Under the pieces are notes generated by a model that saw only the letters and a list, made by a program, of their open reading frames with translations, had not been told where the DNA came from and searched no databases. Shown here piece by piece: positions 1 through 64,000 of a stretch of DNA of 64,000 bases. Positions within the stretch are counted from its first letter, which is position 1. Every line of letters begins with the position of its first letter. Location of the stretch: NCBI RefSeq assembly GCF_014204715.1, contig NZ_JACHLY010000001.1:2139001-2203000 (forward strand), in the 5' to 3' direction. A program made the position numbers and the translations under genes. The DNA is from Streptomonospora salina (GTDB taxonomy: Bacteria > Actinomycetota > Actinomycetes > Streptosporangiales > Streptosporangiaceae).

Positions 1-237
1 GCCCACGACCGCACCGCCCAGCCCCGCGACGACCTGGGAAGCCGAGAACGCGGCCGTCAGATGCGCGAGCGGCCAGCCGGTGTCCGCGCTGATCGCCGGC
101 GCCAACACCGGAAACGCGTAGAACAGCACTCCGTAACTCGTAGTGACGGTGATGGACAGCGCAATAAGCGCCCGGCGCGCCCGCGGCGCGACGGCCGCCG
201 CGGACGCGCCGGGCGCGGTCAGGGTCCTGTGCCTCAC
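1..237 (-). CDS. MFS transporter, N-terminal part (cut by window edge)
   Basis: Seventy-nine codons run off the left edge. After a short basic N-terminus, two hydrophobic stretches separated by a loop containing DTGWPLAHL look like TM1-TM2 of a 12-TM major facilitator superfamily drug/metalloid exporter. The GTG start (235-237) overlaps the TGA of the upstream flavoprotein gene in a GTGA arrangement, so the two are translationally coupled. With an ArsO-like partner and ArsR-type boxes upstream, export of an arsenical is a reasonable inference. The substrate cannot be read from this fragment. Confidence 0.75.
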   Translation of the reverse strand, partial: MRHRTLTAPGASAAAVAPRARRALIALSITVTTSYGVLFYAFPVLAPAISADTGWPLAHLTAAFSASQVVAGLGGAVVG

Positions 238-1571
238 TTCACAACGGGCATGGCCGGGTGCGTGGACTCGGCCGGCTCGGCACCGCCGCCGCAGCAGCCG
301 CCCGCGGCTTCCTCCTCCTCGGTCGCCTCGTCGACTCCCGGGCCCTGGCACACGCCGGTCTCGGGCAGGGTCAGCTCCACCTTCGCGGCGGACGCGTGGT
401 CGCCGGCGATCGCGGCGGCGATGCTGCGCACCTGCTCGTATCCGGTCAGGGCGAGGAACGTCGGCGCACGGCCGTAGGACTTCATCCCCGCCAGGTAGAA
501 GCCCGGCTCGGGGTGGGCCAGCTCCGCGGCGCCGTGCGGGTAGACGGTCCCGCAGGAGTGCACGTTCGGATCGATCAGCGGGGCCAGCTCCACGGGCGCC
601 TGCAACGTGGCGTCCAGGCCCAGGCGCACCTCCGACAGCGGCGCCAGGTCGGGGCGGAACCCGGTCAGCGCGACGACCTCGTCGACGGGGTCGAGGGCCC
701 GGCCGCCGTCGTCGACGAGCACCACCGCGCTGCCCTGGCGGCGCACCTCGGCGGTGCGGAAGCCGGTGACGACCTCGACGCGTCCGGATTCGACCGCCGC
801 GCGGGCACGGTCCCCCAGCGCGCCGCGGGCGGCGAGCTGGTCGTCGTCGCCGCCGCCGAAGGCGTCGCCCACCTCGCCGCGGCGCAGCACCCAGACCGCG
901 CGGGTGCCCGGCGCCTGTTCGGCGAGCCCGGCCAGCTCCACCAGCGCCGTCAGCGCGGAATGGCCGCTGCCCACTACGGCGGTGCGGCGGTCGGCGTAGC
1001 GGGCGCGCTCCCGGTCGTCGGCGAGATCGGGGATGCGGTAGCCGATCCGGTCGGCGGCGTCCTCCCCCGGCGCGGGAAGCCCGTCGCCGCCCAGCGGGTT
1101 GGGCGCGCCCCAGGTTCCCGACGCGTCGACCACCGCGCGGGCGAGCAGGCGCTCCTCGCCGCCGGATGCGCGCACCCGCACGGTGAACGGCTGCTCGTCC
1201 CGGTCGGCGTCGACGACCCGGTCCCGGCCGCGGCGACTCACTCCCAGGACCTCGGTTCCGTAGCGCACACGCTCGCCCAGCGCGGCGGCGAGCGGGTCCA
1301 GGTACTCCTGCGCCCACGCGTCTCCGGTGGGGTAGGCGGCGTCGTCGGGGCGGGTCCATCCGCGCTCGGCGAGCAGCTTCTCCGCAGCTGGGGCCACCAG
1401 ATCGCGCCAGGCGGAGAACAGGCGCACGTGCCCCCATTCGCGCACGGCCGCACCCGGCCGGTCGCCCTGCTCCAGCACCACCGCCGGCAGTCCCCGGCCG
1501 GCGGCCTCCGCGGCGGCCGCCAATCCGACCGGACCGGCGCCGATGACCACAACCGGAAGCTCGTCGTCCAT
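234..1571 (-). CDS. ArsO-like FAD/NAD(P)-dependent flavoprotein monooxygenase
   Basis: This is a 445-residue flavoprotein with an N-terminal Rossmann FAD site (VVVIGAGPVGLAAA, about residues 6-19), an NAD(P) site in the middle (AVVGSGHSALTALVEL), and an ATG-type late motif (FYLAGMKSYGRAPTF). The C-terminus is unusual: an acidic stretch followed by a CCGGG cysteine cluster, as in ArsO-type proteins of ars operons. I chose the ATG at 1569-1571, which has a GGG-rich ribosome site, over a longer GTG-led reading because the FAD motif then sits at the N-terminus. It is coupled to the MFS gene and preceded by two ArsR-type boxes. The family's reaction is not settled; a metalloid-linked oxidation is inferred. 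Confidence 0.8.
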   Translation of the reverse strand: MDDELPVVVIGAGPVGLAAAAEAAGRGLPAVVLEQGDRPGAAVREWGHVRLFSAWRDLVAPAAEKLLAERGWTRPDDAAYPTGDAWAQEYLDPLAAALGERVRYGTEVLGVSRRGRDRVVDADRDEQPFTVRVRASGGEERLLARAVVDASGTWGAPNPLGGDGLPAPGEDAADRIGYRIPDLADDRERARYADRRTAVVGSGHSALTALVELAGLAEQAPGTRAVWVLRRGEVGDAFGGGDDDQLAARGALGDRARAAVESGRVEVVTGFRTAEVRRQGSAVVLVDDGGRALDPVDEVVALTGFRPDLAPLSEVRLGLDATLQAPVELAPLIDPNVHSCGTVYPHGAAELAHPEPGFYLAGMKSYGRAPTFLALTGYEQVRSIAAAIAGDHASAAKVELTLPETGVCQGPGVDEATEEEEAAGGCCGGGAEPAESTHPAMPVVK

Positions 1572-1584
1572 GACACACCCTTTC

Positions 1585-1629
1585 ATCGATTCACTTCGAT
1601 CAATCAGTACTTTATCGACACAGATCGAT
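1585..1629 (-). promoter_or_regulatory. Tandem ArsR-type operator boxes
   Basis: Two copies of the inverted repeat ATCGA-N6-TCGAT lie at 1585-1600 and 1614-1629, with centres 29 bp apart, just upstream of the flavoprotein start. The layout fits ArsR/SmtB-family dimers bound side by side over the promoter. The same box with one change (ATTGA-N6-TCGAT) overlaps the start of the ArsR-GNAT gene at 4020-4035. Confidence 0.6.
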
Positions 1630-1766
1630 GGATGCAATCACCGGAACCGTCTACCGCGCGGTTTCGACGACGGTGCGCCCGTGTCGGCGGTGAAACCCAC
1701 GCGCCGGATTCACCGCGGGACGCGGGTGGGCGGGCGCGGGTGCTTCAGCAGACTCCCGTCGACGAT

Positions 1767-2051
1767 CTATGGGGCGTGGCCGCTGTCTCGCCACGTCTTC
1801 CACGCTGCGTCCTGGCCGATGAGCCATCCGCGAATCCATGCAGGCGACGCGTAGCCCTCCCAGCCGGCTTCTACGCCGAAGACGGCGGCACCTGCCGGGA
1901 CCGGGCTCCGACGACTGAGACGCCAATGCCAGTCGCCACCTGGCACGAGCACCCCTCGGACCTCCCAGACGCTGCGGTAATACTCGGCGAGGAGTCCGAC
2001 CGGGTCCCACGTGGCCGCGTCGATGCGGGGCGGGCGCCGAGATGTGGTCAC
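1767..2051 (-). CDS. Small conserved actinobacterial protein, cassette copy 1, third gene
   Basis: A 94-residue protein of unknown function. It is clearly paralogous to the product of 11674-11952: both have a DPVGxLAxxYRxxW opening, then (I/V)RGVLVPGGDWHWRL, and a WxGWLIxQDxAW-type C-terminus ending GGHAP/SGHAP. The GTG start overlaps the TGA of the upstream small gene (GTGA). Tryptophan-rich motifs and the lack of a signal or membrane segment suggest a small cytosolic protein. It is the last gene of a three-gene cassette whose first gene is frameshifted in this copy. Confidence 0.7.
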   Translation of the reverse strand: MTTSRRPPRIDAATWDPVGLLAEYYRSVWEVRGVLVPGGDWHWRLSRRSPVPAGAAVFGVEAGWEGYASPAWIRGWLIGQDAAWKTWRDSGHAP

Positions 2052-2290
2052 TGCCTGGGCACCTCCCCTGCGATTCGGGATCGCGCCATGGCCACGGCCG
2101 TACCCCGGCCGCGGACCTGGTCGACGCCCTCAAGCGCGCGGACCAGCAGGGCACGCAACCACGGGGCGTCGTCGGGCGCGGCATGGGCAGCCGCGTGCAG
2201 TTGGCCGGCGATCTCGGCGAGGCGCGACGTGTCGCGCAGCGACAGGCGGGTCGTCTCGGCGTCCTCGGTGGGACGGCTCGGCGAGGTCAT
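2048..2290 (-). CDS. Small conserved actinobacterial protein, cassette copy 1, second gene
   Basis: An 80-residue, mostly helical protein with the signature TTRLSLRDTSRLAEIAG, an APDDAPWLRALL helix and the C-terminus GEVPRQ. The product of 11949-12179 shares the same layout and the same last six residues, so the two are paralogues. The ATG start at 2288-2290 abuts the stop of the preceding gene, and its own stop overlaps the next start. The function is unknown. The short helical form and fixed partners suggest a small complex or a regulator-linked module. Confidence 0.7.
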   Translation of the reverse strand: MTSPSRPTEDAETTRLSLRDTSRLAEIAGQLHAAAHAAPDDAPWLRALLVRALEGVDQVRGRGTAVAMARSRIAGEVPRQ

Positions 2291-2645
2291 CACCGCACCT
2301 CCGCCAAGATGTCGCCGCCTTCGGCCGTGCGGGCGAGATCGGGGCGCGCGGCCACCAGCGCGCGGACCGGACCGACGAGCGCGGCACGCAGGTCGTCGAG
2401 GCCGTCGCCGACGGGAGCCGGTGCGGCCACCCCGTGCTGAAGCCGCTCCCAGCGCTCGTGCCACGGCCCCACGGTCCGGCCGCGTGCGTACAGCGCGCCG
2501 GGCACGGGGCGGGTCGACGACAGAGCGCTCGGGGCGGGACCGGCCGGTCGGCGACGTAGGGACGGACCCGGGCGGCGGCGCGCCGGCTGGGCGGCGCCAG
2601 GGCGCCGCGCCCTGGCTTTCGGACGATCGTGGACAGTCGCGGCAT
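2290..2645 (-). pseudogene. Frameshifted first gene of small-protein cassette copy 1
   Basis: The intact paralogue at 12183-12518 starts with a basic segment and VRPYV and ends with GLDDVRAGLAGPVRRLLDARPDL. Here the basic N-terminus and VRPYVADRPVP lie in one minus frame (start ATG 2643-2645, GGGGG ribosome site). The C-terminal GLDDLRAALVGPVRALVAARPDL lies in another frame ending at 2290. The switch must fall between about 2440 and 2550. Either the gene is broken or there is a base error in a GC-rich run. A shorter GTG-started product covering only the C-terminus (2290-2505) could still be made. Confidence 0.6.
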
Positions 2646-2697
2646 GGGTTCCCCCAGGGGGTAGGGCCGGACGGGAGGTCCGGCGGGAATTCGGGAA

Positions 2698-3072
2698 TCA
2701 GTGGAGAGCAGGCCCAGGCGACAGCTCGGCCCATGTCGTGTAGTCACCGGACCGGAAACACGTCGCCCCCATAGCGTCAGCGAGGGTGGAGCAGAGGCCG
2801 AGCCCGTCGGGCGCGTCTTCGTCGACCGCGAAGTCGCCGGCGCGGCGCGGGCGGTGTCCACGCTGATCGGTGACCTTGATACGCACGGTGCCGGTATCCG
2901 TCACACCGACCGTGATCGCGCCCGTACTGGCGCGCACGGCCGAGGTGACCAGCTCACTCGCGATCAGCTCGGCGTCATCGACACGGTCGAATCCCGCCAG
3001 CAGTGCAGCCACGCCGTGTCGAACGACCGGCACCATGGCGGCGCTCGCCGGGACGGTGAGGGATTCGTTCAT
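2698..3072 (-). CDS. RsbW/HATPase_c_2-type ATP-binding regulator with altered N-box
   Basis: A 124-residue single-domain GHKL protein of the anti-sigma/serine-kinase type common next to actinobacterial regulators. It has the fold's helices and a late DGLGLCSTLADAMG glycine box. The N-box reads SELVTSAVRAS where the family has ELVTNAVRHS, so the Mg-ATP asparagine is serine, which may weaken or abolish phosphotransfer. The start is the ATG at 3070-3072 (MNESL). It is divergent from the GntR gene across a 114-bp operator region, which suggests shared control. Confidence 0.7.
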   Translation of the reverse strand: MNESLTVPASAAMVPVVRHGVAALLAGFDRVDDAELIASELVTSAVRASTGAITVGVTDTGTVRIKVTDQRGHRPRRAGDFAVDEDAPDGLGLCSTLADAMGATCFRSGDYTTWAELSPGPALH

Positions 3073-3092
3073 ACCAACACCCCGCATAACCA

Positions 3093-3141
3093 GCACGTAC
3101 AGATTTAGTTTCTGTACGTGCAGCTTGATTCGGCACGTACA
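3093..3141. promoter_or_regulatory. GntR operator: inverted plus direct repeats
   Basis: GCACGTACAG (3093-3102) and CTGTACGTGC (3112-3121) form a perfect 10-bp inverted repeat with a 9-bp spacer. A third half-site, GCACGTACAA, follows at 3133-3142, 40 bp from the first. The position between the divergent ATP-binding gene and the GntR gene, and the GTAC core, fit autoregulation by the neighbouring GntR/HutC-type protein. Confidence 0.65.
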
Positions 3142-3186
3142 ACTTTGTCAAGCTGATCGTGCAAATCGATCTCAGAGGGGAGCGCC

Positions 3187-3936
3187 GTGGGCCGCCCGAC
3201 ATACCAGCGCATCGCCGATACGCTGCGGCAGCGCATCATCGGGGGCGACTTCGGGCCAGGTGAACGGCTCCCGTCTCGGCAGGCACTCGCCGAAGAGTTC
3301 GGAGTCGGCCCGCGAGTTGCCGCCGATGCCGTGCAGCTACTCGTCGCCGAGGGCTACGTCGTGGCTCGCACCGGGTCGGGGAGCTATGTGCGGCCGAAAC
3401 CACCCGTGCGGCGACTCACCCGGTCCTGGTATCGCGAGTCCCGCGGCGGGTCGCCCTTTCGTGCGGACATGACCGCACAGGCGGTCCGCGGCGGCTGGGA
3501 GTCGGCCTCGGAGACCGTTCGCGTGGCCGACGGAATCGCCGACCGGCTGGCGGTCGAGGCCGGCGCGGAGGTGATGCGCACGTCCTACACCTTCACCGGT
3601 GACGACGAGCCGGTCATGCTGTCGACAAGCTATGAGCCGCTGGAGATCACCCGCGGTACTTCCGTGGTGCTACCCGAGGACGGGCCGCATTCCGGCCGCG
3701 GCGTGGTCGAGCGTATGCGGCAGATCGGGCAGCGCATCGTGCATGCAGGCGAGATCGTGACCGCGCGGTCGGCCACCGACGAGGAGGCGAACCGGCTGCG
3801 CCTGAGCCGCGGCACGGTGATGATGGTGATTCAGAGGACGTACTACACACAGGATCGGCCGGTCGAAACCGCGGACATCGTGGTACCACCGGATCGCTAC
3901 GAGCTGGCGTACATGATCCCGGTCGACCAGGACTAG
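3187..3936 (+). CDS. GntR/HutC-family transcriptional regulator
   Basis: A 249-residue regulator. Residues 1-70 form a GntR winged helix (IADTLRQRIIGGDFGPGERLPSRQAL, then a DNA helix and LLVAEGYVVARTGSGSYV). Residues about 85-245 are a UTRA-type effector domain with a terminal TADIVVPPDRYEL strand typical of HutC members. The GTG start has a strong GAGGGGAG site. It faces the inverted-repeat operator and probably controls itself and the divergent ATP-binding gene plus small-protein cassette. The ligand is unknown. Confidence 0.88.
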   Translation: MGRPTYQRIADTLRQRIIGGDFGPGERLPSRQALAEEFGVGPRVAADAVQLLVAEGYVVARTGSGSYVRPKPPVRRLTRSWYRESRGGSPFRADMTAQAVRGGWESASETVRVADGIADRLAVEAGAEVMRTSYTFTGDDEPVMLSTSYEPLEITRGTSVVLPEDGPHSGRGVVERMRQIGQRIVHAGEIVTARSATDEEANRLRLSRGTVMMVIQRTYYTQDRPVETADIVVPPDRYELAYMIPVDQD

Positions 3937-4019
3937 CCAGAAGGCGGCGCAGCGGCGCGACCAGACGCGCGCGAGCGCGCCGAAGGTGTCCCTCTCGGCG
4001 GAGGGACGAGCCCCCACTC

Positions 4020-4038
4020 ATTGACGACCGTCGATAAT
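4020..4038 (+). promoter_or_regulatory. ArsR-type box and -10 element just upstream of the ArsR-GNAT start
   Basis: ATTGA-N6-TCGAT at 4020-4035 matches the two boxes at 1585-1629. It overlaps GATAAT (4033-4038), a good -10 hexamer lying 6 bp before the ATG at 4045, so the transcript may be leaderless. A repressor here would block the promoter directly. No convincing -35 was seen. Confidence 0.5.
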
Positions 4039-4044
4039 GGGGGC

Positions 4045-4908
4045 ATGACCGCTCCGTCCGCCCCGTCCGCGCTGCCGACGCTCGCCGCCGCCGACGCGGA
4101 GACCTACGCCGCCTGGTTCGCCTGCCTGGCCGAACCCGCCCGGGTACGCCTCCTGCACACGGTCGCCTCGGCGCCGGCGGGCGCGACGGTCGGGGAGCTC
4201 GCCGAGGCGCTGGAGCTGCGCCAGTCCACCGTCTCCCACCATCTGCGCAAGCTCGCCGACGTCGGCTTCGTCACGCTCACCAAGGCCGGAACGTCCACCC
4301 GCGTCATGATCAACCCGGAGTGCTGCACCGGCCTGCCGCACGCCGCCGACGCCGTGATGGGCCTGCTCGCCTCGCGGCCGTGCTGCCCGGTCGACCTTCC
4401 CGCCGACGTGTCGGTGCGTGCCATGGAACCCGCCGACTTCGACGCGGTGCGCCGCATCTACGCCGAGGGCATCGCCACCGGCATAGCCACCTTCGAGACC
4501 GAGGTTCCGCCCGCCGACGCCCTCGACGCCACGTGGTTCGCCGACCACCGGTGGATCGCCGAGATCGACGGCGAGACCGCGGGCTGGGCCGCGGCCGCCC
4601 CCGTCTCCACCCGCGCCGCCTACGCCGGGGTCGCCGAGACCTCGGTCTACGTCGCCGAATCGGCACGCGGCCGCGGCGTCGGCAAAGCCCTGCTCCACCG
4701 GCAGGTCACCGCCGCCGACGCCGGCGGCCTGTGGACCCTGCAGAACGCGGTCTTCCCCGAGAACAAGGCCAGCCTGGCCCTGCACCACAACGCCGGCTTC
4801 CGCACCCTGGGCGTGCGCGAACGCGTCGCCCGGCACCACGGCGCCTGGCGCGACACCGTCATGCTGGAACGCCGCCGCGACGACGAGGGCTGCACACCCG
4901 TGAACTGA
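4045..4908 (+). CDS. ArsR-GNAT fusion (repressor fused to ArsN/PAT-like acetyltransferase)
   Basis: A 287-residue two-domain protein. Residues about 10-105 are an ArsR winged helix (LAEPARVRLLHTV; LRQSTVSHHLRKLADVG) followed by a CC pair (NPECCTG) and a second CC (SRPCCPVD). Residues about 125-280 are a GNAT acetyltransferase close to phosphinothricin/ArsN enzymes (VRAMEPADFDAVRRIYAEGI, then ARGRGVGKALL for acetyl-CoA and a late NAVFPENKASLALH). ArsN1 acetylates the antibiotic arsinothricin, so one polypeptide may sense and detoxify. The cysteines may bind As(III), which is inference. The first in-frame ATG after the -10 was taken as the start. Confidence 0.85.
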   Translation: MTAPSAPSALPTLAAADAETYAAWFACLAEPARVRLLHTVASAPAGATVGELAEALELRQSTVSHHLRKLADVGFVTLTKAGTSTRVMINPECCTGLPHAADAVMGLLASRPCCPVDLPADVSVRAMEPADFDAVRRIYAEGIATGIATFETEVPPADALDATWFADHRWIAEIDGETAGWAAAAPVSTRAAYAGVAETSVYVAESARGRGVGKALLHRQVTAADAGGLWTLQNAVFPENKASLALHHNAGFRTLGVRERVARHHGAWRDTVMLERRRDDEGCTPVN

Positions 4909-5005
4909 GCCACCCGCCGATCGCGGGGTGATACGCGACACATCCGCTCTCTCGCTGAATGAGAACGCCCTGTCCGCGGACCGCGGGGAGGCTAGCGATC
5001 TTCAC

Positions 5006-5065
5006 CGAGCGCGGGGGTTTCACCGGCACAGTGCAGGAAGACGGTTGAAACCCCGCGCTCGTTTT
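5006..5065. terminator. Long stem-loop terminator
   Basis: CGAGCGCGGGGGTTTCA (from 5006) pairs with TTGAAACCCCGCGCTCG (to 5061) with one bulge, and TTTT follows on the plus strand. It lies about 100 bp after the ArsR-GNAT stop and before the convergent TetR gene, so it may serve both. Confidence 0.6.
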
Positions 5066-5138
5066 CAGCGAACCCGACACAACGGTCGCCTCGGCGGGCG
5101 CCACTACCGCGGGGCACCGCCGACCAGGGCGTGCCCCA

Positions 5139-5822
5139 TCAGTCCGGGAACGCCGCCCCGGCTCCGATCGACACCAAACCGGCGACCAGGTCCTGGGCGA
5201 ACCGTTCCACCGGCGGGAGCCCGTCCGGCCCGCCCCCGTCTCCGTCCCCGTCTGCGTCCCTCCCGTCCAGGAACGCCTCGAAAAAGGCGCGCTGGAAGCA
5301 GGCGCCCAGGAGCAGGGCGGCGACGGCGTCGGGGGCGGTGTCGGGCGGGACGCGACCCAGGCGCTGTTCTTCGGTGATGTAGGCGGCCAGCAGCCGGTTC
5401 GCGTTCATCGGCCCGGCGCCGGTGCGGCCCAGGTCCTCGCGGTGGCGCTGCAGCAGCTCCGGGTCGGCGAACAGCGAACCGAGCATGGGCACGCCGTGAC
5501 GGTAGAACGGCACGGCTTTGCCGACGAGGTCGGTGAGGTTGCCGGCGACGGTGCCCCGGCCGGCGCGGTCGGGCAGCGCGGCGAGCACGTCGACGAAGGC
5601 GGGGAAGCGGCTGCGCAGCACCTCCAGGAACAGGTCCGTCTTGCCGGCGAAGTGCTTGTAGAGGGCGGCTTCGGAAACGCCGGCGGAGCGGGCGATGCGT
5701 TTGGTGGTGGCGTTGGCCAGCCCCAGTTCCCGCATGCTCCGGTCCGCGGCCGCGACGATGCGCTCGCGGGTCTCGGGGCGGCCGGAGCGGCGCGGGGCCT
5801 GCTCTTCGCCGGTGTCGGCCAC
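5139..5822 (-). CDS. TetR-family transcriptional regulator
   Basis: A 227-residue TetR protein. The N-terminal HTH covers about residues 18-66 (TRERIVAAADRSMRELG; TTKRIARSAGVSEAALYKHF; KTDLFLEVL). The rest is a helical ligand domain, with an acidic glycine/aspartate-rich loop (DGRDADGDGDGGG) near the C-terminus that is unusual. It lies 75 bp downstream of, and on the same strand as, the mycothiol-dependent-isomerase-like gene. A GTAAGTACTTAC palindrome in front of that gene is its likely binding site. The inducer is unknown. Confidence 0.85.
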   Translation of the reverse strand: MADTGEEQAPRRSGRPETRERIVAAADRSMRELGLANATTKRIARSAGVSEAALYKHFAGKTDLFLEVLRSRFPAFVDVLAALPDRAGRGTVAGNLTDLVGKAVPFYRHGVPMLGSLFADPELLQRHREDLGRTGAGPMNANRLLAAYITEEQRLGRVPPDTAPDAVAALLLGACFQRAFFEAFLDGRDADGDGDGGGPDGLPPVERFAQDLVAGLVSIGAGAAFPD

Positions 5823-5897
5823 GGTGCCTCCTTCTCTCCTTCGGGACGGGCCGGGCCCCCGCCCGGGTGTGCTGGGCAGGGGAGCGGGTCCGGACCC

Positions 5898-6512
5898 TCA
5901 GCCCGGATCCGGTCGCGCGGAGCCGGTGTCGCGGCCCGCGACCCGCGCGACGAGGTAGGCGGCGGGGCCGCGCAGTTCGCTCGGGCCGGTGCCGTGGCTG
6001 AAGTCGAGATCGGTCGCCGCGATCCGCATGCCCGCCGCCTCCCGGGTCTCCGCGGCGAACATGCTGCTCGTCGCGAGCGCCCGCAGGGTGGCCAGCAGGT
6101 GCTCGGGCGGGGTGCCGGCGTCCAGGCCCAACGGGCGGCAGATGTCCTGGTGGTGGACCACGTAGTCGACCAGCAGCAGGGTCGGGTTCAGCCGGAAGAC
6201 GGTCATGATGCGGTCGGTCTCGAAGGCGGCGAGCAGTTCGGAGTCGGAGAGCCGGCTCCAAGCGCGGGCGGTGCGGCGGTTGTACTCGTCGTGGTCGAAC
6301 CGGGCGCGCGCCATACCTCCGAGGAACGACGGCAGGCTCGCGCGTGTGTTCTCGGCGAGGTGCCCGGCGACGTCGCGGACGGTCCATCCCGCGCACAGCG
6401 AGGGCGCGGCCCACTGGTGCGCCGCCAGTCCGCCGAGGGTCGCTCGCAGTCGGGCGCGCTCGTCGAGGGCCATCGCCCGGGTGTGCGCTGCGCTGAATCT
6501 CCGCTGACTCAT
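5898..6512 (-). CDS. Maleylpyruvate-isomerase-family mycothiol-dependent protein (DinB fold)
   Basis: A 204-residue four-helix DinB/MDMPI protein. It carries the metal-binding histidines of the family (GHLAENTRASL near residue 52 and VDYVVHHQDICRPLG near residue 120) and the AGWTVRDVAGHL signature. Members bind Zn/Ni and use mycothiol, the actinobacterial thiol, in isomerisation or detoxification. The start is the ATG at 6510-6512; longer readings are rejected because they run through low-complexity, promoter-like DNA. It is probably co-transcribed with the TetR gene behind it and repressed by it. Confidence 0.78.
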   Translation of the reverse strand: MSQRRFSAAHTRAMALDERARLRATLGGLAAHQWAAPSLCAGWTVRDVAGHLAENTRASLPSFLGGMARARFDHDEYNRRTARAWSRLSDSELLAAFETDRIMTVFRLNPTLLLVDYVVHHQDICRPLGLDAGTPPEHLLATLRALATSSMFAAETREAAGMRIAATDLDFSHGTGPSELRGPAAYLVARVAGRDTGSARPDPG

Positions 6513-6537
6513 GGCGGCTCCGAAGTCGTGAAACAAA

Positions 6538-6557
6538 GTTGGTAAGTACTTACTCAC
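6538..6557. promoter_or_regulatory. TetR-type palindromic operator
   Basis: The perfect 12-bp palindrome GTAAGTACTTAC (6542-6553), with imperfect flanking symmetry (6538-6557), lies 30 bp before the MDMPI-like start in AT-richer DNA. The size and symmetry fit a TetR dimer site, and the TetR gene is next in the operon. Confidence 0.6.
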
Positions 6558-6919
6558 TTTAGGTGCCGACGTGCCCCTGTCAACCGTGCAGGTAGGGGCC
6601 GCCGCCCGGCCGCCCCGGCGAGCGCGGAAGCGCTCCGCGGACGGGACCGGCTGAATCGCTGCGGCGCCGGGCCCCGTCCTGACCCGGCACCGCAGCTTCT
6701 CCTCCGACCGGCCCCTCAGACGGTCGGCGGCGCCGGTCCGCGGTGAGCGGCGGGCTCCGGCCCTCTCCCGAGCGCCTTTCCGGACCCTCCCGCACTGGGA
6801 CGGCGCCCGGCCTTTTCTCCGCTTACGCACTCACCGCTCTTCGACCAGCGCAGCTGACAGTAGGCCGACGGCAGGTCCGGGGCAATGCGCACGGTGCCCA
6901 ACCTCCCGGCCGGGACTGA
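6558..6919. other. Intergenic stretch without a recognisable gene
   Basis: These 362 bp separate the MDMPI promoter from the 3' end of the PucR gene. Both strands carry open frames, but their products are Arg/Pro/Gly-rich low-complexity sequence with no family resemblance. I see no gene and no clear terminator. Confidence 0.5.
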
Positions 6920-8392
6920 TCACGGTGCACGGTCGGCGATCCGCAGGGCGTGGACGAGGTCGTGGGTACCGGGGCCGAGCGCCAGCAGGTCCCTGTTCAG
7001 CAGCCGCTCGGCCGTGCGCATCCGGGAGCGGACCGTGGTACGGCTCACGGCGAGGCCGCGCGCCGCGCGCTGGGCGTCGCCGCCGGCCCCGACCCATGCG
7101 CGCAGGGTCGAACGGAGGTGGGGGTCGGCGCGGTCCTCGACGGGCTTGAGGAAGGCCCGCGCCCAGGCGTCGGCTTCCTCCGTGGCCAGCAGGGCGTCCA
7201 ACGCCCCCTGCGGCGGGCCGTCCGGGCCGCCGCCGACCGCCGGAAGGCCGGAAACGGCCATGGCCAGCGCGAGATCGGCGCGGACGTGGATGTCGTGCAG
7301 ATCCGCTCCGATGGCGTCCTCGGCGCGCCGCAGGTGGGCGGTGACGGTGTTGCGGCTGATTCCCAGCAGGCGCGCGACACCCAGGCGGGGGAAGGTCAAG
7401 GCCAAGCGGGTGACGTCGACGGTGAACCGGGGCAGCGTGTCCAGCGGCGCAAGCACAGCCCGCGACCAGGCGCCGGCCTGCGCACGCGGCAGCAGGCCGG
7501 CCAGCGGCGCATGGCCGTGGTACGGGGCGGTGCGGCCGGTCGTGTGGCGGGCGGCCGCCAGCGCGTGGCGGGCCTGCTCGTAGCCTTCCGCCGTGGCCTG
7601 GAGCGGCTGGGGCTCGCTGATCCCCAGGGCATAGCGCGGATCGTGCCGCACCAGCGAGCGCAGCACGGCGCCCAGGCCGGAGCCGTCGCGGTCGCCGCCG
7701 TCGTCGTCGGGGACGAGGCAGATGAGGTGGGGTTCGTAGACCGGGCAGCGCACGATCAGGCTGCGCCCCCGGTCGCCCGGACCGTCCTGGTAGGTCGCGG
7801 CGATGCTGTCGCGTTCGGACGGAGGGCAGTACAGCAGGTGGACCCGGACGCGCTCGGCGTCCAGCAACGGGGGGACGGCGCCGACCGTCATCCGGCGGGC
7901 CAGGGTCACGTCGCCCGCCATCAGGGCCATGAAGAGCCCGACACGCAGCCGGCCCGCCGCGTACCGGTACCGGTCGGCGACGGTATCGGCGTGGTGGACG
8001 CGCCGCAGGGTGTCGATCACGGTCCCGGTGTGCGACGCGAGCGTGATCGCCTCCCGCGTCAGCGGCGACCCGGCCGCCACCACCAGCACCGTCCGGGGCG
8101 CATCCCGGCGCAGCAGTTCGCACCGCACGTGCATCCCGCCGGCCTGCGTAGCGGCCGCGGCGACCTGCCCGCCGAGCAGCTGCGTCAGCACCGGCTCCAG
8201 CGCCGCGAGAACGCCGCCGGTAATCCCGGAGGTGGCTACCTCCGCCTCCCCGTCGGCGTTGATCAGGGCGATGTCCGCGCCGGTCTCCTGCAGGAGCCGG
8301 TCGGCGACCCGCTGCGGCTGCGGCGGGGCGTCCTGGGACACGCCGGACCTCAGCCGGCGCAGCAGATCATCGAGCATCGGGGATGTCGGCAC
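6920..8392 (-). CDS. PucR-type helix-turn-helix regulator (CdaR-like)
   Basis: A 490-residue regulator. An N-terminal sensor-like region (MLDDLLRRLRSG; a GAF-like INADGEAEVATSG segment) leads to two PucR-type C-terminal HTH units: LLGISRNTVTAHLRRAEDAIG around residue 350 and GLAVSRTTVRSRMRTAERLLNRD close to the C-terminus. I chose the GTG at 8390-8392 because GGAGAG sits five bases upstream; an ATG five codons later is the alternative. Such proteins often control purine, polyamine or other catabolic genes. No operon partner is apparent here, so the target is open. Confidence 0.8.
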   Translation of the reverse strand: MPTSPMLDDLLRRLRSGVSQDAPPQPQRVADRLLQETGADIALINADGEAEVATSGITGGVLAALEPVLTQLLGGQVAAAATQAGGMHVRCELLRRDAPRTVLVVAAGSPLTREAITLASHTGTVIDTLRRVHHADTVADRYRYAAGRLRVGLFMALMAGDVTLARRMTVGAVPPLLDAERVRVHLLYCPPSERDSIAATYQDGPGDRGRSLIVRCPVYEPHLICLVPDDDGGDRDGSGLGAVLRSLVRHDPRYALGISEPQPLQATAEGYEQARHALAAARHTTGRTAPYHGHAPLAGLLPRAQAGAWSRAVLAPLDTLPRFTVDVTRLALTFPRLGVARLLGISRNTVTAHLRRAEDAIGADLHDIHVRADLALAMAVSGLPAVGGGPDGPPQGALDALLATEEADAWARAFLKPVEDRADPHLRSTLRAWVGAGGDAQRAARGLAVSRTTVRSRMRTAERLLNRDLLALGPGTHDLVHALRIADRAP

Positions 8393-8542
8393 GGCACTCT
8401 CCAACCGTCGGCCCACCCGGCGCCGCACACGATACGCAGGCCCGATGCCGGATCGGATCGGCGGGGTCCGCAAAGCAGGGCGGCGAACAGGCCGCCCGGG
8501 GCGGCGGCGCCGCGACCGCACGGGCCGCACGGGCCGGGCGCC

Positions 8543-8577
8543 CGCCGCCCGCCGCCGCTTCCGGGCGGCGGGCGGCG
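8543..8577 (-). terminator. GC-rich stem-loop after the secreted beta-helix gene
   Basis: CGCCGCCCGCCGCC (8543-8556) pairs with GGCGGCGGGCGGCG (8564-8577), a perfect 14-bp stem with a 7-nt loop, 10 bp past the stop codon. There is no U-tract, as is common for actinobacterial terminators. Confidence 0.55.
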
Positions 8578-8587
8578 GATCCGCGGG

Positions 8588-10231
8588 TCAGCAGACGTCG
8601 TTTCCGCTGTTGACGAGCGTGTTGTCGCGGTAGGTGACACCGTCGACGCACGGCCGCTCGGTGATCCCCGAATCGGTGACGGTCAGGTTCTGCAGGGTGA
8701 TGTCGGAGGTGTTGGCGAAGTCCGACCGCGCGGCGAGCCGGATGTTTCCGGGGCCGGCCACGCTGCCCTCCTCCGCCGCGATGTCGACGTTGTGGCAGTT
8801 CTCGATGAGGATGGCGTTGCTGCCGGTATCGGCGATGTCGACCCGGTCGATGACCGCGCCGCCGCTTTCGGAGACGCAGAAGACGCCCCGGCCCCCGCCG
8901 CGGGCGCGCACCTCGTCGACGTGGACGTTGGTCGGGTAGGAGCCGCCCACCCGGCCGTTGCGGTTGGCCATGCGGAAGGCTGCGTAGCCGGTCCCGGTTC
9001 CGGCGCCCACACCGTCGACCAGGCCGACGTCGGCGTTGACCGTGTCGTTGAGCAGCAGACCGGAGTAGCCGGTGTCGCGGGCGACGACGGTGCCGATGTC
9101 GATCCCGTCCACACCGTAGGTCTCGACGCCGTGCCCGCCCGTGCCTTCCACGTAGACGTGGTCGAGGGTGATGTCGCGCGCTTCGCGGACGGAGTCGTCG
9201 TCGCGGCTGTCGATGCGGATGCCGGCTCCGCCGGACTGGCGCAGGTCGATCTCGCCGAGGTGGACGTTCTGCGACGTGCGGACCCACACGGCGAAGTAGG
9301 GCGCGCCGGTGACGCTGAGGTAGGGCACGGACACGTCGTCGGCGTGGCGGATGCGGATCGGCGCGTTGTCCGCTGAGGCGGATCCGGTGGCGTTGAGCGT
9401 GCCGCACACCTCCAGGCGGGTGTGGCTGGGGACGTCGATCGATTCACCGGCGGAGACGTCGCCCGAGGCGCGGACGACGACCGACTCCTGGGATCCGCGG
9501 CCGCCGCTGAGGCTGCCGATGGCCGCGCGCACGGCATCGGCCAGGTCGCCGCCGCTGTAGTGGACCGTGCCGCCGCCGGCGGCGGTGTAAGTCCCGCCGG
9601 ACCCGGTCACCTCGGCGTCGTAGCTGCCGGTGCCGCATTCTCCCGACGGCGCCCCGCCGCCGGAGTCGCCCACGGGGATCAGCCGCCACTGCTGGTTGGC
9701 GTCGCCGGTGGGTTCCCACTGGGACAGGCGGTCGCCTTCGCTGTCGCCCCATTCCCAGGCTTCCAGGGCCATACCGCTGTTGCGGTTGGTCAGGCTGACG
9801 CCGGTGGCGGCCTCTTCGACGAGCCACTGCTGGTTGGCGCCGCCGGTGTCGGTGTACTGGCGGATCTCGGCGCCGCCCTCGGTGGAGTGCTCCCAGACGT
9901 CGATCGCCTGGCCGCTGTTGACGTTGATGATGCGGTAGTAGCCGTCGCCCGACGGCGCGAACCGGAACCGCTGCCCGGCCTGGTCGCTGCGCGACCACTG
10001 GATCAGCTCGGCGCCGGTCTCGGTCGAGGCGCCCTCGACGTCGGCGACCAGGCCGCTGTGCACGTTCTGCAGCACGTACTCGGTGCCGGTGTCGACGTCC
10101 ACCGCCGCCCGGGCCGGGGAGGGGGCCGCGACGAGGCCGGCGGCGGCCAGCAGGCAGGCGAACAGGGCGGCGGCGAGCGGGTGGCGTCTGCGGCGGGCGG
10201 GTATCGGGGGTGCCCAGATGCGGTGCGTCAT
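8588..10231 (-). CDS. Secreted ricin-B lectin / parallel beta-helix protein (putative polysaccharide-active)
   Basis: A 547-residue exported protein. Residues 1-42 are a signal peptide (basic RRRR, hydrophobic core, cleavage near ARA-AV). Residues about 43-190 form a ricin-B/CBM13 beta-trefoil with QxW-type repeats (FRFAP, NQQWLVE, NQQWRLIP). Residues about 230-547 are a right-handed beta-helix with PbH1-like turns (HVYVEGTGGHGVETYG; NAILIENCHNVDI), as in pectate lyases and related enzymes. Cysteines near the helix ends may form disulfides. The ATG at 10229-10231 has a GAGGAG site. Polysaccharide binding and cleavage is likely, but the substrate and catalytic residues cannot be assigned. Confidence 0.8.
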   Translation of the reverse strand: MTHRIWAPPIPARRRRHPLAAALFACLLAAAGLVAAPSPARAAVDVDTGTEYVLQNVHSGLVADVEGASTETGAELIQWSRSDQAGQRFRFAPSGDGYYRIINVNSGQAIDVWEHSTEGGAEIRQYTDTGGANQQWLVEEAATGVSLTNRNSGMALEAWEWGDSEGDRLSQWEPTGDANQQWRLIPVGDSGGGAPSGECGTGSYDAEVTGSGGTYTAAGGGTVHYSGGDLADAVRAAIGSLSGGRGSQESVVVRASGDVSAGESIDVPSHTRLEVCGTLNATGSASADNAPIRIRHADDVSVPYLSVTGAPYFAVWVRTSQNVHLGEIDLRQSGGAGIRIDSRDDDSVREARDITLDHVYVEGTGGHGVETYGVDGIDIGTVVARDTGYSGLLLNDTVNADVGLVDGVGAGTGTGYAAFRMANRNGRVGGSYPTNVHVDEVRARGGGRGVFCVSESGGAVIDRVDIADTGSNAILIENCHNVDIAAEEGSVAGPGNIRLAARSDFANTSDITLQNLTVTDSGITERPCVDGVTYRDNTLVNSGNDVC

Positions 10232-10733
10232 TCGTTGCGCTCCTCGGGGGATCGGGGGATGAGCGCGGCGACCGCCGGAAACCCGGGCCGGAGCCCGCGG
10301 CGGGGCCGCACCGGGCCGGCCCGCACGGCGGGGAACGGCCGATCCGGCCCCGCCGGGCGGAGACCTCGCCCGGAAGTCGAACGGACGGTAGCACGCCGGA
10401 CACGTTCGGGAATATCCGTCCTGAATCGATTTCTTCCACTTTCGGGTGCATCCCCTGCACACGGCGACCCGCCCTCGATGCGTAGTTCCGCTTCCACTGC
10501 ACACGCGGATCCGGCCGCGTCTCACCGGTCGTCCGACGACCTGAAAACGATTCATCCCGGGTGCGGCCTCCGCGCCCGCACACGTCCTGCGCACCGCCCG
10601 GGTCCGAGCATCGGAACACGCAGGCGAAAGCCCTGCGGGGCAGGACTTGCCGAGCCCGCTCATGTGGACGTTGAATGATTCCGGCGGCACGCGCCGCCCC
10701 CGCACACCGGACCCGAGCGCAGAAGGCAGGACC
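10232..10733. other. Divergent intergenic region without a gene
   Basis: About 500 bp lie between the secreted protein and the divergent methyltransferase. Open frames here extend the neighbours upstream but encode Arg/Pro-rich sequence with no domain, while each neighbour has a well-placed ribosome site later. The segment around 10390-10450 is AT-richer and is the likely promoter area. Nothing else was recognised. Confidence 0.5.
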
Positions 10734-11543
10734 GTGGATCCCCACACCCCCGAGCCGGCCCCCGAGATCGACACGTCGGTCCCCCACAACGCCCGCATCT
10801 GGAACTACTGGCTCGGCGGCAAAGACAACTACGCCGTCGACCGGGAGATGGGCGAGCAGATCCGCTCGTTCTTCCCCGAGATCGTCGACAACGCGCGCGC
10901 CGACCGCGAGTTCCTCGTGCGCGCCGTCACCCACCTGACCCGCGACAAGGGCGTCCGGCAGTTCCTCGACGTCGGAACCGGCCTGCCCACCATCGACAAC
11001 ACCCACGACGTCGCCCAGTCGGCGGCCCCCGACGCCCGTGTGGTCTACGTCGACAACGATCCGCTGGTGCTCGTCCACGCCCGCGCCCTGCTCGTCGGCA
11101 CCGACGAAGGCGTCACCGACTACGTCGACGCCGACCTGCGCGACCCGGACGCGATCCTGCAGGCGGCCGCCGCGAGCCTGGACTTCTCCCGACCGGTCGC
11201 GCTGATACTGCTGGGCGTGGTGAACTTCGTCGAGGACGACGCCGAAGTCCGCTCGATCATGGACCGCCTGCTGGGGGCGCTGGCGCCGGGAAGCTACCTG
11301 GTCGTGTCGCACCCCACCGACGACCTCGACGCCGAACGCGCCCACCAGGTCGCCGCGGCCTGGAACGAGCGCGGCACGCCCAAGCTCACGGTGCGCTCGG
11401 CCGCGGGGATCGCGTCGCTCTTCGACGGCCTGGAGCTGATGGAGCCGGGCGTGGTCTCATGCTCGCTGTGGCGCCCGGAGGGCACGCCGATGGGCACGAT
11501 CGGCCCCGTCGCCGAATACGGCGGCGTCGCCCGCAAACCCTGA
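10734..11543 (+). CDS. SAM-dependent methyltransferase, DUF574 / S-adenosyl methyltransferase family
   Basis: A 269-residue protein of the abundant actinobacterial PF04672 family. Its hallmarks are present: HNARIWNYWLGGKDNYAVDR at the N-terminus, the SAM-binding FLDVGTGLPT, the acidic VVYVDNDPLVLVHARALL, and ALILLGVVNFV. The GTG start at 10734 follows AGAAGGCAGG; the upstream in-frame codons are rejected as untranslated. These proteins occur in many copies per genome beside regulators and their methyl acceptor is unknown. A strong inverted repeat directly downstream probably ends transcription. Confidence 0.88.
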   Translation: MDPHTPEPAPEIDTSVPHNARIWNYWLGGKDNYAVDREMGEQIRSFFPEIVDNARADREFLVRAVTHLTRDKGVRQFLDVGTGLPTIDNTHDVAQSAAPDARVVYVDNDPLVLVHARALLVGTDEGVTDYVDADLRDPDAILQAAAASLDFSRPVALILLGVVNFVEDDAEVRSIMDRLLGALAPGSYLVVSHPTDDLDAERAHQVAAAWNERGTPKLTVRSAAGIASLFDGLELMEPGVVSCSLWRPEGTPMGTIGPVAEYGGVARKP

Positions 11544-11583
11544 CCGCGCCTTCTGCCCGCCCGGGCCGCCCCGCCCTCTCGGG

Positions 11584-11646
11584 CGTTGATCTTGTAGCTA
11601 CGGAGAGTGAAACCGGTTTCCCATAACCGTAGCTACAAGATCAACG
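11584..11646. repeat. Long perfect inverted repeat (20-bp arms) with nested palindrome
   Basis: Arms at 11584-11603 and 11627-11646 are perfectly complementary over 20 bp (start CGTTGATCTT). The 23-bp loop contains the 12-bp palindrome GAAACCGGTTTC. It sits between two converging genes, so it could terminate both. The perfect arms and AT-rich ends unlike the surroundings also suit a dispersed intergenic or miniature mobile element. No U-tract follows. Confidence 0.75.
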
Positions 11647-11673
11647 CGATTCCCGGGGGAGAAGCACGGTGGC

Positions 11674-11952
11674 CTACGGGGCGTGGCCGCCGTCTCGCCA
11701 CCGGCCCCATGCCCGGTCCTGGTCGACGAGCCAGTCCCGCACCCACGCCGGGCGGGCGCAGCCCTCCCAGACGTCGACCAGGCCGGCGCCGGCGCCGTCC
11801 GGCACCGGGTGGCGGCGGGCCAGGCGCCAGTGCCAGTCCCCGCCGGGAACCAGCACGCCCCGGATGTTCCAGGTGTCGCGGTAGAACGCGGCGAGGTCGC
11901 CGACCGGGTCCCGGGTGTCGGCGGTGATGCGCGGCGGGCGGCGCTGTTTCAC
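11674..11952 (-). CDS. Small conserved actinobacterial protein, cassette copy 2, third gene
   Basis: A 92-residue paralogue of the 1767-2051 product (DPVGDLAAFYRDTWNIRGVL, GGDWHWRL, QDRAWGRWRDGGHAP). The GTG start at 11950-11952 overlaps the stop of the gene before it (GTGA). It is less closely reminiscent of the proteins at 56527-56826 and 63641-63928, which also have a (R)W-x-IR core followed by a Trp motif. The function is unknown; it probably works with the two genes ahead of it. Confidence 0.7.
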   Translation of the reverse strand: MKQRRPPRITADTRDPVGDLAAFYRDTWNIRGVLVPGGDWHWRLARRHPVPDGAGAGLVDVWEGCARPAWVRDWLVDQDRAWGRWRDGGHAP

Positions 11953-12179
11953 TGCCGCGGCACCTCCCCCGTCATCGGCGGGCGGGCCGTGGCCACCGCG
12001 GTGCTGCGGCCGCGCACCCGGTCGATGTCGGCCAGCGCCTCACTCAGCAGCGTGCGCAGCCAGGGCGCATCGTCGGGTGCGGCACGGCGGACGGCGTCGA
12101 GCTTCCCGGCGACGGCGGCCATGCGCGCGGTGTCGCGCAGCGACAGGCGGGTGGACTCGGCGTCCTCCACCGGCGCCAC
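11949..12179 (-). CDS. Small conserved actinobacterial protein, cassette copy 2, second gene
   Basis: A 76-residue helical protein matching the 2048-2290 product: STRLSLRDTARMAAVAG, APDDAPWLRTLL, and the identical C-terminus GEVPRQ. The start is the GTG at 12177-12179, three bases after the stop of the first cassette gene. No membrane segment, signal or catalytic motif is visible. Keeping the same neighbours in both copies argues for a joint function, but which one is unknown. Confidence 0.7.
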   Translation of the reverse strand: MAPVEDAESTRLSLRDTARMAAVAGKLDAVRRAAPDDAPWLRTLLSEALADIDRVRGRSTAVATARPPMTGEVPRQ

Positions 12180-12182
12180 CGG

Positions 12183-12518
12183 TCACACCCCCGCGAGCAG
12201 GTCGCCCGGCACCGGACGGCCCAGATCGGGCCGCGCGTCGAGGAGGCGCCGCACCGGACCGGCGAGCCCGGCACGCACATCGTCCAGCCCGCCACCGGGC
12301 GGCACCGCCCCCGCCACCGGGGCGGGCGGCGGCACGGTCTCGGCGGCGGGCACCCGCGGGGGCGCGAACCGGTGGCGCTCAGGCGGCACCGGCGGCGGCG
12401 GTTCGGTCACCGGCTGGTGGGTGACGTAGGGCCGGACGCGCCCGGCGGCGCGGACGCCGCGCCGCGGATCGACCGGCCTACCGCGACGACCTCGGACGGT
12501 CCTGGACAGAGTTCGCAT
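12183..12518 (-). CDS. Small Pro-rich protein, cassette copy 2, first gene (intact form)
   Basis: A 111-residue protein with a basic N-terminus, a proline-rich middle (about residues 35-76) and a conserved C-terminal helix GLDDVRAGLAGPVRRLLDARPDL. The C-terminal motif recurs in the first genes of the other three cassettes, near 2403, 56880 and at the right window edge. The ATG at 12516-12518 has a GGGGG ribosome site. It is divergent from an XRE regulator gene 192 bp away, which may control it. The function is unknown. Confidence 0.65.
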   Translation of the reverse strand: MRTLSRTVRGRRGRPVDPRRGVRAAGRVRPYVTHQPVTEPPPPVPPERHRFAPPRVPAAETVPPPAPVAGAVPPGGGLDDVRAGLAGPVRRLLDARPDLGRPVPGDLLAGV

Positions 12519-12710
12519 AGCTACCCCCTGCGGGGTCGGGCGGCTGGTTAGGCCGCGCGTGGTTCTGGTACTCCCCATAGTGACAAGATCAAGCCGATTT
12601 TCAATACAAAAGTTCGGATCTGTGCAATGCTGTCGGCAAAACCTTCGCCGAGGGGGTGATCTACCATCGCCGCAGGACGCAAGCGCCGGACGAGGCAGGG
12701 AGCACGGACC

Positions 12711-13565
12711 GTGGCGGACAGGCACAGCCCGACCGTGAGGCGCCGGCGACTATCCGCCGAATTGAAACGCCTGCGCGAAGAGGCCAACATGACGGCCGAG
12801 CAGGTCGGAGACCGTCTCGACTGGTCACGCGGGCGACTCACGAACATGGAACTCAACAAGTGGAAGCGTCCCGACCCGGTGATCGTGCGGGCACTGGCCG
12901 ACCTCTACGGCGCAAGCGAGGAAGTCCGCGAGGGGCTCGTGACGCTCGCGCGCCAGTCGCGCGAGAAGGGCTGGTGGGCGAGGTACGGCGACGTTTTCAC
13001 CGACAGCTACGTCGGATTCGAGGCCGAGGCTTCGGTGATCTCGACCTACCAGTCCATGGTGATCCACGGACTCCTTCAAACCCGTGAGTACGCCGCTGCC
13101 TCCGATCGTGCCGTCCACGCAAAGGACGCCTCGGCAACCGAGAGGGCGGCCGAGGCGCGAATGGAGCGACAGGAGATCATGGACCGCGATGACGCCCCAC
13201 GGCTGTGGGCCGTCATCGACGAGTCCGTCCTGCTGCGCCCTGCCGGCGGTCGCGACGTGATGCGCGCGCAGATCGAGAAGCTGATCCAGATCTCGGAGGA
13301 GGCCAATACGATCAAGGTGCAGGTACTGCCGCTGGAGGTAGGACTGCACCCGGGCATCGCCGGCGCGTTCACCATCCTCGATTTCCCCAATCCCGTAGAC
13401 CCGTCGGTCGTCTACATCGAGAACCGCACCGATGGCCTCTACCTGGAAGAGCCGCCGGAGGTGGAGACGTACCGAGACGCGTGGGATGACATCCGAGTGA
13501 TGGCGCTTCACCCCGAGGCGTCGGCTACCCGGATGCGTGACCTTCTTCGCACCCACTACGAGTGA
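12711..13565 (+). CDS. XRE-family regulator with DUF5753 domain
   Basis: A 284-residue regulator typical of actinomycetes. Residues about 12-70 form a helix-turn-helix (LSAELKRLREEANMTAEQVG, then WSRGRLTNMELNKW). Residues about 100-280 are a DUF5753 domain (STYQSMVIHGLLQTREYA; VLPLEVGLHPGIAGAFTILDF; VVYIENRTDGLYLEE). The start is the GTG at 12711. It is followed 19 bp later by a DUF397 gene, its standard partner. These pairs are linked to morphological and antibiotic control in Streptomyces; the specific target here is not known. Confidence 0.9.
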   Translation: MADRHSPTVRRRRLSAELKRLREEANMTAEQVGDRLDWSRGRLTNMELNKWKRPDPVIVRALADLYGASEEVREGLVTLARQSREKGWWARYGDVFTDSYVGFEAEASVISTYQSMVIHGLLQTREYAAASDRAVHAKDASATERAAEARMERQEIMDRDDAPRLWAVIDESVLLRPAGGRDVMRAQIEKLIQISEEANTIKVQVLPLEVGLHPGIAGAFTILDFPNPVDPSVVYIENRTDGLYLEEPPEVETYRDAWDDIRVMALHPEASATRMRDLLRTHYE

Positions 13566-13584
13566 CTAGGAAACAGGAACACCG

Positions 13585-13782
13585 ATGGACCAGAACCGAG
13601 ACCACCAGTTCGCCTTCCGCAAGTCCAGCTACTCGGCGACCCGCAATGACTGCGTCGAGGTCGGCGAGGCGCCGGGTGTCGCCGCGGTGCGCGACACCAA
13701 GGACCGCGACGCCGGACACCTGGCGTTCCCCGCCGCCGAGTGGGCGGCGTTCGTCGAAGGGCTGAAGGCCGGCGACGTGTGA
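13585..13782 (+). CDS. DUF397 protein
   Basis: A 65-residue DUF397 protein with the family pattern: FRKSSYS at the start, then CVEVGEAPGVAAVRDTKD, then LAFPAAEWAAFVEGLKAGDV at the C-terminus. Members are thought to bind or antagonise the adjacent XRE-DUF5753 regulator. It is co-transcribed with that gene, and a strong hairpin follows immediately. Confidence 0.92.
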   Translation: MDQNRDHQFAFRKSSYSATRNDCVEVGEAPGVAAVRDTKDRDAGHLAFPAAEWAAFVEGLKAGDV

Positions 13783-13795
13783 GGCTTCCAGGCAT

Positions 13796-13837
13796 GAGTC
13801 AGGCCCCGGGGACGGTTCGCCCACCGGGGCCTGACTC
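13796..13837 (+). terminator. Stem-loop terminator after the XRE/DUF397 pair
   Basis: GAGTCAGGCCCCGG (13796-13809) and CCGGGGCCTGACTC (13824-13837) form a perfect 14-bp stem 14 bp beyond the DUF397 stop, with a 14-nt loop and no U-tract. Confidence 0.65.
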
Positions 13838-14021
13838 GTACCAGAACCGTGTCGATCCTATCGCCCCGGCGGGGCCGGCCGCCATGTCGCGGCTTCCCAT
13901 GCGCCTTCCCAAGGCGGCTTTCGGCGGGCGCGTGTGGCACCCGGCTATGCCGGGTAGCGGCGAACCTCGGTGTCCCCCGGCGCCGCGAACGGCGCCGAGG
14001 CACACGGTCAGCGGCCAGCGA

Positions 14022-14966
14022 TCAGTTCCGCTGTTCGGCCGCGAGCAGCTCGTGGAAATGGGCGAGCATGCGCTCGCGGTCGGGGCCGAGCCCGGTGAAC
14101 AGATCGAAGGCGTCGGCGGCCTGGAACACCGCCATACCGCCGCCGTCCAGGGTGGCGCAGCCGTTGCGCTCGGCGCTGCGCAGGAGTTCGGTGCGCAGCG
14201 GGCGGTAGACCGCGTCGGCCACCCACAGCGGCGGCCGCAGCAGCTCCGCCGGCACGGGGCTGCCCGGGTGATGGGCCATACCCGTCGGTGTGGCGTGCAC
14301 GAGGCCGTCCGCCCAGGCCAGGAGGCGTTCGGGAGCGGCGGCGTCGCCGATGCCGACCGCCGCGTCCGGAAACCGGCGGCGCACCTGCTCGGCGAGTTCC
14401 CCGGCCCTGTCGGCGTCGACGTCGGCGACGGCCAGCTCGCCCACTCCCGACGCCAGCAGCGCGTGGGCCACGGCCGCGCCGGCGCCGCCCGCGCCCAGCA
14501 GCACCACCCGGTCGCGGGGCGCGTGCGGCAATCCGCGTTCGAGGGAGCTGGCGAAGCCCGACCAGTCGGTGTTGTGCCCGACGGCCGATCCGCCGTCGAA
14601 GACCACGGTGTTGACGGCGCCGATCGCCGCCGCGTCCGGGGTGAGCCCGTCCAGCGCAGGAAGCACGAGCTGCTTGCACGGGTGGGTGATGTTCAGCCCG
14701 TTGAACCCGAGCCGCTGCGCCGCCGCCACCAGTCCGGACACCGAGTCCGGGGGCAGGTCCAACTCGGTGATGTCGATGGTGCGGTAGATCAGCCGCCGCC
14801 CCGACGCGGCCGCTTCGCGCTCGTGCATGGGCGGGGTGAGTGAAGGGCCGACTCCGGAGCCGATCAGCCCGACGAGGTAGGACGGTGCTGCGGCGTCCGC
14901 CCGGGGGCCGGCCTCTGGCGATGCGGCCCCGACCGGTGCTGCCTCGTCGCCGATCGCGCCGGTCAC
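14022..14966 (-). CDS. qsuD: Quinate/shikimate dehydrogenase (QsuD-like)
   Basis: A 314-residue AroE-superfamily enzyme that oxidises shikimate (or quinate) to 3-dehydroshikimate (or dehydroquinate). Visible motifs are the substrate loop GPSLTPPMHEREAAASG, NGLNITHPCK with the catalytic Lys at about residue 98, VNTVV, GHNTDWSGF with the catalytic Asp, the nucleotide loop LLGAGGAGAAVAHAL, and DAFDLFTGLGPD. The TPPMHE loop and C-terminal motif resemble catabolic NAD-dependent QsuD of Corynebacterium more than biosynthetic AroE. The GTG start overlaps the stop of qsuB (GTGA). A 25-residue Ala/Pro-rich N-terminal extension is unusual. Confidence 0.85.
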   Translation of the reverse strand: MTGAIGDEAAPVGAASPEAGPRADAAAPSYLVGLIGSGVGPSLTPPMHEREAAASGRRLIYRTIDITELDLPPDSVSGLVAAAQRLGFNGLNITHPCKQLVLPALDGLTPDAAAIGAVNTVVFDGGSAVGHNTDWSGFASSLERGLPHAPRDRVVLLGAGGAGAAVAHALLASGVGELAVADVDADRAGELAEQVRRRFPDAAVGIGDAAAPERLLAWADGLVHATPTGMAHHPGSPVPAELLRPPLWVADAVYRPLRTELLRSAERNGCATLDGGGMAVFQAADAFDLFTGLGPDRERMLAHFHELLAAEQRN

Positions 14967-16852
14967 CTGGTGCGCTCCGCTCGGTGGGCGGCCATGCGGA
15001 TGGCGGCGTTGGCGGCGCCGTAGCCGGTGTAGCCGCCGGTGCGCTGCACCGCTTCGAAGAACAGCCGGTTGTCGAGCATCGGGGTGTAGAAGTGGAAGAA
15101 CTCCCCCGTGCCGGCGCGGTCGTAGAGGATCCCGTTCTCCCGCATCCGTTCGCGTACCGCCGGCGCCAGGTCGGTGCGGGCGGCGAGGTCCTCGTAGTAG
15201 TTGTCGGGGATGGTCAGCGGTGCGACACCGGCGGCACGCATGGCCTCGGCGGCGGCGAACACGTCGTCGCAGGCGAAGGCGATGTGCTGGGCTCCTCCCG
15301 CGGCGTCGGCCCGGCTTCCCCGGCCCAGCACCGAGACGTTGAGGGCGATGCGCAGTCCGCCGCCTGAGGACAGCGCCCGGCTGCGCACGAGCCCGTCGGG
15401 CGCCGCGACCTCCAGGCTGGCGTCGGGCTCCAGTCCGAGAACCGAGCGGTAGAACAGCGACGCCTCGTCGAACTGGTCGAAGGGCTGGAACAAGCCCACG
15501 TGGTCGATCGCGGTCACCGCCGTGTCCCCGCCCGGATGCGGGTCGCGCACGGCCGCCGCGGAGAAGTCGTCGAGCCACTCCCGGTCTCGGCCGTCGGCGC
15601 AGAAGAACACGGCGGTGCCGTCGGGGGCGGCCACCGCGTTCAGCCGCGATTCGGCCGGGTCGCGGCGGCGCGGCAGGGTCGGGGCGAGCAGCAGGTCGGC
15701 CCGCTGGGCGGCGCGGTCGGGATCGGCGACCTCCGCGCCCACAGCGGTGACGGCGGCGTCGCCGCTCCAGGTGTGGCCCAGGCGCGGGTCGGTGGAGCTG
15801 AGCAGGAGGCGGGCGTCGCCGCGGCTCCACAGCTGGACGGGTTTGGACCGGTGGTCGCTGGTGTGGGCGAACCCGAGCGCGCCCAGCACGGCGCGCACGC
15901 TCTCGGCCCCGGATCCCTCGGCCGCGACTTCGACGAATGCGAAGCCGGTGTCCGCGGGCGGGTCGGGCAGGCGGGTGAGGGAGGCCCGGGGCCGTGCGCC
16001 GTCGGCCCCGGGCTCCCCGGGTGCGCGCTCCGCCGCCCGCTCGCGGCCGAGCGCGTCCTCCAGCACCGACAGCGAACGCAGCGCGTCGGCGGCGGTGCGG
16101 TGGGGGTCGGAGGCGCGGAAGACGTCGTTGAAGACCTCCAGCGACAAGGGGCCGGTGTAGCCGGCTTCCAGCACGTGGCGGGTGAACGCGGTCAGGTCGA
16201 ATCCGCCCTGGCCCGGGAAGCACCGGTAGTGCCGGCTCCACTGCAGCAGGTCCATGGCCATGTAGGGGGCGTCGGCCAGCTGCAGGAAGAAGATCTTCTC
16301 GCCGGGGATCGCGCGGATCGCGGAGGGGTCGTCGCCCTTGGACAGGATGTGGAAGCTGTCCAAGCACACGCCCAGGGACGGGTGGTCGGCTTCGGAGACG
16401 ATGCGCCAGGCGTGGCGGTAGTCGTCCACGCGGCCTCCCCAGGCCAGCGCCTCGTAGGCGATGCGCACCCCGTAGGGCGAGGCGGCCTCGGCGAGGCGGT
16501 GCAGCTGCTCCGCCGCACGCGCGTCGTCGCCGAGGGCCGCCTGCGACGCGTTGGAGCACACGAGCATGGTGTCGGTGCCGAGTTCGAGCATCAGCGCGAA
16601 CTTGGCCTCGGCCCGGCGCAGGTTCCGTTCGAGCTGGGCGTCGCCGACCCCCTCGAAGTCGCGGAACGGCTGGTACAGGTCGATTCCCAGCCCGAGGTCC
16701 GCTGCCGTCGCGCGGACGTCGCGCGGTGGCAGCGGCGATGCGACGAGGTCGTTCTCGAAGATCTCGACCCCGTCGAACCCGGCCGCCGCTGCCGCCCGCA
16801 GCTTCTCCTCCAGCGTTCCGCTGAGGGATACCGTGGCGATACTGCGCCGCAT
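14963..16852 (-). CDS. qsuB: 3-dehydroshikimate dehydratase, TIM barrel plus VOC domain (QsuB/QuiC-like)
   Basis: A 629-residue bifunctional-looking enzyme. Residues about 1-275 are a xylose-isomerase-like TIM barrel (GFDGVEIFENDL; EALAWGGRVDDYRHAW; LGVCLDSFHILSKGD; LSLEVFNDVFR) with the acidic and histidine metal ligands of dehydroshikimate dehydratases that form protocatechuate. Residues about 310-600 are a 4-hydroxyphenylpyruvate-dioxygenase-like VOC domain with metal ligands in DHVGLFQPF, AQHIAFACDD and DNRLFFEAVQR. QsuB of Corynebacterium has the same architecture. It sits between dctP and qsuD in the catabolic operon. Protocatechuate would enter the beta-ketoadipate pathway, which is not in this window. 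Confidence 0.88.
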   Translation of the reverse strand: MRRSIATVSLSGTLEEKLRAAAAAGFDGVEIFENDLVASPLPPRDVRATAADLGLGIDLYQPFRDFEGVGDAQLERNLRRAEAKFALMLELGTDTMLVCSNASQAALGDDARAAEQLHRLAEAASPYGVRIAYEALAWGGRVDDYRHAWRIVSEADHPSLGVCLDSFHILSKGDDPSAIRAIPGEKIFFLQLADAPYMAMDLLQWSRHYRCFPGQGGFDLTAFTRHVLEAGYTGPLSLEVFNDVFRASDPHRTAADALRSLSVLEDALGRERAAERAPGEPGADGARPRASLTRLPDPPADTGFAFVEVAAEGSGAESVRAVLGALGFAHTSDHRSKPVQLWSRGDARLLLSSTDPRLGHTWSGDAAVTAVGAEVADPDRAAQRADLLLAPTLPRRRDPAESRLNAVAAPDGTAVFFCADGRDREWLDDFSAAAVRDPHPGGDTAVTAIDHVGLFQPFDQFDEASLFYRSVLGLEPDASLEVAAPDGLVRSRALSSGGGLRIALNVSVLGRGSRADAAGGAQHIAFACDDVFAAAEAMRAAGVAPLTIPDNYYEDLAARTDLAPAVRERMRENGILYDRAGTGEFFHFYTPMLDNRLFFEAVQRTGGYTGYGAANAAIRMAAHRAERTR

Positions 16853-16885
16853 GTGCGTTGCTCCGCTCCGTCGTCTCCGCCGGGC

Positions 16886-17884
16886 CTACTTCGCCTCTTG
16901 GAAGGCTTCGTAGAGCTCCAGCGACTTGCCGTCGAGGTTGTTCCCGAAGTACTCGCGGGCCTGGGTGCGGAACGCCTCGGTGTCGACGTCGTCGACGATC
17001 TCGACGGACCCCTCGGCCTTCCACTCGTCGACGATCTCGGCCTCGGCGTCCTCGATGCACGCGCGGTTCTCGGCGCGGGTCTCGCTGACGGCCTGCTGCA
17101 GGGCGTCCTGCTGCTCGCCGGAGAGCCCGTCCCAGGTCTCGCCGGAGACGACGATCATCTGCGACCCGATCTGGTGGCTGGTCCGGCTGACGTGCGACTG
17201 GACCTCGTCGAAGCTCTTGCTGGAGATCGTGGGGATGGGGTTCTCCTGTCCGTCGACGGTCCCCTGCTGCAGGGCCGTGTAGACCTCCTCGAACGCGACG
17301 GCGGTCGCGTCCGCCCCCAGCGCCTCGGCGTTCTGCAGGTAGATCGGGGAGTCGGGGAACCGCATCCGCAGGCCGTCGAGGTCGGCGGGCTCGCGGATGG
17401 GCTCGTTGGCGGTGAAGTGGCGGTCGCCGAAGTACCAGGCGTCCAGGATCTTGGCGCCGGTGGCGTCCTCGAAGTCCTGCTTGACGGTGTCGGAGGCGTC
17501 GGAGTCGAAGAAGCCGAACAGGTGGTCGGCGTCGTCGAAGGCGTAGGCGGCGTCGAACACGCCGATCGGCTCGTAGCTCGATCCCAGGGCGGCCGAGCCC
17601 TGCACGTCCATGTCGATGTCGCCGGACATCACCGAAGCGAAGGTTTCGGTGTTACCGCCCAGCTGGCTGTTGGGGAAGGTGTCGACGGTCATGCCGACAC
17701 CTGCCTCGTCGACCTTCTCGGCGACCAGGTCGATGCCGCAGCGGGTGTGCGGGTGGTCCTCGGTGTAGCTGTTGGAGAAGGTCAGGGTGACGGATCCGTC
17801 GTCGGATCCGCCCTCGCCGCCGCAGCCGGCGAGGGTCAGAGCGGCCACGGGCACTACGGCCGCCCAGCGAAGGGTGGTGCGCAT
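16886..17884 (-). CDS. dctP: TRAP transporter substrate-binding lipoprotein, DctP family
   Basis: A 332-residue binding protein with a lipobox LTLAGC (Cys21), so it is membrane-anchored outside the cell. The DctP fold is marked by FSNSYTEDHPHT, the ligand-arginine motif LDGLRMRFPDSP and the DGQENPIPTISSKSF segment. The surface is very acidic, as in salt-adapted actinomycetes. It lies downstream of dctQM and just upstream of qsuB. Uptake of shikimate, quinate or dehydroshikimate is therefore the natural inference. The order dctQ-dctM-dctP differs from the more usual P-Q-M. Confidence 0.9.
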   Translation of the reverse strand: MRTTLRWAAVVPVAALTLAGCGGEGGSDDGSVTLTFSNSYTEDHPHTRCGIDLVAEKVDEAGVGMTVDTFPNSQLGGNTETFASVMSGDIDMDVQGSAALGSSYEPIGVFDAAYAFDDADHLFGFFDSDASDTVKQDFEDATGAKILDAWYFGDRHFTANEPIREPADLDGLRMRFPDSPIYLQNAEALGADATAVAFEEVYTALQQGTVDGQENPIPTISSKSFDEVQSHVSRTSHQIGSQMIVVSGETWDGLSGEQQDALQQAVSETRAENRACIEDAEAEIVDEWKAEGSVEIVDDVDTEAFRTQAREYFGNNLDGKSLELYEAFQEAK

Positions 17885-17979
17885 CGAACGCCTCCTTAGG
17901 GGTTCCTGTGGGGGATGCCGCGTGGGAGCGGCGGTGGGGACGGGGTCACTGCGTCGGTTTCCGACCGGGGCAGGACCGG

Positions 17980-19254
17980 CTAGAGGTCGAGGAGCGTGGG
18001 TAGGAACAGCACGACGTCCGGTGCCACGGTCAGCAGCACGAGGACCGCGACGAGCGGGAGGAGGAACGGGGCGGTTCCCCGGAACACCTCCTGCATCGGC
18101 GTGCGGGTCGCCGAACCCAGCACGAACAGCACTCCCCCGATAGGCGGGGTGAGCAGGCCGATCATCAGGTTGACGATGGTGATGACGCCGAAGTGCACCG
18201 GGTCGACGCCGAACTGCATCGCCACCGGGAGCAGCACCGGCACCGTGATCACCAGCGCGGCGACCGGTTCCAGCACCGTGCCGATGAAGATCAGCGCGAC
18301 GTTGACCAGCAGCAGGAAGACCAGCTGGCTGTCGGTGAAACCGAGCAGGAACGACGCCAGGTCCTGGGGAACCTGCTCGCGGGCGAGGACCCAGCCGAGC
18401 AGGCCGGAAGCCGCCAGGATGACGGCGATGGAGGCCGCTGTGGTGGCGGTCTCCACCGCGATCGTCCGCAGCGTCCGCAGATTCAGGCTGCGGTAGCAGA
18501 TGCCGAGGACGAACACGTAGGCGGCGCCGACCGCGGCGGCCTCGGTGGGGGTGAACAGGCCGCTGAGGATGCCGCCGAGCAGCAGCACCGGGGCGCCCAG
18601 CGGGCCCAGGACCCGCAGGACCGCGCCGCGCACTTCGCCGGGCTCGGGCCGCCGCCCGGCCAGATGGTGCTGGCGGCGCCCCCAGAAGAAGACGGCCAGT
18701 GCGAGCCCGCCGGCGATCAGCAGCGCCGGGACGACGGCGGCGGCGAAGAGCGCCGCGGTGGACACTGCGGCCACGGACGCGTAGACGATCGCCGGGATGC
18801 TGGGCGGCATGACCGGGCCGATCAGGCTGGAGGCCGCCGAGAGTCCGATGGAGAAGCGCCGCGAGTAGCCGCGGCTCGTCATCGCCGGAACCGTCATCTT
18901 GCCCACGCCGGCGACATCGGCCAGGGCGCTGCCGCTCATCCAGGAGAAGCCCACGCTGACCCCGATGTTGACGTAGCCCAGTCCGGCACGGACCCGGCCG
19001 AACAGCACCTGGGCGAACGCGAAGATGCGGTCGGCGATTCCGGTGTGGTTGGCGGTCACACCCACCAGTACGAACAGCGGGACCGCCAGCAGCGGGAAGC
19101 TGTCGATCTCCTCTGCGGCGGTGCGCAGGCTCAGTCCGGTCGACTGGTCGGTGAGCGCCATGTAGGCCAGGCAGGGCCCGAGGATCGCGAAGGCGATGGG
19201 GACGCGCAGCACGAGCAGGGCCAGGATCGCGGCGACGACCACGGCGGCGTTCAT
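17980..19254 (-). CDS. dctM: TRAP transporter large permease, DctM
   Basis: A 424-residue integral membrane protein with about 12 hydrophobic segments. It shows DctM-family signatures: SFPLLAVPLFVLVG near residue 51, FSWMSGSALADVAGVGKM, GPVMPPSIPAIVYA, GLFTPTEAAAVGA and the C-terminal GLLTPPIGGVLFV. It forms the sodium-coupled translocation channel with DctQ. The ATG at 19252-19254 overlaps the dctQ stop, so the two are coupled. It is part of the quinate/shikimate operon. Confidence 0.92.
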   Translation of the reverse strand: MNAAVVVAAILALLVLRVPIAFAILGPCLAYMALTDQSTGLSLRTAAEEIDSFPLLAVPLFVLVGVTANHTGIADRIFAFAQVLFGRVRAGLGYVNIGVSVGFSWMSGSALADVAGVGKMTVPAMTSRGYSRRFSIGLSAASSLIGPVMPPSIPAIVYASVAAVSTAALFAAAVVPALLIAGGLALAVFFWGRRQHHLAGRRPEPGEVRGAVLRVLGPLGAPVLLLGGILSGLFTPTEAAAVGAAYVFVLGICYRSLNLRTLRTIAVETATTAASIAVILAASGLLGWVLAREQVPQDLASFLLGFTDSQLVFLLLVNVALIFIGTVLEPVAALVITVPVLLPVAMQFGVDPVHFGVITIVNLMIGLLTPPIGGVLFVLGSATRTPMQEVFRGTAPFLLPLVAVLVLLTVAPDVVLFLPTLLDL

Positions 19255-19808
19255 CGGTCGGCCTCCCCGGGGTCGGTGTTGCCGGGCAGTGCCGCGGCGG
19301 CGGGCGGGCCGGTGGCGACGGCGTTGGCCGCCGCGCGCAGCGCGGTCAGCGCCAGTCCGGCCATCGGAATCACGTAGACCCAGCTCATGGGAATCCCGAG
19401 GGCCGGGGTGGTCATCGGCGAACCGCCGAAGACCAGCTCGACGGCGTCGACGACGAAGCCGGCGCAGACGGCGGCCACCACGAGGTTGGCCAGAATCCAC
19501 ACGGTGCGCCGGATCCAGGCCTGCGGCGCGAAGTCGATCAGTTTCAGGGTGATGTGCTCGTCGCGGCCGAGCAGGTAGCCCGACAGCGAGAACGCGAGCC
19601 AGACCAGCCCGAGCCGGGCGAGCTCGCCGGTTCCCACCCATCCGGACACGGGCAGGTGGCGCTGGAGCGCCTGGGTCAGCATCAGCACGAAGATCAGGGC
19701 GAGGAACGCGATTCCCGCCGTCAGCTCCGCGGCCTCCAGCCACCGCACCGCCGCCGGACGGGACCGCGGGGGCGGCCCGTCGCCGGGGGGTTCGGGGGTG
19801 TCGGTCAT
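19251..19808 (-). CDS. dctQ: TRAP transporter small permease, DctQ
   Basis: A 185-residue four-TM protein matching DctQ: TAGIAFLALIFVLMLTQAL, WVGTGELARLGLVWLAF, GRDEHITLKLIDFA, and two further TM segments. The start is the ATG at 19806-19808, following a proline-rich cytosolic tail. It is the first gene of the transport/catabolic operon, directly downstream of the LacI-type operator at 19912-19937. Confidence 0.9.
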   Translation of the reverse strand: MTDTPEPPGDGPPPRSRPAAVRWLEAAELTAGIAFLALIFVLMLTQALQRHLPVSGWVGTGELARLGLVWLAFSLSGYLLGRDEHITLKLIDFAPQAWIRRTVWILANLVVAAVCAGFVVDAVELVFGGSPMTTPALGIPMSWVYVIPMAGLALTALRAAANAVATGPPAAAALPGNTDPGEADR

Positions 19809-19911
19809 CCGGGGCTCCAGTCGACGAAGGCAGCGATCAGTGCAGCTCACACCGGCGTTCCACCGGCCAGAAGCACGAATGGTGTGAACCTTAGGTTTCC
19901 GGAAGACGACG

Positions 19912-19937
19912 TGGCAAGCGATTGCCAAATGTTGCCA
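19912..19937. promoter_or_regulatory. LacI-family operator between dctQ and lacI-type gene
   Basis: TGGCAAGCGATTGCCA (19912-19927) is a near-perfect palindrome of LacI/PurR type, followed by another TTGCCA half-site at 19932-19937. It lies in the 152-bp divergent spacer, 24-49 bp before the LacI start. One repressor could control both directions. Confidence 0.6.
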
Positions 19938-19960
19938 ATATCGCGTAGAACGGCCGCATC

Positions 19961-20962
19961 ATGACTACGCCCAAGCGCACGACCGTCTACGACGTCGCCC
20001 GAGAAGCCGGAGTCGCCGCGTCGACGGTCTCCCGGGCTTTCAGCAACCCCCGCCGCGTCAACGCGGCCACACGCCGGCACGTGCTGGAGGTCGCCGACCG
20101 CCTGGGGTACCATCCCAACCCGCTGGCCACCGCGTTGCAGTCCGGACACACGGCCACGGTCGCGATGCTCGTGCCCGACATCGCCAACCCGCACTTCTTC
20201 GGCCCCATCCGCGGGGCCGAGCGCCGCGCGACGGCCGCCGACATCACCTTCATGCTCGGGTTCACCGAGGAGTCCGCAGATACCGAGCGCGACAAGATCG
20301 AGCGCCTGGCCCGCTCGGTGGACGGATTCGTGCTGGCCTCCAGCCGCATGCCCGACGGCACCACCGCCGAGCTCGCCCGCGACCACAACCTCGTCCTCAT
20401 CGACCGCCAGGTCGACGGGCTCCCCAGCGTCGTCGTCGACAACGCCGCCGGCAGCAGGCAGATCGTGGACCACCTCGCATCACTGGGCCACCGCTCGCTG
20501 GTCTACCTGTCCGGGCCGCACACCTCCTGGCTGGCGGGCGAGCGCTGGCGCGCCCTGAGCGCGGGCGCCGAGGAGCGGGGCATGGCCGCGACCCGCTTGG
20601 GCCCCTTCCCTCCGCAGGTGGCGGGCGGCGGCGCGGCCGCCGACGCGGCACTGGTCTCGGGCGCCACCGCCGTCGTCGCCCACAACGACCTGCTGGCGAT
20701 CGGCATCCTGCGGCGGCTGGCCGAACGCGGCGTGGCCGTACCTGAACGGATCAGCGTGGCCGGCTACGACGACATCTTCGGCGCCGACTTCTGCGTCCCC
20801 GCCCTGACGACGCTGGCCGGCCCCCAGGAGGAAGCCGGCCGCGCCGCTGTGGAGAACCTGCTGACCAAGGGTTCGGCCCGCCCCTCCGAGGCCGCGCCAC
20901 GACGGGTAGTCCTGCCCTCCCACCTGGTCATCCGCGACTCCACGGGCCCGGCACCGGGGTGA
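19961..20962 (+). CDS. LacI-family regulator of the quinate/shikimate operon
   Basis: A 333-residue LacI protein. Residues about 6-60 contain the HTH and hinge (TTVYDVAREAGVAASTVSRAF; LGYHPNPLATAL). The rest is a periplasmic-binding-protein-like effector domain (VAMLVPDIANPHFFGPI; VAHNDLLAIGILRRL; ISVAGYDDI). It is divergent from dctQMP-qsuBD with the palindrome between them. A compound of the shikimate/quinate pathway is the probable inducer; this rests on gene position only. Confidence 0.88.
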   Translation: MTTPKRTTVYDVAREAGVAASTVSRAFSNPRRVNAATRRHVLEVADRLGYHPNPLATALQSGHTATVAMLVPDIANPHFFGPIRGAERRATAADITFMLGFTEESADTERDKIERLARSVDGFVLASSRMPDGTTAELARDHNLVLIDRQVDGLPSVVVDNAAGSRQIVDHLASLGHRSLVYLSGPHTSWLAGERWRALSAGAEERGMAATRLGPFPPQVAGGGAAADAALVSGATAVVAHNDLLAIGILRRLAERGVAVPERISVAGYDDIFGADFCVPALTTLAGPQEEAGRAAVENLLTKGSARPSEAAPRRVVLPSHLVIRDSTGPAPG

Positions 20963-21271
20963 GCGCCGCCGCACACCCCATCAGCGGCGTATGCGGGAGC
21001 GCCGGCCGGATCGCGCGCCCCTCCACCCTGCGCCGTCTCGACCCTCACGGGATAGTAGAGTCGGCTCCGCCGAGGCGGCGGTGCCGCTTCCATACCACTC
21101 CACCGCCGCCTCCCGCCGCGGCGGCCCGGGCGGTCCGCACTCCGGACACCCGGTCGCCGCGGCCCGCGCCCACCGGCCCGAAGCCGCCGCGGCGACCGCT
21201 AATCTCGACGACGAGTGAGTCCGGCTCGCCGTTTCTCACGTGAGGGTAGGGTCAAGGCAGGAGGTGCGTCG
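20963..21271. other. Intergenic stretch without a recognisable gene
   Basis: These 309 bp lie between the LacI stop and the MerR start on the same strand. The segment is extremely GC-rich, with short complementary GCC/GGC runs that could fold into a terminator for the LacI gene. I could not single out one stem. No coding signal was recognised. Confidence 0.45.
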
Positions 21272-21706
21272 ATGGGCGCCGGACACATGCAGATCGGCGA
21301 GATCGCCCAACGCACGGGCCTGTCGCTGCGGACCATCCGCTACTACGGCGAGATCGGGCTCGTCGAGCCCTCGGCCCGCTCCCGCGGCGGGTTCCGGCTC
21401 TACACCGAGGCCGATCTCGACCGGCTGCTGCTGATCAAGCGGATGAAACCCCTCGACTTCAGCCTGGAGGACACGCGCGACCTGCTGCAGATCCTGGACC
21501 GGCTGGCCGAGCCCGGCGTGGACGAGGACCGGCGGGCCGAGCTGGCCCACCGGCTCGACGAGTTCGAGCGGGCCGCCGAACAGCGCTGCCGCGACCTGCG
21601 CGATCAGCTCGCGATGGCCGAGGAGTTCGCCCAGCGGCTGACAGACCAGCGCAAAACGCACCTCGAAGCGACCGGCGATCAGGTGAGGAAACAGCAGCAG
21701 CGGTGA
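21272..21706 (+). CDS. MerR-family transcriptional regulator
   Basis: A 144-residue MerR regulator. The N-terminal winged helix reads MQIGEIAQRTGLSLRTIRYY, then FRLYTEADLDRLLLIKRMK. A long dimerisation helix follows (residues about 75-135). There is no C-terminal cysteine metal site or drug-binding domain, so the signal is unclear. The ATG at 21272 has a GGAGG site; a start five codons later would also keep the HTH. Its stop overlaps the GTG of prfC (GTGA), an unusual pairing that suggests release factor 3 is under this regulator. Confidence 0.85.
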   Translation: MGAGHMQIGEIAQRTGLSLRTIRYYGEIGLVEPSARSRGGFRLYTEADLDRLLLIKRMKPLDFSLEDTRDLLQILDRLAEPGVDEDRRAELAHRLDEFERAAEQRCRDLRDQLAMAEEFAQRLTDQRKTHLEATGDQVRKQQQR

Positions 21707-23331
21707 GTACGACGGCCGAAGAGACCCACAGCAAGCCCGCCCGCGAGGTCGCGGACGAGGCAGCCCGGCGGCGCACCTTCGCGGTGATCTCCCACCCCGA
21801 CGCGGGCAAGTCCACACTGACCGAGGCGCTGGCGCTGCACGCCGCCGCCATCACCTCGGCCGGCGCCGTGCACGGCAAGGGCGACCGCCGCGGCGTGACC
21901 TCCGACTGGATGGACATGGAGCAGGCCCGCGGCATCTCCATCACGTCCGCGGCGCTGCGCATCGACTACGGCGACACCGTGCTCAACCTGCTCGACACAC
22001 CCGGCCACGCCGACTTCTCCGAGGACACCTACCGGGTGCTGTCGGCGGTGGACTGCGCGATCATGCTGCTGGACTCGGCCAAGGGCCTGGAACCCCAGAC
22101 CCTGAAACTGTTCGACGTCTGCCGCGCCCGCAACATGCCGGTCATCACCTTCGTCAACAAGTGGGACCGGCCCGGCCGCGAACCGCTGGAGCTACTGGAC
22201 GAGATCGAGCAGCGCATCGGGCTGCGGCCTACCCCGCTGAACTGGCCGGTGGGTATCGCCGGCGACTTCCGCGGCCTCATCGACCGCGCCGACGGCTCCT
22301 ACACCAAGCTCACCCGCACCCCCGGCGGCGCCACCCGCGCCGTCGAGGAGCGGCTGACCCCGGAGCAGGCCGCCGAGACCGAAGGCGAGACCTGGGTCCA
22401 GGCCACCGAGGAGATGGAACTGCTCGGCGAGATCGGCGCGCACATCGACGAAGAGTCGTTCATGGCCGGTCAGTCCTCGCCGGTGCTGTTCGGCGCCGCG
22501 CTGCCCAACTTCGGTATCTCCCAGCTGCTGGACACCCTGGTGAAGCTGGCTCCGCCGCCCCCTGCGCCGGTCGACGCCCGGGGCGAGCGCCGGCCGATCG
22601 ACGCGCCGTTCTCCGGCCAGGTGTTCAAGATGCAGGCCAACATGGACAAGGCCCACCGCGACCGCATGGCGTTCGTGCGCATCGCCTCGGGCCGGTTCGA
22701 GCGCGGCATGGTGCTGACCCACGCCAGGACCGGAAAGCCCTTCGCCACCAAGTACACCCAGGCGGTGTTCGGCAGCGAGCGCTCCACCGTCGAAACGGCC
22801 TACCCCGGCGACGTGATCGCGCTGGTCAACGCCGCCGCGCTGAGTGTCGGCGACACCCTCTACGCCAGCCCCAAGGTCGAGTTCGCCCCGATCCCGAGCT
22901 TCGCTCCGGAACACTTCGCCGTGTGCCGCGCCAAGGACTCGGGCCGCTACAAGCAGTTCCAGCGCGGCATGGCCCAGCTGGACGCCGAGGGCGTGGTGCA
23001 GGTACTGACCTCCGACGTCCGCGGCGAGCAGGCACCGGTGCTGGCGGCCGTGGGTCCGCTGCAGTTCGACGTGGTCGCCCACCGCATGGCCGAGGAGTTC
23101 AACGCCACCGTCGAGCTCGCGCACCTGGACTACACGCTGGCGCGGCGCACCGACGCCGCCTCGGCTCCGGCCGCCCACGCGCTGTCGGGGGCGGAGGTCC
23201 TCAAGCGCCGGGCCGACGGCGAGCTGCTGGTGCTGGTGCACAACAAGTACCGGCTGCGGGTCATCGTGCGGGACAATCCCGGCCTCGTGCTGGAGCCGCT
23301 GCTGGCCGGGGGCGCCGACGACGACGCCTGA
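21703..23331 (+). CDS. prfC: Peptide chain release factor 3
   Basis: A 542-residue translational GTPase, close to the usual 530 residues for RF3, which recycles RF1/RF2 from the ribosome. The G motifs are complete: SHPDAGKST, switch I RGISITSAAL, DTPGHADFS and NKWD. Domains II-III include MDKAHRDRMAFVRIASGRFERGM and the C-terminal GPLQFDVVAHRMAEEF typical of RF3 rather than EF-G. The GTG start is coupled to the MerR stop. Confidence 0.95.
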   Translation: MSTTAEETHSKPAREVADEAARRRTFAVISHPDAGKSTLTEALALHAAAITSAGAVHGKGDRRGVTSDWMDMEQARGISITSAALRIDYGDTVLNLLDTPGHADFSEDTYRVLSAVDCAIMLLDSAKGLEPQTLKLFDVCRARNMPVITFVNKWDRPGREPLELLDEIEQRIGLRPTPLNWPVGIAGDFRGLIDRADGSYTKLTRTPGGATRAVEERLTPEQAAETEGETWVQATEEMELLGEIGAHIDEESFMAGQSSPVLFGAALPNFGISQLLDTLVKLAPPPPAPVDARGERRPIDAPFSGQVFKMQANMDKAHRDRMAFVRIASGRFERGMVLTHARTGKPFATKYTQAVFGSERSTVETAYPGDVIALVNAAALSVGDTLYASPKVEFAPIPSFAPEHFAVCRAKDSGRYKQFQRGMAQLDAEGVVQVLTSDVRGEQAPVLAAVGPLQFDVVAHRMAEEFNATVELAHLDYTLARRTDAASAPAAHALSGAEVLKRRADGELLVLVHNKYRLRVIVRDNPGLVLEPLLAGGADDDA

Positions 23332-23339
23332 TCCGGGAG

Positions 23340-23383
23340 GTACCCGGCCCCCGGGGGCCCCGCGAACCCCGCTGACCGGGTAC
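23340..23383 (+). terminator. Stem-loop after prfC
   Basis: GTACCCGG (23340-23347) pairs with CCGGGTAC (23376-23383). The interior holds the palindrome GGCCCCCGGGGGCC (23346-23359), which could form a competing stem. It lies 8 bp past the prfC stop; there is no U-tract. Confidence 0.5.
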
Positions 23384-23390
23384 GCAACAC

Positions 23391-23427
23391 GAATCCGTGG
23401 ATTCAGCGTTTTCGGGATTCAAAATTC
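23391..23427. promoter_or_regulatory. ArsR/SmtB operator in front of the metal-transport pair
   Basis: The 14-bp dyad GAATCCGTGGATTC (23391-23404) is followed by a second imperfect dyad, GGGATTCAAAATTCCC, ending near 23429. Both lie within 55 bp of the ArsR start in AT-richer DNA. The pattern fits autorepression by the ArsR protein encoded next. Confidence 0.5.
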
Positions 23428-23443
23428 CCTGTATCGTTGAGGC

Positions 23444-23779
23444 ATGCTGAGCATCGCCACGGACATCGACGCACTGTCCCGGTTCGGACGCGCCCTCGCC
23501 GACCCCATCCGCTGCCGGATCCTCCTGCTGCTGCGCGAGGCACCCGCCCACCCGGCCGACCTCGCCGACTCCCTCGACATCAGCCGCACCCGGCTGTCCA
23601 ACCACCTGGCCTGCCTGCGCGACTGCGGGCTGGTCGTAGCCGTACCGGTCGGGCGGCGAGTGCGCTACGAACTCGCCGACTCCCGCCTCGGCCACGCGGT
23701 GGACGACCTGCGTTCGGCGGTACTGGCGGTGGAGACCGACAAGACCTGCCTGGACTCCGACGAAGAAGAGTGCTGCTGA
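23444..23779 (+). CDS. ArsR/SmtB-family metal sensor
   Basis: A 111-residue winged-helix regulator (ADPIRCRILLLLREAPAHPADLADSL; ISRTRLSNHLACLRDCGLV) with metal-binding candidates: Cys in CRILL, the CLRDC pair in the recognition-helix region, and a C-terminal DEEECC. The cysteine pattern is reminiscent of CmtR-type Cd/Pb sensors. Its stop overlaps the CDF transporter start (TGATG). It probably represses itself and the transporter through the dyads upstream. Confidence 0.85.
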   Translation: MLSIATDIDALSRFGRALADPIRCRILLLLREAPAHPADLADSLDISRTRLSNHLACLRDCGLVVAVPVGRRVRYELADSRLGHAVDDLRSAVLAVETDKTCLDSDEEECC

Positions 23780-24501
23780 TGGCCTCCCCCGCCACCGGCC
23801 GCCCCGACCGCAGGGCCGTACTGACGCGGCGCATCCGGCTGCTCGTGGCCGCCACCATCGCCTACAACGTCGTCGAGGCCGTCGTCGCCATCACCGCCGG
23901 CACCCTCGCCTCCTCCACGGCGCTGATCGGCTTCGGCCTGGACTCGGTCATCGAGGTCTCCTCGGCCGCCGCGGTGGCCTGGCAGTTCTCCGCCCGCGAC
24001 GCCGCCGTGCGCCAGGACCGCGAACGCCGCGCGCTGCGGATCATCGCCGTATCGTTCTTCGCGCTCGCCGCCTACGTCTCCGTCGACGCGGTGCGGTCCC
24101 TGCTCGGCGCCGGCGAAGCCGACCCCTCGATTCCGGGCATCGTGCTCGCGGCCCTGTCGGTCCTCATCATGCCGTTCCTGTCGCTGACCCAGCGCCGCAC
24201 GGGCCGCGAACTCTCCTCGGCTTCGGCGGTAGCCGACTCCAAGCAGACCCTGCTGTGCACCTACCTCTCCGCGGCCCTGCTCGCCGGACTGCTCGCCAAC
24301 GCCCTGCTCGGCTGGGCCTGGGCGGACCCGCTGGTCGCCCTGCTCATCGCCGCGGTCGCCGTCAAGGAAGGCCGCGAGGCCTGGAAGGGCGACGCCTGCT
24401 GCGCCCCGGGCGGTATCGCCGCCGCCGTCGGCGCCGACCCGGACACCGACGGGGACACCTGCGGCTGCGGCCCCGGCTGCTCCTGCTGCGGCGGAGACTG
24501 A
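23779..24501 (+). CDS. Cation transporter (CDF-like) with Cys-rich C-terminus
   Basis: A 240-residue membrane protein with six hydrophobic segments. Segments IAYNVVEAVVAI, ALIGFGLDSVIEVSSAAAVAW and SSASAVADSKQTLLCTYLSA carry the acidic residues (FGLDS; ADSKQT) of cation diffusion facilitators. In place of the usual cytosolic domain, the last 45 residues form a Cys-rich tail (DACCAPGG; CGCGPGCSCCGGD) with about ten cysteines, probably binding soft metal. It is translationally coupled to the ArsR gene. Export of Cd, Zn or similar is inferred. Confidence 0.85.
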   Translation: MASPATGRPDRRAVLTRRIRLLVAATIAYNVVEAVVAITAGTLASSTALIGFGLDSVIEVSSAAAVAWQFSARDAAVRQDRERRALRIIAVSFFALAAYVSVDAVRSLLGAGEADPSIPGIVLAALSVLIMPFLSLTQRRTGRELSSASAVADSKQTLLCTYLSAALLAGLLANALLGWAWADPLVALLIAAVAVKEGREAWKGDACCAPGGIAAAVGADPDTDGDTCGCGPGCSCCGGD

Positions 24502-24519
24502 TCCCGCCCAGCCCTCCGA

Positions 24520-24551
24520 CCGGGCCCCGCCGAGCTCCCGGCGGGGCCCGG
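24520..24551 (+). terminator. Stem-loop terminator after the CDF gene
   Basis: CCGGGCCCCGCC (24520-24531) and GGCGGGGCCCGG (24540-24551) give a perfect 12-bp stem with an 8-nt loop, 18 bp past the stop. Confidence 0.65.
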
Positions 24552-24676
24552 GGCCGGTAGCGGGGCCGGGAACCGGCTCACCGGTTGTCGAGCCTGCTGG
24601 ACAGCCTCCGTGTGCCGGACTGCGGCAGAATCGGAGGCGTCCGGCCGCACCGCGCCGGCGTTCAGAAGGACGGAGT

Positions 24677-25945
24677 ATGAGCATGGAGCGGTTGCTCGGC
24701 AGCGGGCGGGCCTCGGTCTACCTGCTGGCGGCCTTCCCGACCGGGATGGCGGCGCTGGTGGCGCTGCCGCTGCTGGTAGTGGCCACCGTCCTCGTCCCGC
24801 TGGGCGCCGGAGCCTTTGTGCTGCTTCCCCTGCTGACCGCGGCGCACCGGTGGGGGGACTGGGAACGCCGCCAGGCGCTGAAGAGGATCGGCGGCCCTAT
24901 CCCGCCCCCGGTCCGGCGGCCTCCTGCGCGGCTGCGCGAGCTGGTCGGCGATCCGGCGACGCAGCGCGCGCTGCGCGGCCTGCTCGTCCACGCCCTACTG
25001 GGACCTGTCGCCGGGATCATCGGCGTGATAGCGCTGGCGGGAACCCCCGCCGCGCTCGTGGAAGCGGCTCTGTGGTGGGCTTTCCCGACCCCGCCGGTGC
25101 TCCTCGTCGGGATCGAGGTCGGCGGATGGGCTGCCGCGATCGCCGGCGGCCTGGCCGAGGCCGCCGTATACGCGGCGCTGTTCCTGTGGGGCGCCCCCGT
25201 CCTCGCCACCGGCTACGCCCGGCTGCTGGACCGGGCGCTGTCGCCCTCGGACTCCGAGATCGAGGCCGCGCACCTCACCGAACGCGTCGAAGAGCTGTCC
25301 CACACCCGCGCCGAAGCGCTGAAGGCCCACGGGGACGAACTGCGCCGCATCGAACGCGACCTGCACGACGGCACCCAGGCGCGGCTGGTCGACCTGGCCA
25401 TGCGCGCGGGCGTCGCCGAGCAGCTGCTGGCCAGCGACCCCGATCGGGCGGCCGAACTGCTCGGCCAGGTCCGCGGCCGCGCCGAAGAGACGATGACGGA
25501 GCTGCGCGACGTCATCCGCACCGTGTACCCGCCCGTCCTCGCCGACCGGGGCCTCGACGGCGCCGTATGGGCGCTGGGGGCACGCTCCGGCGTACCCGCG
25601 CACGTCGACATCGGCGAACTGGGCGAGGTGCCCGCCTCGGTGCAGGCCGCCGCCTACTTCACCGTCGCCGAGGCGCTGACCAACGCCGCCAAGCACGCGC
25701 AGGCGTCCTCGGTCACGGTACGCGTCGACCGCACCGGCCCCATGCTGCTGGTGGAGGTCTCCGACGACGGCGCCGGCGGCGCGGAGGCCGCCGGCGCCGC
25801 ACCGGGATCCGCTCCGGCTCCCGCCGGGGGAACCGGTCTCAGCGGTATCCGCCGCCGTGTGGCCGCGCTGGACGGAACGATGTCGGTGACCAGCCCTGCG
25901 GGCGGCCCGACCCTCATCGCTGTGGAGCTGCCGTGCGAGTCGTGA
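24677..25945 (+). CDS. NarL-type sensor histidine kinase
   Basis: A 422-residue kinase. There are about four membrane segments in residues 13-180, with no large extracellular domain. The HisKA_3 dimerisation helix has RRIERDLHDGTQARL, with the phospho-accepting His230. The HATPase_c domain has an N-box VAEALTNAAKHAQ, a D-box SDDGAGG and a glycine box GGTGLSGIRRRV. The ATG at 24677 has AAGGA six bases ahead. The response-regulator gene starts inside its 3' end, so the two form one operon. The stimulus is unknown and probably membrane-derived. Confidence 0.9.
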   Translation: MSMERLLGSGRASVYLLAAFPTGMAALVALPLLVVATVLVPLGAGAFVLLPLLTAAHRWGDWERRQALKRIGGPIPPPVRRPPARLRELVGDPATQRALRGLLVHALLGPVAGIIGVIALAGTPAALVEAALWWAFPTPPVLLVGIEVGGWAAAIAGGLAEAAVYAALFLWGAPVLATGYARLLDRALSPSDSEIEAAHLTERVEELSHTRAEALKAHGDELRRIERDLHDGTQARLVDLAMRAGVAEQLLASDPDRAAELLGQVRGRAEETMTELRDVIRTVYPPVLADRGLDGAVWALGARSGVPAHVDIGELGEVPASVQAAAYFTVAEALTNAAKHAQASSVTVRVDRTGPMLLVEVSDDGAGGAEAAGAAPGSAPAPAGGTGLSGIRRRVAALDGTMSVTSPAGGPTLIAVELPCES

Positions 25946-26571
25946 TCGTCGAGGACAACACCATCCTCGCCGAAGGAGTGAAACTCCTGCTGGAAACCGG
26001 GGGCCACCAGGTCGCGGCGCTCCTCGGCGACGCCGAAGGGCTGCTCGGCGCCGTCGACGAGCACGCGCCCGACGTGGTGATCGCCGACGTGCGCCTGCCG
26101 CCCGCGTACCGGGAGGAAGGGCTGCGCGCGGCGATCGACGCGCGCCGCGCACGCCCCGGGCTGCCGGTGCTCGTGTTCTCCCAGTACGTCGAGGAGGTCT
26201 ACGCCTCCGAGCTGTTCGCCGACGGGGCGCGCGGCGTGGGCTACCTGCTCAAGGACCGGGTGGCGCGGGTGGAGGAGTTCCTGGACGCGCTGACCCGGGT
26301 CGCGGCGGGCGGGACGGCGATGGACCCCGAGGTGGTCGGACAACTGCTGACCCGCCGGGAGCGCCCGCTGTCCCGGCTCACCCCGCGTGAGCGGGACGTG
26401 CTGGCGCTGATGGCCGAAGGCCGCGACAACACCGAGATCGCCGAGCGGCTCACGGTGACCGAAGGGGCGGTGCACAAGCACATCGGCCGGATCTTCACCA
26501 AGCTCGACCTCGCCGAAGGCGACACCGGCCACCGCCGGGTGCGGGCGGTACTGGCCTACCTCGGCACCTGA
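25933..26571 (+). CDS. LuxR/NarL-type response regulator
   Basis: A 212-residue partner of the kinase. The receiver domain (VRVVIVEDNTILAEG; acceptor Asp52 in VIADVRLPP; conserved Lys in LLKDRV) is followed by a LuxR HTH (LTPRERDVLALMAEGRDNTEIAERL; VHKHIGRIFTKLDL). The GTG start lies 13 bp inside the kinase gene. It is an ordinary family member with no missing residues. The regulon is not evident from the neighbours. Confidence 0.92.
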   Translation: MRVVIVEDNTILAEGVKLLLETGGHQVAALLGDAEGLLGAVDEHAPDVVIADVRLPPAYREEGLRAAIDARRARPGLPVLVFSQYVEEVYASELFADGARGVGYLLKDRVARVEEFLDALTRVAAGGTAMDPEVVGQLLTRRERPLSRLTPRERDVLALMAEGRDNTEIAERLTVTEGAVHKHIGRIFTKLDLAEGDTGHRRVRAVLAYLGT

Positions 26572-26656
26572 CCACGGGCCCGGCCGCCCTGCGCCGATCG
26601 CCGATCGTGCACAGGCCGCCGGGCTCGGCGCCGCAGCCGGCCGCGCACCTCACTCT

Positions 26657-27191
26657 TCACCCCTCACCCCTCGCGCCTCGTCCTTCGCGCCGCTCCGCGG
26701 CCGCCACCAGGCGGCGAGCCGGCGGCTCCACGCTCAGCCAGGCGACGACGGCGACCGTCGCCGCCGCGGCGGGCAGCAGCCACGCCGGACCTCCGGGCCA
26801 CGGCCTGCCGAGGTAACCGATGCCCACCAGAGCCGGCGGGACCGCCACCGCGGCGGTTCCCGCCGCGACTGGAACACGAAGCCGCCCCGCACACGCCGGA
26901 ACCGGATGAGTGCCGGCTCCTTCAACGCCCCGATGTCGGTTCCGCCGATCTCCACGGTTCCCGACGTCGGGCGATCCAGCCCGCAGGCGCAGTTGAGCAT
27001 GGTCGACTTCCCCGGACCCGAAGGGCCCATGACCGCGAGGAACGCGCCCCGCGGCACGCGCAGGGACGCCCCGGACAGCGCGTCCACGGGCCCCTGCCGC
27101 CGGCGAAGCTGCGGTGCACGCCGTCGAGGACGAGGGCGTCGCCGGCGGCGGCTTTCCGGTCCGGGGCCGGATCGGGGGCCGCGCCGGTCAC
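26657..27191 (-). pseudogene. ABC transporter ATPase remnant fused by deletion to a membrane-protein tail
   Basis: The N-terminus (GTG 27189-27191) reads as an ABC ATPase start (ALVLDGVHRSFAGGRG). A frameshift near 27100 moves the reading to VDALSGASLRVPRGAFLAVMG, the Walker A GPSGPGKST and on to the Q-loop FVFQ at about 26880. There it stops resembling an ATPase: signature, Walker B and H-loop are absent. In another frame the DNA continues as AAGTAAVAVPPALVGIGYLG and a final membrane helix. A large deletion joining an ATPase to a permease 3' end explains this. It is coupled to the small membrane protein gene upstream. Confidence 0.75.
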
Positions 27192-27466
27192 CGGAGCGTC
27201 GTGCGGTAGTGCACGATCGCGGCGGCCAGAAAGGCCAGAGCGGCGGCGCCGAAGGCGGCGTCGACCAGCACGTGCGTCGCCACCAGTGAGCCGACGGCGT
27301 TCGCCGCCAGGCAGAGGGCGAACAGGGTCCACAGGGCGACCTGCGCCATCCGGGCGGGGTTCGCGGGGCTCCGCTGCCGCCCGGACGCGGCGGCGGAACC
27401 GGTGCCGGGGCCGTATGCGGCGTCAGGGGTGGAATCGGGGTGGATGCGGTACGGATCATCGGACAC
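27188..27466 (-). CDS. Small two-TM membrane protein
   Basis: A 92-residue protein with a polar N-terminus (SDDPYRIHPDSTPDAAYG) and two hydrophobic helices (VALWTLFALCLAANAVGSLV; AAFGAAALAFLAAAIVHY). The GTG at 27464-27466 has an AGGAG site. Its stop overlaps the start of the broken ABC ATPase gene, so it was once the first gene of an export operon. No known family is recognised. It may now be a functionless survivor. Confidence 0.6.
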   Translation of the reverse strand: MSDDPYRIHPDSTPDAAYGPGTGSAAASGRQRSPANPARMAQVALWTLFALCLAANAVGSLVATHVLVDAAFGAAALAFLAAAIVHYRTTLR

Positions 27467-27809
27467 GGGATGCTCCTGGGGCACGTCGGACGGATCGCGG
27501 CGCTGGGCCGCCGGCACGGCGACCGAACCGCGCGGACGCCGCGGCGGCGGCACGAAGAACGCTACGGAGCCGGCGCCGCCGCGCTCGATCCCCTCCGCAC
27601 GCCGAGCCGGTGTCCAGCTGGCTGTACACCGGCGGCGCGGCGAGCGGGTCCGTTCCGGATCCGGGCAGGGGTCGCCGGCGGGCAGCGCGTACCGGGAGGG
27701 TCCGTTCCGCCGCCGCCACCGTGCCCGCCGAACCCTTCAGCGGGGCTTTCCAACCGTGGGGACCGCGGAGACCGCGGAAGCCCGCGCCCCCGGGATGGCG
27801 CGGCGCCCC
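27467..27809. other. Intergenic stretch without a recognisable gene
   Basis: These 343 bp separate the ArsR gene's 3' end from the small membrane protein. Frames on both strands are open only because of high GC and give Arg/Pro/Ala-rich peptides. Nothing with family character was seen; a promoter for the downstream gene is expected near 27480-27560. Confidence 0.45.
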
Positions 27810-28226
27810 TCAGCGGACGGTCGCGGTGTCCTCGGCGTCTTCGGCGTCCTCGTCGGCGGCGCGGTCCGCGGCGTCGGAACCGCCGCCGCCCAGGCGGAGG
27901 TGTTCGACGTGGTACAGGGCGTGGTCCAGCAGGGCGGCGACGTGGTCGTCGTGCAGGGCGTAGACCACCGAGCGGCCCTCGCGCGTCCCCACGACCAGAC
28001 CGAGGTTGCGCAGCAGGCGCAGCTGATGGGAGCAGGCCGACTGCTCCATACCGACCTCGGCGGCCAGGGCGGTGGCCGGAAGCGGGCCTTCGCGCAGGCG
28101 GGCGAGGATCAGCAGCCGCGACGGGGTCGCCAGCGCCTGGAGTGTGGTGGCCACCTGGTCGGCCTCGGCCGCCTCCAACCGGGTGCGGAGGGCGTCCTCG
28201 GCGGGGGTGGTGACTCGGTGACCCAT
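27810..28226 (-). CDS. ArsR/SmtB-family metal sensor, regulator of the P1B ATPase
   Basis: A 138-residue ArsR regulator: LQALATPSRLLILARLREGPLPATALA, the recognition helix MEQSACSHQLRLLRNLGLV, then the wing GTREGRSVVYALHDDHVAALLDHALYHVEHL. His/Asp residues in that last helix (DDHVAALLDHALYHVEH) form the alpha5-type metal site of CzrA/NmtR/KmtR sensors for Zn, Ni or Co. An acidic tail follows. It is divergent from the ATPase gene, with the 24-bp dyad 28251-28274 between them. Confidence 0.88.
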   Translation of the reverse strand: MGHRVTTPAEDALRTRLEAAEADQVATTLQALATPSRLLILARLREGPLPATALAAEVGMEQSACSHQLRLLRNLGLVVGTREGRSVVYALHDDHVAALLDHALYHVEHLRLGGGGSDAADRAADEDAEDAEDTATVR

Positions 28227-28250
28227 GCGGACAGTCTACCCACAGGACGA

Positions 28251-28274
28251 ATGAACACTTGAATTGATGTTCAT
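28251..28274. promoter_or_regulatory. SmtB/ArsR-type operator
   Basis: ATGAACA-N10-TGTTCAT is a perfect 7+7 dyad in an AT-rich spacer between the divergent ArsR and ATPase genes. It matches the TGAACA/TGTTCA half-sites of SmtB/CzrA-type sensors. Confidence 0.7.
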
Positions 28275-28330
28275 GTGTTCCTGTAAGGTGGAGATCGCCG
28301 GTCGCCGCCGCTCGCTGGAAGGAACCCGAC

Positions 28331-30289
28331 GTGACCGCTGTGCTCTCCCCGCCGGTATCCGACACCGGCCGGGCTTCCGGTCGGATCGCCCGCATGCTCG
28401 CGCTGCCCGAGGTGCGCTGGGCCGCCGCCGCGCTCGTCCTGTTCGCCGCGGCGCTGCCGCTGGAGCTGCTGGAGGCGCCCGCCTGGCTCTGGGGGCCGCT
28501 GTACGCGCTCACCTACGTCGCCGGCGGCTGGGAGCCCGCGCTGGAAGGGCTGCGCGCACTGCGCGAGAAACGCCTGGACGTCGACCTGCTCATGGTCGCC
28601 GCCGCACTGGGCGCCGCCGGGATCGGGCAGGTGTTGGACGGGGCGCTGCTCATCGTCATCTTCGCGACCTCGGGCGCGCTGGAGGCCGTAGCCACCGCCC
28701 GCACCGCCGACTCCGTGCGCGGCCTGCTCGACCTCACCCCCCACCGGGCCAGCCGGGTCGCCGCAGACGGCTCCGAGGAGACCGTTCCGGCGGCCGACCT
28801 GCGGCCCGGCGACATGATCGTGGTGCGTCCGGGCGAGCGCGTAGGCGGCGACGGCCACGTGGTCGAGGGCGCCGGGGAGGTCGACCAGGCCTCCATCACC
28901 GGCGAGCCGCTGCCCAAGGCCAAGCAGGCCGGCGACGACGTCTTCGCCGGCACCGTCAACGGCACCGGGGTGCTGCGTGTGGCCGTCGAGCGCGACCCCG
29001 GCGACTCGGTGATCGCGCGCATCGTGGCCATGGTGGAGGAGGCCGCCCGCACCAAGGCCGGCACGCAGCTGTTCATCGAGAAGGTCGAACAGCGCTACTC
29101 GGTGGGCATGGTCGCCGCCACGCTCACCCTGTTCGCCGTCCCGCTGCTGTGGGGCGCCGCGCTGGAGCCCACGCTGCTGCGGGCCATGACCTTCATGATC
29201 GTCGCGTCGCCGTGCGCGCTGGTGCTGGCGACCATGCCGCCGATGCTCGCGGCGATCGCCAACTCCGGCCGCCACGGAGTACTGATCAAGTCCGCCCGCG
29301 CCCTGGAGCGGCTGGCCCGGTGCGACCGGGTCGCGCTCGACAAGACCGGGACCCTGACCGAGGGCGCGCCACGCCTGGCCGACGTCCGTCCACTGCCGGG
29401 CTCCGGGCTGCGGGACGACGATCTCCTCGCCGTGGCGGCCGCCGCCGAGCACGCCAGTGAGCACCCCTTGGCCTCGGCTGTCGTCGACGCCGCCCGCGCC
29501 CGCGGTCTCGCGCTCCCGCCCGCCGCCGACTTCACCTCGGCGCCCGGGCTGGGCGTGGCCGCCACGGTCGACGGCCGCCGCGTCGAGGCGGGATCGCCCG
29601 CGCGCCTGCTCGGCGACGATCCGGACGCGGCGGAGGCCGCGGCCGAGGCCGAGCGGCTGGAGGAACGGGGCCGTACCGCCGTACTGGTGGTGGTCGACGG
29701 CGCCCCGGCGGGCGTTCTGGGGATCGCCGACCGGCTGCGCCCCGAAGCCGCCGCGGCCGTCGCCCGGCTCGGTGCGCTGACCGGCGCGCCGCCGATACTG
29801 CTCACCGGCGACAACCCGCGCGCGGCCGAGCACACGGCGGCCGAGGCCGGCATCACCGACGTCCGAGCCGGGCTCCTCCCCGAGGACAAGGTCGCCGCAG
29901 TCCGAGCGGCCGAGGAGAACGGGCACCGGGTGCTGATGGTGGGCGACGGCGTGAACGACGCCCCGGCGCTGGCCGCGGCCACCTCCGGCACGGCCATGGG
30001 CGGCGCCGGTTCCGATCTCGCGCTGGAGAGCGCCGACACCGTCGTGGTCCGCGACGACCTGGGCGCCGTTCCCGCCGCCGTGCTCCTGGCGCGCCGCGCC
30101 CGCACGCTCGTCGTGCAGAACCTGGTGATCGCGTCGGTGTTCATCGCCGGGCTGGTGGCCTGGGACCTGTTCGGCACGCTGCCGCTGCCGCTGGCCGTCG
30201 CCGGCCACGAGGGCTCGACGGTCCTGGTCGCCCTCAACGGCCTGCGCCTGCTGAGCGGTCGGGCCTGGCGCCGCGCGGCACGCGCCTGA
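28331..30289 (+). CDS. P1B-4-type metal-transporting ATPase (CtpD/CoaT-like)
   Basis: A 652-residue heavy-metal P-type ATPase. It lacks N-terminal metal-binding domains. The metal-site motifs are SPC at about residues 293-295 (VASPCALVLATMPP) and HEGST at about 626-630, the pair that defines subgroup P1B-4 (Co2+, Fe2+, Ni2+ export). Catalytic motifs are intact: TGEPL in the actuator domain, phosphorylated D337 in DKTGTL, the HP motif SEHPLASAV, and GDGVNDAPAL. The GTG start has GGAAGGA upstream. Repression by the divergent ArsR protein is expected. Confidence 0.92.
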   Translation: MTAVLSPPVSDTGRASGRIARMLALPEVRWAAAALVLFAAALPLELLEAPAWLWGPLYALTYVAGGWEPALEGLRALREKRLDVDLLMVAAALGAAGIGQVLDGALLIVIFATSGALEAVATARTADSVRGLLDLTPHRASRVAADGSEETVPAADLRPGDMIVVRPGERVGGDGHVVEGAGEVDQASITGEPLPKAKQAGDDVFAGTVNGTGVLRVAVERDPGDSVIARIVAMVEEAARTKAGTQLFIEKVEQRYSVGMVAATLTLFAVPLLWGAALEPTLLRAMTFMIVASPCALVLATMPPMLAAIANSGRHGVLIKSARALERLARCDRVALDKTGTLTEGAPRLADVRPLPGSGLRDDDLLAVAAAAEHASEHPLASAVVDAARARGLALPPAADFTSAPGLGVAATVDGRRVEAGSPARLLGDDPDAAEAAAEAERLEERGRTAVLVVVDGAPAGVLGIADRLRPEAAAAVARLGALTGAPPILLTGDNPRAAEHTAAEAGITDVRAGLLPEDKVAAVRAAEENGHRVLMVGDGVNDAPALAAATSGTAMGGAGSDLALESADTVVVRDDLGAVPAAVLLARRARTLVVQNLVIASVFIAGLVAWDLFGTLPLPLAVAGHEGSTVLVALNGLRLLSGRAWRRAARA

Positions 30290-30350
30290 CGCGCTCGGCG
30301 AGCCCCGTCGGGGTGGTTCCGGAGTCCCGCGGGGACGCCGCGGTCACCGT

Positions 30351-30373
30351 CCCCGGCCGCCGAACGGCCGGGG
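30351..30373. terminator. Stem-loop between converging genes
   Basis: CCCCGGCCG (30351-30359) pairs with CGGCCGGGG (30365-30373) over a 5-nt loop, between the ATPase stop and the converging K+ channel stop. It is likely bidirectional. Confidence 0.6.
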
Positions 30374-30388
30374 AGCTCGGCTCCAGGA

Positions 30389-31180
30389 TCAGCGGTCGGG
30401 GTCGGGATCACCGGCGGAGCGCTCGTGGGCCGGTTCGACCGCGGCCGTCCTGGCGGCCAGCTCGACGCGCAGCGAGCGGACCTCCTCCATCAGATCGGCC
30501 ATCTGCTTCTGGGTGGCCGCGGCGCTCTCCTGGCCCTCGTTGAATTTTTCGACGAACCACGAGGCCAGCGTCGCGGTCACCACACCCAGTAGGGCGATAC
30601 CGGCGGTGAACAGCACCCCGGCGACCAGCCGGCCCTCCGCCGTTACCGGGTACAAGTCGCCGTATCCGACCGTCGTCACCGTCGTGGCCGCCCACCACAG
30701 GGCGTCGGGGAACGCATGGATGACGGCGCCGGGCTCCCCTCGTTCGGCGTCGAGCACGGCCACCGCCGCACAGAACACGATCAGCACGGCCGCTGCCACC
30801 GAGTACCGGGACACGCTCGCGCGCATCGTCATCGTGGCCCGCTTGTTGAGCAGCCCCAGCACCACGATCACCTGCACGAGCCGCAGGGTGCGCAGCGCCG
30901 GAATCAGCAGTACCAGCAGGTCGAACCAGTTGCGGCGGACGAAGGACCAGCGGTAGGGCGCCAACCACAGCCGGACCACGTAATCGAGGCAGAACAGCGC
31001 CCACACCACGACCAGCGCGGCCGAACACACGCTCTCCCACACGGCGGGCAGGTCGGAATCGATGATCGGCCAGGAGTAGGCCGCCAGGAAGACGGCGGCG
31101 GCCGCCACCATGGGCATGACCGTCCGGTTTCGCCACTCTTGGAGGCGCGCATCGTTGCGGCGAATCTTCGCCTCGGTCAT
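30389..31180 (-). CDS. Voltage-gated-type potassium channel
   Basis: A 263-residue six-TM ion channel. S1-S4 form a voltage-sensor-like domain with an arginine-bearing S4 (LIPALRTLRLVQVIVVLGLLNKR, residues about 92-114). A pore helix follows, then the K+ selectivity filter TTVGYGD (169-175), then S6. The C-terminal 50 residues (EKFNEGQESAAATQKQMADL; VRSLRVELAARTAA) form a coiled coil probably used for tetramer assembly. It has no cyclic-nucleotide or RCK domain. It is a stand-alone gene. Confidence 0.92.
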   Translation of the reverse strand: MTEAKIRRNDARLQEWRNRTVMPMVAAAAVFLAAYSWPIIDSDLPAVWESVCSAALVVVWALFCLDYVVRLWLAPYRWSFVRRNWFDLLVLLIPALRTLRLVQVIVVLGLLNKRATMTMRASVSRYSVAAAVLIVFCAAVAVLDAERGEPGAVIHAFPDALWWAATTVTTVGYGDLYPVTAEGRLVAGVLFTAGIALLGVVTATLASWFVEKFNEGQESAAATQKQMADLMEEVRSLRVELAARTAAVEPAHERSAGDPDPDR

Positions 31181-31308
31181 CTCTCGCCCTCCTGCCGCGT
31201 ACCGACACGGCGGCGGGGCCCGCCCCGCCGCGCCGCGACCGTCGCCCGATCGCCGGCGATAACGCTAGCAAGGGCGGTGCCGGCGGCCGGCCGGGCGGGC
31301 CCCGTACG

Positions 31309-32148
31309 CTACTTCACCGACCCCGCCGACAGTCCCGACACCAGGTGGCGCTGGACCAGCATGAACGCGACGATCACCGGCAGCGAGATCGTCAGCGACG
31401 CCGCCAGCAACTCGTTCCACAGCGTGTCGACCTGGCTCGTGTAGAGCTTGAGACCGATGGAGAGGGTGCGTGTCTCGGTGTCGGTCAGCACCGACGCGAA
31501 CAGCACCTCGCCCCAGGCGGTGATGAAGGCGAACACGCCGACAGCGAGGATCCCGGGGCGGGCCACCGGCAGGATGACCCGCACCAGGGCGCCGATGCGG
31601 CTGGTTCCGTCGATCATCGCCGCTTCCTCCAGGCCTTGGGGGATGGCGCTGATGTAGCCCGACAGCATCCAGATCGAGAACGGCAGGGCGAAGGTCAGGT
31701 ACGTGATGATCAGCCCCGTGTAGGAGCCGGTCAGTTGGATCCCGAGGATCTCCTCGCCCTTGACGAACATCAGGAACAGCGGCAGCAGGAAGAGGATGCC
31801 CGGGAACATCTGCGTCGAGAGCACCGTCATGCTGAACACCCGCTTGCCGCGGAACCGCAGCCGCGCCAGCGGGTACGCCGCCAGGATCGAGATGATCAGC
31901 GCCAGCACCGTCGCCGTGATGGTCACGATCAGGCTGTTGGTCAGATAGCGGGCCAGCGGGATCGTCGACCACATGTCCACGTACGGCTGGAACGTGATGC
32001 GGTCGGGAACCCAGGTGAACAGTCCCCGGACGTTCTCCAGCGGCTTCACCGACGTCACCACCAGCACATACAGCGGCAGGACGGTGAAGACGGTGAGGAA
32101 CGTAAGGACGATCCGGCGGAACCAGCGGAAACCGGGTGTCTCAGTCAT
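31309..32148 (-). CDS. Carbohydrate ABC transporter permease, MalG type
   Basis: A 279-residue permease with six TM segments. The ABC-coupling EAA loop is GLEEAAMIDGTSRIGALVRVILPVA. It shows the MalG-type start FLTVFTVLPLYVLVVTSVKP and the C-terminal GLSAGSVK. The ATG at 32146-32148 overlaps the 3' end of the upstream permease gene by 8 bp. No ATPase gene is present, so a shared MsiK-like ATPase is presumably used, as in other actinomycete sugar importers. Confidence 0.93.
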   Translation of the reverse strand: MTETPGFRWFRRIVLTFLTVFTVLPLYVLVVTSVKPLENVRGLFTWVPDRITFQPYVDMWSTIPLARYLTNSLIVTITATVLALIISILAAYPLARLRFRGKRVFSMTVLSTQMFPGILFLLPLFLMFVKGEEILGIQLTGSYTGLIITYLTFALPFSIWMLSGYISAIPQGLEEAAMIDGTSRIGALVRVILPVARPGILAVGVFAFITAWGEVLFASVLTDTETRTLSIGLKLYTSQVDTLWNELLAASLTISLPVIVAFMLVQRHLVSGLSAGSVK

Positions 32149-33142
32149 TGCTATTTCCCTTGGGCAGGACCATCCGGACGTAGACCGCCGAGGCGATGAC
32201 CAGCGCTGCCAGTAGCAGGACGCTCATCGCGGCCCCCAGCCCGAAGTTCCAATTGACGAAGGAGTGCTCGTAGATCAGCGGCGAGATCAGCCGTGCGCTG
32301 TCCGGCGAGACGTCGCCGAAGAGCAAGAAGGGGACGTTGAACTCGTTGAATGTCCACAGCCCCATGACCAGCAAGACCACGGCGTTGGACGAGCGCACCA
32401 TCGGCATCGTGATGCCGGTGAACCGCTTCCAGGTCGACGCCCCGTCGATCGCCGCCGCCTCGTAGAGTTCACCGGGGATGCTCTGCAGGGCGGCCAGCAG
32501 CATGAGGAAGGCGAACGGCCACAGCCGCCAGATCGACACGATGACCAGAACCCAGAACGCGTTGTCGCCGATGAGCCAGAACGGACCTTGGTCCAACAGG
32601 CCGAGGTCCTCCACCAGCAGCCGGTTGATCATGCCGTCGCGCTGGTTGAACATGAACGCCCAGACGATGGCGGCGACGTAAACCGGCAGGGCGTAGGGCA
32701 CCAGGAACAGTGTCCGCAGCGCTCCGCGCCCGCGGAACCGGGTGTTCAGCGCAACCGCCGCCGCCATGCCCAGTGCCCAGGAGATCCCGACCACCAGGGC
32801 CGTGTACACGATCGTGCGGAACAGGCTCTGGAACAGCTCACTGCCGAGCGCGCCGCTGGGGTCGAGGCCCCGGACGAAGTTCTCCAGCCCCACGAACGGC
32901 GCCGACGTCCAGTTCCGGATGGTCAGCTGCGTCAGTGAGGTGAATGCGATGTAGATCCCCAGAATCATGGGGATGATGTGGATCAGCAGCTCCATCGCCG
33001 CCGCCGGCAGGACCATGCCGTAGGGCAGGAAGTCCGGTCGGCGCCGCCGCCGCTTGCGGGTACCGCCGCCGTGGGATTCGGCCGCCGGGGCCTCCTCCTC
33101 GGCGCGGGGCCGCGGTTCTTCGGTGTCGTCAGTGGTCGACAT
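32141..33142 (-). CDS. Carbohydrate ABC transporter permease, MalF type
   Basis: A 333-residue permease. The long charged cytosolic N-terminus (about 40 residues, ending KRRRRRPDFLPYG) precedes six TM segments. The EAA loop is ELYEAAAIDGASTWKRFTGITMPM. The ATG at 33140-33142 lies seven bases after GGAGG; a TTG one codon earlier is less likely. It forms a heterodimer with the following permease. A stem-loop separates it from the binding-protein gene. Confidence 0.93.
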   Translation of the reverse strand: MSTTDDTEEPRPRAEEEAPAAESHGGGTRKRRRRRPDFLPYGMVLPAAAMELLIHIIPMILGIYIAFTSLTQLTIRNWTSAPFVGLENFVRGLDPSGALGSELFQSLFRTIVYTALVVGISWALGMAAAVALNTRFRGRGALRTLFLVPYALPVYVAAIVWAFMFNQRDGMINRLLVEDLGLLDQGPFWLIGDNAFWVLVIVSIWRLWPFAFLMLLAALQSIPGELYEAAAIDGASTWKRFTGITMPMVRSSNAVVLLVMGLWTFNEFNVPFLLFGDVSPDSARLISPLIYEHSFVNWNFGLGAAMSVLLLAALVIASAVYVRMVLPKGNSND

Positions 33143-33160
33143 CAAGGGCCTCCATCGAAC

Positions 33161-33191
33161 GGCCGCCCCGCCGCGGAGGGACGGGGCGGCC
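33161..33191 (-). terminator. Intra-operon stem-loop between binding-protein and permease genes
   Basis: GGCCGCCCCG (33161-33170) and CGGGGCGGCC (33182-33191) make a perfect 10-bp stem with an 11-nt loop. In sugar ABC operons such structures commonly stabilise binding-protein mRNA or attenuate permease expression; that role is inferred here from position. Confidence 0.5.
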
Positions 33192-33218
33192 GGTTGGACG
33201 AACCGCCTGCTACCGGAT

Positions 33219-34544
33219 CTAGTCGGCGGCGTTCATCTGGGTCTCGGCTTCCTCCATGGCCGCGCGGATATCGTCCTCGGTGATCTCGCTGCCGGTCGCC
33301 GCGTCGGCGAAGAGCCCGGCGATCGACTCGCCGAGGACCGTCTCCATCTGCCCCTCCTCGGGGATCAGCGGCATCGGGGCGGCGTGGTCGGTGAGGATGG
33401 TGCGGAAGGTGTCCATGGACTCGCTCTGCAGTTCCTCGTTCTCGTAGGCCTCGGTGGCCACGGGCAGCGTTTGGAACTCCTGCGACAGGTACACCTGCTC
33501 CTCGGAGCTGGTCAGGTGATCGACCAGCTGCAGCGCGCCCTCCTTGTCGTCGGTCTCGTTGAAGACGCTGATGTTGATGCCCGCGGCGTGGCTCTGGATC
33601 GGCTGGCCGGGCAGCGGATCCATGACGGGGATCTGGGCGACCTCGTAGTCGTCGAAGTCGCGGGAGGCCAGGGTCGTGCGGGCGCTGCCCTGCGCCATCA
33701 TCATGGCCGCCCGCTCGTCGGCGAAGTCGGCGATGGACTGGGTGCCGTCGCTGAACTCGGCGTTGCTGGGGTTGACGATTCCCTGCTCGGTCATCATGTC
33801 GAGCCGCATCTTCACCGCGTCGACCACCTCCTGGGAGGAGAAGTTCGGGCCGTCGGCCCAGAGTTCCCCGCCCTGCTGCAGGCCCAGAACGTGGGCGAAG
33901 TGGGAGTTCTGCCGCTCGCTACCGGCCTCCATCGTGAAGCCGTACTGGTCGGGCTCGCCGTCGCCGTCGGTGTCCTCGGTCAGCTCCTCGGCGGTCTCGG
34001 TGAACTCCTCCCAGGTCGAGGGCGGCTCCTCGATGCCCGCCTCCTCGAACATGGTCGGGTTGTAGAACAGCGCGTAGGACAGACCGTAGAGGGGAACCGA
34101 CGTCGGCGGCTCTCCTTCGGCACCGCCGGTGGCGAAGCTGGTCTCCACGAAGCGGCCCTCGCCGCCTGCGGCCTCCAGATCCTCGCCCTCGTAGGGCACG
34201 AAGGCTCCGGTCTCCTGCAGGCTGGCCGCCCAGGTGTTGCCGATGTTGAGCACGTCGGGACCGTCACCGCTGCTGACCGCGGTGAGGATGCGGTTGTACA
34301 GCTCACCCCAGGGGATGACTTCGAGCTCGACTTCCACGCCGGTCTCTTCGGTGAAGCGATCGAGCGAGGGCTGGAGCACCTCCTTGTCCTCCTCGACGCT
34401 CGCCCCCTGGTTGCTGGCCCAGTAGGTCAGCGTCCGGTCGCCGGACTCTTCGTCGCCGGTGCCGCCGCAGGCGGAAAGGGCGGCGACCATGCCGAGCGCG
34501 GTCGAGGCGGACAGTACTGCTTTGGCGGGGATCTTCACGACCAT
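33219..34544 (-). CDS. Sugar ABC transporter substrate-binding lipoprotein
   Basis: A 441-residue extracellular binding protein with a lipobox ALSAC (Cys26). The family-1 SBP fold is shown by LTYWASNQGASVEEDKEVL, VIPWGELYNRILTAVSSGDGPDVLNIG and LYGLSYALFYNPTMFEEAG. It is strongly acidic. The ATG at 34542-34544 has GGAACGGAG immediately upstream; a longer in-frame reading crosses the LacI operator and is rejected. The sugar cannot be assigned from sequence; the adjacent LacI regulator should respond to it. Confidence 0.92.
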   Translation of the reverse strand: MVVKIPAKAVLSASTALGMVAALSACGGTGDEESGDRTLTYWASNQGASVEEDKEVLQPSLDRFTEETGVEVELEVIPWGELYNRILTAVSSGDGPDVLNIGNTWAASLQETGAFVPYEGEDLEAAGGEGRFVETSFATGGAEGEPPTSVPLYGLSYALFYNPTMFEEAGIEEPPSTWEEFTETAEELTEDTDGDGEPDQYGFTMEAGSERQNSHFAHVLGLQQGGELWADGPNFSSQEVVDAVKMRLDMMTEQGIVNPSNAEFSDGTQSIADFADERAAMMMAQGSARTTLASRDFDDYEVAQIPVMDPLPGQPIQSHAAGINISVFNETDDKEGALQLVDHLTSSEEQVYLSQEFQTLPVATEAYENEELQSESMDTFRTILTDHAAPMPLIPEEGQMETVLGESIAGLFADAATGSEITEDDIRAAMEEAETQMNAAD

Positions 34545-34698
34545 CTCCGTTCCTCGTCGTGGCCATGCCGGCCCGCTGTCGTGCCGGTGGGCGGCACAGC
34601 GGTCCGGGGCGACACAGGGGCCGCCGAGGTTCCTGTTCAGTCGGTGCAGGGTCCGGGGCGACGGGCTGCGCATCCCCAGAGTGAACCACGCCACTGAA

Positions 34699-34712
34699 GT
34701 AAACCGGTTTAC
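34699..34712. promoter_or_regulatory. LacI-family operator of the sugar ABC operon
   Basis: GTAAACCGGTTTAC is a perfect 14-bp palindrome of the classical LacI/CcpA form with a central CG step. It lies 155 bp upstream of the binding-protein start and just after the 3' end of the LacI gene. Confidence 0.75.
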
Positions 34713-34766
34713 CTCATGAGTGTAGGAGAGGTCACCTACCAAACAGGAGAGGAGGTTACCGAGACG

Positions 34767-35792
34767 TTACCCAGCAGAACTTCGCAACCGCAATTCCCCG
34801 GTCATCCGGGTCACCGCAGGCGGCTCCTGGCCCTTGAGCATGTCGAGCAGGATACGGGCGGCTGAACTACCCAGCTCGCGGTGCCTGCTGCGGACGGTGG
34901 TCAGCGGCGGCGAAGCGAACGAAGCCAGGGTGATGTCGTCGAAGCCGGCCACGGCCACGTCACCGGGAATGGCCAACCCCGCCTCGCCCAGCACGGAATA
35001 ACCGCCGATGGCCATGAGGTCGCTGCCGTAGAACACCGCCGTAGGACGCTCTCCGCGATCCAAGAGGCGCTCGGTCGCCTGCGCACCGCCCTCGATGGTG
35101 TAGCCGCCGTACTCCACCGGCCCCGGCTCCAGCCCGAAGTCGTGCAGCGCCTCCTCCCAGTGGCGGCGGCGCTGCAGGGCGTGCAGCATGCCGGGATCGC
35201 CCTGGACGTGGGCGACACGGCGGTGGCCGGTGTCGGCGAACCGGTGCACCAGCGACCGGATCGCCTCCCGGGAGTCGTTGCTGATCGTGGGAAAATCCGA
35301 GGAGCCCTCGGGGGCACCGACGACCACGGCCGGCGCTCCCATGCGGTGCAGCATCGCCGGGCGCTCGTCGTCCACACGCAGGTCGGTGACCAGGAAACCG
35401 TCGACGAACCGGTCCTCGAACAGCCGCTCGTAGGTGGTCGCCTCGGTCTGAGCGTCGGGCACGAACCGGATGACGGTGGCGTGCTCCTCGCCGGAAAGCA
35501 CCGACTCGATACCCGACAGGAACGACGCGAAGAACGCATCGAAATCCAGGATCTCCGGCGAACGGCGCACGACCAGGCCGATCGTGCCCAGCGCCTTCCC
35601 GTTGAGGGCACGTGCGGCATAGCTCGGGCTCCACCCCAGTTCCACCGCAGCCTGCCGGATGCGCTCGCGCGTGCCGGAGCTGACACCGGTCCCGCTGTTC
35701 AGCGCCCGCGACACCGCGCCCTTGGTCACGCCTGCGCGTTGGGCGACGTCACTGATCGTGGGGCGCTTGCGGCCCGGAGTGGGTGCGGTCAT
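34767..35792 (-). CDS. LacI-family regulator of the sugar ABC operon
   Basis: A 341-residue LacI protein. The HTH reads TISDVAQRAGVTKGAVSRAL with hinge SPSYAARALNGKA. The effector domain includes TIGLVVRRSPEI, VFYGSDLMAIGGYSVL and VAVAGFDDITLASFASPPLTT. The start is the ATG at 35790-35792 (MTAPTPGRKR). It is transcribed in the same direction as, and just upstream of, the transporter genes. The GTAAACCGGTTTAC palindrome between them is its likely site. Confidence 0.9.
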   Translation of the reverse strand: MTAPTPGRKRPTISDVAQRAGVTKGAVSRALNSGTGVSSGTRERIRQAAVELGWSPSYAARALNGKALGTIGLVVRRSPEILDFDAFFASFLSGIESVLSGEEHATVIRFVPDAQTEATTYERLFEDRFVDGFLVTDLRVDDERPAMLHRMGAPAVVVGAPEGSSDFPTISNDSREAIRSLVHRFADTGHRRVAHVQGDPGMLHALQRRRHWEEALHDFGLEPGPVEYGGYTIEGGAQATERLLDRGERPTAVFYGSDLMAIGGYSVLGEAGLAIPGDVAVAGFDDITLASFASPPLTTVRSRHRELGSSAARILLDMLKGQEPPAVTRMTGELRLRSSAG

Positions 35793-36179
35793 GGGCAATG
35801 ATGGTAGTCCGCCTCCCGATTTCCGGCAGGGCCAACCCGACCGCGGCCGGAGAACGCCGACGCCACGGCCCACATGTACGGCGAGGCGCGCGAAGCGGCA
35901 GGATCCACCGGGATCGGCGCGGCGCACCGCGCGGATCGTCGGTGCCGCCATGCAGAATCGCAGTGCAGCCCACCTCGTACACGCCCGGATCGGCCTCCAC
36001 CACGATCGCCGCGGCAACGACGACGATGAGCGGACAGACCGCCGTCCGAGGTGCTTCGGCCGCGCCGACGGCCTCCACCGTGAAGGCGCGGCGGCCACTG
36101 CCCCGGCAGACGGTGATGCGTCCACCGGTGCCGGCACCGGTACCGGCAGCGGACGCCACCGCAACGGAAGGAACCGCAC
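35793..36179. other. Divergent intergenic region without a convincing gene
   Basis: These 387 bp lie between the LacI and GyrI-like genes. A minus-strand frame near 35960-36080 encodes a short hydrophobic run, and the plus strand is also open. Neither has a credible ribosome site or family match. A CCGGTGCCGG-rich repeat lies at about 36122-36150. Nothing firm was recognised. Confidence 0.4.
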
Positions 36180-36668
36180 ATGCGACCGTCGACTCCCGAA
36201 ACGAACGGATCCGAGCCCCGGATCGTCTCGGTCCAGCCCTCCACCACCGCCGTCATCCGAGGCACGGTCGAACAGGCCGACCTGCCGACCTTCTTCGACC
36301 GCTCGTTCGGCGCCCTCGTCCCGGCCGTCAGCGGCCAGGGCGCGAACATCACCGGGCCCGCGTTCGGCCTTTACCACGGCGGCTTCGGCGACCCCGTCGA
36401 CATCGAGGTCGGCTTCCCCGTCGACCGCCCGATCGACCCGGAGGGCGACGCCGTACCGAGCACCCTGCCCGCGGGGCGCGTCGCCAGGATGACCCACGCG
36501 GGCGCATTCGACGGACTGCCCGCATCGTGGGGCCGCCTGTGCACGTGGGTCGACGAACAGGGCCTGACCCCGGCGACGTTCTACTGGGAGGTCTACGTGA
36601 CCGAACCCTCCCCCGACATGAACCCCGACGACCTGCGCGTTGAGCTCAACGTTCCGGTGGAGGGGTGA
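36180..36668 (+). CDS. GyrI-like small-molecule-binding domain protein
   Basis: A 162-residue stand-alone GyrI/AraC effector-binding (SOUL-like) domain: VQPSTTAVIRGTVEQADLPTFF, GPAFGLYHGGF, VDIEVGFPV, MTHAGAFDGLPASWGRL, and TFYWEVYVTEPSPDMNPDDL, the classical terminal strand. Members bind hydrophobic drugs or act as weak hydrolases. It has no DNA-binding domain, so it is not itself a repressor. It converges on the methyltransferase gene of the defence island and marks the island's left border. Confidence 0.88.
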   Translation: MRPSTPETNGSEPRIVSVQPSTTAVIRGTVEQADLPTFFDRSFGALVPAVSGQGANITGPAFGLYHGGFGDPVDIEVGFPVDRPIDPEGDAVPSTLPAGRVARMTHAGAFDGLPASWGRLCTWVDEQGLTPATFYWEVYVTEPSPDMNPDDLRVELNVPVEG

Positions 36669-36680
36669 GGGCGGAGCGTC

Positions 36681-37808
36681 CTACGCCGGACCGGCGACGG
36701 CCGTATACGGTTCCGTGAGGTCCCGGTCTCCCGTGGACAGGGAAACGCCGTCCGTCTCCGTCGCGGTCGCGGTCTGCGGAGGCCAGGGCTCGGCGGAGGC
36801 TTCGAGCCCCCTCTTGACGGCTCCTTCGTCGAGTTCGAGAGCCTCTGCGAGGACGTGGAGCGCGAGGAGCGGGGGGACGGCGTTGCCGATCTGCTGCGCG
36901 ATGTCGCTCCCTCGCCAGGGGTAATCCGCCGGGAACGTCTGCAACTGTCCCGCTTCGGCGAACGTGAAGCGTCTGGGGAACCCGCCGCCCGTCGGCTCGA
37001 CCAGATTACGGAAGATCTTCCCGGTGACGGTCGAGGCCGGCTCGTCCGACCTGCGTCGTCCACGGGCTTTGGGGTCTCCGCCCGTCCCGTAGTTGGAGAC
37101 CACCTCGAACGGGCGACGGATACCGAGCGCCTTGCCCATGGGGACCCACTCCTCGCGCAGGCCGAAAGGATCCTCGCCCGAGACCCCTTTTCGGTATCGC
37201 GTGTGCGTCGGTTCGGGCATGGAGGCGGTCTTCCCGTCACGACGAGCGATCAGGACCGCACGCCGACGGGTCTGCGGCACCCCGTACTCTTCCGCACGCA
37301 GGATGCCGGTGACCACGGAATACCCTCGGATGGAGAGGTGCTCTGCCATCTCCTCCCAGACCGGGAGCGCTTGAGGAACCTGTTCGAGGACGATCGCCTG
37401 ATAGGGATCGCCCTCGTCATACGCTGCGAACGACCACCGCAAAGGCTCGAGAACCAGAGCCGTTCGTTCGTCGTCCAGCTTCGCCAGCTCCGTACGGACG
37501 TCCTCGCCGGCGGCCATCCGCCGAGCGAATCGGCGGACCTCCTCCAGGGCTCGACGCCCCTCACCACTGCCGGCGACGGTGTAGGTCTGACACGGCGGCC
37601 CGCCGGCCAGCACAGTGGCGTCCGGGAACCGTTTCGGGTCGAAGGAGCGTACGTCGCCTTGTTCGGTGCGGAGACGGGCCTCCTGCCGGGTAGCGCAGGC
37701 GTTCGGGTCCGCCTCGATTCCGACCGTCGACAGACCGAGCCAGTGCGCCGCCACATCGATTCCGCCCGGACCGGCGAAGAGATCGACGATTTCGACGGGG
37801 GGGTTCAC
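36681..37808 (-). CDS. DNA C5-cytosine methyltransferase (Dcm type), apparently active
   Basis: A 375-residue C5 methyltransferase. Ordered motifs: I VDLFAGPGGIDVAAHWLG, II/III with GIEADPNAC and GDVRSFDP, IV LAGGPPCQTYTVAGS with the catalytic Cys, VI LEQVP (Glu kept), VIII QTRRRAVLIA, a target-recognition region, then IX/X with LQTFPADYPW and QQIGNAVPPLLA. I chose the GTG at 37806-37808, with GGAGAG ahead; a GTG 31 codons earlier (37901) is the alternative. It is the last gene of the leftward defence operon and probably protects self-DNA. Confidence 0.9.
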   Translation of the reverse strand: MNPPVEIVDLFAGPGGIDVAAHWLGLSTVGIEADPNACATRQEARLRTEQGDVRSFDPKRFPDATVLAGGPPCQTYTVAGSGEGRRALEEVRRFARRMAAGEDVRTELAKLDDERTALVLEPLRWSFAAYDEGDPYQAIVLEQVPQALPVWEEMAEHLSIRGYSVVTGILRAEEYGVPQTRRRAVLIARRDGKTASMPEPTHTRYRKGVSGEDPFGLREEWVPMGKALGIRRPFEVVSNYGTGGDPKARGRRRSDEPASTVTGKIFRNLVEPTGGGFPRRFTFAEAGQLQTFPADYPWRGSDIAQQIGNAVPPLLALHVLAEALELDEGAVKRGLEASAEPWPPQTATATETDGVSLSTGDRDLTEPYTAVAGPA

Positions 37809-38067
37809 TGATCTCTCCTGGCTGCTCGGGGAAGCGGTTGGCGGTCGGGGCGGTGCTGCGACGGTCGCCTGCGCTTCCTCGGACTCCGTTGACGGACACA
37901 CGGTGTCGCTCCCGCCCCGGGTGACGCGGCGAGGACGGTAGTCCAGAAGATCATATACTCGCGGTTCGTCGCCGAATCCAGCGACCGCGGCTCAATGTAC
38001 ACCGAAGATCCGACCCCTGCCCACGCCACTCCACAGGCGGCGAGACGCACCCGCTCGCCGGTGGCGG

Positions 38068-38529
38068 TCACTCGTCGCCGGAAGCTTCGATGATCCCCGT
38101 GTAACGCTCGTATACGCGGACGGCGACGTCCTGGGGGTCCTCGTGCTCCCACGCGCGCAGTACCGTCCATCCGGCGTCCTCGAGGAGGCGGTCCGTCTGA
38201 CGGTCCCGATCGCGGTTCTTCTCGACTTTCGAGGCCCAGTATTCGGCGTTGGTCTTGGCACGGGTGTGGTGCTCCGGGCATCCGTGCCAGAAGCATCCGT
38301 CGAGGAACACGGCCAGTCGCGCGCGTGTGAAGACGAGGTCGGCCGTACGCCGCACCGAAGGGACGGGACGGTAGGCGACCCGGTAGCGCAGGCCCATGGC
38401 GTGAACCGCACGTCGAAGCGCGAGTTCGGGCTTGGTGTCCCGGCCCTTGTTCGACCGCATGCTGCGTCGAGTGCCGGCACTCGACGCCCAGGACCGTTCC
38501 CCGGCCTGCGATTCGGCGTGGTCGCTCAT
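38068..38529 (-). CDS. vsr: Very-short-patch-repair (Vsr) type endonuclease
   Basis: A 153-residue PD-(D/E)XK-fold nuclease. Family landmarks: the metal/zinc-fold start MRSNKGRDTKPELALRRAV, the catalytic Asp in RTADLVFTRARLAVFLDG, and the zinc/catalytic cluster CFWHGCPEHH. Vsr nicks T:G mismatches left when 5-methylcytosine deaminates and normally travels with a Dcm methylase, as here (259 bp upstream). The ATG at 38527-38529 was chosen; an ATG seven codons earlier is possible. It could instead act as the system's nuclease. Confidence 0.9.
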   Translation of the reverse strand: MSDHAESQAGERSWASSAGTRRSMRSNKGRDTKPELALRRAVHAMGLRYRVAYRPVPSVRRTADLVFTRARLAVFLDGCFWHGCPEHHTRAKTNAEYWASKVEKNRDRDRQTDRLLEDAGWTVLRAWEHEDPQDVAVRVYERYTGIIEASGDE

Positions 38530-38711
38530 CCGCTCCTGAACCCCATGCACGTATCGACCGCTTCGGATGCGGAGGCCCCGGCCCGCAGTCGCGTCGGCGG
38601 TATCCGCTGCTCGGACGGCGGCGCCTCGCGCCGGATATCCGGCAAGCTACCACTCCGCTTCCCTCGCGCCGCTACACGCACGGAGCTCGAAGGCGGGCAG
38701 CGGCCTCGGCA

Positions 38712-39587
38712 TCACGAGGGAACGTTCGACTCCTCCGGAGTCCGACCGCGCACGGAGGCCTCGGCGTAGAGCTCGTCCACGAGCGGCAGCAAGACCTCGA
38801 CCGCGTCCTCCGCGACCCGACCGTCGTCGGGTCCCTTCGGGAGGGAACCGTAGGGAAGGTAGATCTCGTCCGCCTCGTCCGTCCAATCCCGGTAGGCGCC
38901 GGTGTCGCGCGGGGAGTCCGGCGCCAACGCCTCGTACACCAGGGTGCTGCCCGCGGCGTTCACCGCCCTCGACAGGGCGTTGATCTCGCGTGTCTGCGCC
39001 AGCGAGCGCCGCTCGGCGAATCGGATCAACGCCTGGGCCATGGTCCGGTGGTGCACGAGGTCGAGCCGGAGGATGTTGTGGAAGAATTCCTGGTTCGTGC
39101 ACGCCTTCGCCACCGACCGGTAATCGTCGCCGTTGCGGAAGACCTCCGCCGCCCACCACAGGCGTGCGAAGGCCTGCGTGTGGTTGGGGCCGCGGAAACG
39201 GTCGCGGTTCACCGGCTTCGGCGCGCCGTCGGCGGTCGTGGCGCCCCATCGCCAACGGACGTAATCGGGGGCGACGAGCAGCGCGACGAAGTTCCACAGC
39301 TCGGTATCGGCGGCTTCGCTGCGGAGCAGGCGCAGCGACGCGTGCAACCGGGGAGCCAACCACGCGTCGGACTCCGTGGGGCTGGCGGCGAAACGGTCCA
39401 TGGCCGTCTGTACGACCTCGCGCACGGGGCCCGCCCGCAGGTCTCGGGAGGATCCGGGCGCGCGGCACGCCGCCGCGAGCGCCTTCTGGGGCGGGGCCTG
39501 CGCACCGAGCAGGACCTCCTCGGTCAGATGCCCGACCGCCTCCCGGTCCGGAAGTCGACCGATGTGTTCGGGCACCGCGCCGGTCAC
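38712..39587 (-). CDS. DUF6339-like protein of the defence operon
   Basis: A 291-residue, largely helical protein resembling the DUF6339 family found in actinobacterial methyltransferase/GHKL cassettes. Visible conserved-looking pieces are WNFVALLVAPDYVRWRW, FRGPNHTQAFARLWWAAEVF, NQEFFHNILRLDLVHHRTMAQAL and the acidic C-terminal VEVLLPLVDELYAE. No nuclease or ATPase motif is evident. The GTG at 39585-39587 has an AGGAGGGA site and overlaps the stop of the gene before (GTGA). Its function is unknown; the tight coupling says it acts with the GHKL ATPase. Confidence 0.6.
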   Translation of the reverse strand: MTGAVPEHIGRLPDREAVGHLTEEVLLGAQAPPQKALAAACRAPGSSRDLRAGPVREVVQTAMDRFAASPTESDAWLAPRLHASLRLLRSEAADTELWNFVALLVAPDYVRWRWGATTADGAPKPVNRDRFRGPNHTQAFARLWWAAEVFRNGDDYRSVAKACTNQEFFHNILRLDLVHHRTMAQALIRFAERRSLAQTREINALSRAVNAAGSTLVYEALAPDSPRDTGAYRDWTDEADEIYLPYGSLPKGPDDGRVAEDAVEVLLPLVDELYAEASVRGRTPEESNVPS

Positions 39588-40534
39588 TGTCCCTCCTTGC
39601 GGCTCGCTGCACGGATGAAGTCGCCGAGGCGACGGGGGAGTCTGGCTTTCCGGCCCGCCGCATACTGAACCCGCGCCTGCAGGTCTCCGCTGCCGCCGGC
39701 GAACCGGGCACGCGCCACCGTCTCGGCCAACGCGTCCTCGGGCGACATCTCGGGGAACACCTGCGGGAGCATCCGGCTCAGAACGTCCTCCGGCCATCCG
39801 CTCGGCCATTCCGGCCGCTCCCCGTGCATCGGCACGGTGTCCACCGCCGCGTCGAACAGCGCGGTCCAGCTCTCGACGGCGATCTCGGCGGCGAGCGCAG
39901 CGCGGGTGGCCTTGTCACGGCCGTGGAGCGTCTCCCGGAGGCCTTCGAACCCGCTGTTGAGGTAGACGACCGGCGCGTCGCCGCTGGTGTCGAGCGTCCA
40001 CGGCGCTTCCCGATACCGGTACAGGTAAGAGTCCTCGTCGGCTCCGAAGTCGACCCAGCAGGTGGTGACGGCCTCCTTGCGTGTGGGATCGGGCGTCTTC
40101 AGGTCGATCGTCCAGAACGGCGCGGCCGTCGCGATGGCCCGACCGCGGATCCCTCCGACGGTCGCGACGATCTGCCCGCTCAACCGGACCCGCCCCGTGT
40201 GGTCGGCACGCGCCAGCTCGGCCGTGCCGCGGAAGACGCCTTCTCCCGTCGGGGACAGAGGGGTGACGGTCCGTGTCCGGGTCGCCCGTTCCTCGAGTAC
40301 GGCTACGGCTTGCACGTCGCTCCACCGGTCGTCGCCGTGCAGTTGGGGCGCCTCCAACCGGATCGTGAACGACGCGCGCCGCCAGTCGCCGAACTCGGTC
40401 CGTTCGAGCGCCACCGAACGGTCGTCCTCGGATATCGCCCGTCGGGAGAGTGCGACGCCGTCGATGGCGGCATTCTCGACGGCGAGCGACACCGTCCCGG
40501 GAAGTCGGGGGTAGGGGACCAGCGTCGTCGTCAC
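39584..40534 (-). CDS. Unknown beta-rich protein coupled to the GHKL ATPase
   Basis: A 316-residue protein I do not recognise. The first 200 residues look like beta-sandwich domains (SLAVENAAIDGVALSRRAI; RASFTIRLEAPQL; GRVRLSGQIVATVGG). The last 110 are helical and end in a basic segment (GRKARLPRRLGDFIRAASRKEG) that could bind DNA. It overlaps both neighbours by 4 bp (GTGA at each end), so equal amounts of the three proteins are probably made. In MORC-type modification operons a protein in this position is usual, but no activity is known to me. Confidence 0.6.
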   Translation of the reverse strand: MTTTLVPYPRLPGTVSLAVENAAIDGVALSRRAISEDDRSVALERTEFGDWRRASFTIRLEAPQLHGDDRWSDVQAVAVLEERATRTRTVTPLSPTGEGVFRGTAELARADHTGRVRLSGQIVATVGGIRGRAIATAAPFWTIDLKTPDPTRKEAVTTCWVDFGADEDSYLYRYREAPWTLDTSGDAPVVYLNSGFEGLRETLHGRDKATRAALAAEIAVESWTALFDAAVDTVPMHGERPEWPSGWPEDVLSRMLPQVFPEMSPEDALAETVARARFAGGSGDLQARVQYAAGRKARLPRRLGDFIRAASRKEGQ

Positions 40535-42594
40535 ACCGCCTCCTTGGCGCGCCGCAGCTCCACCTCGACCTCCGCCATGGCGGCGGCGACCGGGTGGCTC
40601 GTCACATCGGTCTCGCCTTCGAACCGCGCGGTCCGGGAACCGGGCTCGAACACCAGGCGCCCGTCCTCGGCGACCTCGCAGCCGCTCTCCGGCGTGAGAC
40701 CGGCCCAGTCCGCCACCGCGTGCGGTCCCGAACGGGTCACGAACTTCAGCACGGGTACGCCGTGCCAGGGGTCCTCGCGGGCGGGCAGCTTCACCGTGAC
40801 CCGCACGCGCCAGGCGCCGTCGGGGAGGATCTCGCCGTCCAGCGCATCCACGGTGGGATACTTCGGGCTCTGCGGCTTCTTTGGCCGGGTCAGGTCGAGC
40901 ACGTCCCGCAGTTCGGCCGGCCCTTCGTCACGCGTGTCGGGAGCGGGCCGGTGCAGGATGCGGCGGATCTCCGCGGTCATGGCGCGGCCGAACTCCTCGA
41001 TCCTGGAGATCGCGCCCCGCGCATAGGTGGAGACGAGGTCGTCGGTCTTGCGCCAGTCGTCATGGTCGGGCGGTTCGGCCGTGCGCAGGAACCGTTCGGC
41101 CGCCGCGGTGGCGTCGTCCGGCTCGCGGACCGCTCCCCCCGCGAGCAGGACCGCCTGGAACCGAGGTGCGCCCATCGGCACGTCGGTGACCTTCCGGTCC
41201 GCGACCACCATGCGACTGCCGCGCATGGTCACCAGCCGGTTGGTCTTCTCTTCGCGCTCGTCGGCCTCCGTCAGAAGCAGCACGGCCCGGTGTTCCGTCT
41301 GCGCGCCTCCGCCCTCCTTAAGCGGGGGGACGCGGAGCGGCACGGTGCTTTGCACCACCGACTGCGAATCGGTCGGTTCGGACACGGTCCCGCCGTCGTA
41401 GTAAACGCGCAGCGCCCGTGCGCGCGAAGGCTCGGCCAGGTAGGGGTCGACGGGCTCTTCCGGAACCACCGCTTCGCCGTCGCGGAACGCCGCGACCGAG
41501 GCCTCCAGCGTGGGTCGGCCGCCGCCCGGCGCGATCATGGCCGCCCAGAAGTTGCGACCGACGGCCTCCGCCAACCTGTTCCGCATCTCCTCGAGATCGC
41601 CAGCCTCTCCGACGGATTCTTGCACACCCACGACCAGGAACGATGTTCCGGGAGCGCTGCTCGATCGGGTCAGAAAGAGATCCTCCGTGATCACCGGATC
41701 CGCCCACCAGGAACGCGCCGCGTCGCGTGCGGCGTCCGGAACGCCCAACCACGCCGGTCCGGCCCACTCGCCTTCCGCGGTGCGATGCCAGGGCAGGTCG
41801 AGTCGGCCGACGAGTCGGCGTTCGCTGCGTCCTCCGTGGGGTTCCGACAACGTGCTGTTGATCAACACGGTACCGAGGCGACTGGCCGCCCACAGCGTCG
41901 CCTTGCCCAATCCGTACGTGCCACCGGCCGAGCCGGTCTTACGGCTGTCCAGCTGGCGACGTACGACGGCGGCGAAGCGTCCGTCTTCGTACTCGTCGCC
42001 CGTAAGCCCCGACGCGTTGTAGTCGTCGATACGCAGCAGCACCAAGCGCTCCTTGTGGCGGAGCTCGGCCAGACCGTCCCCCAACACGCGCCCGACCTTC
42101 TGCCCTGAAGCCGCGGCCGCATCGAGGTGAGGTTCGATCGACTCCCAACGCAGGGCTTCGAGGAACCGCTCAAGACGCCGCCCGGAGATCTCGTTCAGCT
42201 CGTACCGGACCCGGACCGGTTCATCCGCCACATAACGTTCGTCGAGACTGTTCTGCGTGGCCTCACGCGCCAACACCGCCAGATCCGACTCGAAGGCGAA
42301 CGCTGCGGCGTTGCCCAGCTCGCGTCCTCCGTCGGCGTGGGCGGGGCGGTGATACCAGGTCAAGTCCGACGAACGATCGGCGGCGTCGACTTGAAGCGCA
42401 TCCGGCCCGGGTTCGAGTCCCAGAAAGATCTGGATCGCCTGCAGTTTGTCGATGCGAGGTTGGACTCTGCCCGAGATCCACGAGGAAACGGCAGCCCTGG
42501 TCACACCGAGTTCGGCCGCCAGATCGGCTTGGGTCGTTCCTCTGCGACTCAGCTGGCGCCCCAGCCACTCGCCGAACTCCATGGCGTCGGCCAT
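40531..42594 (-). CDS. XRE-HTH fused to GHKL (MORC/MutL-like) ATPase
   Basis: A 687-residue protein. Residues about 10-60 are a Cro/CI HTH (MEFGEWLGRQLSRRGTTQAD; TRAAVSSWISGRVQPR). Residues about 100-350 are a GHKL ATPase: the N-box LAREATQNSLDER at 108-120, a D-box RIDDYNASGLTG, and the glycine lid SAGGTYGLGKATLWAAS. The C-terminal 300 residues may be an S5-like and adaptor region. Bacterial MORC-type ATPases with this order of motifs belong to restriction-modification clusters. The HTH domain suggests it also represses its own promoter at 42627-42648. The start is ATG 42594, or GTG 42597. Confidence 0.8.
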   Translation of the reverse strand: MADAMEFGEWLGRQLSRRGTTQADLAAELGVTRAAVSSWISGRVQPRIDKLQAIQIFLGLEPGPDALQVDAADRSSDLTWYHRPAHADGGRELGNAAAFAFESDLAVLAREATQNSLDERYVADEPVRVRYELNEISGRRLERFLEALRWESIEPHLDAAAASGQKVGRVLGDGLAELRHKERLVLLRIDDYNASGLTGDEYEDGRFAAVVRRQLDSRKTGSAGGTYGLGKATLWAASRLGTVLINSTLSEPHGGRSERRLVGRLDLPWHRTAEGEWAGPAWLGVPDAARDAARSWWADPVITEDLFLTRSSSAPGTSFLVVGVQESVGEAGDLEEMRNRLAEAVGRNFWAAMIAPGGGRPTLEASVAAFRDGEAVVPEEPVDPYLAEPSRARALRVYYDGGTVSEPTDSQSVVQSTVPLRVPPLKEGGGAQTEHRAVLLLTEADEREEKTNRLVTMRGSRMVVADRKVTDVPMGAPRFQAVLLAGGAVREPDDATAAAERFLRTAEPPDHDDWRKTDDLVSTYARGAISRIEEFGRAMTAEIRRILHRPAPDTRDEGPAELRDVLDLTRPKKPQSPKYPTVDALDGEILPDGAWRVRVTVKLPAREDPWHGVPVLKFVTRSGPHAVADWAGLTPESGCEVAEDGRLVFEPGSRTARFEGETDVTSHPVAAAMAEVEVELRRAKEAV

Positions 42595-42626
42595 CACATA
42601 CTCCCGTGCACGTCAGAGCCGATATG

Positions 42627-42648
42627 TTGACACATTTTCCACTGTCAA
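42627..42648 (-). promoter_or_regulatory. Promoter/operator of the leftward defence operon
   Basis: TTGACA-N10-TGTCAA is an inverted repeat. On the minus strand its TTGACA (42648-42643) is a consensus -35, with a weak CATATC -10 about 16 bp on and the GHKL gene 25 bp further. A dimeric XRE protein bound here would cover the -35 and spacer. Confidence 0.55.
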
Positions 42649-42758
42649 ACTCCGATTGCCCTCGAAGCCTACATGCAGCGCGCCACCACGGTTACCGCTG
42701 CGATATCGTCGCCGCCCACACGAGGGAATACTGCATACCGGATCGGCAAACACACTCA

Positions 42759-42794
42759 ACGTGTCCGATTGTTCACCGGAGTAATCGGAACACG
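42759..42794. promoter_or_regulatory. Inverted repeat in the defence-island control region
   Basis: CGTGTCCGATT (42760-42770) and AATCGGAACACG (42783-42794) are complementary with a one-base bulge and a 12-nt spacer. It lies about 27 bp upstream of the candidate rightward -35, so it is a possible second regulator site. Confidence 0.4.
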
Positions 42795-42820
42795 CTTGTG
42801 ATAAGGGTTTTCCCATTCGA

Positions 42821-42850
42821 CTGACACGGCAGTGGCGACCGTGCTAGGTT
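42821..42850 (+). promoter_or_regulatory. Candidate promoter of the rightward defence operon
   Basis: CTGACA (42821-42826), an 18-bp spacer and TAGGTT (42845-42850) match the actinobacterial vegetative promoter form. Transcription from here would leave a leader of about 365 nt before the first gene, including the hairpin at 42906-42927. Confidence 0.45.
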
Positions 42851-42905
42851 GTGCGAACTCCGAATCGGGCGGAACAGATCTCCGCCCGTATAGGCCAACG
42901 TGTGT

Positions 42906-42927
42906 CTACGCACGCACTCGTGCGTAG
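42906..42927 (+). promoter_or_regulatory. Leader hairpin CTACGCACG-N4-CGTGCGTAG
   Basis: A perfect 9-bp stem with a 4-nt loop lies in the predicted 5' leader of the rightward operon, about 50 nt after the expected transcription start. It could be a DNA operator or an RNA control element. No U-tract follows, so simple termination is less likely. Confidence 0.45.
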
Positions 42928-43223
42928 GCCCGTCGTCGCATCCCCCCGCTTTCCATTCGTTTCGACGGGATACGATCCTCCGGCGCGCAAGCATTCGTCA
43001 CACCGTCCGCGAACGGGCGCGCCGCCGCATGCTCGCTGTGTCCGCCCTTCCGAACCGCCTGCCCCACGGGCGCTCCGGACCGGTGCGCCCGTCCGAACGC
43101 CCGAGCCGTCACCGGGAACGCACCGAAAAACAAGAGTTGAAAGCACCTCGCCTCACCCCGGCCCCGCTCAGCCGGACAGTCGTTTTCTCTATTCCCACCC
43201 CCGCTAGAGAGTCCAGTCTTTTC

Positions 43224-46200
43224 ATGATCCGATCGCCTGACGCGGAAAACGTCCTCGACGTCGTGAGCGAGCAGTCCCGACGCGTGTTGGAGACCTATCG
43301 CGTCGACCCCGGACTCATTCGCGAGCACGTGAACAACGAGCGTCGAATCGAACAGGGCGGATACGGGGATCGCCAGATCTTCGAACTCGTCCAGAACGGC
43401 GCCGACGAGTTGCACGGCAGCCACGACGGCAAAGTCGCGGTGGTCCTCACATCGACGCATCTGTACTGCGCCAACGAGGGCGACCCGATGTCGGCCGAAG
43501 GCGCGGAGACCATCCTGCGCATGAGCGTGTCCCGGAAGCGGGGCGGCCAGATCGGCCGGTTCGGGGTCGGCGTGAAGTCGGTGCTGACGGTCTCCGACAC
43601 CCCGCAGTTCTTCAGCCGGATCGACGGGGTGGAGTTCGGCTTCGGGTTCGACCGCGAGTGGTCGGCCGCCGAGATCCGGACGGTCTCCCCGGGGGCCGAG
43701 GAGACGCCGGTGTTGCGCATGGCCACCCCGCTGGACCCCGCGCAGGAGCGGCGGGACGATCCCGTGTTGGACGAGCTGGCCGCGTGGGCGACCACGGTGG
43801 TCAGGATCCCGCTCAAGCCCGGCAGCCACAAACGCCTCGGCAAAGACCTGGCGGACTTCCCGGTGGAGTTCCCGCTGTTCTCGCCGCACGTGGGCGCGGT
43901 CGTCCTCGACGACCGTCGGGGAGCACGCCCCGTGCGGCGCCGGATCCATCAACGTGTCTTCGGGGACTTCCACACGCTGACGGAAGACCGCCCGGGCGGC
44001 GACAGCGTCCAGCACGAGTGGCGGGTCTTCACGCGTAAACACGCGCCTTCCGACAAGGCCCTTCGATCCGCGGGCGAGCTCCACGACCGGCCCGAGGTCG
44101 ACGTCTCCTGGGCGGTACCGGCGGGCAGGCGTGAACGCGGGGACTTCTGGGCCTACTTCCCGACCAAGTTCAAGACCACGCTGCGCGGCATTCTGAACGC
44201 ACCGTGGAAGACGTCTGAGGACCGGCAGGCGATCTTCGACGGCAACGCGTTCAACGACGAGCTTCTCGACGTCGCGGCCTCGCTCGTCGTCGACTCGCTG
44301 CCGCTGATCGCCGGCCCCGACGACCCGGCCCGATTCCTGGACTACCTGCCCGGCCGTGGGAGAGAGGCTCCGCAATTCGCCGACGGCGGGTTGACGGAGG
44401 CCATCTGGCGCATCGCTGCGGAACGCCCGTCGCTGCCCAACCAGAAGGGCGCGTTCCGCTCCCCGGACGAGCTGAGCATGCACCCGGCCGGGCTCGACGA
44501 CACCTGCCTGAAGATGTGGCAAGGCTACGAGGGCCGACCGGTGGACTGGGTCCACCACTCCACGGAGCGGCGGGAACGACGCGCCCGCGTCGGCTACATC
44601 TTCGACCGGGCGGGCAAGACGGATACGTCCGTCGAACACTGGTTGAACGCGCTCGTCGCGGACCGCACCCCCACGGCCTCGGCCACCGCCGTCCGTATTC
44701 TCGGCGAGATCGTGCGCCGGTTTCCCGATCTGAGGGAGGACGCCCTGAAGGCGAAGGTCGTTCTGACCGAGTCCGGCGAGCTCGTCCGGGCGGAACGGGG
44801 TCACGTGTTCCGACGCAGCTCCGACGACGACCTGCAAGACGACCTCGCCTATGTCGACGGACGCGTACTCGACCACATGGGTGTCACCACCGCCCTCGAC
44901 GATCTCGGCGTGCGCGAAGCCGACGCGACCGGCCGCTTCGCCGCCGTGGTGGACCGCGGGTTCGGAGGCTACTCCGACGACGCGTGGACCGCGTTCTGGG
45001 AGCTGTCGCGCCGCGTGACCGGCGACCGCGTTCTCAGCGCTCTCCGGGAGGGCCCCGACGGTTCCGTCGAGGAACTGCGGGTGCGCACGGTCGACGGGGA
45101 GTTCCGTCCCCTCCGCGAGTGCCTGGCTCCCGGACCCGTGGTTCCCGACGACGGCTCCAGAGACGCCGACATCGCCGTGGACATGCGGTTCCACGGCCCC
45201 GACCGCACGTTGCTGACCCGGCTCGGGCTCATCGACCGGCCCGCCCCGGAGCACGACCCCACTGAGGCGCCCTGGTTCGAAGAGTACGCCGAACGGGCCC
45301 GGGAAACGTACGTGAAGCAGCTCGACCCCAAAGCCAGCCGCCCCCGTGCGATGCACGTCGAGGGACCTTCCCCGGCGGGCCCGCTCGACCTGTTGACGCG
45401 GTTGTCGCCCGAGGGCTGCGCGGCCTACGTGCGCCATCTCCCGGTCAACGGCCTCGTATCCCACTGGACCGTACAGGGCGGGCGCCAGTCGAGTACCCCC
45501 GTCTCCATCCGCCCGCCTCTCGTGTGGATGGTGCGCCGACACGCGGTACTCCCGACCTCCGCCGGACTCGCGCGCCCTTCCCGATGCGTCGGACCGGCCC
45601 TGTCCGACTACCGGGACGTGTTCCCGGTGGCCGACATCTCGCCGATCATTGCCGACCACCTGGGCCTTCCGGCGACGCTGGAGAAGGTTCCGGCGCCGGT
45701 GTGGAAGGAGGCGTGCACCAAGGCCGCCGCAAGCGAGGACGACCGCTTCCCCGGCCGTGTCTACTCGCTGCTGCTCCAGGCGGACACCGAATGGCCGGAA
45801 GGAGTCGGCACACGGTGCCGTGTCGGCGACACCCGGTCGTGTGAGTTCCCGGATTCCGAGATCGCGGTCACCCACGTGCGCTCGGAGTACGACTCCCTCG
45901 TCCGCGAAGGCCTGCCCGCGTTGTGGGCCCCGGACGGGGAGACCGCCGCCTGGCTTCGCCAAGACTGGGGCATGCTCGATCCGGCGGACGTGATCCAGAA
46001 GGAGGTCCGCTTCGAAGCCGATTCCGAGCCGGTCCTGCTCCGCGACGAGTTCCCGAACCTACACACCCACGCGCGGGCCGTCGAAAACCGGTATCTGGTG
46101 CGGTGCAACCTCCTGGAGGAGGTGGTGCGCACTCCCCAGGGCGCACGGACCATCCCGTTGGAGCGTGCCCTGCACGAGAACACCGTGCTCGTGCTCGCCC

Positions 46201-47870
46201 CCGGGAACGACCTCGAAACCCTCGTCGCCGTCGACGCGGTACTCAGGCTCGGGCTCGGGCGCCCGCGGTGCGAACGCATCCTGCAGATGCGCGAGAAGCA
46301 GCGCGAAGACGAGCTCGTCAAGAGGATCCGCGCCGCCACCACCGACGAGGAGAAGTTCCTGGTCGCCATCGGCGAGGAGCGCCTGCGCGCCGGCCTCCCG
46401 GAAGGGCTCGTCGAAGCCGAATCGTCCCGCACCGGCAAAACCCCCGAAGGCCCCGAACTCGCCCGACTCGCCCTCCACGCCTACGGCGACGGCGTGCTTC
46501 GGGAATACAACAAGGACGTCGCCGCCCGGATCAAAGAGGCGCCCAGCACGTTCTCCGGGAGCGCGACCAGCCGGCGGTTCGTCAGCGAGCTGGGACTCCC
46601 GGAGAGCTACGCCGGCCACAAGGCCGAGACTCCGCCCGAGACGGAGAAGGTCGACGGGCCGACCGACTTCCCGCAGCTGCACGGATACCAGGAGAAGCTC
46701 GTCGCCAACATGCTCATGTTCCTGAAACGCCAGGAGCCGGGACGGGCGATGCTGCGCCTGCCGACGGGCGCGGGCAAGACCCGGGTCGCGGTCGAGGCCG
46801 TCATCCGGATGGTGCGGGAGCGGGGCATCGACGCCCCCATCCTCTGGATCGCCCAGACCGAGGAACTCTGCGAGCAGGCCGTGCAGAGCTGGAAGTTCGT
46901 GTGGTCGGCGGTGGGTCCGCGGCAGAGTCTGACCGTGAGCCGCTTCTGGGGAGGCAACGACGCCGCCCCCGTCGACGGTTTCCCCCACCTTGTCGTGGCG
47001 ACCGACGCGAAGCTCGACAGCCGGCTGAGCCAGGACGACTACGCCTGGCTGCGCGAGGCCGCGCTGGTGATCGTGGACGAAGGCCACGCCGCCCTGTCCG
47101 AACGCCCCACCGCCGTCCTCCGACAGCTCGGCCTGGACCAGAACCGCAACAGGACCGACCGACCGCTGGTGGGACTCACCGCGACGCCGTTCCGCAGCGA
47201 CGAGGAGGAGACCCGACGGCTCGTCAACCGGTTCGGCGGTGTCCGGCTGGACGAGGGAGTGTTCGACGACCAGGATCCGCTGGTCGCCCTCCAGGAGATC
47301 GGTGTCCTCGCCCGGGTCGAACATCGGGAGCTGAAGGGGTCGACGCTGACCCTCGACGAGGAGGAGCGCAAGAAGGCGGACCGGTGGCTGCCCAGCTCGG
47401 CCGAGCAACGACTCGGCATGTTCGACGAGCGCAACCGCATGCTGATCGACGAGATCAAGGTCCTCCCCCGAGAATGGCCGGTGCTGCTGTTCGCCACCTC
47501 GGTGAACCACGCCAAGGTGATCGCGGCGATGCTGAACGCCGAGAAGATCCCGTCGGCCTCGATCGACGGGTTCACACCCACCGCGGAACGGCGGAAGAGC
47601 ATCGAGGACTACCGGTCCGGAAAGATCCGGGTGCTCACCAACTACGGGGTGTTGGCGCAGGGCTTCGACGCACCGGCCACACGCGCCGTCGTGATCGCCC
47701 GTCCGACCTACAGCCCGGCGGTCTATCAGCAGATGATCGGCCGCGGCCTCCGCGGCCCGGCCAACGGCGGCGCGGAAACATGCCGAATCCTCGACGTCCA
47801 CGACAACGTCGAGAACTTCAACCGGTCGTTGGCGTTCACCGGATTCGAGCACCTGTGGGGGATGCGATGA
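43224..47870 (+). CDS. Giant GHKL (sacsin/Hsp90-like) - SF2 helicase fusion
   Basis: A 1548-residue protein. Residues about 40-330 are a GHKL domain: N-box IFELVQNGADEL (about 53-64) and glycine box QIGRFGVGVKSVL (about 109-121). A long uncharacterised middle follows. Residues about 1150-1548 are a complete SF2 helicase: RLPTGAGKTRVAV (about 1180), DEGH at 1285-1288, GLTATPFRSDEEE, and QQMIGRGLRGP near 1502. I chose the ATG at 43224; the frame stays open back to 42900, but that part is Arg/Pro-rich and low-complexity. It overlaps the UvrD-like gene (ATGA). Two ATP motors in one chain suggest DNA sensing and remodelling. Confidence 0.85.
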   Translation: MIRSPDAENVLDVVSEQSRRVLETYRVDPGLIREHVNNERRIEQGGYGDRQIFELVQNGADELHGSHDGKVAVVLTSTHLYCANEGDPMSAEGAETILRMSVSRKRGGQIGRFGVGVKSVLTVSDTPQFFSRIDGVEFGFGFDREWSAAEIRTVSPGAEETPVLRMATPLDPAQERRDDPVLDELAAWATTVVRIPLKPGSHKRLGKDLADFPVEFPLFSPHVGAVVLDDRRGARPVRRRIHQRVFGDFHTLTEDRPGGDSVQHEWRVFTRKHAPSDKALRSAGELHDRPEVDVSWAVPAGRRERGDFWAYFPTKFKTTLRGILNAPWKTSEDRQAIFDGNAFNDELLDVAASLVVDSLPLIAGPDDPARFLDYLPGRGREAPQFADGGLTEAIWRIAAERPSLPNQKGAFRSPDELSMHPAGLDDTCLKMWQGYEGRPVDWVHHSTERRERRARVGYIFDRAGKTDTSVEHWLNALVADRTPTASATAVRILGEIVRRFPDLREDALKAKVVLTESGELVRAERGHVFRRSSDDDLQDDLAYVDGRVLDHMGVTTALDDLGVREADATGRFAAVVDRGFGGYSDDAWTAFWELSRRVTGDRVLSALREGPDGSVEELRVRTVDGEFRPLRECLAPGPVVPDDGSRDADIAVDMRFHGPDRTLLTRLGLIDRPAPEHDPTEAPWFEEYAERARETYVKQLDPKASRPRAMHVEGPSPAGPLDLLTRLSPEGCAAYVRHLPVNGLVSHWTVQGGRQSSTPVSIRPPLVWMVRRHAVLPTSAGLARPSRCVGPALSDYRDVFPVADISPIIADHLGLPATLEKVPAPVWKEACTKAAASEDDRFPGRVYSLLLQADTEWPEGVGTRCRVGDTRSCEFPDSEIAVTHVRSEYDSLVREGLPALWAPDGETAAWLRQDWGMLDPADVIQKEVRFEADSEPVLLRDEFPNLHTHARAVENRYLVRCNLLEEVVRTPQGARTIPLERALHENTVLVLAPGNDLETLVAVDAVLRLGLGRPRCERILQMREKQREDELVKRIRAATTDEEKFLVAIGEERLRAGLPEGLVEAESSRTGKTPEGPELARLALHAYGDGVLREYNKDVAARIKEAPSTFSGSATSRRFVSELGLPESYAGHKAETPPETEKVDGPTDFPQLHGYQEKLVANMLMFLKRQEPGRAMLRLPTGAGKTRVAVEAVIRMVRERGIDAPILWIAQTEELCEQAVQSWKFVWSAVGPRQSLTVSRFWGGNDAAPVDGFPHLVVATDAKLDSRLSQDDYAWLREAALVIVDEGHAALSERPTAVLRQLGLDQNRNRTDRPLVGLTATPFRSDEEETRRLVNRFGGVRLDEGVFDDQDPLVALQEIGVLARVEHRELKGSTLTLDEEERKKADRWLPSSAEQRLGMFDERNRMLIDEIKVLPREWPVLLFATSVNHAKVIAAMLNAEKIPSASIDGFTPTAERRKSIEDYRSGKIRVLTNYGVLAQGFDAPATRAVVIARPTYSPAVYQQMIGRGLRGPANGGAETCRILDVHDNVENFNRSLAFTGFEHLWGMR

Positions 47871-49729
47871 CGGCACCTGCCCACGACGCGCCGGCGCTCA
47901 CCGACGAACAGAACGCCGTGGTGGAGCAACCGGTCGACGCCCTGACGCTGGTGACCGCGGCGGCCGGATCCGGCAAGACCCACACCCTGATCCGTCGACT
48001 CGGACGGCTCGTGGAACGCGGCGACGTCGCTCCCCGCGACGTCCTGGCCCTCAGCTTCTCCCGGGCGAGCGTCCGCGAGCTGCGTCGACGCCTGACCGGC
48101 TACGGCGACGCCGGCCATGTGCGTGCGCAGACTTTCGACTCGTGGGCCCTCGACCTGTTGATGCAGGTGAAGGCCGACCAGGACTGGCGATCGGCGTCCT
48201 TCGACGAGCGGATCCGCGAAGCCGCGAAGGCGCTGGACGACGGGCTGGCCGACGATCTCTACGAGGACCTGCGCCACGTCGTCGTCGACGAGGTGCAGGA
48301 CCTGATGGGCGAACGCAGAGAGCTGGTCCGGACCCTGCTCGAACGCTTCGACTGCGGGTTCACCGTGGTCGGCGATCCCGCTCAGGCCATCTACGGATTC
48401 CAACTGGAGGACACCGCCCGACGGGCCGGCGAGACCAACCGGTTCTTCGACCGGCTCCGATCCACCTTCGCCGAGGAACTCGTCGAGCTGCACCTCACCC
48501 GGAATTTCCGAGCCGCCACCGACGAGGCACGGCTCGCTCTCCCCCACGGGCCGGCGCTGCGCACCGGAGCGGAGCAAGGGGGAGGCGGCGACGACCTCTA
48601 CGAGACGCTCCGCAGTGAGCTGCGGAGCGCCCTGCCGGTCGGGAAACTCGAAGACGACCACGTCGTGGACCACGTGGCCGACCCGGACGGCACCGCCGCG
48701 GTGCTGTGCCGCACGAACGGCCAGGCGCTGCTGGTCTCGTCGCGTCTGCATTCCGCCGGTGTCGCTCACCGCCTCCAGCGCGGCGCCCAGGACCGGGCGG
48801 CCCCGGCCTGGCTGGCCCGGTTCTTCGCGCCCGAATCCGGACCGACGCTCACCCGGGAGTCGTTCGACGCGGTGCTCGCCGAACACGCCGACGCGGCCGT
48901 CGACCCGGACACGGCGTGGCGCGCGCTGGCGTCGACGGCGGCCGGACGGACCGGGCGCACCGTCGACCTCCGGCGACTGCGGGACGCCGTGTCGAACGGT
49001 CTCCTGCCCGACGAACTCGCCGCCGCCCCGCCGGCCGCCGTGGTGGTCTCGTCCTTCCACCGGGCCAAGGGCCTGGAGTTCGACCGGGTCGTCGTGGCCG
49101 ACCCGGGGCCGCTGCGCGAGGCCCCCGAGATCGACGCCGCCGAGGAGGCGCGCGTGCTGTACGTGGCCATGACGCGCTCACGCACGGAGCTGCTGCGGAT
49201 GGACCCGGTCGATTCCCGCAGGGTCGGTCTCCACCAGGGGACACGACGGTGGCAGCGCTACGGTTTCAAGAACTGGCAACGGTTCGGGATGGAGTCGACC
49301 GCAGACGACGTACACGCCGACGACCCGGCGGGAACGGCGGAGTTCACCGACGATCCCCACGGACTCCAGCGATACCTCTCCACCGAGGTGTCGGCGGGCG
49401 ACCCGATCGTACTCGACCGCGTCTGCGACGAATCCCTGGAAGACCGGGAGAGCCCGCCGTATCTGGTCCGGCACGCGGGCCGACCGATCGGCATCGTCTC
49501 CGAACGGTTCCGCCGCGACCTGTACCGCGTGCTCAACGTGAACCGGGGATTCGTGCCCCGGAACTTCCCCTACGAGATCACGGACGTACGCGTCGACACG
49601 GTCGAGACGGTCACCGGTAGCCCGGCTGCGGGCAAGATCGCCGGACTGGGCGACCACGGCGTGTGGACGGCCCCGCGCCTGACGGGGCTGGGGCGTTTCC
49701 ACTTCCGACGCGAGGAGGCCGACGAATGA
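47867..49729 (+). CDS. UvrD/Rep-like SF1 helicase of the defence operon
   Basis: A 620-residue SF1A helicase, shorter than UvrD (about 720). Motifs: I TAAAGSGKTHTL (about 30-41), Ia LALSFSRASVRELRRR, II VVVDEVQDLMGER with DEVQD at 141-145, III VVGDPAQAIYGFQ, IV LHLTRNFRA, V SSFHRAKGLEFDRVVVADP and VI EEARVLYVAMTRSRTELL. Subdomains between them are compressed. The last 150 residues are a unique tail (RYLSTEVSAGDPIVLDRVCD). It has 4-bp overlaps with both neighbours. Helicases of this kind process ends or single strands in nuclease-helicase defence systems. Confidence 0.85.
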   Translation: MTAPAHDAPALTDEQNAVVEQPVDALTLVTAAAGSGKTHTLIRRLGRLVERGDVAPRDVLALSFSRASVRELRRRLTGYGDAGHVRAQTFDSWALDLLMQVKADQDWRSASFDERIREAAKALDDGLADDLYEDLRHVVVDEVQDLMGERRELVRTLLERFDCGFTVVGDPAQAIYGFQLEDTARRAGETNRFFDRLRSTFAEELVELHLTRNFRAATDEARLALPHGPALRTGAEQGGGGDDLYETLRSELRSALPVGKLEDDHVVDHVADPDGTAAVLCRTNGQALLVSSRLHSAGVAHRLQRGAQDRAAPAWLARFFAPESGPTLTRESFDAVLAEHADAAVDPDTAWRALASTAAGRTGRTVDLRRLRDAVSNGLLPDELAAAPPAAVVVSSFHRAKGLEFDRVVVADPGPLREAPEIDAAEEARVLYVAMTRSRTELLRMDPVDSRRVGLHQGTRRWQRYGFKNWQRFGMESTADDVHADDPAGTAEFTDDPHGLQRYLSTEVSAGDPIVLDRVCDESLEDRESPPYLVRHAGRPIGIVSERFRRDLYRVLNVNRGFVPRNFPYEITDVRVDTVETVTGSPAAGKIAGLGDHGVWTAPRLTGLGRFHFRREEADE

Positions 49730-52700
49730 CCGGAACGAACGAGCTGGAGGCGCACTACGCCTTCCGCGACGATCTCGCACGACGGCTGGAAGCCGATCTC
49801 CTCGGCCCGGTCGGGGACCCGCACGAGACCCTCGACGAGGAGCCCGCCACCGCCTACATCACCGGCGTGCTCTACCCCGAAAGACGCGACGGCGAGGCCG
49901 AGCGCACCCATCGCGAAGAGCAGGAGGAACCCCCCGCGTCGGCGCAGATGACCGTCGACGAAGCCCACGACAGCGGCGTCGCCATGGCGAACCGCCAGCG
50001 CCCGTCGGCGATGGGCCTCACGTTCGCCGTCGATCCGAGCCGGGCCCGGCGGGTCACGGTGACGGTCTCGGCGGCCGTCTACGAGCCGATCGACGAGAAC
50101 GACCGGCCGGTCGCGGCGCGGCGTGCGGAACGCCGCGGGCTCGACGAACGGCACACCACGCGGTGGCGTCGCCGACCCCTGACGTTCGATCCCGTCGAGG
50201 TCGACGTCGACCGCCCCCACAGTCACGACGAGCCGATCGACGGGGAACGCGGGATCCGGCTGCGCCTGACCGTGCGGGAGCCGGACGGCAACGGCGACGT
50301 CTCGGTGACGGCCACCCTCGTCAACGCCGCCGAGGCCCACGACGAAGAACTGCTCGACGCCCGCTGCCTCTTCCAGCCTCAGCTGCGCGTCGACGCTCCC
50401 GAGGAGTCCGAGGCGCTGGTCGACCGTCGCCGCCCCGAAGGAGCGGAGGAACGCGAACGCCTCGTCAACGACCTGCTGCACCGGCACGCTCCCACGTTCG
50501 CCACCGGCCACGGGTGCTCGGTCACGTGGAACTGGACCCCTCCGCCCGCGCGCGGGGTCCACGGCCACCGCCGTGCGGCCACCGACGCGGTCTGGACGAC
50601 GTTCGTGCCCACCTCCGAGGTCCTTCAGGCCCGATCCAACCCGGACGTCGCCGAACCGAGGATGATGTGGCTGGCCGAAGCCCCCGACGATCAGGTCCTG
50701 GATCGCCTGCAACAGATCGTCGACGCCTACCGCGAATGGATCGCCGACCGCTCGGCCGAAGCCGACTCCCTGTCCGACACCGCGTTCGGGACGGTCGCCC
50801 GCGAGCAGCTCGACGCCTGTTCCGCGGCCTACGGCCGAATGAGCGAGGGAATCGCGACCCTGCGCGACGATCCCGTCGTGTTCGAGGCGTTCCGGATGGC
50901 CAACGAGGCCATGGCCCACCAACGCGCCCGCACGGCGTGGAGAAACGACGGCGCGCAGGGCGAACCGTCGCTCCGGCAGGGACGCTGGCGGCCGTTCCAG
51001 ATCGGCTACATCCTGCTGTGTCTGAACGGGATCGCCGACCGCGGTCACGCCGACCGCGCGGTCGCCGACCTGCTGTGGTTCCCGACCGGCGGCGGCAAGA
51101 CGGAAGCGTACCTGGGGCTGATCGCCCTGACGACGTTCCTGCGCCGGCTGCGTTCCCCGGACGACGGCGGCGGCGTCACGGTTCTGATGCGTTACACGCT
51201 GCGGTTGCTGACGCTTCAGCAGTTCGAGCGTGCGTCCACGCTCATCTGCTCCATGGAGCGCATACGCCGACTGCGCCGGTCGGAGTTGGGTGAGGAACCG
51301 GTTTCGATCGGGATGTGGGTCGGCAAGGCGGCCACCCCGAACAAGGTCGAGAACGCGGAGAAGAGCCTGCGGAAGCTGCGCAAAGAGGGCAAGATCCAGA
51401 CGGAGAACCCGGTACAGCTCACCTCGTGCCCGTGGTGCGCCACGCCGATGGACGCCGGGGACTACGAAGCCGACCGCGAAACGAAACGGATGCGGATCCG
51501 GTGCCGCAGCAGCGAGTGCGACTTCGCCGATGGGCTGCCCGTGCACGTCGTCGACGAGGAGATCTACCGGGTGCGGCCCACCCTCGTCATCGCCACCGCC
51601 GACAAGTTCGCCCAGATCGCCTGGCGGGAGAACGTGTTCGCACTGTTCAACCGCGCCGGCGGCGAACACGCGCAGGCGCCGCCGCCGGAGCTCGTCATCC
51701 AGGACGAGCTGCATCTGATCTCGGGGCCGCTCGGAACACTGGCCGGCCTGTATGAGACCGCCGTCGACATCGCCGCGGAACGTCCCAAGGTGATCGCCTC
51801 CACCGCGACCATCCGCCGAGCTCAGGAGCAGGGAAAGCTCCTGTTCGACCGCCGTGTCGAGCAGTTCCCGCCGTCCGGCCTCGACGCCCGTGATTCCTGG
51901 TTCGCGGTCGAAGCGCCGCGCGAGGCCAAGGGGGCGCGCCGCTATGTCGGGGCGTTGGCGCCCGGCGCCAGCCAGGCGACGCTGCTGATCCGCACCTACG
52001 CGGCGCTGCTGCACAACGCGTACCGGGCGGAGGCCGATCCCGCGGTCCGCGACGCCTACTGGACGCTCATGGGCTACTTCAACAGCCTGCGTCTGCTTTC
52101 GGCGGCGGAATTGCAGGTCTACGCCGACGTCGACGAACGCCTGGAGCAATTGGCGAGCCGCGACGGGTCCCGACGACGCCGTGTGGACGAGTTGCGGGAG
52201 CTCACCAGCCGCGTCGACTCCAGCGACATCCCGGACCATCTCGGCGATCTCTTCCGTGCGCTGGACTCCGGCACCGCCGTCGACGTCGTGCTCGCCACGA
52301 ACATGATCTCGGTGGGCATGGACGTGGACCGGTTGGGGCTCATGGCCGTGATGGGCCAGCCGCAGACCACCGCGGAGTACATCCAGACGACGAGCCGCGT
52401 CGGCCGGCGCGACCCCGGCCTGGTGGTGACGATGCTCAACGCGGCCCGTTCCCGCGATCGCTCCCACTACGAGGACTTCGTGTCCTACCACTCGGCTCTG
52501 TACCGGCAGGTGGAGTCGACCAGCGTCACCCCGTTCTCGCCTCGGGCCCGCGACCGTGCGCTGCACGCAGTTCTGGTGGGGCTGGCCCGCCTCACGCTGC
52601 CGACGGCACGTCCCGACGACGGGGCCAACAAGGTCGAACGGTTCGTCGAGGATCTGAACGGACTCAAAGAGCGGATCCTGCGCCGTGTGGCGTCGATCGC

Positions 52701-52947
52701 CCCCGAAGAACACGCCGAGACGCGCGAGGAGCTCGACACGTTCATCGACGGCTGGCGCGACCTGGCCCAGACCAATCCCGGGCTGCGCTACGAAGCTCGG
52801 CGCAAATCCCGGCCGGGCGATGTCCGTTCCCCCGACGAGGCTCTGCTCAGCAACTACGGCTACGACGAGGACCTGCGGGAGTCGGCGCCGACGATGATGA
52901 GCCTCCGCGACGTCGACGTCGACTCCGACCTCTACCTGGAGACCTGA
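49726..52947 (+). CDS. drmA: DISARM-type helicase DrmA-like
   Basis: A 1073-residue SF2 helicase of DrmA/MrfA-related type. A 400-residue N-terminal region precedes the motor. Motifs: WFPTGGGKTEAYLGL (about 451-465), a zinc ribbon inserted between motifs (CPWC 568-571; CRSSEC 593-598), DELH in VIQDELHLISG (660-663), ASTATIRRA, VVLATNMISVGMDVDRLG and the arginine motif QTTSRVGR (about 887-894). The length fits DrmA of DISARM. It is coupled to the UvrD-like gene by ATGA and followed one base later by drmB, as DrmA-DrmB pairs are. Confidence 0.85.
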   Translation: MTGTNELEAHYAFRDDLARRLEADLLGPVGDPHETLDEEPATAYITGVLYPERRDGEAERTHREEQEEPPASAQMTVDEAHDSGVAMANRQRPSAMGLTFAVDPSRARRVTVTVSAAVYEPIDENDRPVAARRAERRGLDERHTTRWRRRPLTFDPVEVDVDRPHSHDEPIDGERGIRLRLTVREPDGNGDVSVTATLVNAAEAHDEELLDARCLFQPQLRVDAPEESEALVDRRRPEGAEERERLVNDLLHRHAPTFATGHGCSVTWNWTPPPARGVHGHRRAATDAVWTTFVPTSEVLQARSNPDVAEPRMMWLAEAPDDQVLDRLQQIVDAYREWIADRSAEADSLSDTAFGTVAREQLDACSAAYGRMSEGIATLRDDPVVFEAFRMANEAMAHQRARTAWRNDGAQGEPSLRQGRWRPFQIGYILLCLNGIADRGHADRAVADLLWFPTGGGKTEAYLGLIALTTFLRRLRSPDDGGGVTVLMRYTLRLLTLQQFERASTLICSMERIRRLRRSELGEEPVSIGMWVGKAATPNKVENAEKSLRKLRKEGKIQTENPVQLTSCPWCATPMDAGDYEADRETKRMRIRCRSSECDFADGLPVHVVDEEIYRVRPTLVIATADKFAQIAWRENVFALFNRAGGEHAQAPPPELVIQDELHLISGPLGTLAGLYETAVDIAAERPKVIASTATIRRAQEQGKLLFDRRVEQFPPSGLDARDSWFAVEAPREAKGARRYVGALAPGASQATLLIRTYAALLHNAYRAEADPAVRDAYWTLMGYFNSLRLLSAAELQVYADVDERLEQLASRDGSRRRRVDELRELTSRVDSSDIPDHLGDLFRALDSGTAVDVVLATNMISVGMDVDRLGLMAVMGQPQTTAEYIQTTSRVGRRDPGLVVTMLNAARSRDRSHYEDFVSYHSALYRQVESTSVTPFSPRARDRALHAVLVGLARLTLPTARPDDGANKVERFVEDLNGLKERILRRVASIAPEEHAETREELDTFIDGWRDLAQTNPGLRYEARRKSRPGDVRSPDEALLSNYGYDEDLRESAPTMMSLRDVDVDSDLYLET

Positions 52948-52948
52948 A

Positions 52949-54817
52949 ATGGCCTTGCGCTCCGACAAGAACACCGGCGGCGAGAAGACGCCGACCTTCC
53001 AGCGGCTCGGCGCGGTCCGACGGACGCAACTGATCACCACCTATGGCGTCGGGGCGATGATCGCCCTCGGTGATCAGTCCTACCTCGTCAGCGGTTTGGA
53101 CGGTTGGAGAGTCGGCCGAGATCCGGATATACACGAGTTCCGGCTGCAGACCCGGTTGGGGATGCGGAAGGGCTTCTATCTGCCTCCGGCCGCCGATCCG
53201 CCGGCCGGCGACGGCGTTCGGATCCGCCGGTTCCCCGACATGTACACGTGCCCGGGGAAAGACGCGCGACCGGACACGGGGTGCGACGAGAACCTGCGTC
53301 GCTACGGCGCGTTCAACCCGAAACCCGGCTCGACGGCGTGCGCGTCCTGCGACGAACCGTTGACACCGTCGCGGTTCATCGTCGCCTGCGAGCGCGGGCA
53401 CCTCGACGACTTCCCCTATGAAGCGTGGGTCCACGGCAGACCGTTGCGCGCGAACGAGAGATCCGGACATCGGCTCTCGTACCGCTCCACCGGCCGCACC
53501 GCGGCCCTGCGGTCGATCGTCGTGGGGTGCTCGTGCGGGGAGGAGGCGTCGATGGAAGGCGCCTTCGGACGCGGTTCCCTGGCCAGCGTCAACTTCCGCT
53601 GTTTCGGCAAGCGTCCGTGGCTGCCCCGCGGATCCGACGAGGAGTGCGGTCTGACGCCCCGCACGATGCAGCGAGGCTCGTCGGCGGCCTGGTTCCCCGT
53701 CGTCCGGTCGGCCCTGTCCATCCCGCCGTTCTCCGAGGAGCTCTACGAGGAGCTGCTCGTCCCCGGTCGCTACGACCAGTGGAAAGGCGAGGACGACGGG
53801 CTCATCAGGCGCCTCGCGGAGAAAGCCGGTCTGGTCCCCGGCCGGTTCGAGGCGGACGACGTCGTGGAGGCCGTTCGCCACTACGAGGCCTACGAGGCGG
53901 GTGAACGCCCCGACCCGTCCGTGCTCACCGGTTTCGAACCGTCCGACGTCCTTCGGGAGGAAGAATACAGACAGCTCGACCGCGAATCGGACACGCAGCA
54001 CTTCCAGACGAAGCGTCCCCACGAGCTGCCGGACGCCCCCGCTCCCCCCGGCATCGCGGGCACGATGCTCGTCACCCGCCTCCGCGAGGTCCGGGCGCTG
54101 CAGACGTTCACGCGGGTGGACCCGCCCATGGAGGGCGACTCCGAAGACCGGCTCGCCGCCCTGAGCCGTGACGACGTCGGATGGTTGCCCGCCGTCGAAG
54201 TCGTCGGCGAAGGCGTCTTCCTGCGCCTGTCCGCGGACCGGATCGCGGAATGGACTGCGCCCGCCCCCGGGCTCACGGCGGGGCCGGAGGAACGTGCGGC
54301 GTCGATCCGGCGACACCACCAGGAGCTGCTGAACCAGCGTGCCCACCGTTCGAAGCGCCAGTCCCCGTCGTCGCAGGTCGACGCGCGTTTGCTGCTGGTG
54401 CACACGCTTGCGCACGCGCTGATCAACGAGTGGAGCCTGGACGCCGGCTACCCGGCGTCGGCCCTGCGGGAGCGCCTCTACGTGTCCGAGGACATGGCCG
54501 GTGTGCTGATCTATACCGCCAGCAGCGACTCCGCCGGAAGCTTGGGCGGCCTGGTGAGCCAGGGCGAGCCGCGGCGCCTGCGACGTTCGCTCGCGTCGGC
54601 GCTGCGCCGGATCTCGTGGTGCTCGGCCGACCCGCTGTGCATGGAGTCGGAGGCGTCGGGCGTCGACAGCCTCAATCTCGCCGCATGCCACGCGTGCATG
54701 CTCGTGCCCGAAACGAGCTGCGAGCTGAACAACGACTTCCTGGACCGGGCCATGCTGATCGGCACGCCGGACAAGACGACGCAGGGGTTCTTCGAAGAAT
54801 TCATGTCCGCCCTCTGA
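52949..54817 (+). CDS. drmB: DrmB-family protein (DUF1998)
   Basis: A 622-residue DrmB protein. The N-terminal part has a zinc cluster (MYTCPGKDARPDTGCDENL; ACASCDEPL; FIVACERGHLDDFPYE). The C-terminal DUF1998 domain is complete: LLLVHTLAHALINEW, YTASSDSAGSLGGLV, CSADPLC, CHACMLVPETSCELNN and LDRAMLIG. In DISARM, DrmA and DrmB form a complex that binds free 5' ends of incoming DNA. It starts one base after the drmA stop and ends the rightward operon, converging on the degenerate methyltransferase gene. Confidence 0.9.
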   Translation: MALRSDKNTGGEKTPTFQRLGAVRRTQLITTYGVGAMIALGDQSYLVSGLDGWRVGRDPDIHEFRLQTRLGMRKGFYLPPAADPPAGDGVRIRRFPDMYTCPGKDARPDTGCDENLRRYGAFNPKPGSTACASCDEPLTPSRFIVACERGHLDDFPYEAWVHGRPLRANERSGHRLSYRSTGRTAALRSIVVGCSCGEEASMEGAFGRGSLASVNFRCFGKRPWLPRGSDEECGLTPRTMQRGSSAAWFPVVRSALSIPPFSEELYEELLVPGRYDQWKGEDDGLIRRLAEKAGLVPGRFEADDVVEAVRHYEAYEAGERPDPSVLTGFEPSDVLREEEYRQLDRESDTQHFQTKRPHELPDAPAPPGIAGTMLVTRLREVRALQTFTRVDPPMEGDSEDRLAALSRDDVGWLPAVEVVGEGVFLRLSADRIAEWTAPAPGLTAGPEERAASIRRHHQELLNQRAHRSKRQSPSSQVDARLLLVHTLAHALINEWSLDAGYPASALRERLYVSEDMAGVLIYTASSDSAGSLGGLVSQGEPRRLRRSLASALRRISWCSADPLCMESEASGVDSLNLAACHACMLVPETSCELNNDFLDRAMLIGTPDKTTQGFFEEFMSAL

Positions 54818-54884
54818 GCGCGGACTGCGGTCCTCGCCGGCGGGACCCGGCCACGGGCCCCGCCGGGAACGTCGGTACCGGCTT

Positions 54885-55862
54885 TCACCGCTCCAACGCC
54901 CGGGCGATGCTCTCGCCCATAATCGTGGCCAACGGAGGCGGAAACGCGTGGCCGATCTGTCGGTACCGCGCCGTTTTGCGGCCGGTGATCGTCCAGTCGT
55001 CGGGGATCCCCTGAAGGACGGCCGCCTGGTCGGCGGTCAGTTTCGGCAGTCCCGCGCGGTCCTTCGTGCCCTCTCCGGCCCGAAGCTCGAAGTCGGGTCC
55101 CGGGACGTCGTCGGCGATACTGTCGCCGTTGACGCCGAGCCGGGCCCAGGCGGCCTTCGACCGGCTCGGGCCCAGGTCCGCGCCGCCGCGGTCACGTGAA
55201 CCGCCGACGATCGTGGGGGCGATACCGTCGGCGATCCGGCGCCATTCGGCGGCGTAGGGCCAACCTCGGCTCGCCATGGACGACCACAGGACCTCGCCCA
55301 CGGTTCGGGCGCCGGGCGCCGGTTCGGGCCAGCGGAAGCGGCTCATGTCGTCGGGACGCATCGCCACCAGCACGCTGTAGGGCCGGCGTTGGTGAACCCC
55401 GAACTCCCGCGCGTCCAGGATTCGCCAGTCGTAGGCGTAGCCGAGGTGTTCCAGCTCTTCCCGCACGAATTTCCGTGCGTCCTCGAACGTGGACTCCGTC
55501 AGGAGCCTGGGGACGTTCTGGAGCATGAGCGCGCGCGGCTGGACCTCACCGGCCAGCCAGATCGACTGCCGAAGCAGGTCCCGGGAGTCGCCGGCCCCCT
55601 TTCCGCGTCCCGCCTGCGAGTACGGGACGCTGGGCAGCCCTCCCGCAAGGAGGTCGACATCCAGAATCTGCGGGTGTTCCGCGCCCACCAGATCGGCCAC
55701 GTCCATCTGTCGGACGTCCCAGTTCGGACGGTTGGCGCGCAAGGTCGCGCACGCGTGCGGGTCGTCGTCGACGAGCATGACCGGTTCGAACCCGGCCCGC
55801 TCCAGTCCGCACGCCTGTCCACCCGCTCCCGCGCATATCTCCAGACTGCGGAGACTCACCAC
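54885..55862 (-). CDS. Degenerate C5-methyltransferase homologue lacking the catalytic Cys
   Basis: A 325-residue protein with the C5-methyltransferase fold: motif I SLEICAGAGGQACGLERAG, VDDDPHACATLRANRP, VIII EFGVHQRRPYSVLVAM, a short recognition region, QGIPDDWTITGRK and X IGHAFPPPLATIMGE. Motif IV, normally GGPPCxPFS, reads LAGGLPSVPYSQAG, so the nucleophilic Cys is Ser. Motif VI ENV reads QNV. Both catalytic residues are therefore changed. It may bind SAM and DNA without methylating and could act as a specificity or decoy subunit. It faces drmB with 67 bp between stops, like a DrmMII-type gene in place. Confidence 0.85.
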   Translation of the reverse strand: MVSLRSLEICAGAGGQACGLERAGFEPVMLVDDDPHACATLRANRPNWDVRQMDVADLVGAEHPQILDVDLLAGGLPSVPYSQAGRGKGAGDSRDLLRQSIWLAGEVQPRALMLQNVPRLLTESTFEDARKFVREELEHLGYAYDWRILDAREFGVHQRRPYSVLVAMRPDDMSRFRWPEPAPGARTVGEVLWSSMASRGWPYAAEWRRIADGIAPTIVGGSRDRGGADLGPSRSKAAWARLGVNGDSIADDVPGPDFELRAGEGTKDRAGLPKLTADQAAVLQGIPDDWTITGRKTARYRQIGHAFPPPLATIMGESIARALER

Positions 55863-56091
55863 GTCGCTCCCGGCATCCGTCCGGTCGTCGCCTGCGTGCC
55901 GTCGTGGGAAGGGGGGTCCGCAATCATGGACTTCAGCATCGTAGCCCGCACGGCGCTACGCAACGGCGCCGCATACGCCGGCACTGCTCGGCCCAGACGC
56001 GGCTTCCGGGCATCGGGCTCGGCCCCGTCCCGACCGTCGGGTATCACGGCGCCAGCGGCCACCCGTGCGGGACGAACGTCTCACCCCACAG

Positions 56092-56495
56092 TCACGCCTC
56101 GATACCGGCCGCGGGGTAAGGGATCGTTCCCGAAGGAAGCCGCCTGGCGTCGGTCCAGACCAGTTTTCCGTACTTGTGGGGCTCCGCGTTTACGGGCTCG
56201 CCCCACCACTCCTCGGTGAGGAAGAACAGTCCGAGGCGCGCCAGGTCGGCGTCTTGGCGGTGGTGGATCGTGGCGAGGAGGCGCAGCAGGTCGGGGTCGA
56301 CGCCGACCCCGACCTCCTCGCGGGCTTCGCGAGCCGCCGCGTGGTGGGCGGGTTCGCCCTCGTCCAGATGCCCGGACGGCAGGTGCAGTATGCCGTCGCA
56401 GTAGCCCCCGTGCCTTGGCGCTCCAGCAGGAGGATCTCCCGGCCACGGAGCAGGATCACGTGAACGTCGACGATGCTGCGGTAGCGCTCGGGCAT
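56092..56495 (-). pseudogene. NUDIX hydrolase gene with a one-base frameshift
   Basis: Translation from ATG 56493-56495 (GAGGGGA site) gives MPERYRSIVDVHVILLRGRE then ILLLERQGTG. Moving one base at the run of five G near 56411-56415 gives GYCDGILHLPSGHLDEGEPA with a perfect NUDIX box, GHLDEGEPAHHAAAREAREEVGV, and a natural end at 56092. One added G would restore a 134-residue hydrolase that cleaves nucleoside-diphosphate derivatives. Either a recent mutation or a homopolymer sequencing error explains this. It lies directly downstream of small-protein cassette copy 3. Confidence 0.8.
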
Positions 56496-56526
56496 GCGGT
56501 CCCCTCGGTCAACGGACGTCCGCCCC

Positions 56527-56826
56527 TCAGGTCGCAGGCGGCTCGCGGGAGATGTAGGCGCCGTCGCCGGCCCGGTCGAACCGCGACCGCACCCACGACG
56601 ACGACAGCAGCGACGGCCGACAGGCGCGAGTCGGGGGTTCCTCCAGCTCCTGGACGAACGCCTCCACATCCGGGTGGACGACCGTAGGCGCGTGGCCGGC
56701 CTCAGGGTCCCGGGCGGTGGCGATCCACAGGTTCTCGGTGCGCCGGATGTTCCACCGGGCGCCGTAGCGGGCCTTCAGCATGGCCAGCAGAGCCGCATCG
56801 CCATCCGGCGCATCCACCCCGATCAC
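56527..56826 (-). CDS. Small conserved protein, cassette copy 3, second gene
   Basis: A 99-residue protein clearly paralogous to the product of 63641-63928: MLKARYGARWNIRRTENLWIA, then an acidic APTVVHPDVEAFVQELEEPP, then SLLSSSWVRSRFDRAGDGAYIS. The GTG start overlaps the stop of the preceding gene. A weaker likeness in the RW-x-IR core links it to the third genes of cassettes 1 and 2. No function is known; it is probably a small cytosolic partner protein. Confidence 0.7.
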   Translation of the reverse strand: MIGVDAPDGDAALLAMLKARYGARWNIRRTENLWIATARDPEAGHAPTVVHPDVEAFVQELEEPPTRACRPSLLSSSWVRSRFDRAGDGAYISREPPAT

Positions 56827-57200
56827 CTCTCCCCCGCCATCTGTGCAGGCGTGTGCGCCAGATCCGGTCGGGCGGCGATCAGCTCGCGCAGCGGGCCGGT
56901 GAGGGTCTCGCGGAGGTCGTCGAGCCCGTCATCGAAGCCGACGGGGCGATGCTGCGCCGCCCGGTGCGCAGGGCGCGCGGTGCGCTGCCACGCGAACAGC
57001 AGTACCGCGTCGGTATCGGCGAACTCGTGGAGACCGTCGTCGTCCATCACGTAGAACCGGCGCGAGGTCTCACCGAACCAGATCACGAAGTCGGGGTGGC
57101 GGATCTGCATCAGTGAGGCCGCCGCGTGCGCGTGCGCGCACTCGGGACCGCGCCCCCACCGCCTCGCGGGCCGCATGGGTGGACGGCTACTCTGCCTCAT
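56823..57200 (-). CDS. Small conserved protein, cassette copy 3, first gene
   Basis: A 125-residue protein. Residues about 31-70 contain a hydrophobic strand-helix unit (IRHPDFVIWFGETSRRFYVM; FADTDAVLLFAW). The C-terminus carries the cassette hallmark DDGLDDLRETLTGPLRELIAARPDL. The N-terminal part differs from the proline-rich first genes of copies 1 and 2, so the shared C-terminal helix has been joined to different N-terminal parts. The ATG at 57198-57200 has AGGAG nine bases ahead. The function is unknown. Confidence 0.65.
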   Translation of the reverse strand: MRQSSRPPMRPARRWGRGPECAHAHAAASLMQIRHPDFVIWFGETSRRFYVMDDDGLHEFADTDAVLLFAWQRTARPAHRAAQHRPVGFDDGLDDLRETLTGPLRELIAARPDLAHTPAQMAGER

Positions 57201-57302
57201 GTCATCAGCTCCTACTCAGCTGGTGGCCGCGCCCCCGGACGCCTTGCCCGCGTCGCGGGGGTCTGTACTGCCTCACAGCTTTCCTCGAATCAGCATCGCG
57301 CA

Positions 57303-57347
57303 AAAGTGTTGCCCCGTTTCTTACTCGTAGAAGACAACGGGCAACAC
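57303..57347 (-). terminator. Rho-independent-type terminator (minus strand)
   Basis: GTGTTGCCCCGTT (57306-57318) and AACGGGCAACAC (57336-57347) pair with one bulge, and on the minus strand the stem is followed by TTTT. It lies in the 359-bp gene-free stretch 57201-57559 and would stop transcription from the XRE gene before cassette copy 3. Nothing else was recognised in that stretch. Confidence 0.65.
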
Positions 57348-57559
57348 GCCACTACGAGAAACCGAACGTCAGGGCGCACTATGCCGCGGGCTACCTCTCT
57401 CGCTTCATTTCGGATAAATCGACCTTCGATCGATGTGGCGATACGCTGATGACGCATTAAGCGCAGAAGCGGAATCGGTGACCTGGACTCGGCGATGAGT
57501 TGCGACCATGAGCAAATCGAAGGCGAAACGACCGGCTATGCCCAACAGCCGAGTCGCGC

Positions 57560-58531
57560 TTACGCGGCGCGCGCCTCCTCCAGTGCGTCCCGGTACTCTC
57601 GTGACCATTCCGCGCACCGCTGTTCGAGCGGCAGACCGTCCAGTCCGGCCCGAAGGTTCGCCGCCGCCTCCGCATGCTCGTCCAACGCGAGATGAACCAG
57701 GCCCATCCCCATCCGCGAGAACGTGGGAGACAGCCAATAGGCGGTGCCCGGTGCCTCCGTGTCCGCGGCCGCGTCGGCGAGATCGGACGCTTCGCCCAAC
57801 AACCGCCGGGCTGTGTCGCGTTCCCCGAGGAGCGCGTACCCGTGTGCCGCTTGAACCGCATCCCCGACACGTTGCAGCGGGGCCGCTCCCGGTGTGTAGT
57901 ACGCCGCGGAGAACCAGCGCACGATCGCCCGCGGGCGCCCTTGTCGACGCGCGAGATACCCCTTGAAATTCGCCGCTTGCGCCGCGAGTTCCCCACTGCC
58001 GACGTCGTCGGCCCGGTCTTGCGCCTCCGTAAGCCAGCGAACCGCATCGGCGTCGTTACGCGCTTCGGCGTGCAACCACCCCACGAACTGGACCCACTCC
58101 GCGGCGACTTCGCGAAGCGCGTCCGCATGCGGCCCCCGCGCGTCGCGCGCCAACCGCTCCACGGTCTCCCACTGCGCCGACGTACCCGACAGCATCGCGG
58201 TCGCGGGCAACGTGTCGTCGAGCCGCCGCTGTGCCGCGAGCACGTCCGCCAACGCGTGCACTGTGCCGAGGTCCACGCGTGCCGGCTCCGCGACGCTGCG
58301 CGCAATCCGGCCCCGGTCATCCTCGTTCAGGGTCGCCGCCAGATCGGCCAGGGCGCCCTCGGCGCCGACGAGCCCGTCCAGAGCTTCCGCGAGATGCGGA
58401 GTGGGGGGCCGCTTTCCGGAAAGCACGCGGGAGAGATGGCCGGGGTCGATGTGCATCGTCCGGGCGGCCGCCCGCAGCGAAATGTCGCACTCATCCAGAT
58501 CCGCGCGTGCTCGTTCCGCGAAGTCGGACAC
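57560..58531 (-). CDS. XRE-family regulator with TPR-like C-terminus
   Basis: A 323-residue regulator. The N-terminal HTH (ISLRAAARTMHIDPGHLSRV) is followed by LSGKRPPTPHLAEALDGL. The remaining 250 residues are a chain of helical hairpins like tetratricopeptide repeats (ERLARDARGPHADALREVAA; DAVRWLTEAQDRADDVGSGE; LLGERDTARRLLGEASDLAD). Such regulators often sense peptides or partner proteins. The GTG at 58529-58531 with GAAGGG ahead was chosen over longer readings. The target is unknown; cassette copy 3 or the HisRS operon are its neighbours. Confidence 0.8.
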   Translation of the reverse strand: MSDFAERARADLDECDISLRAAARTMHIDPGHLSRVLSGKRPPTPHLAEALDGLVGAEGALADLAATLNEDDRGRIARSVAEPARVDLGTVHALADVLAAQRRLDDTLPATAMLSGTSAQWETVERLARDARGPHADALREVAAEWVQFVGWLHAEARNDADAVRWLTEAQDRADDVGSGELAAQAANFKGYLARRQGRPRAIVRWFSAAYYTPGAAPLQRVGDAVQAAHGYALLGERDTARRLLGEASDLADAAADTEAPGTAYWLSPTFSRMGMGLVHLALDEHAEAAANLRAGLDGLPLEQRCAEWSREYRDALEEARAA

Positions 58532-58560
58532 TGCAGACCCTTCGAGTAATGCCGAAGCCG

Positions 58561-58758
58561 TCACCATAAGGATAGGCCGAAGCAATCACTCTCCGCCAGC
58601 GAATCAGGCGGCGGCACCATCGGCGCCTTCACCCGCGCCTGAAACCGATCCAACGCGCGGATTTCACGGCGAACAAGCTCCTCAAGTGACGAAAACCTGG
58701 CGCTCGATGGCGGTAGCGCCCGGACTTGCGTATATCGCGGCGGTGAGACGCTCGTCAT
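58561..58758 (-). CDS. Possible small hypothetical protein
   Basis: A 65-codon reading frame lies between hisS and the XRE gene, in the same direction, 16 bp after the hisS stop. The middle reads as an amphipathic helix (SLEELVRREIRALDRFQARV). The base composition here is less GC-rich than in the neighbouring genes. No family is recognised and the ribosome site is weak, so it may not be translated. Confidence 0.3.
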   Translation of the reverse strand: MTSVSPPRYTQVRALPPSSARFSSLEELVRREIRALDRFQARVKAPMVPPPDSLAESDCFGLSLW

Positions 58759-58774
58759 CGGGCTGATCCCGGGA

Positions 58775-60073
58775 TCAGTGGCCGAGGAGTCGCTCTATCT
58801 GCGCGACGGCGTCGTCGTCGGCCACCCTGTGCTGCTCGCCGGTGGCCATGTCCCGAACGGTGATCTCTCCGGCGGCCTGCTCGTCGGCGCCGCGGATGAC
58901 GGCGAACCGGGCCCGCTGGTCGTCGGCCCACTTGAGCTGCTTGGCGAGCTTGCCCGAGGTCCCCAGGTAGGTCCCCACCCGCAGGCCGCGGCCGCGCAGA
59001 GCGCGGGCCAGCCGCAATGTCCCGGCCTCACTGTGGCCGAGGGCGGTGAGGGCGACATCGAGACCGCGCCGGTCGTCGGCTGCCGTCTCCTGCGTGGCGA
59101 GGATGCGCTCGATGCCCACCGAGCCGCCGACGGCGGGCATGTCGGATCCGCCCAGTGCGGCGACCAGCTGGTCATAGCGGCCTCCGGCGGCGACGGCACC
59201 GGGGTAGCCGACAGCCTCGACCTCCCAGATCGCGCCCGTGTAGTAGTCCAGGCCGCGCACCATCCGGGGCGCGAACGCGATGCGCCCCTCTAGTCCACCG
59301 GTCAGCTCCAGCATCCGGTCGATCTCGGCCAACCCTTGCTTGCCGCGCGGATTGGTCTCCAGCTTGGCGCGAAGCCGGTCCGGGCTGTCGGCCGCAATAT
59401 CGGCGACGACGGCCTCGGCGGTCGCCGTAGCGACACCGCGTTCGGCCAGCTCGCCGGCGACCGCCTCCTCCCCGATCTTGTCGAGCTTGTCCAATGTCGC
59501 CAGCACACCGTCGCCCAGCTCGAGACCGACGCCGTAGACCTCCAGCAGCCCGCGGAGCGCTTCGCGGCTGTTGACCAGGAAACGGAAGTCCTCAACGCCG
59601 AGAGCCTGGAGACCGTCGGCGACGGCGTAGACGACCTCGGCATCGGCCAGCGGCGAGTGGGAGCCGACGGTGTCCACGTCGCACTGGACGAACTCGCGGA
59701 ACCGGCCGTCCTGAGGCCGATCGGCCCGCCAGACCGGCCCGATGGCGTAGCGCTTGAACGGCGACGGGAGTTTGGAGCCGTGGGTGCCGATCACGCGCGC
59801 CAACGGCACCGTGTGGTCGTAGCGCAGCGCCAGGTCGGCCTGCCCACTGGCCTCATGGACGCCGCGCCGCAGGATCTTGAACAGCAGGCTGGAGGCTTCC
59901 TCGCCGTATTTGCCGGTGACCACGTCGAGCCGTTCGAAGGCCGGGGTCTCCAGCGGGTCGAACCCGTAGCGCTCGAAGACCTCGGAGACGGCGGTGACGG
60001 CCGCCGTGCGGCGGCGCAGTTCGTCGGCGAGGAAGTCGCGGGTGCCGGACGGTGCTTGGGCGGCCTGGCCCAT
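58775..60073 (-). CDS. hisS: Histidyl-tRNA synthetase, archaeal/eukaryote-like form
   Basis: A 432-residue class II synthetase. Motif 1 region: PSGTRDFLADELRRR. LALRYDHTVPLARVI and the motif 2 region PVWRADRPQDGRFREFVQCD follow the archaeal/eukaryotic HisRS pattern rather than the usual bacterial RPEGT/RHERPQ forms. The His-binding MVRGLDYYTGAIWEVE and motif 3 GGSVGIERI are intact, as is the anticodon domain. I chose ATG 60071-60073, with AGGAGG eight bases ahead. It follows the PP-loop gene by 42 bp. The odd location suggests a second or specialised HisRS: self-resistance, or an enzyme supplying His-tRNA or activated His to the peptide pathway. Confidence 0.85.
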   Translation of the reverse strand: MGQAAQAPSGTRDFLADELRRRTAAVTAVSEVFERYGFDPLETPAFERLDVVTGKYGEEASSLLFKILRRGVHEASGQADLALRYDHTVPLARVIGTHGSKLPSPFKRYAIGPVWRADRPQDGRFREFVQCDVDTVGSHSPLADAEVVYAVADGLQALGVEDFRFLVNSREALRGLLEVYGVGLELGDGVLATLDKLDKIGEEAVAGELAERGVATATAEAVVADIAADSPDRLRAKLETNPRGKQGLAEIDRMLELTGGLEGRIAFAPRMVRGLDYYTGAIWEVEAVGYPGAVAAGGRYDQLVAALGGSDMPAVGGSVGIERILATQETAADDRRGLDVALTALGHSEAGTLRLARALRGRGLRVGTYLGTSGKLAKQLKWADDQRARFAVIRGADEQAAGEITVRDMATGEQHRVADDDAVAQIERLLGH

Positions 60074-60115
60074 GAATGTGGCCTCCTGCATTGCGCTGCG
60101 TGATGGACGACAATC

Positions 60116-61363
60116 CTACTGCGGGGCAGACGCAGCCGAATCCCAGTGCGGAAAGTGCTCCATCAGCAGCTCGACCATCGTCGATTGCTCGGGGGTGTTT
60201 CCGTGCCCGGTCTGCAGCAACGGCGTCGCACCCACATGGGAAAGCTCCTGCCATCCGCCGGTCGCGTCCATCAGCGATTTGATGCCGCTCATCAGTGAAA
60301 GCGACATCTGGGGCACCAACGCGTCCAGGCAGTGGGCCAGGTAGTAGATGGATGAGCGCCGCACCGCGGTGGAATCGACCCGTTCGGCGTAGTTGCTCTC
60401 ACTGACGCTGGGATAGCAGGCGTCCAGCAGGCTCTTGGGCACGTCCCATACCGGCATCAGCACCTCCACCTCGCCGGTGCGGCGCCGGGGGAACGGCAGC
60501 GGCCGGCGGCCGTTCATCAGCAGGAAGAGCAGCTCGGCCATGACATCCTCGCGTTGGTAACCCACCAGCAGATGGCCGGCGGCGCGCTCTGCGCAGAGCG
60601 CGCGCCCCACCAGATTGACGAAGAAGGTACCGAAGAAGTGTGAGGAGTCGGCCCCGTACTTCCGCTCGAACTCCCCCCACAGGGTGTGCGGTGATCCGCT
60701 CATGCCCAGAAGGGCGGCGGTGTCTTCGGGATAGAGGACGACGTGCTCGAAGCCCGCATCAGCGCACAGGGCGCGGGCACGCTGGGCCGCGGATTCGGGC
60801 CAGAGCGGTTCCATGACCAGGGTGAAGCACGTGATCGCCGAGGGGTCGAGACCGTGCTCGGCGGTGTAGCGGCGCATCCCCTGAACGAGGCTGCTGCTGT
60901 CGCCGCCGCCGGAGATTCCGGCGACCACGGGCAACGGGATCTCATGGTGGGCGAGGAAATCGGCGATCTTACCGAAGACGATTTCGCGCATGGCGGCGTC
61001 ATCGACCAGGTGGGCCCGATGTTCAGGGCTCTTGTCGTCGTCGGCGTAGTGGAGGTCCAGCAGCGCTGTCGTCGGCTCCTCGACGTGGTGCACGGTTGCG
61101 ACTTCGGTGGGGCGCAGGGCGTCGATGTCGGTGTTGCGCATGCATTGCAGCAGGATCGTGTGGTCCTCGGGCACCTGCCCGGGGGTCAGGGTGGTGGGGA
61201 TGGGCTTCAACGAGCCGTCGCCGGGCACTGCATATGCCTGGAACAACGATGGCGGGAACCGGTTGGCCAGCAGCAACTCCGCCAGCGTCAGCTCCTGCGC
61301 CGGTTTCAGCGGCCGAGCTCCGGCGCTGAACAGGAGGGTGACCCTCTCGTTCCAGTCGTGCAT
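60116..61363 (-). CDS. PP-loop ATPase (asparagine-synthetase-like) next to a small peptide gene
   Basis: A 415-residue PP-loop enzyme. The ATP-pyrophosphatase signature VVAGISGGGDSSSLVQGM lies near residues 140-157, like SGGLDSS of asparagine synthetases. Further blocks include SAITCFTLVMEPLWPESAAQ, HVVLYPEDTAALLGM, and GHLLVGYQREDVMAELLFLL. The first 130 residues lack an N-terminal-nucleophile glutaminase, so free ammonia, an amine or a peptide group would be the acceptor. It adenylates a carboxylate or amide. The ATG at 61361-61363 has GGAG six bases ahead. The 55-residue peptide gene precedes it by 46 bp. Confidence 0.75.
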   Translation of the reverse strand: MHDWNERVTLLFSAGARPLKPAQELTLAELLLANRFPPSLFQAYAVPGDGSLKPIPTTLTPGQVPEDHTILLQCMRNTDIDALRPTEVATVHHVEEPTTALLDLHYADDDKSPEHRAHLVDDAAMREIVFGKIADFLAHHEIPLPVVAGISGGGDSSSLVQGMRRYTAEHGLDPSAITCFTLVMEPLWPESAAQRARALCADAGFEHVVLYPEDTAALLGMSGSPHTLWGEFERKYGADSSHFFGTFFVNLVGRALCAERAAGHLLVGYQREDVMAELLFLLMNGRRPLPFPRRRTGEVEVLMPVWDVPKSLLDACYPSVSESNYAERVDSTAVRRSSIYYLAHCLDALVPQMSLSLMSGIKSLMDATGGWQELSHVGATPLLQTGHGNTPEQSTMVELLMEHFPHWDSAASAPQ

Positions 61364-61409
61364 CCCTGTCTCCAAACCCTGACCCCGGGGGTGTGCGTCG
61401 GCCGTGTAT

Positions 61410-61577
61410 CTACAGGTGGGCGGTGAGCGCGGGAACGGCGAGGATTTCCTCGATGCGCTCGTCGGTCATGCGGTCGATCCCGCCCTGGGGCAGTGTCCGG
61501 GTCATGACCGCGGTCAGGTCGGATGCGGTGGTGGAGGGTTCCTCGGGGGTTGCGGTCGCAGCGGGCTGAACGTTCAT
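61410..61577 (-). CDS. 55-residue peptide, possible RiPP precursor
   Basis: The product begins MNVQPAATATPEEPSTTASD, continues with LTAVMTRTLPQGGIDRM and ends ERIEEILAVPALTAHL. The Ala/Thr/Pro-rich N-terminus and a helical acidic C-terminal half are compatible with a leader plus core, but no known core motif is recognised and there is no Cys and only one His (next to last). It has a strong AGGAG site, its own promoter candidate (61608-61637), and leads the operon with the PP-loop and HisRS genes. It could instead be a small binding partner of those enzymes. Confidence 0.6.
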   Translation of the reverse strand: MNVQPAATATPEEPSTTASDLTAVMTRTLPQGGIDRMTDERIEEILAVPALTAHL

Positions 61578-61607
61578 GCCATCTCCTTTTCGCCGATTGG
61601 CTAGGCA

Positions 61608-61637
61608 AACGTAGCTAGCCGATTCATCGGCACTCAA
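61608..61637 (-). promoter_or_regulatory. Candidate promoter of the peptide/PP-loop/hisS operon
   Basis: On the minus strand TTGAGT (61637-61632), an 18-bp spacer and TACGTT (61613-61608) form a plausible vegetative promoter 30 bp before the peptide start. The nested CTAG motifs (GCTAG and AGCTAGC, 61600-61619) add symmetry that a regulator could use. Confidence 0.4.
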
Positions 61638-61660
61638 TGGAGTTGCACGAAGTTGCGCTG

Positions 61661-62512
61661 CTACCCTTCCAGCGAATCGATCGCTGAGGTGATCAAGGCA
61701 CGAGCTTGATTGCCGTAGACGGCCAGTTTGTGGAGCTCAGTGAAGGCTGCTAAGTATGTGGCGATTTCGGTGGGGGCACGGATGGTCACATCGGTTGTCA
61801 GCAACTCCACTTGGACCATCCGATCATCGAAGATGTAGCAGGCTTCCAGCGGCCACATCGGCCGCGGCGCGGTGAACGGAATGATCCCCAAGGACACGGT
61901 AGGCAGGGACATCACCGAGAGCAGGTAGCCGAGCTGGCCGGCCATCGTGGCGGCGTCCCCGATGCGGTAGCGCAGCACCGCCTCTTCGACGAGCAGAGCG
62001 AATCGGCGGCGTCCTTCGTGGACGATCTGGGATCGCTCGGTGCGCGCGGCCACCGCATCGGCGACGTCGTCGGGAATCTGCCGGAATTCGGTGATGGAGG
62101 ACAGCAGAGCCGTCGCATAGGCCGGAGTCTGCACGAAGCCGGGCACGATGTCCGGCGAGTAGATCCGGAAATGCGTGGTCTGGCGGTACCGCTCGACGTA
62201 GGAGTCCTGAAGCCGTCGCAGCCCGGTCCGCTGCTTGCGCCGCCACTCCACGAACATCGACTCGGCGCTGCGCGAGGAAGCGATGAGGTCCTCTGCGTGC
62301 CGCTGGGCTCCGCACGCTGCGCACCAGGTGCGGATATCGGCGTCGGATGGCGGAGTACGCGCATTCTCGATCCGCGACGACTTGGCCTTGTGCCAACCGC
62401 AGCGCTCGGCGAGCTCCACACCCGTCAGACCAGCTTCCAGGCGCAGTTCCTTGAGCCGGGCGGCGACCGCGGCACGGGCGGCCTGCGCACTGGAGGAAGG
62501 GGAAGACGACAT
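61661..62512 (-). CDS. XRE-family regulator with DUF5753 domain
   Basis: A 283-residue protein. The HTH (RLKELRLEAGLTGVELAERC; WHKAKSSRIENART) lies at residues about 18-60. The DUF5753 domain follows (FRIYSPDIVPGFVQTPAYAT; LLVEEAVLRYRIGD; LGIIPFTAPRPMWPLEACYI). It is the third gene of a cassette with DUF6879 and an 80-residue protein, an arrangement widespread in Streptomyces and relatives. The peptide/PP-loop/hisS operon begins just downstream, so control of that operon is possible but unproven. Confidence 0.9.
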   Translation of the reverse strand: MSSSPSSSAQAARAAVAARLKELRLEAGLTGVELAERCGWHKAKSSRIENARTPPSDADIRTWCAACGAQRHAEDLIASSRSAESMFVEWRRKQRTGLRRLQDSYVERYRQTTHFRIYSPDIVPGFVQTPAYATALLSSITEFRQIPDDVADAVAARTERSQIVHEGRRRFALLVEEAVLRYRIGDAATMAGQLGYLLSVMSLPTVSLGIIPFTAPRPMWPLEACYIFDDRMVQVELLTTDVTIRAPTEIATYLAAFTELHKLAVYGNQARALITSAIDSLEG

Positions 62513-62530
62513 TACAGGGGGGCAGTGGGT

Positions 62531-63064
62531 TTAAGACTCGGAGACGGAGTATTCCGCGTGGGGGATCGCCCGGTTCCACACGTCGGTGAAGGCGCCCCCG
62601 CACAGGCGCGCGAGGTCGGGATCCTCGCTCACCTCCTGGTCGAGCAGGGTCCCTTCGCCGCTGAAGTGGTAGATGCGGATGAGGCGGTCGTCGAACAGCC
62701 AGACGTCGTTGCCGGGAAGGGCGATATCCGTTGCCTGGCGGCGCGGTAGCCAGCGCACCTGCTCACCTGCGCGGACGTTGGCCTCGGTGATGTAGTGCTC
62801 GTATCGGATGTAGTCGCTCACCGGTTCGGAGACCACCCGCACCCTGCGTACCACCACTCCGCGAGAGACAGCGTCGGATACCGCTTGGTAGTAGGGGTGC
62901 CACCAGTACTCCCGGTCATCCCAGTCGGTGCGGTGCCCGCGCTTCCAGGCCTCGAAGTCCTCGGCTTCGTCGGCGACGGCGTAGAAGTCGCGCATTTCGA
63001 GATGGACGGCCGACTTCCGGCAGTCGGCCAGCATGTCAATGAACGTCGGCACGCTCAGCGGCAT
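62531..63064 (-). CDS. DUF6879-family protein
   Basis: A 177-residue protein of the DUF6879 family that accompanies XRE-DUF5753 regulators. Typical blocks: TFIDMLADCRKSAVHLEMRDFY, WWHPYYQAVSDAVSRGVVVRRV, RVVSEPVSDYIRYEH, EQVRWLPRRQA and DVWLFDDRLIRIYHFSGEG. It has no signal or membrane segment. It overlaps the preceding 80-residue gene by 29 bp and ends 18 bp before the XRE start. The biochemical role is unknown; it probably modulates the regulator. Confidence 0.88.
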   Translation of the reverse strand: MPLSVPTFIDMLADCRKSAVHLEMRDFYAVADEAEDFEAWKRGHRTDWDDREYWWHPYYQAVSDAVSRGVVVRRVRVVSEPVSDYIRYEHYITEANVRAGEQVRWLPRRQATDIALPGNDVWLFDDRLIRIYHFSGEGTLLDQEVSEDPDLARLCGGAFTDVWNRAIPHAEYSVSES

Positions 63065-63278
63065 CGCAGGCCTCCTTCACCATCGCCATCATGCGGGCGG
63101 GCACCCGCACGACCGTCTCATGATCGGGTATGGGACCTGACTCCAGACAGCCGGTCCGGGTCGAACCGTCGGCGATCCATCCCTGGACGACCAGGTCGCC
63201 GTTGTCCTGGTCCACGAAGACCGTCGGTGATCCGTCCTTGCCGGATTCCGGATCCTTCCCTATGTACTGCAAAGCCAT
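63036..63278 (-). CDS. Small conserved protein of the XRE/DUF6879 cassette
   Basis: An 80-residue protein of a conserved actinobacterial type: MALQYIGKDPESGKDGSPTV, VDQDNGDLVVQGWIAD, LESGPIPDHETVVRVPARMM, then a C-terminal helix VKEACDAAERADVH. The ATG at 63276-63278 has GGAG ahead; a 50-codon upstream extension is rejected because it crosses the promoter. It is the first gene of the cassette and overlaps DUF6879 by 29 bp. The function is unknown. Confidence 0.85.
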   Translation of the reverse strand: MALQYIGKDPESGKDGSPTVFVDQDNGDLVVQGWIADGSTRTGCLESGPIPDHETVVRVPARMMAMVKEACDAAERADVH

Positions 63279-63640
63279 ATCGTCTCCAACAGAGGGGTTG
63301 CACGTTGCATGAACGTCCCATCGCTGGAAGATCAAGTCAATGCCTTCAAAGGTTCGCCGGAAGCGGATATATCCACGAGGATCCCTGGCCCGCCGCGTAA
63401 TCCCCAGCTGCGCCGTCGGCGCGTTCACACGCGTCCGGTGCTGATCGAGCGTGCCGTCTTACCCGTGAGGAAAAAGCGATTACCGTGCCAATATCCGCGC
63501 GCTCGATGCCGAGGCGGCGGCGCCGCGCCGGGTTCCGGCGCGGCGCCGCCGAACGGTTCCTGCGCCGCATAACCTACGGCCGCCCGGCCGGACCGGCGCC
63601 GCCGGGGCCGCGTGCCGTCAAGGTTTGCGCGCGGCCGTCT
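63279..63640. other. Intergenic stretch between cassettes
   Basis: These 362 bp hold the promoter region of the XRE/DUF6879 cassette near 63290-63350, with AT-richer DNA and a TTGCACGTTGCA dyad at 63298-63309, and the terminator hairpin at 63516-63550. No gene was recognised on either strand. Confidence 0.5.
63516..63550 (-). terminator. 16-bp GC stem-loop after small-protein cassette copy 4
   Basis: 63516-63531 and 63535-63550 are perfectly complementary over 16 bp (starting GGCGGCGCCG) with a 3-nt loop. It lies about 90 bp beyond the stop of the 63641-63928 gene and before the next cassette. Confidence 0.6.
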
Positions 63641-63928
63641 CTACGTGCTGGGTGGACGCGAGATGTAGGCACCCTCACCCAGCCTCTCGTATTCGGCTGT
63701 CACCCATGACGCGGACAGCAGCGACGGGCGGCCCGCCCGCGCGGGCGGGTTCTCCACCGCGTCGATGAACGCGTCGATGTCCGGCTCGATGATCGTCGGC
63801 GCGTGGTCGGCGTCGGGGTCGGTAGCGGTGGCGATCCAGAGGTGTTCGGTGCGGCGGATGCTCCACCGGTGGCCGTAGCGGTCTTTCAGCATGCCCAGGA
63901 GGATCCGGTAAGGGTCGGGGACGCTCAT
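63641..63928 (-). CDS. Small conserved protein, cassette copy 4, second gene
   Basis: A 95-residue paralogue of the 56527-56826 product: MLKDRYGHRWSIRRTEHLWIA, HAPTIIEPDIDAFIDAVENPP, SLLSASWVTAEYERLGEGAY. The ATG at 63926-63928 overlaps the TGA of the gene before it (ATGA). The match with copy 3 is close over the whole length, so the pair is a recent or conserved duplication. The function is unknown. Confidence 0.7.
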   Translation of the reverse strand: MSVPDPYRILLGMLKDRYGHRWSIRRTEHLWIATATDPDADHAPTIIEPDIDAFIDAVENPPARAGRPSLLSASWVTAEYERLGEGAYISRPPST

Positions 63929-64000
63929 GACTGCACCCCCGCGAGCGTGTGCTCGGCGCCTGCAGCGGAGGCCGAGTGCCCGAGGTCGGGTCGCTGGGCG
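63925..64000 (-). CDS. Small conserved protein, cassette copy 4, first gene (3' end only)
   Basis: Twenty-four codons and the stop are visible. They read AQRPDLGHSASAAG and on to GVQS, matching the ARPDL end of the first genes of the other cassettes. The stop overlaps the next start. The rest lies beyond the window. Confidence 0.55.
   Translation of the reverse strand, partial: AQRPDLGHSASAAGAEHTLAGVQS

What the first reader, a model, noticed from the sequence alone, without database searches (positions are those of the whole stretch)
36681..55862. Composite defence island: DISARM-like core merged with a MORC/GHKL methylation module
Two operons diverge from one control region. Left: XRE-GHKL ATPase, unknown protein, DUF6339-like, Vsr, C5 methyltransferase. 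Right: GHKL-SF2 fusion, UvrD-like, DrmA-like, DrmB. A second C5-MTase homologue converges on the right arm. DrmA plus DrmB define DISARM (Ofir et al. 2018), and GHKL ATPases with C5 methylases and Vsr are known from MORC-type restriction modules (Iyer, Abhiman and Aravind 2008). Having both in one divergent 19-kb unit is not an arrangement I can match to a named system.
Basis: partly seen in the sequence, partly recalled or inferred. Interest (0 to 1): 0.88.

Follow-up and report, generated by a model that had tools for sequence, protein, structure and literature searches.

The report
DISARM-like island with dead methyltransferase
This 20-kb block of ten genes is a real, repeatedly conserved bacterial anti-virus (restriction) island in which a DISARM-type DNA motor travels together with a little-known three-gene switch cassette and a DNA methyltransferase that has lost its catalytic residue in every known copy, suggesting an enzyme turned into a sensor of DNA marks.

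Summary
The genes are real and conserved. Thirteen actinomycete loci (about 11 genera) have the same divergent order: XRE-GHKL, middle protein and DUF6339 to the left; sacsin/GHKL-SF2 helicase, UvrD-like, DrmA and DrmB to the right; plus Vsr and two C5-methyltransferase homologues. The arms are inherited together (distance correlation 0.90-0.94), and a sister genome lacks the island as one block (36671-56531).

It is not DISARM proper: there is no drmC, drmD, drmE or drmMI, and the same genome carries a separate class 1 DISARM. The left arm is a divergent form of the unnamed PADLOC candidate PDC-M33, a cassette also found beside type II R-M, class 2 DISARM and MZA/Z1 cores, nearly always with a C5 methyltransferase.

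New here: (1) the second methyltransferase is a conserved pseudo-enzyme: all 18 homologues form one clade lacking the motif-IV cysteine, under purifying selection, in 16/16 XRE-GHKL loci and 0/10 others, once fused to DUF6339. (2) A conserved operator, TTGAC-N12-GTCAA-N7-TTGAC, lies just upstream of XRE-GHKL.

Best model: methylation-gated restriction, with the dead methyltransferase and GHKL cassette as reader and switch. The mechanism is inferred. Novelty: new variant of a known kind.

The parts
36671..56531 (.). whole island, present/absent as one block
   Evidence: synteny break against sister genome G002: window 36670 and 56532 are 1.1 kb apart there
36681..37901 (-). MT1: C5-cytosine methyltransferase with intact motifs (PPCQ, EQV)
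   Evidence: PF00145 2e-30; PADLOC MTase_II 2e-77; motif alignment
38068..38550 (-). Vsr-family PD-(D/E)xK nuclease, only recognised nuclease of the island
   Evidence: TIGR00632 128 bits, above cut-off
38712..39584 (-). DUF6339 protein (PDC-M33C homologue)
   Evidence: PF19866 51 bits; PADLOC PDC-M33C 5e-10
39584..40534 (-). middle protein of the cassette, predicted N-terminal beta-sandwich plus helical C-terminus; positional counterpart of PDC-M33B
   Evidence: AF2 model pLDDT 77, no convincing PDB match; positional equivalents hit PDC-M33B
40531..42597 (-). XRE-HTH fused to GHKL (paraMORC-like) ATPase, PDC-M33A homologue
   Evidence: HTH_3 3e-10, PDC-M33A 4e-22, conserved EATQNSLDE, DDYNASGLTG-type and GGxxGLGKA-type motifs, Foldseek SMCHD1 ATPase module 2.8e-5
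42627..42660 (+). operator-like array TTGAC-N12-GTCAA-N7-TTGCC (consensus third half-site TTGAC), next to the XRE-GHKL start
   Evidence: one hit in 64 kb at 1 mismatch, 0.04 expected at up to 2 mismatches; related arrays in the 13 homologous intergenic regions and in G055_C62
43221..47870 (+). giant protein: N-terminal sacsin-type GHKL-like domain, C-terminal RadD-like SF2 helicase
   Evidence: NF047352 63 bits, ResIII and Helicase_C; PADLOC TmtA 5e-44; homologues begin here
47867..49729 (+). UvrD/GajB-like SF1 helicase, Walker A/B present
   Evidence: PF00580 8e-27; GajB 5e-28; motifs
49723..52947 (+). DrmA (short form) helicase; exact start uncertain (ORF opens at 49663)
   Evidence: NF038325 1028 bits (cut-off 950)
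52949..54817 (+). DrmB, MZB/DUF1998 protein
   Evidence: NF038324 454 bits (cut-off 240); PF09369
54885..55862 (-). MT2: C5-methyltransferase homologue without catalytic Cys (GGLPS), motif VI QNV, motif X GHAFPP
   Evidence: single dead clade of 18; purifying selection

Best explanation
The island is one co-inherited, 5-methylcytosine-based restriction system made of two modules. MT1 marks host DNA. The right arm is the motor that attacks unmarked DNA: DrmA-DrmB as in DISARM, with a UvrD-like helicase and a giant GHKL-SF2 helicase; Vsr is the likeliest nuclease, as there is no DrmC. MT2 binds target sites without methylating them, reports methylation state through DUF6339 to the GHKL ATPase, and this licenses or restrains the motor. 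The XRE domain also binds the TTGAC/GTCAA array next to its own gene and autoregulates the left operon. Shown: gene content, shared inheritance, unit presence/absence, loss of the catalytic Cys in all 18 MT2 copies under purifying selection, MT2 occurring with the XRE-GHKL cassette, a DUF6339-dead MTase fusion, the conserved array. Inferred: every biochemical step, which sites MT2 reads, Vsr as effector nuclease, XRE binding to the array, and anti-phage activity itself.
For: Same divergent order in 13 loci. Left/right distance correlation 0.90-0.94 for XRE-GHKL against the giant helicase, DrmA and DrmB, as high as within arms; Vsr only 0.3-0.5. Whole block absent from G002 at a conserved site. 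MT2: PS/PR/PA in place of PC in 18/18, one clade 96/91, while the nearest relatives, 42-52% identical to window MT2, are intact; codon-position divergence like DrmA/DrmB. MT2 in 16/16 XRE-GHKL loci and 0/10 DrmAB loci without XRE-GHKL (Fisher 2e-7). G181 has DUF6339 and a dead C5-MTase domain in one ORF. The exact two-half-site patterns occur 20 times in 8.7 kb of intergenic DNA against 2 in 528 kb; the array stays with XRE-GHKL in G055_C62, which has no DrmAB beside it. DrmAB of another DISARM is activated by unmethylated DNA and damped by 5mC (PMC9142583). C5-MTases beside the cassette on plasmids are intact enzymes.
Against: No phage or biochemical data. MT1-type enzymes are swapped (at least three types) while MT2 stays constant, which is awkward if MT2 reads the same site as the active enzyme. 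Haloarchaeal, Bacillota, Synechococcus and Deinococcus cassettes, and G100/G197, show no dead MTase, so MT2 is not needed for the cassette everywhere. Vsr is poorly co-inherited and may simply repair deaminated 5mC. The XRE-GHKL model is low confidence (pLDDT 63).
Confidence: 0.42

Rival explanations
1. Two independent defence systems side by side: a DrmAB-type system with its own MTase (right arm) and a standalone PDC-M33 system, held together by linkage in one lineage.
For: The right arm occurs without the XRE-GHKL cassette (Mycolicibacterium, Arthrobacter, Sinomonas, G028, G055_C51, second Planotetraspora copy); the cassette occurs with other cores (MzaBC in G055_C62, NERD-helicase/DrmAB in G169/G325, type II R-M and class 2 DISARM on plasmids).
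Against: The order is kept in 13 divergent loci, distances of the two arms correlate as tightly as genes within an arm, and in the 11 named-locus genomes with XRE-GHKL it occurs once, next to the right arm.
Confidence: 0.25
2. The left arm is mainly a transcriptional control module (control-protein-like): XRE-GHKL represses or times expression of its operon and perhaps the motor arm, preventing self-restriction during establishment; the GHKL domain senses a signal.
For: Conserved array at its promoter; the XRE domain resembles C.BclI and other repressors; in G169/G325 the same protein is fused to a complete sigma-70 factor.
Against: Does not explain the dead MTase, DUF6339 and middle protein; the array lies near the left promoter and several hundred bases from the helicase start; homologues outside actinomycetes show no HTH in Pfam.
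Confidence: 0.17
3. MT2 is an allosteric partner of the active methyltransferase (a bacterial analogue of DNMT3L), raising or directing methylation rather than gating restriction.
For: In most loci MT2 is directly next to an intact C5-MTase; motif I (SAM-binding region) is kept.
Against: The active enzyme belongs to at least three types across the MT2 tree, MT2 is absent where the same active type works with the right arm only (G028, G112, G114), and MT2 is fused to DUF6339 rather than to a MTase.
Confidence: 0.1
4. The cassette is a backup that kills or arrests the cell when the 5mC restriction system is inhibited by a phage (guard model).
For: Portable cassette beside many unrelated 5mC-based restriction systems across Archaea and Bacteria.
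Against: No toxin-like domain recognised in DUF6339, the middle protein or the GHKL protein; not tested.
Confidence: 0.06

Closest known systems
DISARM (classes 1 and 2; Ofir et al. 2018; DrmAB structure PMC9142583)
   Same: DrmA and DrmB families encoded side by side; a C5-methyltransferase in the locus
   Different: no DrmC, DrmD, DrmE or DrmMI; adds a sacsin/GHKL-SF2 helicase, UvrD-like helicase and the PDC-M33-type cassette; short DrmA; a true class 1 DISARM is elsewhere in the same genome
PADLOC candidate PDC-M33 (A, B, C)
   Same: GHKL protein, middle protein and DUF6339 in the same order
   Different: XRE domain fused to the GHKL protein, strongly diverged middle protein, divergent from a DrmAB arm, and accompanied by a dead C5-MTase
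MORC/paraMORC restriction systems (Iyer, Abhiman and Aravind 2008, PMC2292703) and MZA
   Same: GHKL ATPases with SF2 helicases, C5-methylases and Vsr nucleases
   Different: no Z1 helicase in the window; core helicases are DrmA and a GHKL-SF2 fusion; MORC-specific motif not examined
ARMADA/BRIGADE/TALON and uncharacterised DISARM-like classes (PMC12458937)
   Same: YprA-like helicase combined with a UvrD/GajB-like helicase and, in ARMADA, a Vsr-type nuclease domain
   Different: here DrmA and DrmB are separate proteins, Vsr is free-standing, and there is no BrxHII helicase or PglX-like MTase
DNMT3L and other pseudo-methyltransferases
   Same: methyltransferase fold without the catalytic residue, present together with an active enzyme
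   Different: bacterial, restriction-linked, associated with a GHKL cassette and DUF6339 rather than with one active enzyme type

Membership tests
DISARM | DrmA and DrmB encoded adjacently | tested here: met
   NCBIfam DrmA and DrmB above cut-offs
DISARM | DrmC PLD nuclease | tested here: not met
   none among the ten proteins in Pfam or PADLOC; genes fill the interval. DrmC is reported non-essential and often missing
DISARM | class 1: DrmD and DrmMI | tested here: not met
   absent here; present at G000:C1:3838922-3845979
DISARM | class 2: DrmE and DrmMII | tested here: not met
   no DrmE hit; MT1 and MT2 score far better against other MTase families than against DrmMII
DISARM | anti-phage activity | not testable with these tools
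   needs plating assays
PDC-M33 cassette | GHKL protein of family A | tested here: met
   PDC-M33A 4e-22
PDC-M33 cassette | middle protein of family B | tested here: inconclusive
   no PADLOC hit for P0004; same position and similar length as proteins that hit PDC-M33B, weak tblastn link to haloarchaeal copies 2e-11
PDC-M33 cassette | DUF6339 protein of family C | tested here: met
   PDC-M33C 5e-10, PF19866 above cut-off
MORC proper | MORC-specific S5 motif next to a GHKL domain | not tested
   GHKL motifs seen; Foldseek top hit is the SMCHD1 ATPase module, but the S5 motif was not examined
Active C5 methyltransferase (MT1) | motif IV Pro-Cys and motif VI acidic residue | tested here: met
   PPCQ and EQV
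Active C5 methyltransferase (MT2) | motif IV Pro-Cys | tested here: not met
   Pro-Ser; aligns with the motif-IV Pro-Cys of M.HhaI; Ser/Arg/Ala in 18/18 homologues

The most novel reading that the evidence does not exclude
A bacterial pseudo-methyltransferase has been turned into the methylation-state reader of a restriction system: it recognises unmethylated sites without modifying them and, through DUF6339 and a GHKL ATPase switch that can be moved between different motors (DrmAB, MORC-Z1), decides whether DNA is destroyed.
Probability: 0.3. Interest if true: 0.87.

Novelty: new variant of a known kind. Interest (0 to 1): 0.72.

Why it matters
It links two separately listed defence components (DrmAB and the anonymous PDC-M33 cassette) into one heritable unit and shows that the cassette is a recurrent companion of 5mC-based restriction in Actinomycetota, Haloarchaea, Cyanobacteriota, Deinococcota and Bacillota. 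A conserved catalytically dead C5-methyltransferase inside a restriction island gives a testable answer to how such systems tell marked from unmarked DNA, and a possible prokaryotic parallel to DNMT3L-type pseudo-enzymes. It also supplies a gene-level handle (PDC-M33 plus dead MTase) for annotating many hypothetical proteins.

Tried and rejected
Class-wide genome-search runs with n=400 failed; smaller samples were used. Shadow ORFs at 37805-38653 and 38647-39711 were rejected after homologue comparison. Foldseek and VIA-align on the middle protein gave only generic beta-sandwich matches (Z 7.3 or less), uninformative. The XRE-GHKL model is poor around 196-299 (pLDDT <50), so only the SMCHD1-like overall match was used. 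DUF6339 and the middle protein have no solved relatives by sequence. Small genes upstream of the cassette in Planococcus and Arthrobacter were suspected to be free-standing HTH proteins; Pfam did not support it. A DNMT3L-like partner role was considered and put lower because the active MTase type changes across the MT2 tree. Literature searches for DUF6339, PDC-M33, TmtA and inactive C5-MTases in phage defence found nothing on point in the held library; subscription papers are not covered. The meaning of the PADLOC label TmtA was not established.
Full report
What is in the sequence. Between 36681 and 55862 the window encodes ten proteins. Left-reading: XRE-GHKL (40531-42597), an unnamed protein (39584-40534), DUF6339 (38712-39584), Vsr (38068-38550) and C5-methyltransferase MT1 (36681-37901). 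Right-reading: sacsin-type GHKL fused to an SF2 helicase (43221-47870), UvrD-like (47867-49729), DrmA (about 49723-52947) and DrmB (52949-54817). Converging on the right arm is the C5-MTase homologue MT2 (54885-55862). Family assignments: DrmA 1028 bits and DrmB 454 bits against NCBIfam, Vsr 128 bits; PF19866 for DUF6339, PF00145 for both MTases, HTH_3 in XRE-GHKL; PADLOC PDC-M33A and PDC-M33C for XRE-GHKL and DUF6339, TmtA for the giant protein, GajB-like for UvrD. Walker motifs of the three right-arm helicases are present.

The unit is real. A scan of bacterial and archaeal genomes with DrmA gave 26 loci. Extending them and other genomes, 13 loci including the window carry the same divergent order XRE-GHKL / helicase-UvrD-DrmA-DrmB: Planomonospora, Streptosporangium, Sphaerisporangium, two Actinomadura, Planotetraspora, Streptomonospora, two Herbidospora, Nocardiopsis, Yinghuangia, the unnamed G334, and the window. 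In 11 named-locus genomes XRE-GHKL occurs once, always there; in 100 relatives it occurs in five, four of them in the block. Protein distances of left- and right-arm genes correlate at 0.90-0.94 for XRE-GHKL against the giant helicase, DrmA and DrmB (Mantel p 2e-4), as high as within an arm; MT2 0.6-0.7; Vsr only 0.3-0.5. This rests on 13 related loci and includes species history, but it argues strongly against repeated random juxtaposition. Against the sister genome G002, synteny runs to window 36670 and resumes at 56532 with 1.1 kb between; G001 carries a different insert with a DruM-like MTase and an SNF2-type helicase at the same place. So the island is gained or lost as one block at a variable site.

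It is not canonical DISARM. No DrmC, DrmD, DrmE or DrmMI lies in the interval. The same genome has a complete class 1 DISARM at C1:3832206-3845979 (drmD, drmMI, drmA, drmB, drmC). DrmC is described as non-essential and often missing (PMC9142583), so its absence alone is weak, but the companion genes also differ.

The right arm can stand alone. Mycolicibacterium, Arthrobacter, Pseudarthrobacter, Sinomonas, G028, G055_C51 and a second Planotetraspora copy have the giant helicase with DrmAB (and in most a UvrD-like gene), mostly with an active MTase, and no XRE-GHKL. The cassette is portable. In G055 it lies beside MzaB (MORC) and MzaC (Z1); in G169 and G325 XRE-GHKL is fused to a complete sigma-70 factor and faces a NERD-helicase with a different DrmAB. 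In plasmids the order GHKL, middle protein, DUF6339 recurs in Halomicrobium, Haloplanus and Halobaculum (beside class 2 DISARM and a C5-MTase), Halobacterium, Synechococcus (C5-MTase), Planococcus (AlwI-type REase, Vsr, C5-MTase), Arthrobacter (type II REase, Vsr, dcm) and Deinococcus (C5-MTase, Vsr). Several middle proteins hit PDC-M33B. All these MTases have an intact Pro-Cys.

MT2 is a conserved pseudo-methyltransferase. The window copy has Pro-Ser where the catalytic Pro-Cys belongs (aligned with M.HhaI). All 18 homologues in these loci, 47-70% identical to it, have Ser, Arg or Ala, and motif X has lost its Asn; 23 of their nearest relatives in other actinomycete genomes keep Cys and nearly always the Asn. 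In a maximum-likelihood tree the 18 form one group (96/91). Divergence is concentrated at third codon positions to the same degree as in DrmA and DrmB, so the gene is under purifying selection. Motif I is retained. MT2 was found in 16/16 XRE-GHKL loci and 0/10 DrmAB loci without XRE-GHKL (Fisher 2e-7, ignoring relatedness). Each of these loci also has an intact C5-MTase, of at least three types. In G181 a Z1-DUF4420-GHKL locus encodes DUF6339 and a dead C5-MTase domain in one 614-residue ORF: a fusion that points to MT2 acting with DUF6339.

Operator. In the intergenic regions between the divergent starts, the dyads TTGAC-N12-GTCAA and GTCAA-N7-TTGAC stand out: 9 and 10 of 13 regions share the exact forms (shuffled maximum 2), and the remaining regions carry variants by inspection (spacing 11, 13 or 14, or altered half-sites); outside, two occurrences in 528 kb. 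In the window the array is 42627-42660 with one mismatch (0.04 expected), about 30 bp from the XRE-GHKL start. G055_C62, which has no DrmAB beside it, keeps it. The simplest reading is autoregulation by the XRE domain, whose predicted fold resembles C.BclI. TTGAC also resembles a -35 element, so part of the signal could be promoter. Direct control of the right arm, whose start is several hundred bases away, is not shown.

Mechanism. DrmAB of a class 1 DISARM is activated by unmethylated DNA and its ATPase is reduced by 5mC. By analogy MT1 protects self and the right arm acts on unmarked DNA; Vsr is the only recognised nuclease. From general knowledge, Cys-substituted C5-MTases can still bind their sites, so a dead MTase is a plausible site reader. 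Its link to DUF6339 and to the GHKL cassette suggests that reading is passed to an ATPase switch. None of these steps has been measured. The swap of active MTase type while MT2 stays is the main difficulty; MT2 may read a structural or shared feature rather than one site.

Limits. Genome samples were partial (up to about 300 genomes per search), several loci are cut by contig ends (L024), gene starts were chosen by homology, and the two structure models are of medium to low confidence. Organism names for G-handles are known only where contigs match named loci. The library of papers lacks most subscription journals.

Noticed in passing
L060 (G000:C1:3832206-3845979): A separate canonical class 1 DISARM (drmD, drmMI, long drmA, drmB, drmC) in the same genome as the window.
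   Followed up: partly
L096 10969-14565 (-) and the G325 equivalent: XRE-GHKL homologue fused at its N-terminus to a complete sigma-70 factor (regions 2, 3, 4; PADLOC MzaA hit), divergent from a NERD-helicase/DrmAB/UvrD arm.
   Followed up: partly
L089/L090 (G055:C62): The left cassette with dead MT2 lies beside MzaB (MORC) and MzaC (Z1) instead of DrmAB.
   Followed up: yes
L143, L144, L145 (haloarchaeal plasmids): Class 2 DISARM adjacent to the PDC-M33-type cassette (two copies in Halomicrobium urmianum), with SprT-like and ATP-binding (GHKL, PADLOC REase_II in Haloplanus) genes in Haloplanus and Halobaculum.
   Followed up: partly
L132 15847-17691 (+): One ORF joins DUF6339 to a C5-MTase domain lacking the catalytic Cys, in a Z1-DUF4420-GHKL-Vsr locus.
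   Followed up: yes
L151 930-10108 (G001): The same chromosomal site in a sister species holds a different insert (DruM-like C5-MTase, SNF2-type helicase), suggesting a defence hotspot.
   Followed up: partly
L137/L138 (G197:C3:24762-42318): A Z1-GHKL-middle protein-DUF6339-active MTase locus next to DrmB-DrmA-UvrD: apparently an independent pairing of a DUF6339 cassette with a DrmAB arm.
   Followed up: partly
window 56532-58585: Small ORFs and an XRE/regulator-like ORF right of the island, conserved in G002; the G002 stretch that matches 56532 onward also matches a paralogous stretch at 63657-63901.
   Followed up: no
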